Assembly (NCBI RefSeq): GCF_037392515.1
Contig: NC_090280.1
Coordinates: 23,813,118 to 23,877,117 of the forward strand
Reading direction: 5' to 3'
DNA length: 64,000 nucleotides
Origin: Haliotis asinina
Taxonomy: Eukaryota; Mollusca; Gastropoda; Lepetellida; Haliotidae
How positions within the stretch are numbered: the first letter of the stretch is position 1; every line of letters begins with the position of its first letter. A program made the translations under genes and the position numbers. The notes beneath the pieces are model-generated. The model saw nothing but the letters and a program-made list of their open reading frames with translations. It was not told where the DNA came from and did no database searches. Shown here piece after piece: positions 1 to 64,000 of the stretch.

Positions 1-177
1 CCAGTGATCAACAGCATGAGCATCAATCTGTGCAACTGGGAATCGATGACATGTCTGAACAAGGTCAGCGAGTCTGACCACCTGATCCAGTTAGTTGCCT
101 CTTACAACATGTATAGTCGCCTTCCGTGGCAAGTATGGATTCCTGAAGACCTATTCTAACCTGGATCTTCACGGGTC
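1..177 (-). mobile_element. SINE-A copy, cut by window edge
   Basis: Minus-strand copy of the commonest short repeat here (called SINE-A). In sense orientation SINE-A starts GACCCGTGAAGGTCC, carries a body with GGTGGTCAGACTCGCTGAC and ends in repeated TCAC. This copy keeps the head and middle; its tail lies beyond the left edge. Confidence 0.85.
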
Positions 178-689
178 AAAGCAGTGTGAAGACTAGTGGT
201 TGCATACCCTCCTGTGATATTGATGGAATATATTTAATAACTACAAACAACAATAGACACATTGAACACTGGGTACTAGTCAGCCTCAGAATACACCGTG
301 TGGATAAAGTGAGGTAGTAAAAAAAAGAACAAATATTTCCTTTTATTCACAGACAATTACTCAAACAAACTTTTTAGATATATAATAGACAATTGCACTG
401 CACTGACAAAAATTCAGCAAAACTAATACAATCAATTTAAAATTACTTTTACCAGTTATTTTCAGGTGACCATATCAACAGTATACAGATGTTTATGTGA
501 CAGAGAACACCACTTATTATGAACTGAAGTATAACCTGCCCCCTAGCCCAGCATGGCGTGTAATTCCGTATCTAGCGAAGATACTCACACACAGCAGGCG
601 TCACTGGTCTGTTTCAGATAATGGTGTTTGGCTAAGACTTAGCAGGTGTACAAACATTGCCATGTTGTGTGACTTGAATTGTCTGGTAT

Positions 690-1060
690 GCTGAGGGTGC
701 CCAGGATCAAACACAGTTGTTCACCACTGTCAATCAGTTATATACTACTGTCAAACATTGTTGTACAATATGTCACACATAGTTGCACACAATGTCAAAT
801 AGTATTACACTATATGTCACACATAGCTGTTTACCATGGAAAACACAATTGTACCCCATGTCAAACAGTTGTACAGTGTGTCAAACAAAGTTGTACACTA
901 TATTACATTAATTTACAAAGATAGTTGTACACCATGTCAAACAGTTGTACACTATATTACATTCATTTACAAAGACAGTTGTACACCATGTCAAACAGTT
1001 GTACACTATATTACAATTTACAAACACAACCGTACACCATGTGTTAAAACTTAAAGACAG
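690..1060. repeat. Degenerate tandem repeat rich in GTTGTACA
   Basis: Repeated blocks of the type AGTTGTACACCATGTCAAAC; the clearest are two units of about 55 bp near 915-1020, with older, more diverged units to the left. The open frames across it are by-products of the repeat. Confidence 0.7.
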
Positions 1061-2185
1061 TTGTACAGTCGGCATTTTGATGTACACTACGCTCTTCTAG
1101 TTTGTGACCTGTTAGTTTTCGGTCATTGCATTTTGCATACCAGGTACACAGTCACTAAACTAAAGTTATATACACTTCTAATAATGCTAAGTGTTCAGCC
1201 CAGTAGTCTCTAAATGCACCAATGGCATTTGTTATCATCTGTGCTGATCGTGTTTCCCAGTCGTGTGTATTGACAAACACTTTTGATATGATCAATAGAC
1301 CTACTGAGGACAATGTATAAAACTCTCATAGAAAGATCGCATATATACAGGGGAATCTTGTAAAAGGTATTGTAAAGTGAGTTAAATATGTATTCATATT
1401 ATTTGTACATCTGCAAATGGTAAATATTTGAAGTTTTCAATTTCAGTGATCAAGATGACTGTTCTACATTCATAAATGACCACAAGGCTCATACACATGA
1501 TAAATAATTATTGTTTCTGTCTGTCAAGTTGTTGTATTTTGTAATATTTATGTTGCAGTTTTAATACCCATCTTATAATGGTGGCCTATGAGTTTGACAT
1601 AATCTACATGTTCTGAGACCAAGTGTAGTGACATTCCATTAGGTCTAGTAAACTCAGTTAATGTTTGTCCATAAGAAAAATTTAAATCTTCTGAAACTGA
1701 TCCTCAGAGACAGTTTAGTGTTGGTAAACTGTACTGTAAGTGTTTACAACAGACCAGATTAATTTCTCCCCATTGCTATCAATTTCATATGCTACCCATC
1801 AAAGTTTAGACTTGAAGCACTCAACCTAACACATCAAAACTGCTGCAAAGCAAGTGCAAATATCATGTATGTGAACAGCATCTGCATTTTGGTGTAAGGT
1901 TTTGTTAAAGATTCGACAGTTTTCACTGAGTTTCAACATTTATTGAACCTATGACATTAACTTTTTCAATGTTACAAACTAGTTTTACAGTACATCAGTT
2001 CATGTGTAAACAATACCTCTAAACAGTATAGAATATTTTGCAAAATCTAGTTTAGAACACTTGACTGTACTAAGTGGCTATGTTTACACTAAAGAGTCAG
2101 TCTTAAGCAGATCTGTCATTCTGACATTTCTCTTGGCATAAATTAAAGATCTAACAACAATGGAGGGAGTTTAGACATGTGCCAC
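1061..2185. other. No recognisable feature
   Basis: AT-rich sequence with no convincing exon, repeat or RNA gene visible by eye. Confidence 0.5.
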
Positions 2186-2303
2186 TTTTAGCAATATTTT
2201 AGTGAGGGACAGACATTGGCTTCCCATACTGTACCCATATTGTGCCAACATGAACCCAGTCCTCGCCATGAACAGGGAATGCTTTAACCATTAGGCGACC
2301 CCA
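2186..2303 (-). mobile_element. SINE-B (tRNA-like head) copy
   Basis: Minus-strand copy of a second short repeat (SINE-B). Its sense head resembles a tRNA: an A-box-like GTAGCCTACTGGTTAAG and a B-box-like GGTTCGATTCC. Its 3' part has TGATATTGCTGGAATATTGC. This copy is diverged. Confidence 0.6.
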
Positions 2304-3109
2304 TTGACCCCTGACAGTAGGGATGTGTCGAGTGAATTTTCTTATCAGCAAATCAATGCATGAAGCATCTTAAATCAAAAGAAAATTTATGAAAAAGTTA
2401 CCACATCTAAAACCTCAATACTGCACAATATGCTATTTTATCCTTTTACAGTGGAAATTTCACCACACCTATTGCAATGCAGTATTTGGTCCTCTCCAAC
2501 AATAAAAATGACACTTTACTGAGAAAAATATTCTTAAACTGTATTTCATTATTTCTCCAATGTTTTTGACAAGATATACTTATACATAATGAGGTGGTAT
2601 AGTCAAGGTAACATGCATTTCACGAACAGTAGGACCAAACAGTTATAGCCTTGATTTATAATTATATATTATTAAATTTACAAGCAGTTTCACAATAAAA
2701 TATCAAAACACAATTCTATGGATATACAATTTCTTTACTCTGTACAGGTGAGGTTTTAACATAGATTCTAATTTCTCTAAAATTGTCCCCATTCTCTATT
2801 TCCGTAAGTTCTAGAATGCCAATCAAAGAAGTTATACTTCTGAGAAAAACAAAATACAAAGTTGGAAAGACCATTTCCACCCACGTCTGCAAAGGTAACA
2901 TTATTTATATAAATCCCTGCTTAGAAAGATACTTTTCACAATATTGAAACTGCACCATTGTCAAAAGAGATTCACAATAATTATTGGTTTTAAGAGCGAC
3001 AAACATGTAAAATAGTGTCTGGTTTCCAACATAACAAACACATGATTATTATAACAGCACTGACAGTTAACGATTACCTCAACAATTACTTCAGCTTAAC
3101 TTATTTCAG

Positions 3110-3163
3110 CCATGCCTGCATCCAAACCTCCAACAACTGTCAAAACAATGCTACCATCTACAG
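3110..3163 (+). CDS. Possible isolated Pro/Thr-rich exon
   Basis: A 54-nt open block lies between a good acceptor (AACTTATTTCAG) and a perfect donor (GTAAGTG). Read in phase 1 it encodes a Pro/Thr-rich stretch (MPASKPPTTVKTMLPSTG) like a mucin-type linker and similar in style to the start of the last lectin exon at 45921. Both ends are phase 1, so it could be a cassette exon. No partner exon is visible on either side. It may be chance. Confidence 0.3.
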
Positions 3164-4522
3164 GTAAGTGTTCCGATGTGGTACAAACGCTATACACATG
3201 ATAGAGTCTCTGACAAACATGACGAGACTAATGTGGCCACATACCCTGATATAGAGAGCTCAACAACAGGTCTGTAGAATATGGACAGCACGGTTCACTA
3301 GCTGCCTTGTCGGGGCAAATTAGGCCTCCTTTGAGTCTGTTACAACTTACGATTTACTGATAAGGTGTACCTGAATAGTCCTTACACTCAGCTCCAATAT
3401 TCTATTAATGAAGTTAGCTGGGACACATCAATAGCATATATTGTACCAGTTATAAAACTGGAATGTGTACAGACTTAATATCATAATACTTTGCTCTAAC
3501 GGATATGTCATAGTTATGTGTGGAATAAAGACTGAAAAATACTTTGCTCAACAGAATAACCTAATTATAAAGTTGAAATGAGTAGAATAAAGATTAATTA
3601 ACACTTCAGTCAAGAGGACATAGCATAGTTATAAAGCTGAAATTTGTGTAGTCCCAGAGCTCCAGATAAGGTGTGTATTTGTGTATTTACTCAATAAAAA
3701 TCACATTTACTACATCAATTACAAGTCTGAGAGTACAAAAAATGCATAAGAATCACTTAAAACACAATAGGTCTATGATATCTTGCTCACTTTACTCAGT
3801 TAACTGGCTTGAGTATAGTTCATCATGGCACCCACACTCTACAACAGCATTAGCTACTGGTAGGCGATGCCTAAATGTACAAATACTATTATAGCTGTAG
3901 GCCCCTATCCAGGGTTCACTCTGATAGCTACGAGACTTCCATGTTGAGTACATGTATTTAAAAATGACTGCCAAATGTTTGGCAATATGACAAATACTAA
4001 AATAGTGATGCATTTATATTTATATATATAGAAGAGTTGAGTTCCCAATAAGGTTAAGAAACTCTGTGTTCTTTTAACTAGTGGGAGTATACAAAATGCT
4101 AGTTACTCCTCAAAAATGCAATTACTCACACATACACAGACATGGGAGTAAATACCCAATTGCTTGAAAAATTATCTAGAGCTCTCAGTCTAGATGGTAC
4201 TACATAAAGCTGAAATGTGTGGAGTACAAAAACCAAATGTATTCCCTGGGCAAGTGGCTACCATTCTGATATTATTACTGTTCAGAAGATGACCGCAAAG
4301 AAAGACCAGATAAGTGGTTGATGTCAGCTAACATGCAGAGGTTTCTTTAAGTGGCACTGAAAAGCTGGTATGATGAAAGGGAATAATTGTCATGGACAGA
4401 CAACAAAACTTAATGCCACAACTAGTTCTTGTGATTGATCAACTGATTTCATTTTGACAAATCTGCTAGTCTCTCAGCATAGGAACTAAAAAATATAGGA
4501 TATGCATTCCTTGTGTTGTTAG
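3164..4522. other. No recognisable feature
   Basis: AT-rich spacer. Short open frames here show no splice context or protein similarity that I recognise. Confidence 0.5.
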
Positions 4523-4912
4523 TAGGGTTGTGTATTGCGAAAAATGTTCGTATATATTGTGATATGTGTTCATGTACTGCAACATACTGCAAAAGTGTAA
4601 CATATGATGGTTAAGGTAGTGAAATTACTGCCTCCTTTCATTTGAAACAATGCCACTAGCCACAGTCAGGACTCAGGTGTAATTGTTCAAGAGGTCATTT
4701 AAAACTCAAGAAAAAGCATCTGCAACGGCATCTGCCATTTTGTTTTGCCGGTACCAACACATTTTTTTATTTATATGGGTCAAAAGTCATGTAAGGTTTA
4801 TAATTACCGATCATATTGGGTGAACCGCTTCACAAGAAGTGTACTGCAATATATCGTATTGTGAAGTTCCAATTGCAATTTACAAGTTACCTGGTATTGT
4901 TACTCACCCCTA
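4523..4912. mobile_element. hAT-like MITE, about 390 bp
   Basis: The ends are short imperfect inverted repeats (TAGGGTTGTG on the left, CACCCCTA on the right). The flanks GTTGTTAG and GTTGTTAC match at 7 of 8 bases, fitting the 8-bp duplication of hAT elements. It has no coding capacity. A lone end of the same type (CACCTCACCCCTAG) lies near 5436. Confidence 0.55.
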
Positions 4913-5049
4913 GTTGTTACTTCTAAAACATGACAGTAAGACAATCAAAATAAATTTTCTTTCCGTGCAAAGTGGATAATCACTGATGATGTCAGTTAAT
5001 GATGTTTAGTAACCTCAGCAAAATGGTCTTTAAACCACCAACATTATTA

Positions 5050-5156
5050 GGAGATAAAGGCATTCTGTTTTCATAAGACCGGTGAATGAAACATTGACTG
5101 GTCTTAAATCAACAGATAAAGGACCTCAAAAATGAAAACAGAATGCCTTTATCTCC
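5050..5156. repeat. Perfect 25-bp inverted repeat with nested inner repeat
   Basis: The 25 bases at 5050-5074 are the exact reverse complement of 5132-5156 (core GCATTCTGTTTTCAT / ATGAAAACAGAATGC). An inner pair, AAGACCGGT (5075-5083) and ACTGGTCTT (5097-5105), sits inside the loop. It could be a small foldback element or a structured RNA. The open frame starting in the right arm at 5132 has no recognisable product. Confidence 0.7.
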
Positions 5157-5511
5157 ATTCTAGCACGACTGACACGCGTTTGAAATCCGGACACTTTCGC
5201 GCGCAAGAGCACAGAGTTGTGATGGGGCGTTTTTCCAGGAATCGATATGGAATCGTCCAACTCAAGAACAGGATGTGCAATGATTTAGACAAAACATTTG
5301 CAAAGTACAAGAACTTTATTTTGGATGCTCAAACAACTTGTTTGTGTTTCTTACGTATGGATACAATGCTGTCAGTTACATAGTGTAGAACCCCTAAACA
5401 ATTTTATACAATTATATGCAACCGAAAAATCACCTCACCCCTAGAGTACATTACTATAGACTCGCCCATGACCTACAAGTAGGACGACTGTAAAGTGTTG
5501 TCGCTTCAAAC

Positions 5512-5890
5512 TTACTCACGGAAGTAATTCTTAATCACCACGCTGCTGTTGCCAATTTGGAATAGACTAGACATGCCAGTTTTAATATTGGACACGCTTA
5601 TAGTAGATGTGGATGGTGCAACAACTCACGATGCAGCGGGGACCAAAGGCATCAGGTTAGGGATAGGCCGAGTGTTTCCATTGCTGGTATGAAGGGTGAC
5701 TGAGTAATGGCGTTTCTGTGCTGCCGATGAATCGGTGTTGTAGGATGATAAACTTTGATGGTTTTTGTGACCTGTTATTTTGACAATTTCTCTAGCCTCA
5801 ACACCTGCATGTGATAAGAGTGTTACAGTGGTGGACCGAACACAACGGTTTGTGTACTGCTTACTAAGATCACATTTAACAGAGATTTGT
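5512..5890 (-). pseudogene. Crypton-like tyrosine recombinase, C-terminal fragment
   Basis: Reading down from about 5890, one frame without an ATG shows the C-terminal half of a tyrosine recombinase as found in Crypton-type DNA transposons and related domesticated genes. It contains YTNRCVRSTTVTLL (catalytic Arg), EAREIVKITGHKNHQSL (GH box) and SLSSYNTDSSAAQ, whose Tyr is the likely nucleophile. The frame meets one TGA after LMPLVPAAS and then runs about 43 codons in the same frame to TAA at 5512. No upstream half is visible. Confidence 0.6.
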
Positions 5891-5899
5891 TTGTAATAA

Positions 5900-6670
5900 T
5901 AAATTTCATTTTCATTTTAATTCATACTGTTTTGTGCTTTGTTTTGGAGAGGCAACCGTATGCAGTACAGTCTTGTACGACTGTTTTGTAGAACGGTGTC
6001 GAGTATTACCGAACAAGCGGCCGTCACTAAATAAAATTCCATCCCTGCATATATAGATATTGTGAGGTTTGTTTTGTGTATTTATTTGTGTTACGAGTGA
6101 TGAAACACCGGGGGAATTACTAACTTAGGCGTGATGTGATGTTAGCAGTTATGTAATACCCGACACCGCTCTATGTGGAATCTAGCGTTAATTCAGTGAC
6201 ACTCAATGTGTGCCGAAATTCTGTTGTTAAAGAATTTCATTTTTCATTAACATTTCAGTAGGTCGTCATCAAACCATTCCAGTTTTAGATGAAATTTCTC
6301 TTCTCCAAATATCTCGTAAAAGGTACCAAGGTGAAAATCACCTATGTTTAATTCAAACGACATGTTTGTTTACAAACAAAAAGGTCAGTGAGTGCTATGT
6401 ATTCATACGCAGGTGAAGGGGTCGACATGTAATTAGCGGTCCTTTGATTTAGGTTTAAGGGACGGTCACATGCAGCGGTCGACCAATCAGAGTCGAGTAT
6501 CTCAAAATGTCGAGCTAGAATACAGATTAAGTTGCTATGGTGCAGAGAACTGAACAGCAGTGCTGTGTGAAAACCATGTGATTTTACTACCATGCCTCAA
6601 ACTGCATGATTGTCATAACAGAGATGATCAGCAAGTAGTGTTAAATGTCATACATCAGTGCTGGAGATAC
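5900..6670. other. No recognisable feature
   Basis: Spacer flanking the recombinase fragment; parts may belong to the same decayed element, but no ends are visible. Confidence 0.4.
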
Positions 6671-6677
6671 TATTATA

Positions 6678-6741
6678 GAGTAATAATTCATATAAAAATT
6701 TGTTATTAATTATTATTGAATAATTGTATGAATTATTACTC
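6678..6741. repeat. AT-rich perfect 15-bp hairpin
   Basis: GAGTAATAATTCATA at 6678-6692 is exactly reverse-complemented at 6727-6741, with a 34-bp AT-rich loop. Possibly a very short foldback element. Confidence 0.55.
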
Positions 6742-6864
6742 CTTCATGATACATAGAACTGGCAGTGATGTGGACTGGTTGAGGATTGGCTTTCACATGA
6801 AATGAGCATATGGAACAGCTATTCACCAAGAGAGGATACAAAACAATTAGTGAACAAGTTTGGT

Positions 6865-7003
6865 TTTATGACACTTTCAGCAATATTCCTACATTATTAT
6901 GGCAGGGGACACCAGAAATAGGCTTCATACACTGTACCAATGTGTGGAATTGAACCTGGGTCTTCAACATGACGAACGAATGTTTCAACTATTAGGCTAC
7001 CCA
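6865..7003 (-). mobile_element. SINE-B copy
   Basis: Minus-strand SINE-B: the tail-type sequence CAGCAATATTCC is followed by the tRNA-like head ending ATTAGGCTACCCAACTG. Confidence 0.65.
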
Positions 7004-7349
7004 ACTGTTCCAACAACATGTCAGGGTTTAATGAATTAATCCTCAACAGTAAGCATGGTGAGAAATAAAAATTGCATCAGATATTGACAAACCTTTACTT
7101 TAGCGGGGAATTCCACTAAATTATAGTACTCAACCAAAATGTTTTAAGGAGCTCATGTGTCCCTAACGCGGTTCTTTGCAATTATTACAAAAATCTGATT
7201 GGTTACTTATTGGAAACAATCAAAACAAGGATTCTGTTTTGTGCTCTGCTTAATAGAGATACAATCATTGCATGCATGCAGCAGTGTGTAACTAACAACA
7301 TAAGCAAACATATAGATGATGTAAGTAATAAAATTTTATATCTATAACA

Positions 7350-7619
7350 GACCCCTAAGGTCTGGGGTAGAATAGGCCTTCAGCAACCCATGCTTGCCAC
7401 AAAAGGCGACAATGCTTGTCGAAAGAGGGGACTATCAGGATCAGGTGGTCAGACTTGCTGACCTTTGGTTCACACGTCTTCAGTTTCAAACTGCACAGAT
7501 CGATACTCATGTTGTTGACAACAGGATTTTCTGGCCCAGAGTCGATTATTTACAGACCGCCGTCATATAGACGGAATATTGCTGAGTGCAGTGTAAAACT
7601 AAACTCTCTCACTCAGTCA
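7350..7619 (+). mobile_element. SINE-A copy, near full length
   Basis: Sense copy from the ACCCCTAAGGTCTGGGGTAG head to the CTCTCACTCAG tail, with scattered changes. The 68-codon open frame inside it is a by-product. Confidence 0.85.
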
Positions 7620-8220
7620 TAACTGTAACAATACTACCAACCTAAGTGTTGTTTATTTCCAGACACATGGTAGAATGTTGTGTGATAACAAGGAGAGGAT
7701 AGATAGTCAACAATAGCCACAGAACCGTAGTTGGGGGAATTCTTCAACTTTAATTGAGGGAATTCTTCCATATAAAGAACATCAAATAAGGAAAGTCACA
7801 ATTAACAATTAGCCAAACAGTGAAAATACTGAGTCAACAAATTGAAGTTCCCATTCAGAGTGATAACAGAGAATGTGTTCATTGTGAAAAGAAATAATGT
7901 TTCACAATCACATTGTCATGTACTGCAAGTGGATATCCACGTTGCTTCAAGTAGTTATTATGTACAGTCATAATAATATAGGTTTTACATTATGGGTTTC
8001 AGATGCTTAATAATATTCATTGTTTTCTAAAGTATAGCTTGAACAATTGTAAAACATGTCGGTAACTTATGAAAGACAACTGTACTTCCAACATAAACCA
8101 TCATCCGAGTATACTTTTTGCATGTTACCTGTATATAAGTGAGAGAAAAAATATCCTTCCAAAAACATACAACCTGGCAATACACTGATAGATCTATGAT
8201 TTGCTAAGCCACTAAAATGC

Positions 8221-8523
8221 TTAACATGTAAGCTTGACTGCATCTTCAGATAAGTCATTAACGACTTTCAGCCCAATTATTTCTTTAAAACTGAACATAG
8301 ATCTACACATATAAAATGGTTTCGAAATGTTTGTATTCCCATTTGATGGATAAAACGTTGAAATCTCACATTTAGGCTCATAACCCTGCATGTCATGTAT
8401 ACTGGTGTTTCCTATTCTCGCGGTACTTACGAATACAGTCTGAAAATACAAGAAGTACTTTCCACATGTATGCTTGTCGTTTTTAAATGAACAGATTCCC
8501 ATTCTAACATCTGCATCGATCAC
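8221..8523 (-). CDS. Orphan 100-codon open frame with cysteines
   Basis: The frame encodes about 100 residues with five cysteines (for example RMGICSFKNDKHTCGKYF and GYEPKCEISTFYP) and ends in KLTC before TAA. A weak acceptor-like CAATCAG lies near its start and a GTAAGT lies inside it. The composition resembles an extracellular domain, but I recognise no family and no partner exons. It may be a real terminal exon, a decayed one, or chance. Confidence 0.25.
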   Translation of the reverse strand: MIDADVRMGICSFKNDKHTCGKYFLYFQTVFVSTARIGNTSIHDMQGYEPKCEISTFYPSNGNTNISKPFYMCRSMFSFKEIIGLKVVNDLSEDAVKLTC

Positions 8524-8760
8524 CTGATTGATCCATTAGGTGTAATATTGTAATATCATGTAATACCACTGATTTTTCGTGGTGCCTCAAGGAAGTAACA
8601 TTATGAAGTGTAAGGAAGAGGAATCCAGCCAGAAAGGGCGAGATATGATTTTTCCAAGTTGGTTAAAAGTCACGAATATTTGTTACGATGCAAAATTATG
8701 ATGATTCACAGGCTTGGGCCACTTCCTTGTTACCAATCAGTAATGTGAACAACCGTTATA

Positions 8761-9890
8761 CAATGTTCCCAGAAATTATTGAGAAAATCTTTTTCTAATG
8801 ATGCTAAGATTGGAAAAAGGGCTTTCACTGTGCACTAAGCATACTAAATAAGGGAGACAACTCTTGAAGGCTTAGAAGGCAGCTCATTACATCAAGAGTT
8901 ATCTCCCTTGTCTGAGCAGACGGCTTCCTGTGTTGACATGGCAGAATTTACAGCAAGAGAGAAAAGAAAGCTCATTCTAGATGATTTTGAAAGGGGTGAG
9001 GCTGATGCTAAAGTGTTAGCTTGTAGACATGGTATTCCTCTGTCTACAGTATACAGGACTTTGAAGAATATTCAAACAGGAACCGGGATAGAGCACAAAG
9101 CAGGGGCAGGTCGGTGAAAAAATGTGGAATTCCCTTGCCGTTGATGAAAGATGCACAAAAGGAAAAACGTTTAAACTGGTGTCGGGCTCATGAAAATCAA
9201 GATTGGGATAATGTTTTCTTTTCGGATGAAAGTTCTGTTTGGCTTTTCCCTAATTGTGTGAAAATTTGGACCAAAGATACTGTCAAACCTATCTACCAGC
9301 GACCAAAACATAGCCCGAAGTTTCACATGTGGGATGGCATATCGGCTCGCGGAGTGACGCCATTGTGTGTTTTCACGGGAAACTTGACAAAAGAAAGATA
9401 CGTTGACATTCTAAATGGTCACCTTCTTCCGACAGCACAAACATTGTATGAAGATGATTGGATTTTCCAGCATGATAATGACCCAAAACACACTGCGCGC
9501 TACACAAAACAGTGGTTGTCGGGCGAAAATGTTCAAGTTTTAGACTGGCCCAGTTACAGCCCAGACCTAAACCCAATTGAGAATGTGTGGGGAGTCATGA
9601 AGGACAGAATAAACCAAAAGGGACTGAGAAATATTGAAGATATGAAGGCCGAGATGGTCCAATATTGGAATACCCTGTCACACGATTACCTACAAACTTT
9701 GATGGGTAGTGTGCCTAGGCGTATTCAGGCATGCATTGCTGAGCGAGGAGGTCTAACAAAGTACTAAAACAAGACTGAGACTGTAAAAGGATGATGTTTT
9801 AACATGTTTATGTAAGTAAAACGCCAGAAGTTAATAAACGTAATGAGTTACATGACGCAACATGATTCTCAATAATTTCTGGGAATACTA
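8761..9890 (+). mobile_element. Tc1 element, internally deleted
   Basis: The element is 1130 bp, flanked by TA at 8759-8760 and 9891-9892. The terminal inverted repeats are about 25 bp and share the core TTCCCAGAAATTATTGAGA. A second inverted pair inside (8850-8867 and 8892-8909, one mismatch, core GGGAGAYAACTC) sits just upstream of the transposase start. It is a relative of the element at 17853. Confidence 0.9.
8938..9767 (+). pseudogene. Tc1 transposase, DNA-binding domain partly deleted
   Basis: The first part (from ATG 8938) gives the first helix-turn-helix (KVLACRHGIPLSTVYRTL) up to GAGR, then a TGA at 9115-9117. The catalytic part then resumes in another frame (KKCGIPLPLMKDAQKEKR). 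Compared with the copy at 18046, about 52 codons, covering most of the second DNA-binding helix-turn-helix, are missing at the junction near 9113, with a frameshift. The catalytic region is otherwise open to TAA at 9767 and keeps SDESSVW, QHDNDPKHTA and DLNPIENVW (DD34E). Inactive as it stands. Confidence 0.9.
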
Positions 9891-9892
9891 TA

Positions 9893-10240
9893 AGTATTAT
9901 GCATCAGAGATCTCGGGAGAGAAACTGTGAGAATAGGACACGGCCCTACACAAATTTGCTCACCCACACCTAGTTAATGTGTACAAAATTCATGACCTCA
10001 TCAATAAAATCATCAGCACACCTCCCCAAAAAGCCATAAATCACGAACGGTCCCTCAGGTGAACATGTTAAAGCTGTGTTTGTTGAAACAGAGTGAGAGT
10101 TCCGCTCGCAACCTCGATCCCAATCAAAAACTAAACCTAAAAACTGACATGCATACCCCACCCAATAAATTACATTCAATAAGCTAGAACAGGCATAAAA
10201 TAGTCAATGAACATTACGCCAGGGAAGGACACTCTTGGAG
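9893..10240. other. No recognisable feature
   Basis: Spacer. A minus-strand open frame of 69 codons (9970-10179) has no recognisable domain. Confidence 0.4.
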
Positions 10241-10249
10241 CAAATTTAC

Positions 10250-10260
10250 TATATAAAAAG
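10250..10260 (+). promoter_or_regulatory. TATA-box-like motif
   Basis: TATATAAAAAG is a close TATA-box match, about 53 bp upstream of an ATG that gives only a very short frame. No gene can be tied to it. Confidence 0.2.
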
Positions 10261-10714
10261 ATGGGGGTACGGGAGGAACTCTTTCCGATCAAAGAATCAC
10301 AGACTTGAGCATGACGACTGTGGACGTGCTTGACATTTCACGCCACACATGTCGATGTTTTCGCCTTTTGCGATAGAACTTAGATGCACTTTTCCTCGCG
10401 TTTCATACACACTTCAAAAGGGTCTAAAAAAACTCCAACATTCACCCTTTAAGAATAACAGTAATAAAAGCATAACTGATACATTTGACATGTGCTCGAT
10501 TAAATCGGAGTTGAACTATCAAAATGTGGTACCGGCAGAAAGGCCTGTTGTCTTCTGCAATTACGTCTTTCACAGGAAATTACACGCATTTTAAAAATAG
10601 GATAAAGGTTTTTCAGAGCATTACTTATTGCCGATACAACGGAATATTGCCGTACTTACGTAATAAACCACTATGTTCTAACTTGATGATAAACAATCTC
10701 ACTTTCGAGGCTTG

Positions 10715-11856
10715 GTGACAGTCAACATGGCGTATACAACATATCCCACAATGCACCGTGTTTTAAACGTTCCCATGGCCACGACCAATGAACTTCCGTT
10801 CGAAATTAGACACGTGTTACCTCCCTTGGCAGAGGTCCGGCACTGTGCAGTGTGAGTCGGTGCGTTGTATTTCAATCCACATATGCGCATGGAACTAAAT
10901 GCTTTAATTTGTCGTTTATCCAGGAGTGATATAGAGTAAAGTAACACTTGAACTGACAGAAATGGCGATCTGCAATGTGTAAGTGAGATTCCGTTTGAAT
11001 ATTGCTAACGGAAATAATAAAAACAATAATAATATTAATGATTCTTGTTTTGACAGTTGACTTCACTTTACTTGTCTTTGTCATTTTCGGGATAGAGATA
11101 CAGATGGTTCTGTTTGGGCAGAAAGGTATAAACTTACCATTTTCTTTGAATGGGAATCACTGCTTTTCTGTGGAAGTTGTGATTATCATATGCTTTTTGG
11201 TGCCAATACACAGTCAAGCATTTATTCCAGTCAAGATAACCCTTTTTTTTGTTAAATAATCAATTAAATTAATGACATTTTTCTCAAGTTCAATACTTTA
11301 AGGTGTATGTGCAAACTTATAATATGTTGTTCCTTTTTCGCAGGTTGAAGACCCTAACGCTGTTGGTGATATGCCGAACGAGCCGCGCTGTCTGCAGGTC
11401 GCACACTACCTGAAAGCTCATACACGAACAAGCTTTATGGATGAACAACTTCTTCATTCAGATTATGTGACGTTTAAATACATATACTTGTGTCGTTGTC
11501 AGCCTGAATACATTCGAATTGCAGTAAGAAGTTTTCAAATTTAGTTCGAATTTCCTGGACTCTCCTGGAATTTTCATTCTGACAGCATCCCGGTTCATTC
11601 CGCCGCAAGTGTTGGTTATCTATTGTTTGTTATCCAGATGGATTATAAGACAACGGCCAGAAATGTAGCAGGATCGGTCTTCCCTGGAAGTGAATGGAAG
11701 GGCTGTTTCTTCCATTTCACTCAGTGCCTTTAGAGAAGAACCCAATACCACGGCCTGCAGTAAGACAACCTGCATCTTTTAATTTGAAATTGTGTCAAAT
11801 AGTGTCAAAATGTATGATGAATTAATGTAAATGTAACAAAATGTACTGTAAATAAA
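10715..11856 (+). ncRNA. Candidate three-exon transcript of low coding potential
   Basis: Three blocks with good splice signals can be joined: exon 1 ending at 10978 (donor GTAAGTGAG), exon 2 at 11057-11125 (acceptor TTTTGACAG, donor GTATAA) and exon 3 from 11344 (acceptor TTTTTCGCAG), with AATAAA at 11851-11856. The ATGs in exon 1 give only very short frames. Exon 3 alone has an open stretch of 61 codons, including 52 after an ATG (MPNEPRCLQVAHYL), which the upstream frames do not join. It could be a non-coding RNA, a short-ORF gene or a decayed gene. Confidence 0.3.
10730..10760 (+). promoter_or_regulatory. YY1-like and ZNF143-like promoter motifs
   Basis: CAACATGGCG resembles the YY1 motif and is followed by TATCCCACAATGCACC, whose TCCCACAATGC core resembles the ZNF143/Staf site. 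The same two motifs occur together at 29310-29335. The pair is typical of TATA-less housekeeping promoters in animals, and it lies upstream of the candidate transcript. Confidence 0.35.
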
Positions 11857-11869
11857 CACATTTATCGAA

Positions 11870-12470
11870 TTTGAATTCCTCATATTGAGACAGACCTAAG
11901 GCTTAATGAGCTGATCACACATGCGCATAATCCAGAGTATCCGGATTAGCTGGCAGGAAAAACCTAGTAATTAAAATTGGCTTAACACTTCTGGTGAAAT
12001 TCACACGAAGCAGACCTTTGTTTTACTACTCTAACCCAGAAGGTTTGCTTCATGTGCATGAACCCAACGTCTCACTGGATGACGGAGACCTTGGCGGCTT
12101 GGAACCACTACCAGAATACCGGCCCAGGAACCAACATTTAAGCACCTTGAAGGTTATCACGGATGCTTGAAGAAGGTTATATTCAAAGCACATCCCTCAA
12201 TGTGTGTGAAACGATTGCATTCCGGAGAAAGGAGCAGAAATTAAATGAAATAAAACTTGTAAAATGGTGCAGGGCAACGACTACCAAACAAGAGGCAGAA
12301 GTGTTCGAATGTCTACACCAGGATAGACACTTTGTTTACAGATTACATCTATGTGATTAATATATTTACCTAATGGAAATTGTATTTCTATGTATTTTGA
12401 ATGCATTTTATTTGGTACTTTTCTATGTATCCTTGTTTGTGATCTCGCAGAAAAATTCTTTCTACGAGAA
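11870..12470. other. No recognisable feature
   Basis: Spacer with short open frames only. Confidence 0.4.
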
Positions 12471-12475
12471 TAATG

Positions 12476-12586
<111 letters not shown>

Positions 12587-12872
12587 GGTTTGTTGTCGCT
12601 GAAAGGATCGTGGATGAAAAAAATGCGTGATCTACTTCAAGGGGTGTAAACATTTAAGGGGCGATTCCTGGGAGCATTTCATTTCTTTACCGATTAACAA
12701 AAAAAGTTCAAGAATTACACTGAACCTCTGTTCTCCAGAGGCAGTCGACTTGAAAAAACTGGTCTGTTGCTTTAAACATCATAGCTTTCGTCTTCTTGGT
12801 ATAAACCAGGAGGCACAATTATACACGAACCTGACTGTTTAGAAAGCCCATGAAGACTTGAATTAGAATTGA

Positions 12873-13072
12873 TGTTCAGCACCCCATGTTTGTCGTATAT
12901 GACGACTAACAGGAGCAAGCGGTCAGACTCGCTGACTTGGTTGACACATTCCATCGTATCCCAGTTGCGCAGACCGATGCTCAAGCTGTTGATCACTGGA
13001 TTGTCTGGTCCAGACTCGATTACACCATACATCGGGAATACTGCTGAATGCGGCGTAAAACGAAACTCACTT
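12873..13072 (+). mobile_element. SINE-A copy, 5'-truncated
   Basis: Starts inside the head (TTCAGCACCCCATG) and runs to the CGTAAAACGAAACTCAC tail. It is diverged. Confidence 0.8.
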
Positions 13073-13411
13073 ATGCACTGTTCCCACAATGCATCCACTG
13101 TCCAGAGGACAATTTAAGGTTCTTCGCCTTTACTAATAGTTAACATGTAGACGGGATGAAGTTTATTATAGCGGCATTCATCTTGGTACATAGAACCGAA
13201 CCGTTTGGCATCAGCAGGGATGTATCAATCCCCTCATCCTGATTCTCAGTTTAGACATGTAGTTTCAGGTCACATGCTTTACAAAACGTTCTGCCTCCAT
13301 CACACAATACCCATGACTCGCATGGTCATCCTGTAGTCCGCGGTTCTTCTTGCAAAATAGTGAGTTGATGGGTTTGACACTTTGCATTGAAATGTAGCTT
13401 CTTACAAGCAT

Positions 13412-13625
13412 GAGTGAGTGAGTTTAGTTTTACGCCGCACTCAGCAATATTCCAGCTATATGGCGGCGGTCTGTAAATAATCGAGTCTGGACCAGACAAT
13501 CTAGTGATCAACATGTCAGTCAGCGAACCTGACCACTTGATGCCGTCAGTCGCCTCTTACGACAAGCATAGTCGTCTTACAAGCATGGGTTGCTGAAGGC
13601 CAGTATTCTAAGCCTAACCTTCACG
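13412..13625 (-). mobile_element. SINE-A copy
   Basis: Minus-strand copy from the GAGTGAGTGAG tail to a decayed head (CTAACCTTCACG), with a small internal deletion. Confidence 0.85.
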
Positions 13626-14649
13626 TTTCTGCGATATTATTGAACTGTCATGGTATGTGAAATCTGACAACAAGAACAGTGATTATCAGTTAAAAGGGAA
13701 AGATGTTTTATTCACGGTGATGTATCAACTGCAGAAAGTTCCCATTACTGCTCATTGAAAGGATTTGCTCGAGAGCAAGAGGTTCAAAGGGATGTTGCTG
13801 GAGTTGTTCAAGGTGGTTTATCAGTACAAAATGCTATGGTAGCTTTCGACTGCATGTACATTATTACACAGCATTAAAACATCTTGAATACTCTTTAAGG
13901 ATGTAACACAAAAGGTCACGATATTCACTGTGTTTATAGTTTCAACCATTTCAAACACTACTGAGCAATTCGTACAGTTTAGTTGACCTTAGGCGTTAAC
14001 CCCAACGTAGAACATATTAAAGTCGTGTCAACCGTAGGAACAACTACCGCACTGAGTTATCAAAGTTACCTGCTCCGACTTCTTATCTCTGATACAGTTA
14101 TAATGACACGATGTTGTCAACCATTTCTGTCAACAAAATCTACACGAGCAAGACTAGTTAACTTCTAAATGGATGTCTCTACCTCGTCAACATGGAGCTT
14201 GACATGGTCCTCTGCGTCGTGTACATGCTTCTCGACATGGTCCTCTGCCTCCTGTACACGCTCTTCGACATGGTCCTCTACCTCCTCCACACAATCCTCG
14301 ACATGGTGCTTTGCCCCACGTGCACGGTCTTTAACACGGGCCTGTCTCTGAGTGGAGGCAGCGTTGTATCATCACGGCTGCATTGATGGCCCCAACTCCG
14401 ACAGTGATCAGGGACACGCCAGCACTATACAGGGCAGCATTTACTGGGGTGGCTGAAATACTTGCTGAAATATTAAATACAACAGAATGCCTAAGCATCA
14501 GAGACTATATTTGATGCTGTTGTGTTGAAACACTTTCTTCGTTCACTATCATTATGTCATCTCTTATTGCAACGTCCATCCACTGGGCTTACAAACAGAA
14601 ACGAATAATAGACTGTATTCATAAGATCGACGACAAAGCAAATTAGTAG

Positions 14650-15760
14650 AGATAACGTGAACTGAATTGAAGATATCTCGATAAGAATATAAAAATGAAA
14701 TCATGATAATTATAAAAATGAACAAAAACGAATGAATGATACAACGAAGCATATTAATGATATCTTGAAAAGAATTGATAAGTTAAGATGACAACACAAT
14801 AGCAATCCAGAAGAAAAAGAATCATTCATTTATTTCCTGACATCTCGTAAGTAAATACCGATATTGATCATTACTGATATCTTGAAGTGTTGATATAAAA
14901 AAAGACTTCCGTCTCTTTATTGACATCTCCTTCGTGGCGGGCGGTGTTGACAATTGTCAGCAGGTTCTTGACGGTATTTGAGTGACAACGTCTGTTGACA
15001 TGTTCCTGTACAAGTTCTTATGGTTTGCCGCCATTTTGGGAACTGTAAGATTTAACTGATATGTAACCAAACACAATGATTCCACATTTCTGATCTCTCT
15101 TGTTACGTATGCAACAGATATCAAACAGCTATATACGGATAGCTTCAAAAATTTTGTGATATCTTTACATTTTATAAAATGATATATTTTTGATATCAGT
15201 AACAGTCAGAAAACGTGAACTATCTCAAATTGGATTAATGATATCTTCGATGCATCAATGATATCTGTTACGTATTTTTGGATATGGTATCATGATATCG
15301 GAAATTTAATGGAAGATATCCTGACTTAATCTGTAATATGACTGTTTGGTATGGTGTAATTGTAATTGCTATAATATCTAAAACATATTCAGAGTGAGTG
15401 AGCTATGATTTTAAGCCACATCCGCAATATTTCAGCTATATCAATCAAATTATAGTTTTACAGTAATTAAAAATAAAGTATAAACATCCTTCAAGAAAGA
15501 ACAGTAAAACAACGAGATTTTCACAGATGCAAATGAACAACCTTCATATTATTCTAAAACAGTTTAACTATCGAAGACGATTCAATATAAAACAGACTAT
15601 AGATTGCCATACTAAGATACTAAGGACCATAGGGACTTCCAATGAAAACACATTTAGAGATTTTCTTTATTATTATTTTATCAGTGATAGTAATTCGAAT
15701 ATGAGACTGTGATTAAAGATATTTTCAAATATAGTTGGTATCTTGACAACATTGATATCC
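14650..15760. repeat. Cluster of ATGATATCTT-type motifs
   Basis: About a dozen GATATC-centred motifs, several as AATGATATCTTGAA, are scattered through the intron of the decayed transporter copy; two more lie near 33470-33575 in the matching intron of the intact copy. Spacing is irregular, so it is either an old tandem array or AT-rich drift. Confidence 0.35.
15391..15450 (-). mobile_element. SINE-A tail fragment
   Basis: GAGTGAGTGAGC followed by a diverged CACATCCGCAATATTTCAGCTATAT. Only the 3' end of the SINE is present. Confidence 0.6.
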
Positions 15761-16139
15761 TTCAACAGAATACCGTTATCTATAAACCAATTGAAGGTTA
15801 TCATAACTTCGTATAACATGTAGAAATGACTTTCCCTATGTCAGTGGAGTTTGCCGGCCCATCTCTCCCCTGCCATGGTGGCACTGTTTCCAGTCTTACA
15901 GGTTTACCCAAATGAAACTGAGGTAGCAAAGCTCTACCAATCCCGGGTGGAGCCGCCGATAAATCGCCCCATCTCATCAAGGTAGATCAGCAGTGACAGA
16001 GACTGTTTCAGGTTTCTTCTGTCTGTGACCAAGGCCACTGGCAACATGAGTGAACGCTGGGGAATGAATACAAAATAGAAGGTGATAACCTTGAAACCAT
16101 GTGAAACCATGACGAGTAAAAGTTTTATGGACAGACAAC

Positions 16140-17245
16140 GTCCACATTTAAACAGATGATACAACAAGAATCCAGAAGATTTTCACTTTAGGCTAGTAAC
16201 CTGTGATGAAACCTGGATCCACCACTATGAACCTGAGAGCAAACAAGAATCCATGGAATGGAAACATGTCACTTCTCCCAGGACCAAAAAGTTCAAAGCC
16301 TCCAGATCAGTGCAGAAAGTAATGGCGACAGTCTTCTGGGATAGCAAAGGCGTCATCCACATAGATTACTTACCAAAAGGAAGAACAATGAATGGGGAAT
16401 ATTACGCTAACTTGTTGAGGCAAGTGCGACAGTCAATCAAGGAGAAGCGCCGGGGCAAGATCAGACGTGGTATTCTTCTACACCAAGACAATGCTCCAGT
16501 ACACACCTCTCGCGTTGCAGACGCTACTGTCCAGGAATGCGGGTACGAATTCTTGCCTCATCCAACCTACTCTCCAGACCTGGCACCAAGTGATTACCAT
16601 TTGTTCCCAAATCTCAAGAAACACTTGTGTGGTCGTAGATTTCAGGATGATAACGAGCTTATTGCTGCTACTGAGGCTTGGTTTGAGGACCAAAATGGCG
16701 CGATTATACGCTTATAATTTTGTTGGGTTTTTTCTTAATCAGCGATGCATTTTATGTATCATAAATAGGTGATAACTGTGTTTTAATTATGTTTTAAGTT
16801 TTGGATGCATGTGACTTTTAAACTGTCTTCAAAGCAACGTTCTGAACTGCGGTGTAGTCACTAAACTGACCTGGTTACTGTGGCGTTTAAAACCCCATGT
16901 CTCCATGTAGCAATGGGTTTATATGTGGCACTGTATAACACAGCTGTAATGGTTATTAAACTCAAAAGTTATGCCACCCAAAGTAATTATAACTATAACT
17001 GTATTCGTTTACCATCATAAGTCCATAAGCCCGTTTACTAGCTACCTAGACATTTCGCAAACACCACATGCATAATTGGTGGTTTGAGGACCAAAATGGC
17101 GCCTTCTACAGAGATGGCATCAACGCCTGAAAGAAAAGATGGAACAAGTGTATTGACTCACAAGGGGGCTATGTTGAAAAATAAATGTGGTTCATACCAA
17201 TATTTTGTGTTTTTCTATGCAAGGCTCAAAACGTATTGACATTCC
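16140..17245 (+). mobile_element. mariner transposase remnant (DD34D)
   Basis: The frame from about 16160 reads VTCDETWIHHYEPESKQ, then a long open stretch with LLHQDNAPVHTSR and YSPDLAPSDYHLFPNLKKHL, giving the mariner catalytic triad D, D, D. The last open stretch (GRRFQDDNELIAATEAWFEDQNGA) is interrupted at 16701 and resumes at 17080. The N-terminal DNA-binding half and clear terminal repeats are missing. It sits in the decayed transporter copy between its start region and its exon 7. Confidence 0.85.
16679..17102. mobile_element. 378-bp insertion in mariner, flanked by 23-bp direct repeats
   Basis: The 23 bases at 16679-16701 (TGGTTTGAGGACCAAAATGG plus CGC) recur exactly at 17080-17102, and the mariner frame continues after the second copy. 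The intervening 378 bp (16702-17079) lack a poly(A) tail, inverted ends or a coding frame. Either an unidentified element made a long target duplication or templated repair created it. Confidence 0.75.
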
Positions 17246-17529
17246 ATCGTAGCTGATGTCGCTTAGTGTAAAGTCACACACAAGGAAGTCATTGCGGTGT
17301 GCCGTGTTGGGCGGAAGTTTCACTTTTTATATTTTCGATATTGTACCCGGATGCGACCTTTGTAATCAGCAATGTGCAAAGAAAATTGAGGGAATGAGTA
17401 AACTAATCTCCTGATCATTTCTTTCAGCCGCGAGGAAAACAAGTTTGTTCAAAGGAACAAGTTTCTTAGAAACACAAGATAATTTGTCATTCACGTTTTC
17501 ATATAACACTGATATTAAATGCATGAATT

Positions 17530-17835
17530 TTTCTGATACCTTTCGGTATGCACTTACAGGAGCAAATCATCAAAAATGAGAATTCAACCTATAGAATTAA
17601 AAAACAAACAAAAGGCAATGATAAAACGCCTGCGAAATCGGAGTTCAAACAATTCACTAATTTTCCCCGCTTATAACGCATGCGCAGTGAATAGTCTGCC
17701 CGGAGTATGAGGTCATGAGCAGTAGTCTAATGTTCGTTGTCCACACAAACAAGTACATAATCTACTCGTTACATTAAAAACAAACACCTGTTGATTGTGA
17801 TAAGCAGACTCAGTTACAGAAAACACTCAGTGTCT
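17530..17835 (-). mobile_element. Fragment related to the TTAA element at 23467
   Basis: Reverse-complement similarity to about 24350-24700, for example GCGCATGCGTTAT and GTAACGAGTAGATTA versus the opposite strand here. The terminal repeats are not present. Confidence 0.6.
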
Positions 17836-17852
17836 AGTTTTATTGACATATA

Positions 17853-19149
17853 TAGTCTGGTTCATAATTATTGAGAATTTTTCTTCTTACTTTGAGCTAT
17901 CCTAACACCTCAACTGATTCACTGATACTTAAAACTAAGTAATGGTATAAGGGAGGTAACTCATCTTGGCCTACTGAGTATAGTACAATTAGAGTTACCT
18001 CCCCTGAATTTGTAGCAGACGTCATTTTCCTCAGCACTGTCAACAATGTCTGCTGAAGATAAAAGAAGGTTGATTTTTGAGTTGTGTAATCAAGGAATTG
18101 ATGATGTAAATACATTGGCAGAGAGAACAGGAACTCCTCTTTCTACTGTGTATAGGATTAGGAAGAATTTTAGAGAGGGAAAGAATTTGGGGCACCAGAA
18201 AGGAGCAGGGAGACCCAGAAAATTGGACTTCTCAGATCGCGTCCGGCTGGGAATTTTAGCGTCTAAAAAGCAAAGGGCAAGCATCTCCAACATCAGGTAT
18301 GAAATGATAGAAAGGGGATCAACAGTGGTATCAAAATCTACAGTTAGAAGAAATTTGATTGATCTTGGATGGGAGAAAAAGACTGGAATTCCTTCTCCTC
18401 TCATGAAACAAGAACATAAAGACAGGCGTGTTGAGTGGTGTTTGGCACATGAAAACTTTGACTGGGAAAATGTGATTTTTACTGATGAAAGCTCAATATG
18501 GGTATATCCCAATAATGTGAAAATATGGACAAAGTCTGCGTCAGCACCGTTGTATCGACGACCTAAATACAGCCCAAAGTTTCATGTATGGGGAGGGATA
18601 TCCTTATTAGGAACGACCCCGCTGTGTGTGTTTGAGGGAAATCTGACAAGTCAACGCTACACTAACATATTAGATAATTTTCTCCTTCCAAGTGCACATG
18701 TGTTTTATGGAAATGACTGAATTTTGCAGCAAGATAATGATCCTAAACCCACCGCAAAATATGCCGAGCAGTGGTTTCAGGAGAAAAATGTGACTGCATT
18801 ACCATTTCCTGCATATAGTCCTGACTTAAATCCCATTGAGAACATTTGGGGGATGATGAAGGAATGTGTGAATCAAAAGGGGTTGACAAAAATTGAAGAC
18901 AAGAAGAGAGAAGTGGTCCGATACTGGGACAGCATAACTCACGAGACACTAACCTCTCTGATAGGAAGTATGCCTACCCGTCTTAGACTGTGCCGTGAAG
19001 CTCAAGGAGACTTGATAAAATATTAAATTGTTACCTACACAACATGAAAAGGTCAGTTCATTTTCACAATACATTCAATTTTATCTGATTTGTTCTCGTT
19101 TAATAATATGAAATGCTTTAGCTATTCTCAATAATTTTGAACCATACTG
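17853..19149 (+). mobile_element. Tc1 element, near intact
   Basis: The element is 1297 bp, flanked by TA at 17851-17852 and 19150-19151. The 25-bp terminal inverted repeats share TGGTTCA and ATTATTGAGAA. An internal perfect inverted pair GGGAGGTAACTC (17951-17962) / GAGTTACCTCCC (17992-18003) lies about 42 bp upstream of the transposase ATG. Confidence 0.95.
18046..19026 (+). pseudogene. Tc1 transposase with one nonsense codon
   Basis: The frame has 326 residues if the single TGA at 18718-18720 is ignored; related transposases have Trp at that place (xDWIxQxDND). Order: two helix-turn-helix segments (TPLSTVYRIRKN and STVRRNLIDLGW) around GAGRPRK, then the DD34E core with FTDESSIWV, QQDNDPKPTAKY and DLNPIENIWGMM. 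The length is normal for Tc1. With one stop and a largely clean frame it looks young, more recent than the deleted copy at 8761. Confidence 0.93.
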
Positions 19150-19554
19150 TATATTAGCTACCAACACTTCTCACGAACACGAATACAGATAAGATAAGAG
19201 GAAAACCACAACATATGGTACTATCGAATAAATCGTCGACTGAAAACTAGAGTGTATTAAGTAACAAAGACCTGTTTTCGAGAAAGTCGATCTTGAATCG
19301 ATATCTTCCAAACTACTCCATCGAAGTCTTTAGAATTTTTCGCATGCATGTGACATAGCATACATTATCAGAGAATAGCAAATTATGAGCTCAATGTATT
19401 AAAATATATAAGAAATTCCCCAAAAAGTATTTTCGATGAAACACTACACACAAAGAAATCGTGTTTTTTCTCAAAACCAAAGTGTTCTAAGTGTCGAAAA
19501 TACAGCTAAAAGTCATAATTATATGTTAAACTTTTTCAAAAGGACTATAGTTAA

Positions 19555-19813
19555 TGAGTGAGTGAGTTTAGTTTTACGCCGCACTCAGCATTATCCCAGC
19601 ATTATGGTGGCGGTCTGTAAACAAACGAGTCTGGACCAGCCAGTCCAGTGATCAACAGCATGAACATCGATCTGGGCAATTGGTAACCGATGACATGTGC
19701 CAACCAAGTCAGCGAGCCTGACCACCCGATCCCGTTAGTTGCCTCTTACGAGTCGCCTTTTATGGCCAGCATGGGTTGATGAAGACCTATTCTACCCCGG
19801 GTATTCACGGGTC
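19555..19813 (-). mobile_element. SINE-A copy, near full length
   Basis: Minus-strand copy from the GAGTGAGTGAG tail to the CCCCGGGTATTCACGGGTC head. Confidence 0.9.
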
Positions 19814-19814
19814 A

Positions 19815-20930
19815 ATATATTTAATGAAATAAAGCAGAAATATGAACAGAGGTAAATGTTCCATCCCCATGATGAAAATCACTTTATAATTGGTCAATCT
19901 CAAGGTCATGTGATCAAATTGTGTTTGCTCATTGGTCAGCTGACAACTTAGAACTCTTGACAATTAACAAGATGTGATTTTGCATGGAAATAGAATATAG
20001 TTTGCGTTTGAAAAAAACCAAAACAAACACTTTCAAAGCAGGGAATCACTGTAAAACGTTGCTACAGTAATAGATTATGCCCTACATCCTATCCCGAGCA
20101 TACTAACTCTAAATTTGTCTACAGTGGACTTAAAACACTCTGGTTTTCAGACGACGAAATGTTGGATTTGTTCACTAAAACTTACAAGGTGTGTGGATAA
20201 ATACCCGTGTAAGAATGGAGCATAAATCTTGACCACACAATGTCATTTAAAAAGTGATCCAATGTAATGTGTGTTACATTTGGGATTACACTTTCTTAGT
20301 AAAGTACAGATTCTAGTGCTTTTGTTGGGTTGAGTCCTGTCAGGCATCAAATCCTCCAAAATGGAACACGATGACACGTGTTAACCAAGTCAGCGAGGAT
20401 GTGTTACTGAAAACCGGCTCTTGACGGGCCACCTGTTTCTTTACTGCAGCTACTGAACTTGACACTGTGTTAAATATACGTAAATAACTTTCAGCAACCT
20501 TCCTCGTCATGCAAAGTATCCACCACCACCAAAACCGAAACCAACAGTCCATGATATCTTATTCCTGGTAGGATATGTAGTCATTTATTCAAATAATCAC
20601 GAAAACTAGTTTACACACAAAACTGCAATAAATAGAACAGTAATAAAGCTTTGATCAGAGTGGCGACTCTTCAGTTATTTCAATTATTTCCCCCTCATTT
20701 CAAGGAATTCTTCGGAATGAAAATACAGTAAAGTTCGGTTATAACGAAGTTATAGGAATACCAGTTTGGGTTCGTAATAAAAATAGTTTGCTATTACCAC
20801 ATGCTTTAAACTGATGTGATTGATGGTGTTTTCATACAACAACCTGTCTTGTAAATATGCTTTGTATTTATTATAACAATTACTTAATTATATTTAGGAG
20901 CTTGTGTCAGTGTACGAACTTGTTTTCGTC
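19815..20930. other. No recognisable feature
   Basis: Spacer between the Tc1/SINE block and the transporter promoter. A very short SINE-A-like match (ACGTGTTAACCAAGTCAGCG) lies near 20375. Confidence 0.4.
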
Positions 20931-21142
20931 CCTTAAACTCATTCCCTCTGTATACTTTGTCTATTGCTGACTACAAAGGTCGCATCCGGGTACAATATGC
21001 GCAACGCAGACGTACAATTGAACTGAAACCTCCGCCAAACAACACATCGCTACGACTTCATTTGTAGGTCATTAAATTTAAGTGAGATCTGTTACATTAT
21101 ATCTTGTTGCCAATAACCTATCTTAGCTTGACATGACCTACA
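20930..21142 (+). promoter_or_regulatory. Likely promoter/5' UTR of the transporter gene
   Basis: This stretch lies just upstream of the ATG and is conserved in the inverted decayed copy (17275-17400), while much surrounding sequence is not. Shared blocks include ATTGCTGACTACAAAGGTCG and CATCCGGGTACAATA. There is no TATA box. Confidence 0.5.
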
Positions 21143-24100
21143 ATGTCAGCTGAATCCTGTGGTGAAATGATCCATATTCATGAAGGACAGGAGAACTTGG
21201 ACGAAAGCAGGCATGATGGGTACGAATCCATTGACGAGCGCAAACCTGCTACAAGCAGTCATAACGACCCAGACAACGATATTCTTGGATCTCTTGAATA
21301 CCACTACATTGACGACTCCAGCCCACCCTCTGACCATCAAGTCCATGAAGAAAGTCAGCCGGAAGCCAACGACTATGAAGACATTGGTGGGACAACTCCA
21401 CACTATGATTACATTCAAGCAATAAACGAGCCACTTACGGTAAGATGGGAAATTTACTGTTCATAATGTACAAGTTTCTTTAAGGATTTCGATCCAATTG
21501 AAGATAAACGTACATTTTCAGGGTTTTATTCATTAAAAGAGGTGTTTGAATATTGTGTGTAAGCACAACCCAGTAAACAATATAAGATGACCTATGCATT
21601 GGTAGTTGACTCAAATCGGACCAAAGACATCTTAACTATTGAACAGATCCATAAGGTGTTGATAGTGTGTAACAAAGGCTGAATAACATGACTGACTTTT
21701 TTACAATTCCATTTCAATGCTCAGATACATTACATATGTCAAGGCAATATATATCACATCTCTGAAGTGTATAGATATGCATGTATATCCATATAGATAC
21801 CTAGAAGGATTTATATATGTGATTAAAGAAATCAGTTTACGTGAAGCCAATACATTCGAAGAGATTGGAAATATCAATTGATATTATATTATAAGAGTGC
21901 TACGGAAACGTCCCAGTGCCACAGCCTGAATTTTTTATCTACTATCTCCTAATCAGTTCATAGTATCTTCTAATTAGGATTTAATATCGCTATATAGTAT
22001 CTCATAATTAGGGCTTTTTAGAGTTTAGATGTTTGTACTGGATCGGAGCAAGATGGTTGCCTCCGTTGTCACAACCTTGAATTGGGCAACGTTTTAATGG
22101 CATTGGTTTTCATTTGTCTGTGTCATCACTGTATTGGGATTCTTGAGAGGCATTTAGAAGTTGCTGAATATAATAAGACGAGTATACTGATGACAACTTC
22201 TTTTTATTGTCTAACACGACGTTTCGGTTCTATTTCTTGCCCCTTCATCAAGTGATAGATACATGAGTACAAGACATATTATATATACCAGTATTTACAG
22301 GAAGAATATAAGTACATGTATATACAAACATATCACAGAGGACAGATCAAATGCAGTGATACCAGGGATGAAGTGAAGCCAGTAAACAGAACAGAGTGAT
22401 GTACAGATAATTAGATTTACAGGAAGCCTGAGGTGTGCATGTGTAATAAGGTAGATGAAATTGACGTTATATAAACAATGATGATGGGAAGATGTAAACA
22501 CAACAGAGTGAGATACAACTGATTAAATGACACCAGGGGTGGGTTTTGTGGTGTTCCAGGCACTGGGGCGATACACACCATGATCTCTGTTAATTTCTTG
22601 GGTTTATCTCCTGATGAGTGAGTGAGTGAGTTTTAGTTTTACGCCGCACTCAGCAATATTCCAGCTATATGGCGGCGGTCTGTAAATAATCGAGTCTGGA
22701 TCAGACAATCCAGTGATCAACAACATGAGCATCGATCTGCGTAATTGGGAACCGATGACATGTGTCAACCAAGTCAGCGAGGCTGACCACCCGATCCCGT
22801 TAGTTGCCTCTTACGACAAGCTGAGTCGCTCTCCTGATGATGATGGCTTCTAGTAGTTTTCGTTTGCGCCAATCGTGAACGTTGGTAGCCAGGATGCTAT
22901 AGCTAGTCTGTTGCCAGTCAGTGGAATGGGTGGGGTTGTTTTTGATAAACTGTAAGAGGGCAGATCTGTTGTCGGCCTTTTCAAATAATGTTTTGCGTTC
23001 CTTGAGACGTATATCAAATGGGCGTGACGTTTCTCAAATGTAGCTACTGCCACAATTGCAGTTTAGTTGGTATATGCAGCGTCGGGGGCTTTGCATAGTC
23101 TGGTTGCTGGTACCTCGTCCATTTGCCTTCAGGATGGCCTTCAAAGCGTTGTCAGAATAAACATGTATCAGTATCCACTAATTTCATCTTCAGTAGTTTT
23201 CTTTGTATAAATTATTCTGTAAATAAATCTGTATTGGAACACACTTTACAATACGTGTACATTTCCTTTAGTATTTGAATACATCTCTCCAAATTATCTT
23301 ACAGACAGTATTCCTATAATCTAGTACCTTAGGGGTATTGTTGTTCTCCATCAATTTATGATAACATACCCTTGAACCTGTAACATTTCAGATCATATAC
23401 ACTACTAATGTTTTCTGAGAGGGTTCTGTTACCTAAAAGTCTCAGGTGTACTGGAATGTTATTTAAAGGTCACATGCAACCAAAAAATCAAACATAATTA
23501 AAACACACTTATCACTTATTCATGACATATAATATACATTGATGCTTTTAAATAAACAAATAATCAAAATTCTAAGCGTACAATCGCGATTCAAAAGTGC
23601 AATATTTTGTACTTGGGCTTACTTACCCCGAAACGAATCGCTCGGGAGACCGAACCCAGTGATAGCGCGTGGATGTGCACACAAGTGTAACGACGGCTTC
23701 TGATTGGCTGTTTCATTTGCTGATATGCTGGGGGTTCATTGTGTGTACAGACAGATGATCTGTTTGGTGGGCATTTTAGAAGTATAGCCAGTCACAAGAA
23801 AGTAAGATTCTTTATGGATAACAACTTCTTTTAGTGTATTTGATGCGTCGTTTCAGTATGGATTCATAGACTGTTGTCAAACAAAATCATATACACTAAA
23901 AGAAGTCGTTATCCATGAAGAATGTATATAGAGATGCTGGGTTTGGAAAATACATGTCCTCTGAATTTGCGCTCGATCCAATAAAAAATCATGTCAGTAG
24001 AGATAGTAACCTACTGCGTGACTGGAATCTGTCATCCGTCAAAGTACAAAGCAGGACTTGAAAGTGACAAGAGTTTGCACCAGTTTCCGTCAGATTCAGT

Positions 24101-27100
24101 CATCCGAAAAAAATGAGTGTAGTTTGTTTGCAACCCACAGACATAAAAACATGTCGTATGTATCACACGTGCCTAATTACATAATGTGGCAGACACGGGA
24201 CTCGGGTGCACGAGTCATAAATCAACTTATTTTCTTTATGTCGTATAGTCTGATAGGCGTTAAGTTCAAATTGCACGTGGTCAATGATTGAAGCTGTGTA
24301 TTGCATGTTGTCTTTAGCAGACAGGCAGACAGACATATGGGTGTGAATAAACCAGACACTCAGCTTTCTCTGTGACAGAAACTGCTTACTACAAACAACA
24401 AGTTGATTTACGTAACGAGTAGATTATTTACTTGTTTGTGTACACAACCAAGATTAGACTACTGCTCACGACCACAGACGCTGGGCATGCATACTGTTTC
24501 AAGCTCCGCGAACCTATTCACTGCGCATGCGTTATGCACAGCTGTTGAAACCAGTTTTCCCCTAGCGCTGGGGGGAATTTAGTGAAACGTTTGAACTCCG
24601 ATTTCGCGGGCTTTTTTTTCATCGCGTTTTTTCCAACTTTATAGGTTGAATTGGCATTTTTTATGATTTGTTTCGGTAAGTGCATACCTAAAGGTACCAG
24701 AATCTGCAAAGTTGTGTTTTACGTTGCATGTGACCTTTAACCAATAATGATAATCTAAGACGGTTTAATTTACTTTGTACCTCTGTTTTAGCTGATCATA
24801 GCTAAGAAGACCATTTTCATTACAAATATCTCCAACATAATGGATACCAGTCTTTCATCATGTATGAGGAGTTATTTAACCAAAGTGACTGAACCAACGT
24901 TTGGTCTAAGTCATTACTGTCAAAGGTGTGTTTTTTAAATAAAATATTCTCCAATCACTGGGACTACTCCACACTACCATTACATTCAAGCAATAAACGA
25001 GCCACTTACGGTAAGACGGGAAATTGTCTGGTGTACAAATTTTACGGTGTTTCTTTTAGGATTAGCCCTCCTGTGACGTTTTTGGTTCAGTTAGAAGATA
25101 AACGTGTAGTTTGAGGATTTTATTCAGTAAACGAGGTGTTTGAGTATTGTGTATAAACAAAACATAGTAAACAATAGAAGATGACTTATGCGTTGGTAGT
25201 AAACTCAAATCCAACGAAAGACATCGTAACTATTGAACAAGTTACTAAGGTATTGATAGAGTGTAACAAAGGCGAATGGCATCACTGATCTAATACAGAG
25301 ATTGACACTATCTCTTCGTTTCTTTCAGCTGACATCTAAGTGTAAGAAGGCTACACTTTTTCTCGTACCAATATTTGCCAGTTTGACACTGAATATCATA
25401 GCTGGGTTCTACACGTCTTTAATGTTCCATGCCATGGTCTTGCCAGGAAAAATATCCTTTGAAGATGGAGAGATGTCCGCTGAAGTAGGAATCACATTTA
25501 TTGTGTTTTCTGCACTAGCAGGTACATTCAGTGTTTCATCCACCTTAACCATAGTCACCAATGTAATACCTGTCTCTTGTTCACCCGTTTACCATGGTCA
25601 CCAATGTAATACCTGTCTCTTGTTCAACCGTTTACCATGGTCACCAATGAAATACCTGTCTCTTGTGCACCTGTTTACCATGGTCACCAATGTAATACAT
25701 GTCTCTTGTTCACCTGTTTACCATAGTCACCAGTGTAATACCTGTCTCTTGTTCACCTGTTTACCATAGTCACCAATGTAATACCTGTCTCTTGTTCAAC
25801 CGTTTACCATGGTCACCAATGAAATACCAGTCTCTTGTGCACGTGTTTACCATGGTCACCAATGAAATACCTGTCTCTTGTTCACCTGTTTACCATGGTC
25901 ACCAATGTAATACGTCTCATGTTTATCTCTTCACCATGGTCACCAATGTAAAACATGTCGGTTGTTCATTTTGTTTCACCTTGTTCACGCCAGAGTAGCT
26001 GTTAACGGCTAACATGCGTATTATGTCTACATAGACGCTACATGTTGTCACAGTTGCACTCAGTCATCAATAGTTTCACTTTTGTTATGTATTTCAGCTG
26101 CTTCCTGTGCGCCGCTCATAATCAGATTTGGCTTTCGAAAGGTGTCTCGAGCCGGAAGTGTTCTGCTTATCTGTTCCTCTCTCTCATCATCAGTGACAAC
26201 CACAGCCGATATCCTGTCTTTCATCATGGGAGGTCTGTCACAATATTAAGAGCTTCTGTTTTAGACACACCTCAGGAGACTTAAGCTCCGGGTCATTTTT
26301 CTTTGAACGTTCGTTTAGGGCCAATTTAAGGAATGAGTATACACCTTACACGTTACGCTGTAATTTGTCATACCTTGTGCAATCACTTGGAAGTTTTGTC
26401 AAACAATCAAAAATTGTCGGCCATTCACAGCAAAAATAAGCTGGTTTCCGGAACACTGAAACCGAGAAGAAACGTCATGGAAACCAACATTTCCAGTTGG
26501 TTTCCAGGGAGTTTCCTATAGTTTCATTGTGGTTTCCATGCAACTGAAACTGCACCATTTCAGGATGGTTTCCAGTTCGTTTCATTACCCACTCCTCCAA
26601 GCGGGATCCAGTTGGTTTCCATGTACGAGTTTATTGTAGGTTTCAACCTGGTTTCCATGTATTAGTTTATTGTAGGTTTCAACCTGGTTTCCATGTATGA
26701 GTTTATTGCAGGTTTCAACCTGGTTTCCATGTATGAGTTTACTGTAGGTTTCAACCTGGTTTCCATGTATGAGTTTATTGCAGGTTTCAACCTGGTTTCC
26801 ATGTATGAGTTTATTGCAGGTTTCAACCTGGTTTCCATGTATGAGTTTATTGCAGGTTTCAACCTGGTTTCCATGTAGGAGTTTATTGCAGGTTTCAACC
26901 TGGTTTCCGTGTTGTAGTTTCCAACCTAGTTTAATACCTAGTTTCCATGAACTGAAACTTGCTCGTGTGGGCCCTTTACCGGGTCCTCCGGAAAAGATGT
27001 TGTTTCATATCTCACATGTAGCAAATCAGGTATTTTATACAATTGCATAATGGTAAAAGGCTTCAGGATGACAAACAACAGAATAAAACACAAATTCATT

Positions 27101-30100
27101 AAAAGTTTATTTATATTCAACAATATGTTTGTAAACAAATAATATTCGGAATATTCCTAGTTTGAAAAATGTTAGCTCTTTCCCCAAGAGAGGAAGAACT
27201 GTGTGCTTCTTCTCCGGCCAGTCAATCGTTTCACAGCCTTCCTGCTTTCCAGCCTCTGAAATTTAGAAAACAAACTATCAGTACAAACAAACATTCGTCT
27301 CTACGATATCCATGGCTAGAGAAAAGAAAACTGTCAAACATTGCTTGAGGTGAAATACACTGAACCCCCATGTCCGATAAGCGAAGAGATCAAAAAGTAT
27401 AAACTGAGCATTTGACATCAAAAGTTTCAATTGCAGAACATCTTATTGATATATGATAGAGTGCAGAGACATGAAGAAATTCGCCTTTGAAAGCCATAAT
27501 TTATTTTCTGAATGTTACTTACAATGCACATTATGAGTATAGAACTACGATTTATCCGTTATTGTGAAAAGACATGTTTTCTTTACCAATAATGTAGAGT
27601 CATTCAGGCAGACAAGCTATGAATATGGGGTCACAAGCATACGCTGCAGCATAATGTGCTGCATAATATTTAAAACTTTTTAAGCTGTATTTTTCAAAGG
27701 ATAAATTGCACATTTTAAACAGTGTTCATTTTGAAATTCCTTGAATGTACATAGAAAGAATCCAAATTAACTTGATATTTTAAAGGTTTCCTTAAAATTT
27801 TTAATCTCTGCAAGATGTCAAATGACTAGAATACGTTTACTTACTCTGAACTTTTTGCCGTTCTTTGCATGCAAGCTTTATGCCTCTGTTTTCCCCACAC
27901 CTTCATAAGTGATCCATCTTGTTCATCCAAACCCATCAAAAAGCTTCTGAAAGGAGACATGTGCATGATGCATAACTATAAGTGAAACATGTTTCCAGTT
28001 GGAGGTTACAAGAATAGTGACATGCGCCATGCGTTTTTACTGATTCCTAGAATTTACATTATTTGGTTATGTTGTATCTGCATTGTGTACTGGACGGTTC
28101 AGGTTATACATACCTTTTGTATGTCAAAATGAGTTGGTCCAGACTTCCGTCGTCAGTTTTTCCAACACTGCCCTCCTTTATGCTGGAAACGTAGAAATGC
28201 ATCGATTAAAAAAAAGTCAGGAACTTGTCATATTGCACTCTTGAAAACAATAAAGTGTCGAATAAAAAGAATAAATATCAATTTGCAAAGTGTAGAATAT
28301 GCTAGATGAAAAGAATCCAGGTCAGCAAATTCATATACTATTTTGGGTTGGCAATCCATCATTGTATACCCATATGTTCTTTATATACTCTTCATAACCT
28401 TTTCTGTGGGACTAACACAATCCACATTTCTTCATTCAGAGTTCGTTAAATCTTGATATGATAAGCATAACACTACTTACATCAGATGGCAAATCTAAAT
28501 TAAATCATAAATCAATAATATAAAACTCTTCAATATTAGTTTGAAAACATTGTGAAATTTCAATTTTGAAATTTCCCTCAAACAATGCACCAAATCTGGT
28601 CAGAGAATGCCTAACCTAAAAATGCAAAATGACACACTATTCCCGACTACATTGTTTTCAAACGTGCAAATATCAAAAGCAATATGAAAAGGATTTCTTA
28701 AATAAATATTCGTATTCATAAATACGTTTGAAGTTATTTTGAGTCGTAACAAGCACATTAGCAATAATATACCAGAGATATTTGTGGTTTATTTTTTTCT
28801 TGCAAAGATAATTCATTAACACATTGAACCATTTTAATCGTGTGTGAGCTGATCCAAATCACAGTAAAATTGAGTTCTTGAATTAACCGAGTGCTGAGTG
28901 AAGGAAGCCATACATCTCTCTTGCTAAGAATTCGACACGCATTTGTTTACCGAGGTCCAACAAGTCTAAAATTTCATATGTATTGTAGTATTTACTTATT
29001 TACGTTAAACATTACGAATAACATGTGCTATTGCTTATTTCAAGAAAATAACACTGTACCTGACCAGATCGTGGAATGTTCCTTTTCTCCCGCGGCGATC
29101 GACGACTGCTGCTCTTCTCAATTTTTCACGTATCCGAATCTCAAAAGCTTCTATTGTAAATGTCATTGCCAGTCTCTTGAATCAGATAACACGGGCAAAC
29201 GTAGGAATACTGCACTGTGTTGACTTCCTTGTCGTCGTTGCTGGACATACCGGGTGAGAACTGCTTTCAAAATAGTCGTCTCAAAACAACTTGGGATCAA
29301 GTGACAAAATGGCGGCAACTGTGCGTAGGGGCATTGTGGGTAATAAGAAATACCTGATCCTTTTTCGATTGGCAGGCACGAAATCCTTCTCTGACCCAAT
29401 CTGGATGTGATTTTAAGACAAAGACTGAAAACGACCACTTCAGTACATAAAACTGTTGCTTTCATAAAATGTCACGAGTTCGCGTGCCCATGGATTACCG
29501 GTTCATAACTTCCGGGTTTGTCTGTCAACACCTGACTCAGGTAAGTTCTATTGTTTTTACAGCTAGCTAATTTTGATAATAGGAGCCTGTTAAGTGGGGA
29601 CTGCCCCAGTGAAGCCGACACACGAACCCCGACACACTGATTAGTTGTCAAGTATTTAAACTCAGTGTCAAAGTATGCCAATTATAAATGCTTTTAACGC
29701 TAAACTTTACCGCGCTGCCTCAGTTTATTGTATAATTCACGTATATTCTGCATAAATGTCATCATGTAAGTACCGAACTGACAATTGTTTTAATGACTTA
29801 TACTAATCTTCCTAAATGCTTATACTCTTTCACATTCCCAGGAGTTGGCAGTCTATAGCCTGTTTTTTTAATATATATTGCATCATTTACCTTTTAATTA
29901 TTAATATATATCTGAACTATTGCTAAAGTGGCTTTAATTTTATTTATTTTTATACAATATATTTACTGAAAGGAATACAAGCCCGTACACAACTCGATGA
30001 TCCAATAAGTTATAATTAATATATAATAAAAGTTTGAGCAATGTTTCTATGCAGAGTCAACTCACCTTTTATTCTTGTATATAGATATCACTGTTTTATT

Positions 30101-33100
30101 ATTTCTTTTCAGATAAAGAAAGCGTCTGATCCTCAATTTGACAAAGCAGACAACCAAAACCTGGACTTGCCCCATTCATCCCAATCTAGAGAAACGGAAC
30201 TAAGTGTGCCTAGCACCATTTTCATGTTTAGTGCGGTTATTGTGAAGTTTGTGTGCATGGTAGTTGGAATATGATGCTTCATTACATTACGAATAAACAA
30301 GAATGTGAAGGAAAAAAGTGTATAGTTTGTTCTTGTATCATCAGTTTGAAGCCACATTTAATATTGTGATATCCACAGAATGATGCGTCAACAATTTACT
30401 TTTGTTGTCTTGTTCTAAGCAAAGAACCGAATCTACTATTACTTCCCCAGGCGCATTCAGATGGATACTGAATGGACACCAACTGGATGTCAGGATGGTA
30501 AACAATTACACATTTTATGTTAGTTAGTTCAAAACAGCGCAATGGAAACCAACATGAAACTACATTTTCTACTTTTATGTTGGTTTCCATTTAGTGAGAT
30601 CTGAGAGTTGCAAATTCCAGGTACGGAAACCAACAAGAAACCCCCGAACTTAGTTTCATTTTGGTTTCCATTTACAGAAATGCCAAAATCACATTTCCAA
30701 AATGGAATCTAGTTGGAAACTCAGTTAGTGAGTTTCAGAGAATGGAAACCAACTGGATTCCGCAATTACCCACATTACGGATGGTTTCCAGGTTTCTGGA
30801 AACCAAGTCATTTTTGCAGTGATTTTGACAGCTGTTTCAAGTGATCGGCAACACACAAAGTGTCTCATATTACTTGACCTTGATTACGATCTTGCAAAAT
30901 CTTTGTCAGGACTTGCTGTGGGTCATCTCCAGACTCTAGGTGTTGTGGCTATCGGTGACCATCTCTGCACTCGCCAAACCCTTGCCTTTATTGTCAGCCA
31001 TGCAGGCTTCACCCTTGGGAACATTGGCAGCATCTTCGGACTCAAAAGATATGACTGTTACATCGACCGGAGACTGTTTGAGATATCTGGTGTGATGGGA
31101 CTGATCGCTGGCTGTTGTCTTCAGAAGACCCCACAGGCACAGGCGAATGTGCCCATGCTGTTCAAACACCCATCGTTTTATTTCCTCATCTCGATCGGAC
31201 TTGTTACACCTGTGGGTAGGTTTTCAAATGCATCCCTAAACATGATTCAGGGTTTTCGGTAAGGAAGAGCTCGGAGGCACACCAAACTCATGCACAGAAC
31301 CACGCTTCTTTTCTATCACTACCTGTTCGTCTTTGACTTAGTAACATGATTCCTGGTCTGGATCTTTACTCTTGACACACATCTGGATGATTGTAATCAG
31401 GGTAACAAATACCAAGGGTTAACGAAAATAAATATACCCAAAGAGGAAGAGCTTAATTAAGTTATATATGATAAAAATAGTCATGACTATATTTCTGTTT
31501 TACAGGGTTGTCAATTCTTCAGGCAGAAATCATCATGTTCGATTACACTGTCTTTATCTTCGTGAGCCAGCTTCTTGTGTTGAGTGTCCTGGTTATAACC
31601 TGGATCTTCCAAAAGAAGAAGCTGAAAGAGTCATTTCTTTTCTCGATGGGGATGTCGGTTGTAGCTCTAGGTCTTGTTGCCATGGTCCACCAGGATGTGC
31701 TTGACAGTCGTGCAGCTGTAGTGACATCTTCCTTGATGCTTGGATCTGTTGTCGGTGAGTAAACTAATGACTCTTCCTCCACTCACACTGTATACTTTAG
31801 TTTTAAGGAATAGTCGTCTTAACCCTGTAGTTGTTGTAAGTCGCCTGTTCGTGACTGTGGCAACGGTGCACAAGCGTCTGGAGAATGCGCTTGTGGGCGT
31901 TGCAAATGTCTCTGTCTCCACTCTCCCTCCCCGATGATTGTCTTTTCATTGAACGCTATCCATCATATCTAAAGGACCTGATCTCCTTTTACTCTCAAGA
32001 ATGCTCACTCCGATCGTTTCCCAATAAAACAACTTCTGTCCACCTTTGTGATGCCTGACCACTATATCCAAGAAGCATTTCAAGTGTCTCCTCATAACCC
32101 ACCACTTCTGCCAGGAAACGCTGACGAGTCGAACTCACCAAGAACTTTCCCGAGAATATGTTGACTCCCCAGCACTACTCATTACTCAGAATGTCAGAAG
32201 GGCTGTGCTACCGGTGGAGAACCCGGGCGCGCACCTCATTTGCGTCAAGGAGGTATCAACCAAGGACACTGAAAACAATGGGGAGCTTGACGACGGTGTA
32301 CTCTGGATGCAAGCGAGACATTTCAAAGGCGAGATCCGCATATATAGGATGTTATTTTCTGAACTTTGCCAGTCACGTTGCTGCCAAAAGGGTCAGAAAA
32401 TTCAATGATATGAATGAATTCATTTGCTCTGAAAAATAGGATGGACCTTGGGGTCAAAGTCATAGGCATGGTGGAAACGGTTGTAAAAGCAGCGAGCCAT
32501 GCTGTTATGTCTTTTAAGATAAGGAAGGACATCCACTGACAAGGTGTTGGGCAGTCTATGTTAATTCATTACACAATCGACATTTCATGTTAATATTTTC
32601 TTTAAGAATCACATTTATGAAATTGCAAATGGGAAGTGACTGGTCCTGAGTAGCGAAACATTATTGTTATTATTATCATCATTATCAAGGCAAAAGAATA
32701 CATGTACCTAGAAGCAATAACCGTTCAGAGTGAAGGAGAATTAATTGGCCGTGTAGAGTAGCACCCGTACCTGCGATCCTGATTATATAAGTTCTTTGAG
32801 TGGCATTTAGACGCAGGTTTGGTGAAGAAGAACAATTATTTATGGATAGACTACTTCTTTATTGCATCTGTTGAACCGTAGAAGTTGTCTACCCATGTCA
32901 TCTGTATGGCTTCGTAAGATTTCAAGGTTGTCACATTTGTGTTCATTCTCCAGCGTTCTCTCAGGTCATGCTGCCAGTAGCCTTGGTCAACACTGCAGGC
33001 AGAAGAAACCTGAATTTGGCTCTCCCATTGCTGGTTTGCCTTGATTGTGTGGGACGACTTATCGGCGGCTCCATTCGGGGTAGGTAGAGCTGTGCTACTT

Positions 33101-35607
33101 CAGTTTCATTTGGTAAAAATGTTAGACTGGAAACAGTGGCACAATGACATGGGCAAGATGGGTCCATCACCAACAAATACCATGAATTATATTGTAAGGT
33201 ATATATTTAAAACTGACAGGATCACCTTGACAGGAAACATTGCTCACATGCTCCACAGACGGAATCATAGCAAGATATATATAAAAATATAATAATATCA
33301 GTTATTAATTGACATTGTCATTTAATTGTCAGATAAAAGAATGAATGACTGTTTGGTTTGTATATGATGTGAGTTAACAGCATGTATTTTCATAATTTTC
33401 ATTAATTTTCATGATGTGAATATATTGCAGATATGTAATTATCAGCTACCATTCATTAATTCATTCCAAGATATCTTGAAATGTGAGTGAAAGTGAGTCA
33501 GTGAGTGAGTTTAGTTTTACGCCGCACTCTGCAATATTGAAGCTTTATGGCGGCGGTCTGTAAATAATCGATATCTTAAAGTAAATGCATCAAACGATCT
33601 TGTGATGAGAGTGAAATTGTCAGTATACATATGCTGTTCACCATGTGAAATTCCAAACTGATATAATGTATTCATCAGCAAGTATATAGACGCAATCTTA
33701 AAATCAGATGAAGGTTAAAGTAATAATACACAAATTGCACAACATCTGTTTTATATATCATTTCGGAACATACTCCTTCACCATGATGCAGGTGAGAATG
33801 TCTTTGGTCCAAAACAATGTTATAAAACTTTATAATGTTACTTTTCAATGTCATTAACATCAATCATATCAACTACACTCTTCAAAAAGAGAAAAAGAAA
33901 CGCCATTTTGAAGAATTTATTGCGTTACTCCAAAGCAATTATTTCATTGAATTTCAATGGCAAGAGGTGAATATTCACACGTTGAAAGACAAAGCTTTCG
34001 CCAACACATCAGCTGTGTTTTTGTTTTAATTTGAGTCCACAAGAGGGCATCAAAGTCAGTATTTACTGCCCGGATAAGTCGACGATGTCGCTCTTTTGGA
34101 ATTCTTCTACGCTTTTTTCTGCAATGCGATTGCCGGTTGTAGAAGTGTATGAGGCGTGTTTTGACGTTGGCGTACATGTCCACCGAGTTCATCCCATGGG
34201 TGTTCCATCGGGACTAGATCTGACCTTCCTCTGTGTATGTGTGGGTTCATAAACGGAAACAGGACAGGGACTTTGTTGATAGCCGCTTTTTGCTGTTAAA
34301 TTCCCCTGCACCAGCATTTAAGTAGATCTTTGTGTGATGAGTATTGCGCACCACACTATGACACTGAATCAGTTAACCTGGCGATTGAAATTATGCACAA
34401 AACGCTGTGTTCCACCTTGCTGGTGACGAAGAAATCGCGATTCATCACTGATCCAGACTTGTCTGAAGTTTCTAAGGTTCCAGTTCCGGTCTCTATACGA
34501 TATCACCGCAAACGACTGCACTTATGGATGTCTCTCGAAACAGGGGAGACAACTGGCCTTCATGGGCGAATCGGTACATAACGCAATCGATTCCTGACAG
34601 TCTGGTCGGAAATTCATCTCAAATAAGGGGTGCAGCCTCAACGACTGTGGCACAACGATGTGAGCAATGGGGATGTGGCGGTCCCAGGGCAGCCTCTCTT
34701 CTGGTGGCATTTGTCTTCCGGAAACGATCCCAAAGGCGAGATATGGTGCTCGGATGAACGTTGAAATGCTGGGCAACTACAAACTACGTCTCCCTCAGAT
34801 TCAAATCAGCCAATGGCGATGTTTCCATAGGTGGTACTCAGTCGTGACATGATGACTTGCTCTTTTCCATGAAAAAACAATTGACAGAATCAATACCGCA
34901 TGCATATTCGATTACTTGCTCTGGTTTTTGCTTCGCGTGTTTTCTTGGTCACGTTTTGGGGAATATTTCAAACGCTCCGAAAAGATAGGAAGAAGTTTAA
35001 ATTGTCACGTTTTGCTTTGTTTTACTGTCGCGGGAGAAGACGTGTTGGAAATAAATAGTATCTTTGCTTTGTTCTTGCCCAGTAAAATATTCTCAAAATC
35101 ACTTATGCGCTTCTTTTTTTGAAGGGTATATTTATCAAAAGTCCAGAGATTGACATTGCAATAAAGGGATGAAATGATCGTGAACGAAGAAAGTGTTTTA
35201 CATCAACACAACAATATCAACTATGATCTCTGTTACTTAAGCATTCTGTTGTATTTAATATTTCAGCAAGTATTTCAGCCACCCGAGTAAATGCTGCCAT
35301 GTATCGTGCTGGCGTACCCCTGGTCATTGCAGGAGTTTGGACTATCACTTCAGCCGTGGTGATAAAACGCTGGCCTCCTCTCAGTAATGAGAGAGAGGCA
35401 GAGGACCAGGTGCCGGATCAAGTTCAGGAAGCAGAGGACCAGGTGCCGGATCAAGTTCAGGAAGCAGAGGGCCGTGTCGAGGATCGTGTACAAGGGACAG
35501 AGGACCGTGTCGAGGACCAAGTACAGGAGGCGCAGGACTGTGCCGACGACCGTGTACAGGATGTAGAGCAACATGTCAAGCTCCGTGAGGACGAAGCCGA
35601 GAAGTAA
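21143..35607 (+). CDS. SLC16/monocarboxylate-transporter-like MFS protein
   Basis: Seven exons in consistent phase: 21143-21439, 25329-25521, 26098-26232, 30910-31215, 31506-31754, 32954-33079, 35267-35607; 548 residues. Residues 1-99 are acidic, cytoplasmic and carry Tyr motifs (GYESI, YHYID, YDYIQ). TM1-2 fall in exon 2; the MFS loop motif RFGFRK is near 173-178; GGLAVGHLQTLGVVAIGDH fits MCT TM4. GRRNLNLALPLLVCLDCVGR followed by LIGG, then AAMYRAGVPLVIAGVW, matches MCT TM10-12. The tail (about 479-548) is six 11-residue repeats such as EAEDQVPDQVQ, probably a coiled coil. By family it should move small carboxylates or similar solutes across the plasma membrane; the substrate is unknown. AATAAA at 35642 follows the stop. 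Exon 4 also has an in-frame upstream acceptor at 30819, and exon 7 a second acceptor 12 nt downstream. Confidence 0.85.
22205..22258 (-). ncRNA. Degenerate hammerhead-ribozyme-like core
   Basis: On the minus strand CTTGATGAAGGGG is followed about 15 nt later by CCGAAACGTCG, matching the order CUGAUGA-stem-GAAAC of hammerhead ribozymes that Penelope-like elements carry. The first box has an extra base and stem II is weak, so activity is doubtful. Confidence 0.3.
22618..22829 (-). mobile_element. SINE-A copy with 11-bp target duplication
   Basis: TCTCCTGATGA occurs at 22607-22617 and again at 22830-22840. The copy lacks its 5' head, as expected from target-primed reverse transcription, and interrupts the Penelope-like fragment. 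Confidence 0.95.
23467..24736. mobile_element. TTAA-flanked DNA element, 1270 bp, non-autonomous
   Basis: Perfect 14-bp terminal inverted repeats AGGTCACATGCAAC / GTTGCATGTGACCT are flanked by TTAA on both sides (23463-23466 and 24737-24740). TTAA targets are used by piggyBac and Kolobok superfamilies. No transposase frame is seen. An internal inverted pair (about 23807-23842 and 23888-23924, around AACTTCTTTTAGTGTAT) looks like a nested insertion. A related fragment lies at 17530. Confidence 0.8.
24957..25290 (+). repeat. Tandem duplicate of the 3' end of transporter exon 1 plus intron
   Basis: Resembles 21394-21700: it repeats the last 50 or so coding bases (encoding TPHYHYIQAINEPLT), the donor GTAAGACGGG and roughly 270 bp of intron. 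The reading frame and donor are intact, but no acceptor is visible at the left end, so it would need an alternative start or a distant acceptor to be used. Confidence 0.75.
25522..25975. repeat. 43-bp minisatellite starting at a splice donor (transporter)
   Basis: About ten units beginning GTAATACCTGTCTCTTG and containing TTTACCATGGTCACCA. Unit spacing is 43 bp (for example 25561 to 25604). The sequence right at the exon-2 donor (GTACATTCAGTGTTTCATCC, 25522) aligns as a diverged first unit. Confidence 0.85.
26621..26920. repeat. 36-bp minisatellite in the CACTA-like element
   Basis: About eight units of TTTCCATGTATGAGTTTATT followed by GCAGGTTTCAACCTGG. Each unit contains the subterminal motif GGTTTCCA, so the array is an amplified part of the left subterminal region. 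Open frames on both strands here are by-products. Confidence 0.9.
27172..29166 (-). CDS. Four-exon small basic protein, unknown function
   Basis: Exons on the minus strand, phases consistent: 29166-29060, 28182-28114, 27946-27845, 27253-27172; 119 residues. It starts MTFTIEAFEIRIREKLRRAA, contains KTDDGSLDQLILTYKRSFLM and DEQDGSLMKVWGKQRHKAC, and ends in a basic stretch GRRRSTQFFLSWGKS. The motif DGSL occurs twice. I recognise no family. AATAAA (complement) lies at 27106-27111. The last exon has two acceptors two bases apart (CAG then AG); the first would give a shorter end, EGWKAGRL. The gene lies inside the CACTA-like element, head-to-head with the gene at 29469. Confidence 0.6.
29300..29345. 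promoter_or_regulatory. Bidirectional promoter: YY1-like and ZNF143-like sites
   Basis: Between the two divergent start codons, ACAAAATGGCGGCAAC matches the YY1 consensus and GGGGCATTGTGGGTAA (complement TTACCCACAATGCCCC) matches the ZNF143/Staf core. An ETS-like ACTTCCGGG lies at 29508, within exon 1 of the plus gene. There is no TATA box. This is the layout of a housekeeping bidirectional promoter in animals. Confidence 0.55.
29469..30274 (+). CDS. Two-exon tail-anchored microprotein, 77 residues
   Basis: Exon 1 29469-29540 (24 codons, phase 0, donor GTAAGTTC) joins exon 2 30113-30274 (acceptor ATTTCTTTTCAG). The product starts MSRVRVPMDYRFITSGF, has a hydrophilic middle (KKASDPQFDKADNQNLDL) and ends in a hydrophobic segment STIFMFSAVIVKFVCMVVGI right at the C-terminus, typical of a tail-anchored or small integral membrane protein. 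A second ATG (residue 8) is a possible start. AATAAA at 30292. I recognise no family. Confidence 0.6.
31930..32560 (+). other. Unclassified GC-richer stretch in transporter intron
   Basis: Overlapping open frames of 67-93 codons (for example LPVENPGAHLICVKEVS) suggest a decayed coding insertion, but I could not assign it to a family. Confidence 0.3.
33500..33571 (-). mobile_element. SINE-A 3' end only
   Basis: GTGAGTGAGTTTAGTTTTAC through GGCGGCGGTCTGTAAATAAT; the rest is absent, a strong 5' truncation. Confidence 0.85.
33876..35126 (-). mobile_element. Tc1-like element, decayed
   Basis: The ends CACTCTTCAAAAAGAG and (complement) CCCTTCAAAAAAAGAAGC are flanked by TA. On the minus strand a decayed transposase shows VAQHFNVHPSTISRLWDRFR (helix-turn-helix), followed by much-diverged catalytic sequence with several stops. 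It lies in the last intron of the transporter gene and is absent from the matching intron of the inverted copy, so it arrived after the duplication. Confidence 0.75.
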
Positions 35608-35959
35608 ACCAGTCTTGCTCGGGTTTATTGATATCGGACAGAATAAATTAGAACAGGTAGCCTTGAAAAACGTAATCCTGTAATTTTTCATCCTGAAATT
35701 GGTTCGATTGTAAATAAAACATCGCTTATCTTAATATAATGCTCATTATTGTCGGAAATGGATTGGATCTGGAGCTCTTGCAATCTCAACGATTATTAAA
35801 TTTTCTTTAATGTTATGTAATAACATACATGCAGTCGAAAGCTACCATAGCTTATTGTACTGATAAACCACCCTGAATAACTCCACTAACATCTCTTTGA
35901 ACCTCTTGCTCTGAAACAAATCCATTTGGCACATCCAATAGTGGGAACTTTGTACTGGT

Positions 35960-36940
35960 TGTCTACTACACCTCTCTGTTATTGATTAATACGCCATCGT
36001 GAATAAATTACTTTTCTATTTTAACTGAGAGTTCCTATTTTTTGTTGTCAGATCTCTTGATATCACATGCATTGGCAGTCCCCTCACACTGGAAGAAGGA
36101 GGGCCTTGGTGTTTTCAGAAAGAAACTCAGTCTAATGACCCACACAGAAAAAAATGGAACTAGTCAATCCTACATTTACCTCGGTAGCAGTCTTACTGAT
36201 TGGAAAGAAATTAGCTTTATATTATTGTACAAGTTTCTATGAACTTAAACTATAGATACTCTTAAATATTGGAGGAAAATCCTTGGTAATAAACATTTGA
36301 TTTGCAAAGTGTGTGATGGTCGATGATCCTAAAAAATCGCAAGTTCGGGGAATTGGCTCTCTTGACAAGAGGTATGACTATACCAACTCACACACAATAC
36401 AACACCTGAGTAAAACAAACGAGGAGTTTAATGCACAACGGTCACGGGATGATTTTACATGCTAATTCAATAGCAACATATACTTGCTACATTAAACACG
36501 GCACACATTCAAAAGTATACAACCTATTGTCATTGTTAAATACTCTACACATCAAACCAGAGGGCGTTCATACAATCTACATTGTACACAGTTACAAAAC
36601 AACATAGTATTCGCAACGTAATACAATAGATACAATTTACTAGAGCCACCGCCTCTGGGTTTGTGACTATCATCCGCATTTTATAGCTATTCCAACCATC
36701 GCAGATAATCGCGTTTACAGATAAAACTTACGATATCGTTGTTATTGTGAACTTGAGATTATGTCATTTAGATGGACGAATAGGAAAAGTTCAAGTGACT
36801 AAACACAACACACTTGACTCTGTCAGCACTGCACTTGTGGTAAACTGGTAATACCTTCCAGCGTTTGTTTCCGGGCAAGAGGAAATTCATGTGCTGAATG
36901 TGTAATACGGGATCTTACACCAAACATCTGTTGGTTTGTT
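35960..36940. other. No recognisable feature
   Basis: Intergenic spacer between the transporter 3' flank and the next SINE. Confidence 0.45.
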
Positions 36941-36947
36941 GTTTAAT

Positions 36948-37121
36948 CAGCAACGTTCCAGCTATATACAGCCGGTAAATAATCGAATGTGGACCAGACA
37001 ATCCAGTGATTGGCGTCATAAGCATCGATGTACGTAATTCGACTAAGATGCCATGTGTCAACCACGTCTACAACCTTCACCAGCCGATTCTGTTTGTTGC
37101 CTCTTACGACAAGCTTGAGTA
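36948..37121 (-). mobile_element. SINE-A copy, old
   Basis: Diverged minus-strand copy (CAACGTTCCAGCTATATACA through CCTCTTACGACAAGC); head and tail are missing. Confidence 0.7.
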
Positions 37122-37129
37122 GTTTAATT

Positions 37130-37799
37130 CAGTTCTAATTCGAATCTGAACAAATACATTTAACTACTAAGCAAGGCATCGATGTAGACTTTAAAGGCAG
37201 CAGTTTCACACATTTTCCACAATACTTGGCCCAAATGCACTCACTTTAGCTTTCTAAAGATGCTAATGTGGTGTGTGGGGTATTCGAGAGCTCCAAGGGA
37301 CATAGCTCTTTGGGGTACTCTTGAAACAATGTGCGGCCGGTTAGAGGGCGCGAAAGTTAATTGAATGCAATGTAATCGCGGGAGGAGGGGTGTGATAGAT
37401 TATGTGGTAGTCCCCCGAAGCCTATTAGTTTCACTGAACTGTATTACTTTTTTTTATAGAAAAGTGTGGAGTGATATTTTGCCTTTAAATACAGAAATTC
37501 TTTGTGGCCACGATGTGGGTGTTGTATTGCCAGCTTTCATGGTAGAGTCACCTTGTGTTGACTGTACGACATGAAAACCTTCCTCGATATTGTTAGCCAT
37601 CACAGACCGCAGGCCATGTATGTATGTTCAGTAACATAAGATGTGCGTCGATAGGAGCACTTCTGATTGGTCAAACCCAGTCACATGTAGGCTGCAGACC
37701 GTTAAAAGTCGTCTGTGCGAAGTCGCTCATGACAGTGCGTAGTTGATCGAGTGTAGGAGTTGATATCCAAGTTTTGTGTATGAGGTTTCAGCGGACATC
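37130..37799. other. Upstream region of the lectin gene
   Basis: No clear core-promoter motif. A sequence near 37640-37760 (conserved-looking but not identified) probably contains the transcription start. Confidence 0.3.
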
Positions 37800-40700
37800 A
37801 TGATCAAAGTTCCACTTCTCCTCTTGTGTATCACGTCCTTCGCGTACACTCAAGAGGGTGGAGCTGGCAAACCAAAACCTCCACCTCGGCCGGCAGGTAG
37901 GTTGACGTAAAGATACACCTGTCGCCGATCCAGACGCAGGTAGGCTGACGTTAAGATACACCTGCCGCCGATCCAGACACAAGTAGTTTGACGTTAAGAT
38001 ACACCTGTCGGCTATTCAAGGAGCAGGTAGGTTGACGTTAGGATACTCTTGCCGCAAGTCCAGGCCGAGGTAGGTTGACGTAAAGATACACCTGTCGCCT
38101 ATCCAAACCCGAGGAGGATGACGTTAAGATACACCTACCGCCGATCTAGACCCAAGTAGTTTGACGTTAAGATACATCTGTCGGCGATTCAAGGAGCAGG
38201 TAGGTTGACGTTAACACACCTCTGCCGCTGACCACGGGACCCAAGTAAACTGACGTTTTGATATACCGATGTCGCCGATTCAAAAAGCAGGTAGGTTGAC
38301 GTTAAGGTACTCCTAGCGCCAATCAAGACCCATGTAGGTTGACGTTGAGATATATCTGTCGCAGATCCAGACCCAGGTAGGCTGACGTTAAGATGCACCT
38401 GCCGCCGACCACAGGACGCAGGTAGGCCAATGTTTAGATACACCGCTGTCGCCGATTCAAGAACCAGGTAGATTGGTGTTAAAACAGGTAAGTTGAAGTA
38501 TATCTCTTTGATTTAGACCAGCGCCGATTCCACACCAAGCTACTGATGACGTAACACTGCGATGTTAACCTTGTCTGAAACATGAGGTTATTGCCCCTGA
38601 AGAAGGGTTTGTGAGCATATGAACAGAGAGAGTAGACTCACTTTCGTTGCAGATGTTTGGGACAATGTGATTGGTTTCTGAGAATTGTGAACTGAGTTGG
38701 TAGCCACAAAATATACTTCCTCTTTCCAAATTCTACCCAAACACGTTCTCCCTAAGCTTGTAGTTGTCTTTCAGCTCACGAACAAACATATTGATGTAGT
38801 GAATGGACTTTATGGTATTTATTAGGTGTAGCTGACTTGTTCACACGCTGTCTGTCAATAACGTGTATCTTCAGTGTGTGTCCCCTGTGTGTGTCTGTTC
38901 TGTGTATAGTGTCTGTTGTGTGTCTGAGTGGGTGAGCAAATTAGATATGCCATAGGTCTATATATTTTGTATGAGAGTTGCCTTCCCTAACAGCAATTTA
39001 GGTCCTTTGATACAATTTACTGACCGTGATTATGAATTGGTGGTTGATTCTTTTCACGACTCCATAGAATAAGGGGATGTGAGGTAGCCTTGTAGTTAAG
39101 CGTTGGCTCGTCATGCCGAAGACATGGGTTCGAATTTCCAAATGCGCACTTTTCTAGCGTCCCCGCTATGATATTGATGGAATATTGCTTACAACTGCAT
39201 TAAAACTCCCTCACTTCATAAAACGTACAAAAGGACCAAGTGGCGGTTGTATATATTTGCAAAATTCATGTGATAAAAAACTTGTGGCATATGTTTATTG
39301 TAACCAGAAATGAAGAAGAAAATATCCCTGTTATCATTCAACACCAGTGTTGAGACAGATCTCTCAAGCAGTCACGGGCAATGTAACCGTAACAACACTA
39401 TCGTTCACCGGCCGGTTGTAGACGCTGGTATGATTCTCTGCTGAACCTTTTCTTCGTCACATCTCATCCCAAACATGCTCCAGGTTATGTGTTCATGATA
39501 TATTTGCTCTGTTTTCGATACGCGTTTCTAAGCACGATGAGATAGCAGCATTGAGAAGTCTCTCCAACTCGCTGCGTGTTTGGAACACAAAGACAACGCC
39601 TGGTGTCACGCCTGGTCCGGGCCAGTGTCGTCCGCCGTGCGTCGCGCTGCGCTTAATGAGTGTGATATGTCTGAGGAATCTGAGAATGAGGCATCTGTGC
39701 CGAGGGAGAGACAGTGCAATGAAAAAAGATCCATTCCGAGATTTGGGCATTTACATTATATTGATTAGATATAAAAAAACCATACCAACATAACAACAGG
39801 GAACATCACCTCACAATGAGAAATACGTCAAGTTTGTTTGATGTTGTTATTTAACAACTCTCAACTAATGTGAACTATATACAGTAATGTACAAGTAGCT
39901 GATTTCTAAAGCACCTGCTTTCTGCTGCTCAATGGCGCTGTTATAGTCTGGCAGGCTAATGAGGGCTATGCCTGTCGGAACAAATATGCTTTAGGATTTT
40001 CCTGAAGGTTGTGCAGCCGACGTAATGTCAATGAGCAGGCGATTCCAGAGGCCCGGGGCTGATGCAGAAATGACCTATCTGTCGACATAGTTGGTATGAG
40101 CAGAGTAGAGACTTTAGACATTGATGTGTGTCAGAATGATTGGAACCAGTGTAAGTCAGTGTAATCTTGTTACAATGTAATCTTGTTACAATGTAATCTT
40201 GCTGCAATGGTTCATGTTACAGTGGTTCTTAAGGCAACCATCATGTGGTTTGTAAATGATCGAATCTGAGCCATCGTCATGATTGACATCGTGAACACCG
40301 ATCACCGGACAGTTTGCATACACTTACGTGCACCAATTAGTCAATCCTGACCACCCGATATTGTCACTCGCCAAGTGTAGTTTGTTCCAGTTCTAACCAG
40401 GATCCCGAGATCTTTGAGGGAAACCTGTTCACTTCGCAGCTGCTACTCGCTCTGAAAATCCTCAGATACAATTTCCCCAGTTGATCCCCTGAGGTGCGTT
40501 CTCATGGGGCGACTTGAAGTAACAACTTGTAGCATACGACTTGAAGTAAAAAGAGGATCTCAACGACTTCGTTATCTGTGTACTTTCAAGTCGCACACAA
40601 CTCGAATCTAGCGAGATTCTCACGTATGATTCGGCAGCATGGACTCGTCGAGTGATGATGGGACAAAGGGACGTCACTCTGAGGCGAACACAGATCTCGG

Positions 40701-43700
40701 CGATTTGATTGGTCGAGAGCTTGCGTCTTGTAGTAGGAATTAGGACAAGTCCTATGTATTACAATTCGGTTGCAACTAGTTGTATGTGATTTAAGTCGTT
40801 ACGATTTGGGTGTTCTCGCTTTACATCTGTGTTGCATGCTACAAATTGTTACTACAAGTCGCACCGTGACAACATTTCCTTTAACAAAAGGCATACATAT
40901 TAAATATTTTAATTTAACACAACTACCCTGCTAGTATTCTAGAAGATGCCATGACGCTATTTATGACTGATAACCTACTAAGATACAATACACAATCAGA
41001 TACCATGCTCCATTTTGACTCGGATATTCCATTTTGGCACAGTGAACCAGAAGTCAAGATGTCGTTATTGAAGTGTATGCCCCACTTTGCCACAGCATAC
41101 CAAGAGGTACCATGCTGTTCCTATAGTCTAATAAGGATACCCTACTTAGAGAAGGCATACCACGAGAAACCATTTTATAATGGATAACCCACTTCTATGA
41201 TGGAACCTCTTCTCAGACACATCATACCATGGTATACCATGCCAGAGTTTAACACAGATAACTAACATACACACAGTAAACAATGAAATACCATTATGCT
41301 GTTTAACACGGATACCCTACTGCCATATGATATCATGACTCAGTTTAATTTGCACACCCTACCTAAAACAGTATACCATAAGATATAATGACTCAGTTAG
41401 TCATTGACACAGTTAATACGTGTGATTCAGATGAAATAGTTCGTCAGACACATAAGCGTTAAAACGAGCACCTGGCAATTCACACACGTTGTCAGTCCAC
41501 CAGAACTGTTTAACTGACGCTCATGCGGTTATGTGGAGCTTCAATTCACGCGATGCTATTAACGTACCAGAGACGCTGAGACCGTTAGACGCTGCTAATG
41601 TCGTGCTGGTCCAGATTGGGAGTGCTCCTATACCTGTCCTCACTCGTGGCTCGGACAAAAGGTAATATGTAGCAGCCCAGGGTTGCAGGGTAGTTACAGG
41701 TTTCTATTAATTTTAGTGTGCATATCAACCACGGGTGCTTGTGATATGAATTAATGTTACTGCATATATCAACTAGAAACCCGGACGATATAAACTGTAT
41801 AGTATATATCAACCAAATCCTTGTATGATATTATTGTTGCTGTATATATGTCAACTGACGTCCCATGTGGTGTTAATTGCATTTTACATATCAACCAGCC
41901 GATGTGATATTAATGGCACTGTATATATCAATCTGCATTGTGTGTGACATCAGTGTTACAGTGCATACTATGGTGCATGATTGTATCATAATGCATCATG
42001 CTGTATGGAGCTGATACAGTTGTCATCGTAACAGTAGATATACTTTACATGGTGAGAAACGCGAAGTCCCCCGAAGGTCCGGGGTAGAATCGGCCTTCAG
42101 CACCCCATGCCTGATCTAAAAGGCGACAATGCCTGTCGTAAGAGGCAACTAACGGGATCGGGTGGTCAGGTGGTTCCCAATCGATGCTCCTGTTGTCGAT
42201 CACTGGATTGTCTGATCCAGACTCGATTATTTACAGACTGCTGCCATATTGGTGGAATATTGCCGAGTGTGACATATAACTAAACTCACTCATTCACCCG
42301 AGAAACGCAAAAGTGTTTTTTCAGATGTATGCATATTATATATACACCTGTATTCAACAAATTATAACTTGTTTACAGTTGGTTCATGTCATTGTCCAAG
42401 GTTACCATGGCACACTAAACAATCCAATATCATTGCATAGGGCCAGGAGACTCCGGAACCGACTGGCACCATCGCCTCATAGAACCAATTTGTTCAAGTA
42501 CTGGAGGTTCTGTTGTACTTGAGTACTGAGTACATGGAGGTTGTGGTTCCTCGGAATGTCCATTGTCAGTCTTATCTTGTTTTTAGTTTACGTCGCTTTC
42601 AGCAATAGCCCAGCAATATCACGACAGGGGGACACCAGAAATGGACTGTCAGAAGCCGGGCGTTGGTAAATGTATTGTTTCGGTTAACTTTTTGTGTACA
42701 TGTATAATTTTTTTGTTGCGCATAATTTTGCAAGCATATTCCAAGTATGTATGAGAGATGACGGTCCATCGCATTGTTTTTGTCAGACACAGCATGTTTT
42801 CACTTGCTGTGCAGTTGCGGTAACAGAGAAACGAAAACGCATCATTAATAAATATTTTCATAGCTCAGCGCGTCATGTTGCTCGTTGTCAGAGTATAGCT
42901 TTCTTCTGCACTAATGTATGCACACGCAATGCAGATATGTCCAATTTTGTACTTTTGTGTTTCTGTTTGGAGAGTAAACCATGCTACCTGGTGGATAATG
43001 ATAATAGCACGGAATATTTCAAGGTGTAGGGCGAATGTTATGAACCTTACATGTATTTTTCATGCTGTACGCAATGTGATCCCAGGTGTGGGTGTCGTCA
43101 TAGGTCCAGTCAACTGCCCACAACACCCGACAGCGACACGACACTCCCACTACTCCATCACCAACAGGTGCTACTACTACTACGATGCAGAATACACCTA
43201 TCATGAGGCTGTCAGTCTATGCGAGTCGGAGAACACAAGAGTTGTCGTACTTCGGACAAGAGGTGAACAGGATTGGCTTATTGGACGCATATGTGACCCA
43301 AGAGGTAGGAACAGACATTGTTGATTACATACAGTAAAACATGAAAACAAGGGACATACGTTCTTCATTCTATTGCATGGTTTAAGGTGACGGGGAATCG
43401 CTCAGTGAGCTGAATTATTCATTTCAGCGGCACGGTGGGCCATTATTCAACGAGCAGTGGGATAGCCTCTAGGTAATTCTTGAGAGAAGCAAAACCGGAA
43501 AACCTAAGGGGGTGATGTAGTAAAGGTTACGCTACTGTCTAGTGTATATAGGTCACAAGGTCGGCACTACTTCTTCTTGCTTTGATGGGTAAGTGTATCT
43601 TTCTTTAGTGGGTAACAGGACAAAAAGGTAAAACTGCTTCTTGCTTTGATGGGTAACTATATCTGCCTTTAGTGGGTAACAGGACAAAAAGGTAAAAATA

Positions 43701-46285
43701 CCTCTTGCTTTGATGGGTAAGTGTATCTTTCTTTAGTGGGTAACAGAACAAAAAGGTAATAATGCTCCTTGCTTTGATGGGTAAGTGCATCTTTCTTTAG
43801 TGGGTAACAGGACAAAAGGGTAAAAATGCTTCTTGCACTGATAGGTAAGTGTATCTTTCTTTAGTAGGTAACAGAACAAAAAGGTAAAAATACTTCTTGC
43901 TTTGAAGGGTAAGTGTATCTTTCTTTAGTGGGTAACAGGACAAAAAGGTAAAAATGCTTCTTGCTTTGATGGGTAACTATATCTGTCTTTAGTGGGTAAC
44001 AGGACAAAAAGGTAAAAATACTTCTTGCTTTGATGGGTAACTATATCTGCCTTTAGTAGGTAACAGAACAAAAATGTAAAAATACTTCTTGCTTTGATGG
44101 GTAACTATATCTGCCTTTAGTGGGTAACAGGACAAAAAGGTAAAAATACTTCTTGCTTTGATGGGTAAGTGTATCTTTCTTTAGTGGGTAACAGGACAAA
44201 AAGGTAAAAATGCTTCTTGCATTGGGCATTATCATTTGCAGAAGCTCAAGGCCTTTTCAACTGCCCTCCTCCCTCGAACAGTTAATTGAAGACCTATGGC
44301 TTCTGCAAATAATAATGCCTTTAAAAGCAGTGTTACCCCTATAATATCAAATGTCCTGCTCCTTTTACAAAAGACGGGCGGTAGGGTAGCCTACTGGTTA
44401 AGGTGCTTGCTCGTCACGCCAAAGACCCTTTTTCGATTCCCCACATGGGTACAATGTGTGAAGCCCATTTCTGGTGTTCCCAGCGTGATATTGCTGGAAT
44501 ATTGCTAAAAGCAGAGTAAAACCATATTCACTCATATACAACTACGTCTGTGTGTAACAGGGAGCTGTAACCGTCCTCTAATACTTTGGCTTGGTCTGGT
44601 CAGACAAGCTTCCAACACCTGGTACTGGTTCTACAAGAGCTACCAATGGGACGTGTTCTCGCCACGATGGTTACGTTTGTCAGATTCCGCCTCTCCCGGA
44701 TACACCCGAGCGGTGACGGACCGTGACGGAAAGTGGCGAGCTGTGACCAGAGACCAAAGAGCCAAAGTTGTCTGTGAGGAAGTAAAATCGGGTATGGTGA
44801 GCTTTGTTACTGTGGTGGGTGTAGATGCAGTAGACGTGGTGGTAGTAGTAGGTGTAGGAGGCGCAGCTCTGGTGGTTGCTGAAGAGACAGTTATAGTGAC
44901 GGTTTGGGGGAAATGAAATTCTCAGTGTGATATGTAGTGACAGTTAATCGTCATATTAGACGTCATTTGACTATGTAAGAATGTTGAAATTTTCCACAAG
45001 TTCTGGGTATACATAGCAGTTATATAAAATAAACACGGGCAGAATGTAATTGAAAATTATCGTGTTCAAAGGAATAGCTAAAAGATCAAGGTTTGTAACG
45101 ACGCAGGATTCGAACCAGCGACCGGCGAGGGCGGTACGCTTAAAGCACGCAACTTTCCTCGAACCCCCAAACCCACCATGACATATGCTGATGAATCTAA
45201 CTAAACACAGTATTTTTAGTCATGTCTTTATATATACTAAACAGCAATAGCAATACTTTTTTGTCGGGTTGTTAAATAGAGGACATAAACATGAACACAT
45301 ACGTTTATGAGATTTCTCTTTTTCCGAAACTTGCTTTGCTTTTCTTTAGCTGTTCAGTATATACTCTTCAAAAAAGGTAGGGGAACCTGAGCTTTGAAGT
45401 CTGGTAGACAGAAAACCCATTGAGGAACGTTGCAATGACATTCATCTAGTGTATGAAGCATCATTGCACGTTATCGCCACACGCAAACACAGTGCATGGG
45501 AATCACGTGCACAACATGGGGGCCTCCTACACGTGCATGGGATGTCATTAATAATCTTGACGTTTTTCAGGCAGGTCGATAAATCTTTGTAGACCATTTT
45601 TCCGATAAATGTCTTGCATCTTTGCATGATCAAGGTGTTCAGGATCAAATCACACACTACTGACTGAAAATTGTAAACCTGAAATTTTCATGTCATACTC
45701 CAGTCACCTAACAAGGGACATAATTGAACGAACAGCCTTGCCTTGAATGAAATCCATGTGGTCATGCATTCTCAAAACATCCATGATTATTGTATCAACA
45801 TTGATTCAATCCCATATACCTTCCAATTTCGACAATCGTACATTGAAAGTACAGTTCCCCTACCTTTTGTAAAGAGTATATATTCTGCAATTATTGTGAT
45901 GTTTCTTTCATGTATACCAGAGGATATGCCAAGGCTAAGATCAACATCTCAATCACCACCACCAGCAACATTGACGCCTATCATCCCTCAGACACCCAGC
46001 ACATGCGCAAAAGTGGGGCAGGAGACAGACGACATCGCTGTAACGAACTTTGAACAACTGTCCTCAAGCGTGTGGGTCGTTGAGATGAACGTGACAAGTA
46101 AATCATCAAGACTAGCGTGTGCCATGACATGCTCGAAAGAAGAACGTTGTGTGATGTTCAAGAAGCAGCCGGGAGGGAGGGAGCCCTGCTACATGTACAG
46201 TCTCTCCAACAACGGATCTCCTGCAGACTGTGTGGGCAACCCGCCACCGTGTTACTGGAAGTCCTGCTGGCGTCCGACGCTGTGA
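37800..46285 (+). CDS. Secreted C-type-lectin-like protein with PAN-like C-terminus
   Basis: Four exons joined in phase 1: 37800-37896, 43086-43304, 44561-44791, 45921-46285; 303 residues. Exon 1 gives a signal peptide (MIKVPLLLLCITSFAY, cut near 16-18) and a Pro-rich stretch. Exons 2-3 (about 38-182) form a C-type lectin domain: VNCPQHP, RCYYYYDAEYTYHEAVSLC, ILWLGLV, NTWYWFYKSYQWD, GKWRAV, VVCEE. The Ca2+/sugar motifs EPN or QPD and the penultimate Cys are not seen, so classical sugar binding is doubtful. Exon 4 has a Pro/Thr-rich linker, then a Cys-rich region (RLACAMTCSKEERCVMFKKQ) resembling a PAN/apple domain, ending CYWKSCWRPTL. Probably extracellular, perhaps in recognition or mucus. 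Introns 1 and 2 each contain a minisatellite. Confidence 0.82.
37897..38500. repeat. 43-bp minisatellite starting at a splice donor (lectin)
   Basis: About 13 units beginning with GTAGGTTGACGTTAAGATAC and ending CCGATCCAGACGCAG. The first GTAGG is the donor of lectin exon 1 itself; successive starts are 37897, 37940 and 37983, exactly 43 bp apart. Later units are diverged and slightly longer. Most units keep CAG-GTAGG or AAG-TAG at the junction, so they contain donor-like sites. Confidence 0.9.
38520..39070. other. No recognisable feature (lectin intron 1)
   Basis: Unique-looking intron sequence; no exon found. Confidence 0.4.
39076..39216 (+). mobile_element. SINE-B copy
   Basis: Sense copy: tRNA-like head GAGGTAGCCTTGTAGTTAAG, B box GGGTTCGAATTTCC, then TGATATTGATGGAATATTGC. 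Confidence 0.75.
39220..40490. other. No recognisable feature (lectin intron 1)
   Basis: A GC-richer segment at 39500-39760 has open frames on both strands, but no domain or splice context is recognised. Confidence 0.35.
40498..40873. mobile_element. MITE, 376 bp, with about 43-bp terminal inverted repeats
   Basis: 40498-40540 pairs with 40831-40873; the shared core is CGACTTGAAGTAACAACTTG against its complement with few changes. There is no coding capacity and the superfamily is not assigned. Confidence 0.75.
40960..41420. repeat. Degenerate tandem repeat
   Basis: Recurrent GATACCCTACT and ATACCATGCT blocks about 50 bp apart with heavy decay. Confidence 0.5.
41700..41975. repeat. Degenerate tandem repeat
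   Basis: Recurrent TGATATTAATGTTACTGTAT plus ATATCAACCA blocks about 55-60 bp apart. Confidence 0.55.
42063..42296 (+). mobile_element. SINE-A copy
   Basis: Sense copy with head CCGAAGGTCCGGGGTAGAAT and tail CTAAACTCACTCATTCAC; an internal deletion removes part of the middle. Confidence 0.88.
42586..42665 (-). mobile_element. SINE-B fragment
   Basis: CGTCGCTTTCAGCAATAGCC followed by CACCAGAAATGG, the 3' part only. Confidence 0.5.
43569..44221. repeat. 64-bp minisatellite in lectin intron 2
   Basis: About ten units, each with GATGGGTAAGTGTATCTTTC, then TTTAGTGGGTAACAGGAC and AAAAAGGTAAAAATGCTTC. Every full unit therefore contains a strong donor match (GGGTAAGT) or its GGGTAACT variant, and a pyrimidine-rich acceptor match (TATCTTTCTTTAG). 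Confidence 0.92.
44381..44535 (+). mobile_element. SINE-B copy next to lectin exon 3
   Basis: Best SINE-B copy here: head GGGTAGCCTACTGGTTAAGG, B-box-like TTTCGATTCCCC, tail TGGAATATTGCTAAAAGCAG then CATATTCACTCA. It ends about 25 bp before the exon-3 acceptor. Confidence 0.8.
45362..45878. mobile_element. Tc1-type MITE, about 520 bp
   Basis: The terminal inverted repeats around TACTCTTCAAAAAAGGTAGG (left) and CCTACCTTTTGTAAAGAGTA (right) lie in TA-rich flanks. It has no transposase and is probably an internal-deletion derivative of a Tc1-like element. It sits in the last lectin intron and ends about 40 bp upstream of the exon-4 acceptor. Confidence 0.8.
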
Positions 46286-46289
46286 CGCA

Positions 46290-46515
46290 CGTCATGTCTC
46301 TTGACTATACGTCATGTCTCGTGACTATACGTCATGCGCTGTCTGTCCTGAGGTTATGCTATTGTCATGTCACGTCACTGTACTTCTTGTAGCTGTTCTG
46401 CTCTGACGCAGTTTTCATGTCACGCGACTGTACGTCATGCGTTGTCTGTGTTGCTGGCGTCCGGACCTGTAACTCCCTTGTCATGTCACGTGACTGCAAG
46501 TCATGTACTACCTGT
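46290..46515. repeat. Degenerate tandem repeat just after the lectin stop codon
   Basis: Recurrent TCATGTCACGTGACTGTACG-type blocks containing the palindrome TCACGTGA or relatives. It lies in the probable 3' UTR. Confidence 0.6.
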
Positions 46516-46691
46516 CTTGCAACTGACCGGAGTCAATATTATCAGTCGTGCCATGTGATATCACGCAATACCCAGCAGACAATACCATTAGTAAAGTAGA
46601 ACGATTATGTTTACCTATAAACTAAATGAATACAACATGCACTTGAAAGATATATAGTTTGTTTCTTAATTGGTTATGTTAGATGTTTTAG

Positions 46692-46961
46692 GACCCGTGA
46701 AGGTCCCGGGGTAGAATAGGTCTTCAGCAACCCATGCTTGATATAAAAGACGACTGTGCTTGTCGTAAGAGGCGACAAACAGGATCGGGTGGTCAGACTC
46801 GCTGACTTGGTTGACACATATCATCGGTTCCTAATTGCGCAGATCGATGCTCATGTTGTTGATCACTGGATTGTCTGGTCCAGATTGGATTAGTTACAGA
46901 CCACCGCCATATAGCTGTAATATTGCTGAGTGCAGCGTAATACTCACTCACTCACTCACTC
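46692..46961 (+). mobile_element. SINE-A, full length with 11-bp target duplication
   Basis: The reference copy for this window, 270 bp, from GACCCGTGAAGGTCCCGGGG to CTCACTCACTCACTC. AGATGTTTTAG flanks it at 46681-46691 and 46962-46972. Confidence 0.97.
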
Positions 46962-47400
46962 AGATGTTTTAGTGTTTCATATTTCGCATCAAATTTCATT
47001 ATCAGCTCAGATAGTACACATGAAAACTTCCTTCATGTCTTCGGTTCGGGGACAAGTCCATTGAGTTAAATATCGACGAGCAATCAATCTTCGTATTATC
47101 GGCTAAGCCTTTAACAAATTACGTTGTGTCAACACTAGCCTTGTGTGAAAACACAGAAATGTGGATGCGGTGATATGATGTTTGTAATTATACTGTTGTC
47201 TTATAAAATCTTAATTTTTGAATTAGCATAATCAGAAGACGAAACGTAAAGTAAAATGCAACCAAATACTATTGTATTTAAGATGAAAGGATCTATGTAA
47301 ATAGTAAAGATGGAATACACAGGTTTTCTTCGAGACAACGGTTAGGTCTACACATAACAGTGTTTGACATTATACTTACCTCGAACTTCATTTTTGTTTT

Positions 47401-47530
47401 ACCATGCTTGTCGTAAGCGACGACTAACGGGATCGGATGAGCAGACGCGCTGAATTGATGACACGCGTCATCGTATCCTAACTGCTTAGATCGATGAGTG
47501 CCACTGGTCACTAGATTGTCTGGTTCAGAC
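47401..47530 (+). mobile_element. SINE-A fragment
   Basis: Middle part only, ACCATGCTTGTCGTAAGCGA to ATTGTCTGGTTCAGACTC. Confidence 0.75.
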
Positions 47531-47554
47531 TCAAATGGGACAGCCAGGTGTGGG

Positions 47555-47700
47555 AAAAGGATGGAGACGGCACTTGTCCACGTGCTTCTTGAGCACCTGG
47601 CTGTCCCTTTCTCTGCACTAATTCTCTCGTAACAAATAGTGAACTGAGTTTTAATGATAGTTTGCTGAACAACTCTTTTTTCAGGGCATAAATTCCTCAC
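47555..47700 (-). repeat. Interspersed repeat R, copy 1
   Basis: On the minus strand it carries GCAGAGAAAGGGACAGCCAG followed by GTGCTCAAGAAGCACG; relatives occur at 49070-49345 and 61290-61480. A perfect 14-bp inverted pair GGGACAGCCAGGTG (47537-47550 / 47594-47607) overlaps it. Confidence 0.5.
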
Positions 47701-47965
47701 ACGGTTGGTCCGATGTTTCGATTATGATCAGTGTATCATTAAGCATTTATAGTTATTAGTTTTCGAGTTTCCAATTCAATACTTTTAAGTCAAACGGACG
47801 GTGGGAGGAGTGAGGTGTCATAAAAGTTTGTAAATGGCATGCAGGGTTGTTGGTGGGAGGGCATTGACTTTGTACATGTGGTAGGGTAAGTAGCTGTTTC
47901 AAAGATGACAAACGCATGATGGGGTGTGAGTTGCGTCACAAGTGTATTATGCTCTGATATATATA

Positions 47966-48580
47966 CCAGGCACATAAAGAAACTGTCCATACGAAAAATT
48001 AAAATCTAAATTTATTAAACCTGTGTAGACACTTAAGGATTTTAAACTCAGAGTGACATGTATCCAATATGCGTGCAGGTACCAGGTGCAGGTGGTTTCG
48101 TCCTTGAGACGTGCAATACGTTGTTGCACGTGCATTCCGGGAGAAACGGAGCAATGACTGTCACACAATACCGTCACACCGGAAACCTCAACCCTTCCCA
48201 TGCCATCGTTCAAAAAATTAAACGGCTATTGAAGCGCATAGCATGCCAAGGCTAACATCTGCACAACGTCGTGGGGCCATTGGGGTGTCTCAACGACAAG
48301 TGACTGCACATTTCCACTGCCAATGGAATACCATTTCTGCACTGGTGAGACGCTACCAGGACACAAATGACGTCATCGATCGGCCACGTTCTGGACGTCC
48401 ATGTGTACCAATGCCAAGCCAGGACGTATGGATAAGGGTGACCCATCTTGGCCACAGGTTTCAGACTGCAGTGATGATTGCCTGGACCACTGTAACATAG
48501 TCATCCCTGTGGACCCCGGGCCAGTGACAGCAACGCTCAGGAACAGGCCAGGGACAGAACTACAAACAAGCTGACAACTC
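47966..48580 (+). mobile_element. Tc1-like element, 5' part of transposase
   Basis: The left end CCAGGCACATAAAGAAACTG resembles that of the element at 62957. The frame from ATG 48243 gives a Tc1-type DNA-binding region: LTSAQRRGAIGVSQRQVTAH, TISALVRRYQDTNDVIDRPR, SGRPCVPM, then QDVWIRVTHLGHRFQTAV. The catalytic part is missing or unrecognisable. Confidence 0.75.
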
Positions 48581-48897
48581 ACCGAGTGACCACAGAATGG
48601 CCAGGGCAGGACTTTTGAAAGGGTTCTTGAAGTACCCTCCTAAACTGCAGAACAAGCAGAAGGCCCGTATAAACCGTAGAGACAACAGCGGTGAACAAGT
48701 GTTTACCCACCAAGATAACAGGGGTGAAGCGATGACTTCTGCCTGACCCCTGGTTGACCGGCCAAGGGACATGAAGCACATATTAACCCAGGACTCCGAG
48801 CCTTACTGGGGAGGCAGAAGGACAGAGGCAGACGGGGACCCAGACACAGTCTCGGCAGCAGTCCAGTGCACACCCCAGTCAATTTGGACTCAGACCT

Positions 48898-49046
48898 GGG
48901 GCCCGTTTCACAAAACGCTCGTAGCCTAAGATCTCGTAAGTTTTCTCGTAGCCATTGTACCTGCTATACTGTAACACAGGAGCTATGGATGCTACGAGAA
49001 AAGTTACGAGATCTTAGGCTTACGAGAGTTTCGTGAAACGGGCCCC
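48898..49046. mobile_element. Palindromic MITE, 149 bp
   Basis: GGGGCCCGTTTCACAAAACG on the left mirrors CGTGAAACGGGCCCC on the right, and the arms continue through CTAAGATCTCGTAA / TTACGAGATCTTAG, so nearly the whole unit is one hairpin. Confidence 0.85.
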
Positions 49047-49069
49047 TGGTCCTTACGTCACTCTGGGCT

Positions 49070-49345
49070 TATGATGCGACGATAAAACATCCATCTCCTT
49101 GTACTTCTGGTGTTGTTTCTTACTTTGTTACGAGTAAGAAGCGGGAAGAAGGGTTCTTGCATGGTGCCGTGACCCGGACACTCGGATAAAATTTGGAACA
49201 AGCACGAGTGAGTAACAATGGTTGTTAGTACTCTCTTTATAAACATGACAGGCCGGGAAATTGGTGATTTTTTGCAGAGTTCTATTGACACCTTTCACTG
49301 TTTATTACGAGGGAGGAGTGCAGAGAAAGGCACAGCCAGGTGTTA
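49070..49345 (-). repeat. Interspersed repeat R, copy 2
   Basis: On the minus strand, GGCACCATGCAAGAACCC and CTCGTAACAAAGTAAGAAAC then CAGAAGTACAAGGAGATGG match 61345-61430. Class unknown. Confidence 0.55.
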
Positions 49346-49349
49346 AAGT

Positions 49350-51125
49350 AACGAGAAAGTTATTTATTCATTCACCTGTGCTGTGCTGTCTCCATGCTTT
49401 CTGTATCGTATTCATACTTTCATACCACACGTCAATATTATAATATAAGCAAGCATGATGTTTATAATATAGCTATATTTAACGAATATTATATACTACA
49501 TGATATGTTAAGAATTAAGATAACTCGGAGAAGTGGTAGACGAGCATGGAGCGTAAATCAGACGTCCGTCAAATGTCACAAAATCTGTCATATATGAAGG
49601 TGCTTCTCGTGCCACTGCACATGGCAGACTAAAATGTGTTGATGTTAGTAAATAAGAAAACAGATAATAAGAAATCAAAGAATATAGCTTGTCCTCTGAG
49701 ATGAGAACAAAAGAACGCCCTGTTCTCCCACAATGATACAACAGAGCCAAGGTTCAGCTTGGGACAATCATACTGTAATAAAAAAAACACTTCAACAAAA
49801 ACAAGCGCAACGAAACTATATAAATATGATACCGTATTTACAGAAACAAATAAAAATATAAAAATGATACCGTTTTACACAAATAAAAAAAATGTAAAAA
49901 TAAAATTGGGGAGGGTGTCATTCACATTATACCCCACCATCCAAATAGTCATTTATAATCTATTGTTAATAGGGACGAATACCAAACAATTACCTATTCA
50001 ATTAAGCAGAGAAAGTGAACGAATCTTTTCAGTTCATTTTTTAGACTTCCGATGCAAAACAACGACACCATTTCATATTTTGTACAGAGACGAACAACAT
50101 GTAACTTAATATTAAGAGATACAATATGCATAGAAAAAGGGAGACTATATATAGATCCAGGGAGCCTATATAGAGGTTGTGGAGTATCCCTGATAAATCT
50201 AGATTGTAGATTATCTCTGGTAGAAATGACATAATATATGACGCTAAACAAGGCCTCCAAAAAGCTTTATTTAAACCGATATGAAGAAAAGCAAACGTTC
50301 TGTCTTGAAAAAGCATTTTGGAGTTGTGTTGAAAGATATAAACAATTAATGTCGTAAAAACGATTTCAGGTAAAAATCAGCCTGTTAATTCAAGGGAAGT
50401 TACTCTAAATCCTCTGGGCTTTAGAAATCACATGATCTGGTCACATGATCAAGACCAACATGGCCGAGCGTTGATGGGCTGTAAGGACACAGGATACATG
50501 TCAAGGCGGTGCTATTTTTATCCGTTGAAATTTACATAGATGTTCAAAATGGCTTCCAGTAAGTAGAAATCTGTATGCAGATAAGCGATGTTAGATCTGA
50601 TTGTAATGTCAATTCATGTTAACTACATACTATTTCTATACCATGGGACTTCATCAAGATTTGGAACAGACCACAGGTGCCTGTAACGCTAAAAGCTGCC
50701 ATCAAGATATATACTGTCTCTGAATGGATATTAGTACTATGAAAAAAGGTAAACAACTAATACCCCATCAGAGAGTGGAGACAGAGGATATAGTTAATAT
50801 GTCAGTTCGTGTTGGTGAGATATGTTGAGCGTTAACTGCCGAGGTCTAATGCCACAGTGATGTGAAACGTATCATCTGACGTGTAGTTTCAGGACATAAT
50901 CTCTCAGAATCTTGTAACAAAGAGACTGCACCGGCAGCACTAGTATAACATCGGCATCACGTCAAGATTGGACAAAGACGAATATTTGTGGTGGGTTCAG
51001 GGATTTATTGTAATGGATGGTGCATCAGTTGAAACAACCCTTGAAACAAAACATAAACATCTCAAATTACTGTTATGCAGCAATAAGTGCATAGCAAACA
51101 CACCACGAGCATCACATTATTGGGT
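49350..51125. other. No recognisable gene
   Basis: AT-rich spacer. Open frames up to 116 codons (49759-50109) are Lys/Asn/Thr-rich with no domain. Confidence 0.4.
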
Positions 51126-51133
51126 CCATTTAA

Positions 51134-53142
51134 AGGGGCACTGATGCGGAGCGAATAATGCTTCTCGCTAGCGGTCTAATTACGAAAGCAGACCGCAAAT
51201 TGGTCAGCGCCCACTCCTTCGACCGTGACGGACAAAGGAACTGGGCTCCTGTCCATATTAGCAAAATTTCTTTACTTAAACAGTCAGGAGGCCGGATGCC
51301 CATCACATGCCATTTGTTTAAAAATATCCATGGTATTCCTTGTCTGATCGTAACCATATATCCCAGCAGTGTAGTTCTTTTCAGATGCTTGGATGGTATA
51401 CTTACTGATCCAATTTGATCCTATTTCTGTGTTTTTAACCTCGATATTTAATCATGTTACATGGAAATATGATGTCTACAGGCACGTAGCAAGCCATTTG
51501 TTTCAGTACGGAAGATTGCAAAGCTGTATATTTAGGTAGTTTTGAGTGTTGGTTGAGCTGTGATAGCAAATAGCATACGTAAATTTTGGTAGCTATGGTA
51601 GCTACAATGGTTTATTATTTATGATAATAAAACACACAGTTGATTTATTTGAATTCGTAAACAAAAAAACGATGACCTTGGCTTTGGTAGAGAAATCTGA
51701 AAATTGTCTTACGTAAAAAAAACTTATTTCACTTATTTACCAAAGTACACAGCAAATGCCTGTGTGTATTCCTTATGTAACGAAATTCCGTTGGTATCCT
51801 CAAAACAGTTTCGGCCCATAAGTGTTTTCAGGCTGCATGCGACACAGAGATTACATCTTCCTTGCTGTAACTCGCGTTTGATGGTGTAAACCTACACGTG
51901 TTATTTGTCATCATTCTCTTGATGGTCAATTCATGAATTTATAACAGGTATAATTAGTAGCAACACCACATCGTTTACTCAACAAAGGTTCCCATTTGGC
52001 ATTTCTCCTGTCTGGAGTAAATACTCAACATTATAAATTAAGGTCTGTAATGGCAAATGTATTGTATGTTATGTAATATGTGCATGTAAGTGATGCAAGA
52101 GGGTTTATCACCTGAGTTACAAAAACAAACATCCATCAAAGGATTAACCGATAACACACTGATTGATTAATTACTTTTGTTCTTCTAGCGGATTTGTCAA
52201 AAGGCAGTGTGTGTAGATGACTACACCCTGTCGTAAAGTGTGAGTGCAAAAACAACATCCTCCCTTCAAAGAATTAACCACCCTTGCGTTGATTGATTGA
52301 TTGCTCAATATTGGTCAACTAAATTACTTAGAATAGTGGACATCATACAATTAGTTGCCAGGTGTGCTATCTTGGGAGACCAATGAGAGGTTTATCTAGT
52401 TTTCACCAACGAAAGATGTGAAACGATGTGTTACTTTTTCGCAAATGAGACAGTTGTAAGACACGCGACACAGAGCAGGATTATTTACCAGCTGCAGATG
52501 AATGGAATACGATTTCTTTTACGTGGATATTGATGGATACATTCCTGAACAAGGTAGTAGCCTGACACTGTTGCTATAAAATTAGTCTGTTTTACGTTCA
52601 TTATTTGCATTTTGTTTTAATTTATTTGTTGTAGCATTCAGCAGAATCTGTATGACAGGAAACACACACTAGATCGCGTATGTGTGTGAAATAGGATCCA
52701 CATTGGCAATCTATGCAATGTATAAATGTTGCTGTTATGTTAGAAATTTACTATGAGTATAAGCAAATCGTGTGTTCTTTTATTAATTTTCAGAATCATA
52801 CAAATATGACAATAAACTAATTAGGGTTATGAGACAAAATATAGAGACGTACATTGGCTTCGTTATTTTTCCGTCCTAATAGTTTTTTACCATTTCTACC
52901 ACTGGCAGATGATTAACCTTCAAAGTGTTTCATTTGTTTTCATAATACATTTGTAATGAAGTACAATTGACTTCACCTCAGTTTATATGTCTATAATTAA
53001 ACTATCAATTGCGCTTACGGACTGCGCAGCAGAGGTCACGAACCAGTCATGAATTCTGGGATATCATCCGGGTACTCACGGGAGAAAAACAATAACAAAA
53101 GTTTACACCAGTCCACGGAAAATGCTCCGCATCAGTGCCCCT
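51134..53142 (+). mobile_element. TTAA-flanked DNA element, 2009 bp
   Basis: Perfect 19-bp inverted ends AGGGGCACTGATGCGGAGC / GCTCCGCATCAGTGCCCCT, flanked by TTAA at 51130-51133 and 53143-53146. Internal frames are short (86 codons from 51158); no transposase is recognised, so it is non-autonomous or decayed. A diverged copy lies inverted at 58387. Confidence 0.85.
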
Positions 53143-53300
53143 TTAAGGAATGTTGGTACTGGGCCTGTACAATTTTGCACACTGGCGATGAACTCCCCCG
53201 GTACAGGCAAAGAAGTATAGCCAAGTAAACAACCGTGACAATGCCAAATTGGCTCTTTACAGTTCGGCAGGCATGTAGGATATTTCAAACCACAATCCTG

Positions 53301-53900
53301 TCATTGAGTCCTTGTGGGTGGAATGTATGGAGTTAAAAAATCCACCGTAATTTGAGAGATATCTTCTCTTCTGGATGTCTGGATGTTGTTGTTGTGTGAT
53401 GATGTCGAATTTGTCATTCTTGCCGTGAAGTGTAATGCGACCAGTTTGTCACATTTATGGGTGATATCAGCGTATTGCTCTGATAGTCGCATTCTGAAAC
53501 ATCTTTTGGTTTCACCTACGTATTGCTTGTTGCAGCTTTTGCAAGCGAGTAGGTATACTTCATTCCGGGTTTGGCAGGTGTAGCTTCTTTTATCTTTTAT
53601 TCTTGTTAGTGACAGAGCTGTGGAAGGTGTCATTGCTTTGTGAGTGTTTTGCAGATTTTGCTGTAATCTCTGTTGCATTCATTGTCTCCAAAGCTGACAG
53701 TTTGTCTGCTGATTTTTGTTAGTTTTCTTGGGTAGGTGAGACGGGTCCTGACTAGATGGTCCTAAAGGGTTTTGATCCTACGGTAGGTGGCAATATATGG
53801 TGAAGTGAATGTGGCTTGGCAAGTGTCTGAGCCACTAAGGAGGTGCCAGCGTTATTTGACAACGGCATTGAGTTCTGTGATAAACTCACAGCCAATGTGG
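53301..53900 (-). mobile_element. Penelope-like element fragment with GIY-YIG domain
   Basis: A minus-strand frame ending at 53301 carries VYLLACKSCNKQYVGETKRC, the start of a GIY-YIG nuclease of the type fused to Penelope-like reverse transcriptases. Decayed reverse-transcriptase C-terminal sequence precedes it up to about 53900. Incomplete and old. Confidence 0.65.
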
Positions 53901-54371
53901 CCCAGTGTACTCTCCTTTAATACATACTGGCATACTTAAATATGGTTCCTACTATTTAAAACAAGCTGATACCATAGGAAACTCTGAAAAAAGCCTCAAA
54001 CAAACAAGAAAACAAAACAAGTTCATCTATATGAGTTTAATTCATAAAACTAGATGAAAACATGATGCGTTATTCTTTCATTGACCTTCTGCATGAACTC
54101 GTTCAATACAAATTTCAAAATTCATTTCACCTGATACGGACTATTTCAAAAGTATTTTCAAAGTTTCATTTAGAATTCAATCTTTTGACGTTATGTCCAG
54201 TAAGGCATGGTATTCAAACAACACTATAAATTATTGAATTTGTGTTCTTGAATGACATGACGCCTACCAAATCTTTCTTATGTTCTTGTCCAAGCAAAAT
54301 TCCTGCTACATGTTATTCTTAAAGATTTAGGTCAACACTTAACCTTAGTTGAAAATGTCTTTGTAAGTGCT

Positions 54372-54641
54372 GACCTGTGAAGGTCCGGGGTAGAATAGGT
54401 TTTCAACAACCCATGCTTGCCATGAAAGGCGACTATGCTTGTTGTAAGAGGCAACTCTCGGGATCGGGTGGTCAGACTCACTGACATGGTTGACACATGT
54501 CTTCGGTTCCCAACTGAGCAGAATGATGCTCATGTTGTTGATGACTGGATTGTCTGGTCCAGACTTGATTATTTACAGACCACCACCATATAGCTGGAAT
54601 ATTGCTGAGTGCAGTGTAAAACTTAACTCATTCACTCACTC
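54372..54641 (+). mobile_element. SINE-A copy, full length
   Basis: Sense copy from GACCTGTGAAGGTCCGGGGT to ACTCATTCACTCACTC. Confidence 0.93.
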
Positions 54642-55257
54642 TAACAAACTACATGCTTTTTAGTGCCACATCAAGTCAATTTACATTCAGAAATATGGAA
54701 ATTGTCACACTCTACTTTTTGGCCACCTGTCTGGAACAATCAACATGATACTGAGATAATATCCCACAGTTCATCAGACAGGAAGGGCACTGTCCATGCT
54801 AGGCAAGTACTGGGCCGGTACAGTATTACGGTGCAGTATTTATGGTAACTGCTAATGTATTGCTCAGTACAGCTTTGTATGTACTACTAACGGAAAACAA
54901 TCACTGGTCCAATACTGGCTCTGTACTGTCATAGATTACGCCGGGGTACCTGTAATTAACATTATGAGCAAAAGCCAGGCAATTCCTTAACTCACAAATA
55001 TACCAAGCTCGTCTCAGGGTAGAAGTAATCCCAGTGGGTTTATACCCGGACTGTCGACAACAACGAACAGTCCGTCCAAATTACTTGTTGACAGTCCAGG
55101 CAAAGGGAGATGATGTTCCACACGCCCAGTGTGCTCGCAATTAACAAACCAATTAAAAACGGTGTGATATCAACAGTGCACGATATGTGTAATGTACCCC
55201 CGCTAAGTAATGGGAGTATATAGCATTCATTCTGACTATATATATTCACACAATATA

Positions 55258-56190
55258 TTTGATATAGAAATATAATAATAATAATAATAAGTGTTCTTGT
55301 ATAGCGCACAAATCAAACTGCAAGGCAATTTCTCTAGGCGCTAGAAGACAGAGTGATCTGAAGAAAGGGTTAAAGTTCATAAGCTTGTTTAAAAAGGAAG
55401 GTTTTCAGTTGAGACTGGAAAGATTCCACGAACGAGGCTTGTCGTACGTGAAGAGGCAGTGAGTTCCAGAGAAGGGGAGCTGTGTAAGAGAACTGTCTAT
55501 GTCCATATGACTTTAGTCTGACCTTGGGAACATTCAGCTGACAGTTCGAACTTGATCTTAAAAGCCGCGGAGGGACATATTCACTGAGGAGATCTTTCAG
55601 ATAGATTGGAGCTTTGTCATGGAGGCACTTGAAAGTGAGAGTGAGAACTTTATACTCTATTCTCTGTTTCGTAGGCAGCCAGTGTAAGCGTATCAGCAAT
55701 GGTGTAATGTGACTGCGCTTGTTGACTCGGCAAGTCAGTCGCGCCGCAGAGTTCTGAATCCTCTGTAGCTTACTAATAGACAGTAGTTCTTGGCGGATAT
55801 TTACAAGAAGACTGCAGCAGTAGTCCAAACGTGAGAGAATAAGTGAACGAACGAGATGGTGAGCTGCATCGAGTGTCAAAATATCACGAATGGAAGCAAT
55901 ACTTCTGAGGTGAAAATAGCATGACTTACAGAGTTCACGTGTGTTTCCATGGACAAATTTGAGTCTAGAAAAACACCAAGGTCTTTCACTGAGTCACTGA
56001 AAGGAACTTTCTCGTTGCCCACTACCAGCGAAGACACATCCACCTTAGCTTTGCTACCGGGTGATCCACACAGCAGAACCTGTCATTTAATCTCAGCTTC
56101 CTTTGTGTCATCCATGCTTTGGAGTCCAGGATACAGTCTTCGACTATAGATATATCAGCTCGGAGTGAATCCGATTTAGTGGAATGCAAC
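55258..56190 (-). mobile_element. Non-LTR retrotransposon (CR1/L2-like LINE), 3' end
   Basis: The minus-strand frame 55879-55370 is the C-terminal end of a LINE reverse transcriptase: LILSRLDYCCSLLVNI, KLQRIQNSAARLTC, HITPLLIRLHWLPTKQRIEY, LLWNSLPLHVRQASFVESFQ. Upstream, in a shifted frame, is ILDSKAWMTQRKLRLND (56100-56165), so there is at least one frameshift. The 3' end is a TTGTGCGCTATACAAGAACA segment followed by an ATT-repeat tail. 5'-truncated. Confidence 0.9.
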
Positions 56191-56199
56191 AGTTGTAAG

Positions 56200-58380
56200 T
56201 GATATATATAAGTGAAAAAGGTATTAACACTTGAGAATTGTGGTGATAAAGTCCATTTCAGAAATCCAAATGATAAGCCAAGATGAAGTAACTCTGACAA
56301 GTGGTCTGTGCAGTTCAAGTCAGTAAGTCTGTCGGCAAGAAGGTCGGCCTTCAACCAAATACGATGGACAGTGGCATCTGTAGATCTCCAGTATGGTTTC
56401 TGAGCTCTGTACTTGCCATTTTGACAGTGATAACAACATTTTCCTGATCTATTATATACATCCAAATGATACATGTTTTCAACAGGATTTCAATAATCCT
56501 GCTACTCCCAATTTTTGGGGGGCATGTGAAACTCCAAAATGGTAATCCTTCTACTTGCATGGCATAAAATAATAGTTAGTTTGGAACCTTAATTCTCTTA
56601 CAACTTCTTAAAAAGATTAACTTAATTCATTTCCTCATGATACACGCATAGCGTAATATAATAGTCTCTTTGCAACTTTATTTCTCTTACAAAATTTTAA
56701 AAAGGTTAACTTAATTCAATTACTCATGATTGACTAAGTCACTGAGCAAACATTCTCTTTAACACCGTCACGGTTTGTTGACCACGCTATGTCGACACTC
56801 CGTGTTTTTAGTCTGTCGATGATTAGCAACATCATAATTTTCATTTGTCGACAGATGGGCTGACACCGTTGTTCCGGTGACAGATTGTACAATGCACGGT
56901 ACTTGCGACATCAGCCATGAAAGTGTATACTCCCAGTGGCAAATGAGTGCTTCAAGGACCTAATAAACACAAATGAATGCAATTTATCTCTCTCTCACAC
57001 AGAGACACAGACTCATGCTTTTTCGTGCCATCCATAATATAGTACACAATATACAATGTGTACGCTACAGCCTGCATTTACCAAATGTGTAATAATCATA
57101 ATCATAACAATGCGTGATGATATTATGCTTATAAACCATATACATTTGTAAATGATATTAAAACACATGATAAATGGAGCAGTATGTTTGTAAATGGTAT
57201 CTTGCTTTATTTTAAATCATCATTATAGTAATCTTATTTAAAGTAAATTAATAACCTAAAACTCAATTACTTGAATATGTAATATTCATTTTCCTTAAGT
57301 AATTGAGCTACCTTCAGCACTTGCAAAAATCTGCTAATTAACGGTTGCCAACTTTTTGCTATCAGTCAGCCTACTTCTCTTTTCTGGCAGTGAGCATGTG
57401 TCGTCAGCACAATATCACATAGGGTAAGTTCATTTATTAGTTTATCTAGAATATTAGGTCTGGTTATTATCTATTTTAGCATTGTTGTATATGAAATGAA
57501 CTATAAATCTTAAAAGTATTATAAGTAATATAGTTGTCTTGTGTGTTTGTACTGCCATGATGTTTATCAGTGAAATGTGTATGCTTTAGGGCAGAACTGG
57601 ACCGCCATTGATCCATTAAACCTCACGAACCCTACAAGTACTCCCTTGTTTGTTTGAGAGCATGAGTACCACTGTTAGATATGATGAAAGTAACTATACT
57701 AAAACACCATATCCTAACCTCCTTATGATAATATACATACAAAGCCATCTAAAGTAACTTACCCCAGTAAGTGCAGTGCCATGTTTAGTTGAAAATGTTA
57801 CAGTGACCAGGAAAAAGAATGTTGGAGTAGAAAAACACCAGATCTGGTAACATATAAACTCTATAAACAATAGCAATTCAATCACAGGCCAAGCCATGGC
57901 TGAACCAGCAATGAAAAGAAGAATTATAGAACTCAATGCAGACTTACATAACTTGTTCCAAGGTTTACTAGAGGACTGTGTTAATTCAAAAGATTGTTAC
58001 ATTGCTTACTTAAATGATATACTTAGGTTTAAAATACACAATATTTACATTCTGCTACACAAGGATCAGTAAGTCTTAGTCGCATCTTAGGCCCAGAGTG
58101 ACATCAGATCTGCATGTGCACCCACCTGCTGCTGAGACTGTGTGTACTTGTCTGCTTGAGACTGTGTCCTCTGTCTGCTTGAGGCTCACTGCTGAGAATG
58201 TGTCCTCTGCTTAAGGCATGGAGTCTTTGGTTTATATATGCTTCATGTACCCTTGACCGGTCAGCAAGTGGTCTGGCATAAATCTCTTGGTTATCTTCAT
58301 TGTCGCCAGTTATCTTGGGATCAGTCAGGAGGTAAATATCTTCAATGACTCCCTATCTATGACCCCCAGTATTCACTGCG
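56200..58380. other. No recognisable gene
   Basis: AT-rich spacer. A stretch near 58080-58330 weakly resembles part of 61440-61540 (GCACCTGATTGCTGCTGAGA-like), perhaps a further trace of repeat R. Confidence 0.4.
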
Positions 58381-58386
58381 GTTTAA

Positions 58387-60240
58387 TGGGTCACTGATCC
58401 AGGGCAGTTTCCGTGAACTGGTTGTTGCTTTTGCTGTTGTTCTTATATCTAAAGTATTGGGATGATATCCCAGAATTTGTGACCATTTCATGACCTTTGC
58501 TGCGCCCACTGCATGCACAGTAGATAATACAGCTATAGATTGATCAACAAAGATGAAGTCATTTTCACTTAATTATTATGAAAAAAAAATGAAACACTTT
58601 GAAGTTTAGTCATCTGCCAGTGGTAAAAACTGTTAGGACTGAAAAATGGCAAAGTCAGTGTACGTCTTTATATTTTACCTTATAATCCTAATTAGTTTAT
58701 TGTCATATATATATGCAGTTTCAAACAATGAAAAAGCACATAATATACTTATAGTGAATTTATAACATGACTGTTATATCTAGACATTGTATAGATTGCC
58801 TATGTGAATCATATTTCACATACACACACACTCTATACATGACCTAGTGTATGTTTTCTGTTGTACAGATTCTGCTGAATACTGTGATCTATGAATGTCC
58901 AGGGTAGAATAGGCCTTCAGCAACCCATGCTTGCCCTAAAAGGTGATGATGCTTGTCTTAAGAGGTGACTAATGGGATCAGGTTGTCAAGCTCGCTGACT
59001 TTGTTGACATATGTCTTCGGTTCCCAATTGCACAGATTGATCCTCATGCTGTTGATCACTGGATTGTCTGGTTTAGACTCTATTATTTACAGACTGCTGC
59101 CATATAGCTGGAATATTGCTGATTGTGGCTTAAAACTAAACTCACTGCTACAACAAATGAATAAAAAACAAATGCAAATATTAAAATAACAGACTAAAAT
59201 TTTAGCAACAATGTCAGGCTATTACCTTGTACAGGAATGTATCCATCAGTATCCACATATAAGAACGATGTGCCATTCATCTGCAGCTGGTAAATAGTCC
59301 TCATCCGTGTTATGTCTTTTAACAGTCAAATATGCTGAAAAGATGATACATCGTTTAAGGTTGTTTGCATTGGTGTAGTCTCCCTGACAACACACCTGGC
59401 AACTAATTGTAATGGCCACCATTCTTTATAAAAGTAATTTAGTTAACCAATAATGAGCAATCAATCAACATATGGATGGTTAATGTCTTGAAGGAAGGAT
59501 GTTGTTTTTACACAGAGACTTTACGACAGGGTGTATTCAGTAGATTAGTATATCTTCACACACAAACACCTTTTGCCAAATTTGCTGTGGAACATAAAAA
59601 GTAATTATCTTGTCAGCTTGTTACTGGTTTAATCCTTTGATCAATGTTTGTTTTTGTAGCTCAGCTGCAGTCTTCTTGCTGCACTTCCAGGCACATATTA
59701 CATTACATATTACATATTTTAATTACATGTAATACATTTGCCACATTTACTCTAGACAGGAGAAATGCCAAATGGGAACCTTTGTTGGGTAATCTAAGTG
59801 GAGTAATCTGAGTGGTTTTACCAATAGTGATACCTTTTATAAATTCATTATAATGGTGACAAATAACATGTAGGTTTATACCACCAAACATGGGTTACAG
59901 CAAGTGAGAAGTAATTGCTGTATTTCATGCAGTTTTAGTTGCCTGATGAGCCGACACTGTTTTGAGGAACTTCATTTTTCCAATTTAAAGAAATACATAT
60001 AAGAATTTGACATGTACTTAAGTTAAAAACATATATACCTTTGTACCTAAGAAATTTTCAGATTTTTCTAGCAATTGCAAAGTGGTCTTAGTTTAAAGAT
60101 TGAAGTATGTCAAATGTGTTTTTATTAGCATAGGTAATAGACCAGGGTCGTAGCTACCATTACAAAAAATGTCAGGGCTTACACATGATTTTTGCTATGA
60201 AAGTTGGACCAATATAATCTACATATAAAGCTTTGCAACC
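58387..60240 (-). mobile_element. TTAA element, inverted diverged copy
   Basis: Reverse-orientation relative of 51134-53142: it starts after TTAA (58383-58386) with TGGGTCACTGATCCAGGGCA and then follows the other copy backwards (for example GGGATGATATCCCAGAATT, ATCTGCCAGTGGTAAAAACT, GCAGCTGGTAAATA, AGGAGAAATGCCAAATGGGA). A SINE-A interrupts it. The far end is decayed near 60240. Confidence 0.75.
58886..59145 (+). mobile_element. SINE-A copy inside the inverted TTAA element
   Basis: Sense copy from AATGTCCAGGGTAGAATAGG to CTTAAAACTAAACTCACTG. It entered after the host element had inserted. Confidence 0.88.
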
Positions 60241-60244
60241 TATT

Positions 60245-61280
60245 GAACTTTCACAGTTTCATGGTGTCATGTTACCTGGACGGTTTCTGGTACAGCACCA
60301 TGGAATCCAAATGCAACATGTTTTGTGGATCATGTTATAGATAAAATATGTCTTTATCTACACTATGCAAAATTTATGTCTGAAGACAGGCTGACATTTC
60401 AGTCCAAAACTGCTCAGTCTGTAGGCAGCATTGATGATCTGTTCTTTGATACTGTCTTACCTCTTAAGTTTTGTGTCTTTAGTTATGTGCATAAATGAGT
60501 AAGCAAGTCTGCAACATGTTCACCAACAATTGATTGTTATTACATTAAACAACCAAAATGACTGAAACACTCATTTTACCTGACAATAGTACCCAGTGTT
60601 CCCCAACACAGTGCGATAAAATAGTTTTGTCTGAGTCATATACTGATTCCTCACTGATTGTTAAATAAGACACTCAGAAACCGTCTACTGTCTCTGCCGA
60701 GCCTGTAGAACTGGCAAACATTTAGACTTGTTCTGCTGGTTTTGATACTGGGTCATGTTTATTGTATTTACAATATTTACTTGGTCAGGGCTTGCTTTAG
60801 ATTGATCCGCTTGTTTGGAGTTTGTTATCATGGTTGTCATGTTTTGCTGTGTTGTTTATGTTTGTCTTAACTTTATCTTGTGCTTTTATATCCTGCACCA
60901 GGCTTAAAAAATACTGTGTTGTCAGCTGCCATTTTCCCAGTGTGCTTGAGAGAAGTGCCAAAATCTCGAGATTCAATGTTGCCGAGCAACCTAAAATATG
61001 GCGCTTCTCTGTTTTCATCAGTCGTGAAATTCTCGATGATGCATAAATAAAACCAATGCAAATGTTGGTGACCTTCTAGCAAGTATGTATTGTTTGGGAA
61101 TCAATACACATGAATCAATCGATGTATTGTATCGTCTGATTTTAATATCATGAACTTTTTTGGAAATTCCCTAAGCCCCAAGAGCTGTGGATAGATTAGC
61201 TAGCTGCTCTGTTATCTGACCGGCTACACCATGCAAAAATTCACCAGTTTCCTGGTCCCCCATGTATATATAGAGTGTAC
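60245..61280. other. No recognisable exon; NIT2 exon 1 would lie upstream of 61730
   Basis: A slightly GC-richer stretch (60900-61040), with CAGCTGCCATTTTCCCAG and AATATGGCGC, could be promoter, but no short first exon could be placed with confidence. Confidence 0.25.
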
Positions 61281-61289
61281 TAACACAAT

Positions 61290-61480
61290 TAGTTACTCGT
61301 GCTTGTCCACTTGGGCGCTCTAATTTTCTCCACCCAAGGAGGATCCTGGTCATGGCACCATTCAAGAACCCATTCACCGCTTACTTGTAACAAATTAAGA
61401 GACAATACCAGAAGTACAAGGAGATGGATATTTTATCCCAAGGAAGACATCTGTCGCATCATAGGCGCAGGTCTGCTCTA
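61290..61480 (+). repeat. Interspersed repeat R, copy 3
   Basis: Shares GGCACCATTCAAGAACCC, CTTGTAACAAATTAAGAGAC and CAGAAGTACAAGGAGATGG with 49070-49345 in the opposite orientation. Confidence 0.55.
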
Positions 61481-61729
61481 CTCATTGGGGAATGTCTCCA
61501 CCTTCAAGTTGGGGGAGATGTGCACCTGATTGCTGCTGAGACTGATGCAATGTCCATTTTTCAGCTTCAACAACTTCTGTATCTAAAGATTCAAAACACC
61601 ATGAGTGTTAGTAATTTGAACGAACAGTAATTCTTATTGAAAATATTTTTCAAAAGTTATGGCAGAAGTACTTATTCATATCAACAACCGATCATATCAT
61701 GTTTGTGTATGATGTATTTGTGTTTGCAG

Positions 61730-61848
61730 AATTCCGCCTTGCTCTGGTACAACTCACAGTTAGAGCATCGAAATCTGACAATCTTGCCAGGGCATCCGCA
61801 CTCATCAAAGAAGCTGCAAGCAGTGGAGCAAGGGTTGTGGCTCTACCG
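61730..61848 (+). CDS. NIT2: NIT2 (omega-amidase) exon 2
   Basis: Acceptor TTTGCAG, 119 nt, donor GTAAGG. It encodes FRLALVQLTVRASKSDNLAR then ASALIKEAASSGARVVALP. This matches the start of animal NIT2 (human MTSFRLALIQLQISSIKSDN... REAATQGAKIVSLPECF), a nitrilase-family enzyme that hydrolyses alpha-ketoglutaramate. The phase fits: two bases complete a codon begun in a short exon 1 and the exon ends in phase 0 before the expected Glu of the catalytic region. The following exons are not in the window, so they lie beyond 64000; exon 1 was not found. Confidence 0.85.
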
Positions 61849-62545
61849 GTAAGGTTCAGTCAGAGTTGAGGCGAGGGTTATGGCACTGCTGGTAAGATTC
61901 AGGCAGAGTTGAGGTGAGGGTTGTTGCATTGCTGGTAAGATTGAGTGAGAGTTGAGGAGATATTTGTGGCACTGCTGGTAAGATTGAGTCAGGCGTGAGG
62001 CAAGGATTGTGGGGCACTGTTGAAAAGATTCAGTGAGAGTTGAGATTAGGGTTGTGGCACTGCTGGTAAGGTTCAGCCTGTGTTGAGGTGAGCGTTGTGA
62101 CACTGCTGGTAAGATTCAGTTAGAGTTGAGGCGAGGGTTGTCGCACAGCTGGTAAGATTCAGTCTGTGTTGAGACGAGGGTTGTTGCATTGCTGGTAAGA
62201 TTGAAAGAGAGTTGAGGAGATATTTGTGGCACTGCTGGTAAGATTGAGTCAGGCATGAGGCGAGGGTTGTGGGGCACTGTTGAAAAGATTCAATGAGAGT
62301 TGAGATCAGGGTTGTGGCACTGCTGGTAAGGTTCAGCCTGTGTTGAGGTGAGAGTTGTGACACTGCTGGTAAGATTCAGTTAGAGTTGAGGCGAGATTTG
62401 TGGCATTGCTGGTAAGATTGAGTCAGGCATGAGGCGAGGGTTGTGGGGCAGTTTTGAAAAGATTCAATGAGATTTGAGGTGCGGGTTGTGATACTGCTGG
62501 TAAGGTTCAGCCAGAGTTGAATACTTGTAAGATTCAGTCTGTGGT
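61824..62545. repeat. 43-bp minisatellite spanning the NIT2 exon-2 donor
   Basis: About 16 units such as GGCGAGGGTTATGGCACTGC then TGGTAAGATTCAGGCAGAG, spaced 43 bp. The first unit is the end of the NIT2 exon itself (GCAAGGGTTGTGGCTCTACC) plus its donor GTAAGGTTCAG. Each unit repeats a donor-like GGTAAGATT. A higher-order period of about 258 bp (six units) is visible, for example GGGTTGTTGCATTGCTGG at about 61918 and 62176. Confidence 0.92.
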
Positions 62546-62880
62546 ATGGCAGTGGTCATAACACTACAGGCACAGCGGGGGTTGTTCAATAAGGACACAC
62601 AGGTTGGGTTGGGGTTTCAATCCATTAGTGAGTTAGTCAGAACAAGACATCTGTGGTGGTACTAGGGCACGAACTGACTCAATTGCATCTGTAATAATGT
62701 CTGGTCAGTGTCGGTTTGCTGTGTGTTGTGCTGGTGATGTGCTCAACCTTAGTATTTCACACAAGGTCAATCAGGTGTAAGCTGTGGAGTGAGCCACAGC
62801 TACCCAAAGGCAGTTAAATAATATTAAGGTTAAATTAAAGTCAAGTCAACAAGGAGGTAAATAAAAAGTTTATTTCATCC

Positions 62881-62883
62881 TCC

Positions 62884-62920
<37 letters not shown>

Positions 62921-62945
62921 TCACTCACTCACACTCGCACACATG
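62881..62945. repeat. Compound microsatellite (CT)n(CA)n(CTCA)n
   Basis: Runs of CT, then CA, then CTCA. Confidence 0.97.
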
Positions 62946-62956
62946 GTTAATATATA

Positions 62957-64000
62957 CTGAGTCAAAAAAGAAACTACACAAAATGTAATTTTTAAAATAA
63001 TAAAAAAAATTTCTCTGATGATACAGCTATATATCCGAATTGGGATCCCTATCTTTCGACTCTAAAAAAATGTTAACAAAACCCACTCAAACCCACCCAT
63101 TTGTCGTGCAAATGACGTTAGTGCCAAATCAGGTTTTGCATTTGCAGTCAATCATGTGAACTTTGCATCAAAATTTTCTTCCTTTGAATGTGTTTGCATT
63201 GGCCTCAAGAATTGTGGCATGAATGTGCTGTTGGCATGTTGCAAGGGGGAAGATCAGTTATTGACATCGCAAGAGCAATGGAACGCAGCCGTTGTACTGT
63301 GTATGACCATGATGACTTGTGAGGTTGTCTACCACAAACTGGCACCACCTCTGATCGCCCAAGGTCAGGTTGTCCATGTGTGACATCACAAGCGAAAGAC
63401 TGTCAAATCGTCCTTCGTCACCTATGTGACAGATTTCTGCTGGCCACACAAACCAGGGCTGAGATGTTTAGAGGTTGACTGTCCTCACAGACCATTCAAA
63501 ATTGGTAGTGGCCTGCCAGTCTCCAATCTCGATGTCCATATCGTGGGCCAATATTGACGCTGTTTCGTCAAAGTCTGCTGTGGGCCCAAAGTCACCTTCG
63601 ATGGACCCAGAGAGACTGGAATTGAGTCACCTTTAGCGATGAATCCAGGTTTGCCCTCAGATTTGCAGATGGCAGGGATAGAGTCTGGCGATGTTGTGTA
63701 TAGGAAGTTGACAGATTCAGGGGCGGAAGTTGCATGGTGTGCAGTGGTTTCTGTGGGAACAACTGTACCCGACTTCTGGTCATCCGTGGAAACCTCACAG
63801 CTGCTGCTTACCACGACCAGGTGCTTACCCCTGAACTCGTTCCTTTCATGGCGACTCATGGCCCAGGTCTACAGTTCCAGCATGATAATGCTCAGCCGCA
63901 TATCCGATGTTGACACTAAATTTCCTTAAAAACTCTGGTATCAATGTCATGGACTGGCCATCGAGGTCCCCAATAGAGAAGACTTCGTGGTCTTAGGAAC
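62957..64000 (+). mobile_element. Tc1-like element, decayed, cut by window edge
   Basis: The left end CTGAGTCAAAAAAGAAACTA follows TATA. Decayed transposase sequence in several frames shows DIARAMERSRCTVYDHDDL (DNA-binding), DRPRSGCPCVTSQAKDCQIV, SDESRFALRFADGRDRVWRC (first catalytic Asp) and GLQFQHDNAQPHIR (second Asp). Several stops and frameshifts. It lies in the NIT2 intron. Confidence 0.8.

Follow-up and report, generated by a model that had tools for sequence, protein, structure and literature searches.

Three genes in one stretch of a genome carry tandem arrays of 43-bp units at or near the first nucleotides of an intron, which raises the question of whether splice donors attract such arrays or whether ordinary minisatellites have come to lie there. 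The window, by which we mean the whole stretch of 64,000 nucleotides that was analysed (C1:23813118-23877117), belongs to an assembly of 1.143 Gb in 159 contigs. The original prediction proposed that arrays with a period of 43 bp are anchored to donors as a rule. Here, we report that a 43-bp donor-anchored rule is unsupported by a sample of exon borders from the same genome, and that minisatellites spanning a junction do exist and recur in it. Arrays of this kind are already known from lancelets; here they are described in a probable mollusc.

Three 43-bp arrays and the genes that carry them

The 43-bp tandem arrays predicted in a transporter-like gene, a C-type lectin gene and NIT2 were all recovered by TRF at period 43 in the window (25548-25968 with 9.8 copies, 37894-38482 with 13.4 and 61831-62520 with 15.9). 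Their units had been called unrelated in sequence, and no pairwise likeness was found in a shuffle test (p = 0.10, 0.22 and 1.0); a dispersed repeat family common to the three genes was ruled out, there being no common unit sequence. The proposed donors at 25522, 37897 and 61849 are well supported by the reading frames, which join in phase across each intron. The exon and arrays of NIT2 are as follows:

61730..61848, + strand: NIT2 exon, here exon 2, encoding FRLALVQL...GARVVALP; donor at 61849
61831..62520, + strand: 43-bp array of NIT2; unit made of the last 18 or more exon nt plus the intron start
L005:594-1201: 30-bp array in NIT2 intron 3, starting 17 nt past donor 577 and filling most of the intron
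L005:1500-2109: 22-bp array in the interior of NIT2 intron 4
L005:5616-5900: 36-bp array spanning the exon 7/intron 7 junction of NIT2

Exon 2 matches PDB 2w1v (E 8.6e-9) and Pfam CN_hydrolase above its cut-off. Eight exons, of which one lies in the window and the other seven in L005, the stretch that follows it, were spliced in phase with the proximal donors into a nitrilase-like protein running from FRLAL to the stop, the first exon lying outside this reconstruction. The array had been described as beginning at the donor, but TRF places its start 18 nt upstream, within the exon. The unit consensus agrees with 15 of the last 18 exon nucleotides, and of the three that differ two are synonymous third positions; the last 15 match the unit at 12, a score reached at none of 63180 other positions of the window. 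Since the GARVVALP of the exon aligns to GANIVSLP of 2w1v, solved nitrilase homolog 2, the exon is the older of the two sequences. The intronic 43-bp units are thus copies of the exon/intron junction, and a donor-containing segment really was amplified in tandem. A similarity of the unit reaching 43 nt into the exon is weak (p 0.008) and was not relied on. The array takes up about 670 of the 2607 bp of intron 2, shows higher periods of 260 and 174 (TRF) as well as a recurring series of units, and grew by multi-unit blocks, as minisatellites do.

Donor-side arrays are present in three of the seven visible NIT2 introns, with periods of 43, 30 and 36. In intron 7 the unit consists of 27 nt of exon, encoding GHSSVVSPW, and 9 nt of intron, and the copy that comes first in the intron reproduces the junction without a difference (36/36). 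Among the six L005 donors only this one is strongly copied nearby (score 80), the rest scoring 24 or less, the intron 3 junction (score 24) included, and at the seven NIT2 acceptors no strong local copy was found (0/7, scores of 26 or less).

The lectin gene has the following parts:

37800..37896, + strand: coding part of lectin exon 1, with a signal peptide-like start; donor at 37897
37897..38482, + strand: 43-bp array, starting at the donor; units begin CAG/GTAGG (the stroke marks the splice site)
43573..44224, + strand: 64-bp array, 268 bp past donor 43305 in the second lectin intron; unit holds GATGG/GTAAGTG

The frame of exon 1 continues in phase into exon 2 (43086), and their spliced product matches Lectin_C (E 1.6e-7). 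For this gene the predicted array start at the donor held, TRF beginning 3 bp before it with a common CAG; the rest of the exon end is unlike the unit. The array occupies 586 of the 5189 bp of its intron. In the 64-bp array each unit contains three donor-like motifs. A genome search for an array-free paralog matched the lectin gene only to its own locus.

The transporter-like gene carries both tandem and dispersed duplications:

21388..21695, + strand: end of exon 1, donor 21440 and intron start; copied once in the same intron
24959..25288, + strand: second copy of the exon 1/intron 1 junction, with intact donor ACG/GTAAGA; 40 bp before the start of exon 2
25329..25521, + strand: exon 2, an open frame; acceptor TTTCTTTCAG before 25329; donor at 25522
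25522..25968, + strand: 43-bp array; first copy 25522-25562 of 41 nt, diverged; TRF start 25548
26613..26920, + strand: 36-bp array in the next intron, 380 bp past donor 26233 and not at the junction

Exon 2 joins exon 3 at 26098 with the frames in phase. No Pfam family was found for the product at its cut-off, and the putative name of transporter comes from the original prediction and hydrophobic segments. The start given by TRF lies at +26; a diverged copy of 41 nt does stand at the donor itself, followed by regular 43-nt units, with an alignment equalled in 0 of 1000 shuffles. The array makes up 447 of the 576 bp of the intron. A short similarity between its unit and the 36-bp unit of the neighbouring intron (p 0.007) was seen in one of ten comparisons. 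The two copies of the exon 1 junction are 78% identical over 331 columns and stand 3.6 kb apart; the dispersed copy may be a split tandem duplication. Neither gapped nor ungapped alignment revealed a likeness of the exon end to the unit in the lectin gene (p 0.78) or in the transporter-like gene (p 0.81), and these two arrays are donor-abutting minisatellites only, with no recognisable exon part.

Exon borders in the window and across the genome

In a chance model that scatters the arrays at random over the six introns whose donors are known, three of the five large arrays of the window have a donor no more than 30 bp from their start (p ~4e-4), and two of the five have one no more than 20 bp away (p 0.004); by the TRF starts, one of the five lies within 10 bp (p 0.05) or within 5 bp (p 0.03). 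These p-values are after the fact, the pattern having been chosen because it was seen. A looser test gave a weaker result: strong local copies of the junction were found downstream of three of the six donors (lectin 1, NIT2 and the dispersed copy of transporter exon 1, the transporter array being excluded), compared with 13-20% of positions drawn at random from genes, and none of the 5 acceptors in the window has such a copy.

For the genome at large, exon ends were approximated by the ends of protein-family matches. The sample comprised 60 kinase loci out of 138 matches, excluding internal stops, long single-exon frames and some others, and 31 Cpn60_TCP1 exons out of 52 matches. Three acceptors (L026, L032 and L046) were dropped because the match begins at the domain edge, and 20 PF00005 matches were left out, most of which begin or end at a domain edge. 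A total of 79 donors and 76 acceptors were placed, and arrays with periods of at least 20 were counted at these borders and at interior points at three distances. Arrays touch 1 of 79 donors and 9 of 237 interior donor-side points, and 2 of 76 acceptors (L045 and L052) and 14 of 228 interior acceptor-side points; the hits are few, and a two- or three-fold effect could escape detection in such counts. Junctions show no enrichment over the interior points, and the exon end is therefore no hotspot in this sample. The expected excess of donor-anchored arrays was thus not seen, and donors are not favoured over acceptors. The sole donor hit, L027, is a weak one with 2.2 copies of period 20, and the Cpn60_TCP1 genes taken alone have no array at any of their 26 donors or 30 acceptors. 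A G-rich 46-bp repeat in L042, which TRF starts 205 bp past a donor beginning GTGAGGTC, was counted as interior. Arrays at the further NIT2 donors (2/6) exceed this sample (1/79; Fisher p 0.012), a value that overstates the difference because introns 3 and 7 are short and array-rich.

Both acceptor hits lie in kinase genes:

L045:1-479, gene orientation: 58-bp array spanning the acceptor of a kinase exon
L052:233-480: 65-bp array entering the start of a kinase exon, 30 nt into the kinase match

The L045 unit contains the acceptor and 35 nt of the exon start, encoding DGSPFIVCMTYAF, and the acceptor is present in eight identical copies in the stretch analysed, the exon's own included. The exon is one that we take to be GRK-like. 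These acceptor arrays, together with the sample counts, rule out a location at donors only. Nor did the period of 43 bp prove to be a rule: among 32 arrays outside the window, counted with periods of 20-120, at least 3 copies and the best-scoring period for each array, none has it, and the periods of the junction arrays are 43, 43, 43, 30, 36, 58 and 65, plus 20 in the weak L027.

Origin of the junction arrays

The arrays are probably ordinary intronic minisatellites, some of which were born from segments straddling a junction, in the manner of the lancelet mirages. Short local tandem duplications would arise within genes, the introns of this genome often holding such arrays, by a duplicating step that may be slippage or unequal exchange. 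Where the duplicated segment straddles a junction, each unit would carry a copy of the splice site, the exon-proximal site staying in place and the new copies landing in the intron. With that site intact no change of the mRNA is required, and block duplications can extend the array; the exon-proximal site would be spliced normally and the array would be neutral. Neutral growth is the simplest account. The amplification of donor-containing segments that the original prediction envisaged is thus borne out in NIT2, and junction segments of unrelated sequence were amplified independently in other genes, but the restriction to donors is not. The three-fold occurrence of 43 is most likely a coincidence; against this, equal periods in three arrays would be unlikely if periods spread over 20-100. 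The start of the lectin and transporter arrays at a donor is unexplained by neutral growth unless the exon copy has diverged. In the transporter-like gene the array copy next to the exon is the more diverged one.

The concentration of array starts near the window donors stands against this explanation, as do the donor-side arrays of NIT2 introns 3 and 7 alongside acceptors that are untouched in the window and in NIT2 (0/5 and 0/7). The array starts in the window would fit a mutational hotspot at exon ends or donors, caused by a chromatin edge, a U1-tethered polymerase or R-loops and with a preferred unit near 43 bp, as would three of the seven NIT2 introns, in which donor and array start lie no more than 30 bp apart; intron 2 enters both this count and that of the window. 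Such a hotspot is nevertheless unlikely, given that sampled donors were hit no more often than interior points and that the periods at junctions vary. R-loops, which had been put forward as a common cause, gain no support from the GC skew of the sense strand, which is +0.54 in NIT2, +0.04 in the lectin gene and -0.31 in the transporter-like gene, opposite in sign between arrays; there is therefore no common G-rich strand. Hairpin-prone units as a trigger were ruled out as well, the two-unit consensus strands folding as DNA no better than their shuffles (z 0.33, 1.17 and 1.03).

The original prediction also suggested that selection favours arrays at 5' splice sites and that each array offers many decoy donors. 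The second suggestion applies to two of the three genes. By a human 5' splice-site matrix, decoys score up to 7.3 in NIT2, where the authentic site scores 6.3, and up to 6.6 in the lectin gene, where the authentic site also scores 6.6, but every sense GT of the transporter array scores -1.0 or less. Donor-like sites scoring at least 4 on the sense strand number 11.8 per kb in the lectin array, 23.0 in that of NIT2 and 9.2 in the 64-bp array, against antisense densities of 1.7, 0 and 0 and a value of 1.1 for the window overall; the 36-bp array of the transporter-like gene has none. An in-frame stop lies inside the first unit in NIT2 (61867), and the lectin frame ends at 37910, so that use of a decoy would truncate the protein.

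Selection could be imagined to keep such arrays either for U1 recruitment against premature polyadenylation or as poison donors lowering expression, the latter because use of a decoy in NIT2 or the lectin gene would add an early stop codon. The density of sense donor-like sites and the stops within the first unit would agree with this, as would the preservation of the lectin GT columns (0.964, against 0.826 elsewhere in the unit). The donor columns are indeed slightly better kept than the rest in the three arrays (0.944 vs 0.915, 0.857 vs 0.826 and 0.896 vs 0.844), but they rank 19, 16 and 8 among the 43 phases, many other phases doing as well. Furthermore, the decoy GT is missing from some aligned units in all three arrays (3/10 in the transporter-like gene, 1/14 in the lectin gene and 3/16 in NIT2), the transporter and 36-bp arrays lack strong sites, repeated units are not independent sites, and arrays occur on the acceptor side too. 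We consider selection of this kind quite unlikely.

That the arrays mark introns gained through tandem duplication of AG/GT-containing segments (the Rogers model) is very improbable: the CAG/GTAGG of the lectin units and the large array share of the transporter intron would agree with it, but the arrays form only a part of the lectin and NIT2 introns, whose acceptors lack a strong local copy.

Comparison with known systems and wider meaning

Neutral growth from junction segments has its closest parallel in the mirages of lancelets, described in the available parts of PMC3087553 and PMC3902484 as exon-intron boundaries duplicated in tandem in the manner of minisatellites, at both 5' and 3' splice sites and with units of about 10 to 160 bp, in the genes for Adh3, globins, troponin C and PGBD5. 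RT-PCR suggests normal splicing according to the same texts, and cluster boundaries are said in the portion of PMC3087553 at hand to escape homogenisation. The arrays of NIT2 introns 2 and 7 and of L045 are alike in that their units consist of exon and adjoining intron, L052 reaches into the exon, and in the Haliotis asinina genome, too, both 5' and 3' boundaries are affected, the latter in L045 and L052. The lectin and transporter arrays resemble mirages in position only, and the mirage unit of exon plus intron is found in one of the three arrays originally described, that of NIT2. The genome is a different, probably molluscan one, and whereas normal splicing and length instability are reported for lancelets, the present arrays are known from the DNA of one assembly alone.

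Among other systems, human segmental duplications show minisatellite variation at exon-intron boundaries with a mean unit of 30 bp (PMC2812944, in the part available); there recent paralogs and transcript evidence of new introns are described, whereas here the cases are mostly single genes seen in DNA. In the abalone Haliotis discus hannai, a TSSK1-like gene has a length-variable 27-bp minisatellite in intron 3, intronic like the arrays reported here; the accessible text does not place it at a splice site (PMC6905558). Intron gain by tandem genomic duplication is attributed to Rogers and to Gao and Lynch 2009 in PMC3087553, and potato RdRp is a further reported case (PMC4974935); the duplicated segments carry splice signals there as here, but newness of the introns is not indicated in our genes. 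In a nematode, the minisatellite CeRep25B occurs more often than expected close to regions of alternative splicing, as stated in the available part of PMC4039745, and a splicing function is for that reason conceivable in principle.

In the portions available of the openly licensed abalone and mollusc minisatellite literature no report of junction arrays was found; PMC3862624 treats microsatellites and PMC3902484 covers lancelet and vertebrates, as far as their accessible parts go. These partial sources treat minisatellites across junctions mainly in lancelets and human segmental duplications, and clear cases in a probable mollusc suggest a general process among animals whose introns are rich in minisatellites. 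The copied exon can be recognised here by the conserved NIT2 or kinase sequence that it encodes. Where an array offers many equal donors, it provides a natural test of how the spliceosome chooses the exon-proximal site. On a bolder reading, which we regard as unlikely, junction arrays recur independently and multiply strong donors shortly after the exons, providing through poison donors a length-variable dial of splicing and expression as well as raw material for exons and introns; genes like NIT2, with three donor-side arrays, could then be so tuned.

Other repeats are also present in the window. Three ORFs or remnants of the DDE transposase kind lie at 9027-9767, 16160-16717 and 18016-19026, and a short dispersed repeat of about 200-270 bp occurs in many copies on both strands, including the following:

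7350-7620: dispersed repeat copy
19555-19814: dispersed repeat copy
22615-22829: dispersed repeat copy
46692-46961: dispersed repeat copy
54371-54641: dispersed repeat copy
58883-59146: dispersed repeat copy

A related pair in inverted orientation (14207-14590 and 35139-35538, 75%) has a 33-bp tandem repeat in each member, and a long inverted repeat (51513-53146 and 58383-60241) shows 70-73% identity over about 1.6 kb. An ORF at 53301-53678 (- strand) gives a weak GIY-YIG match below the cut-off and is possibly part of a retroelement.
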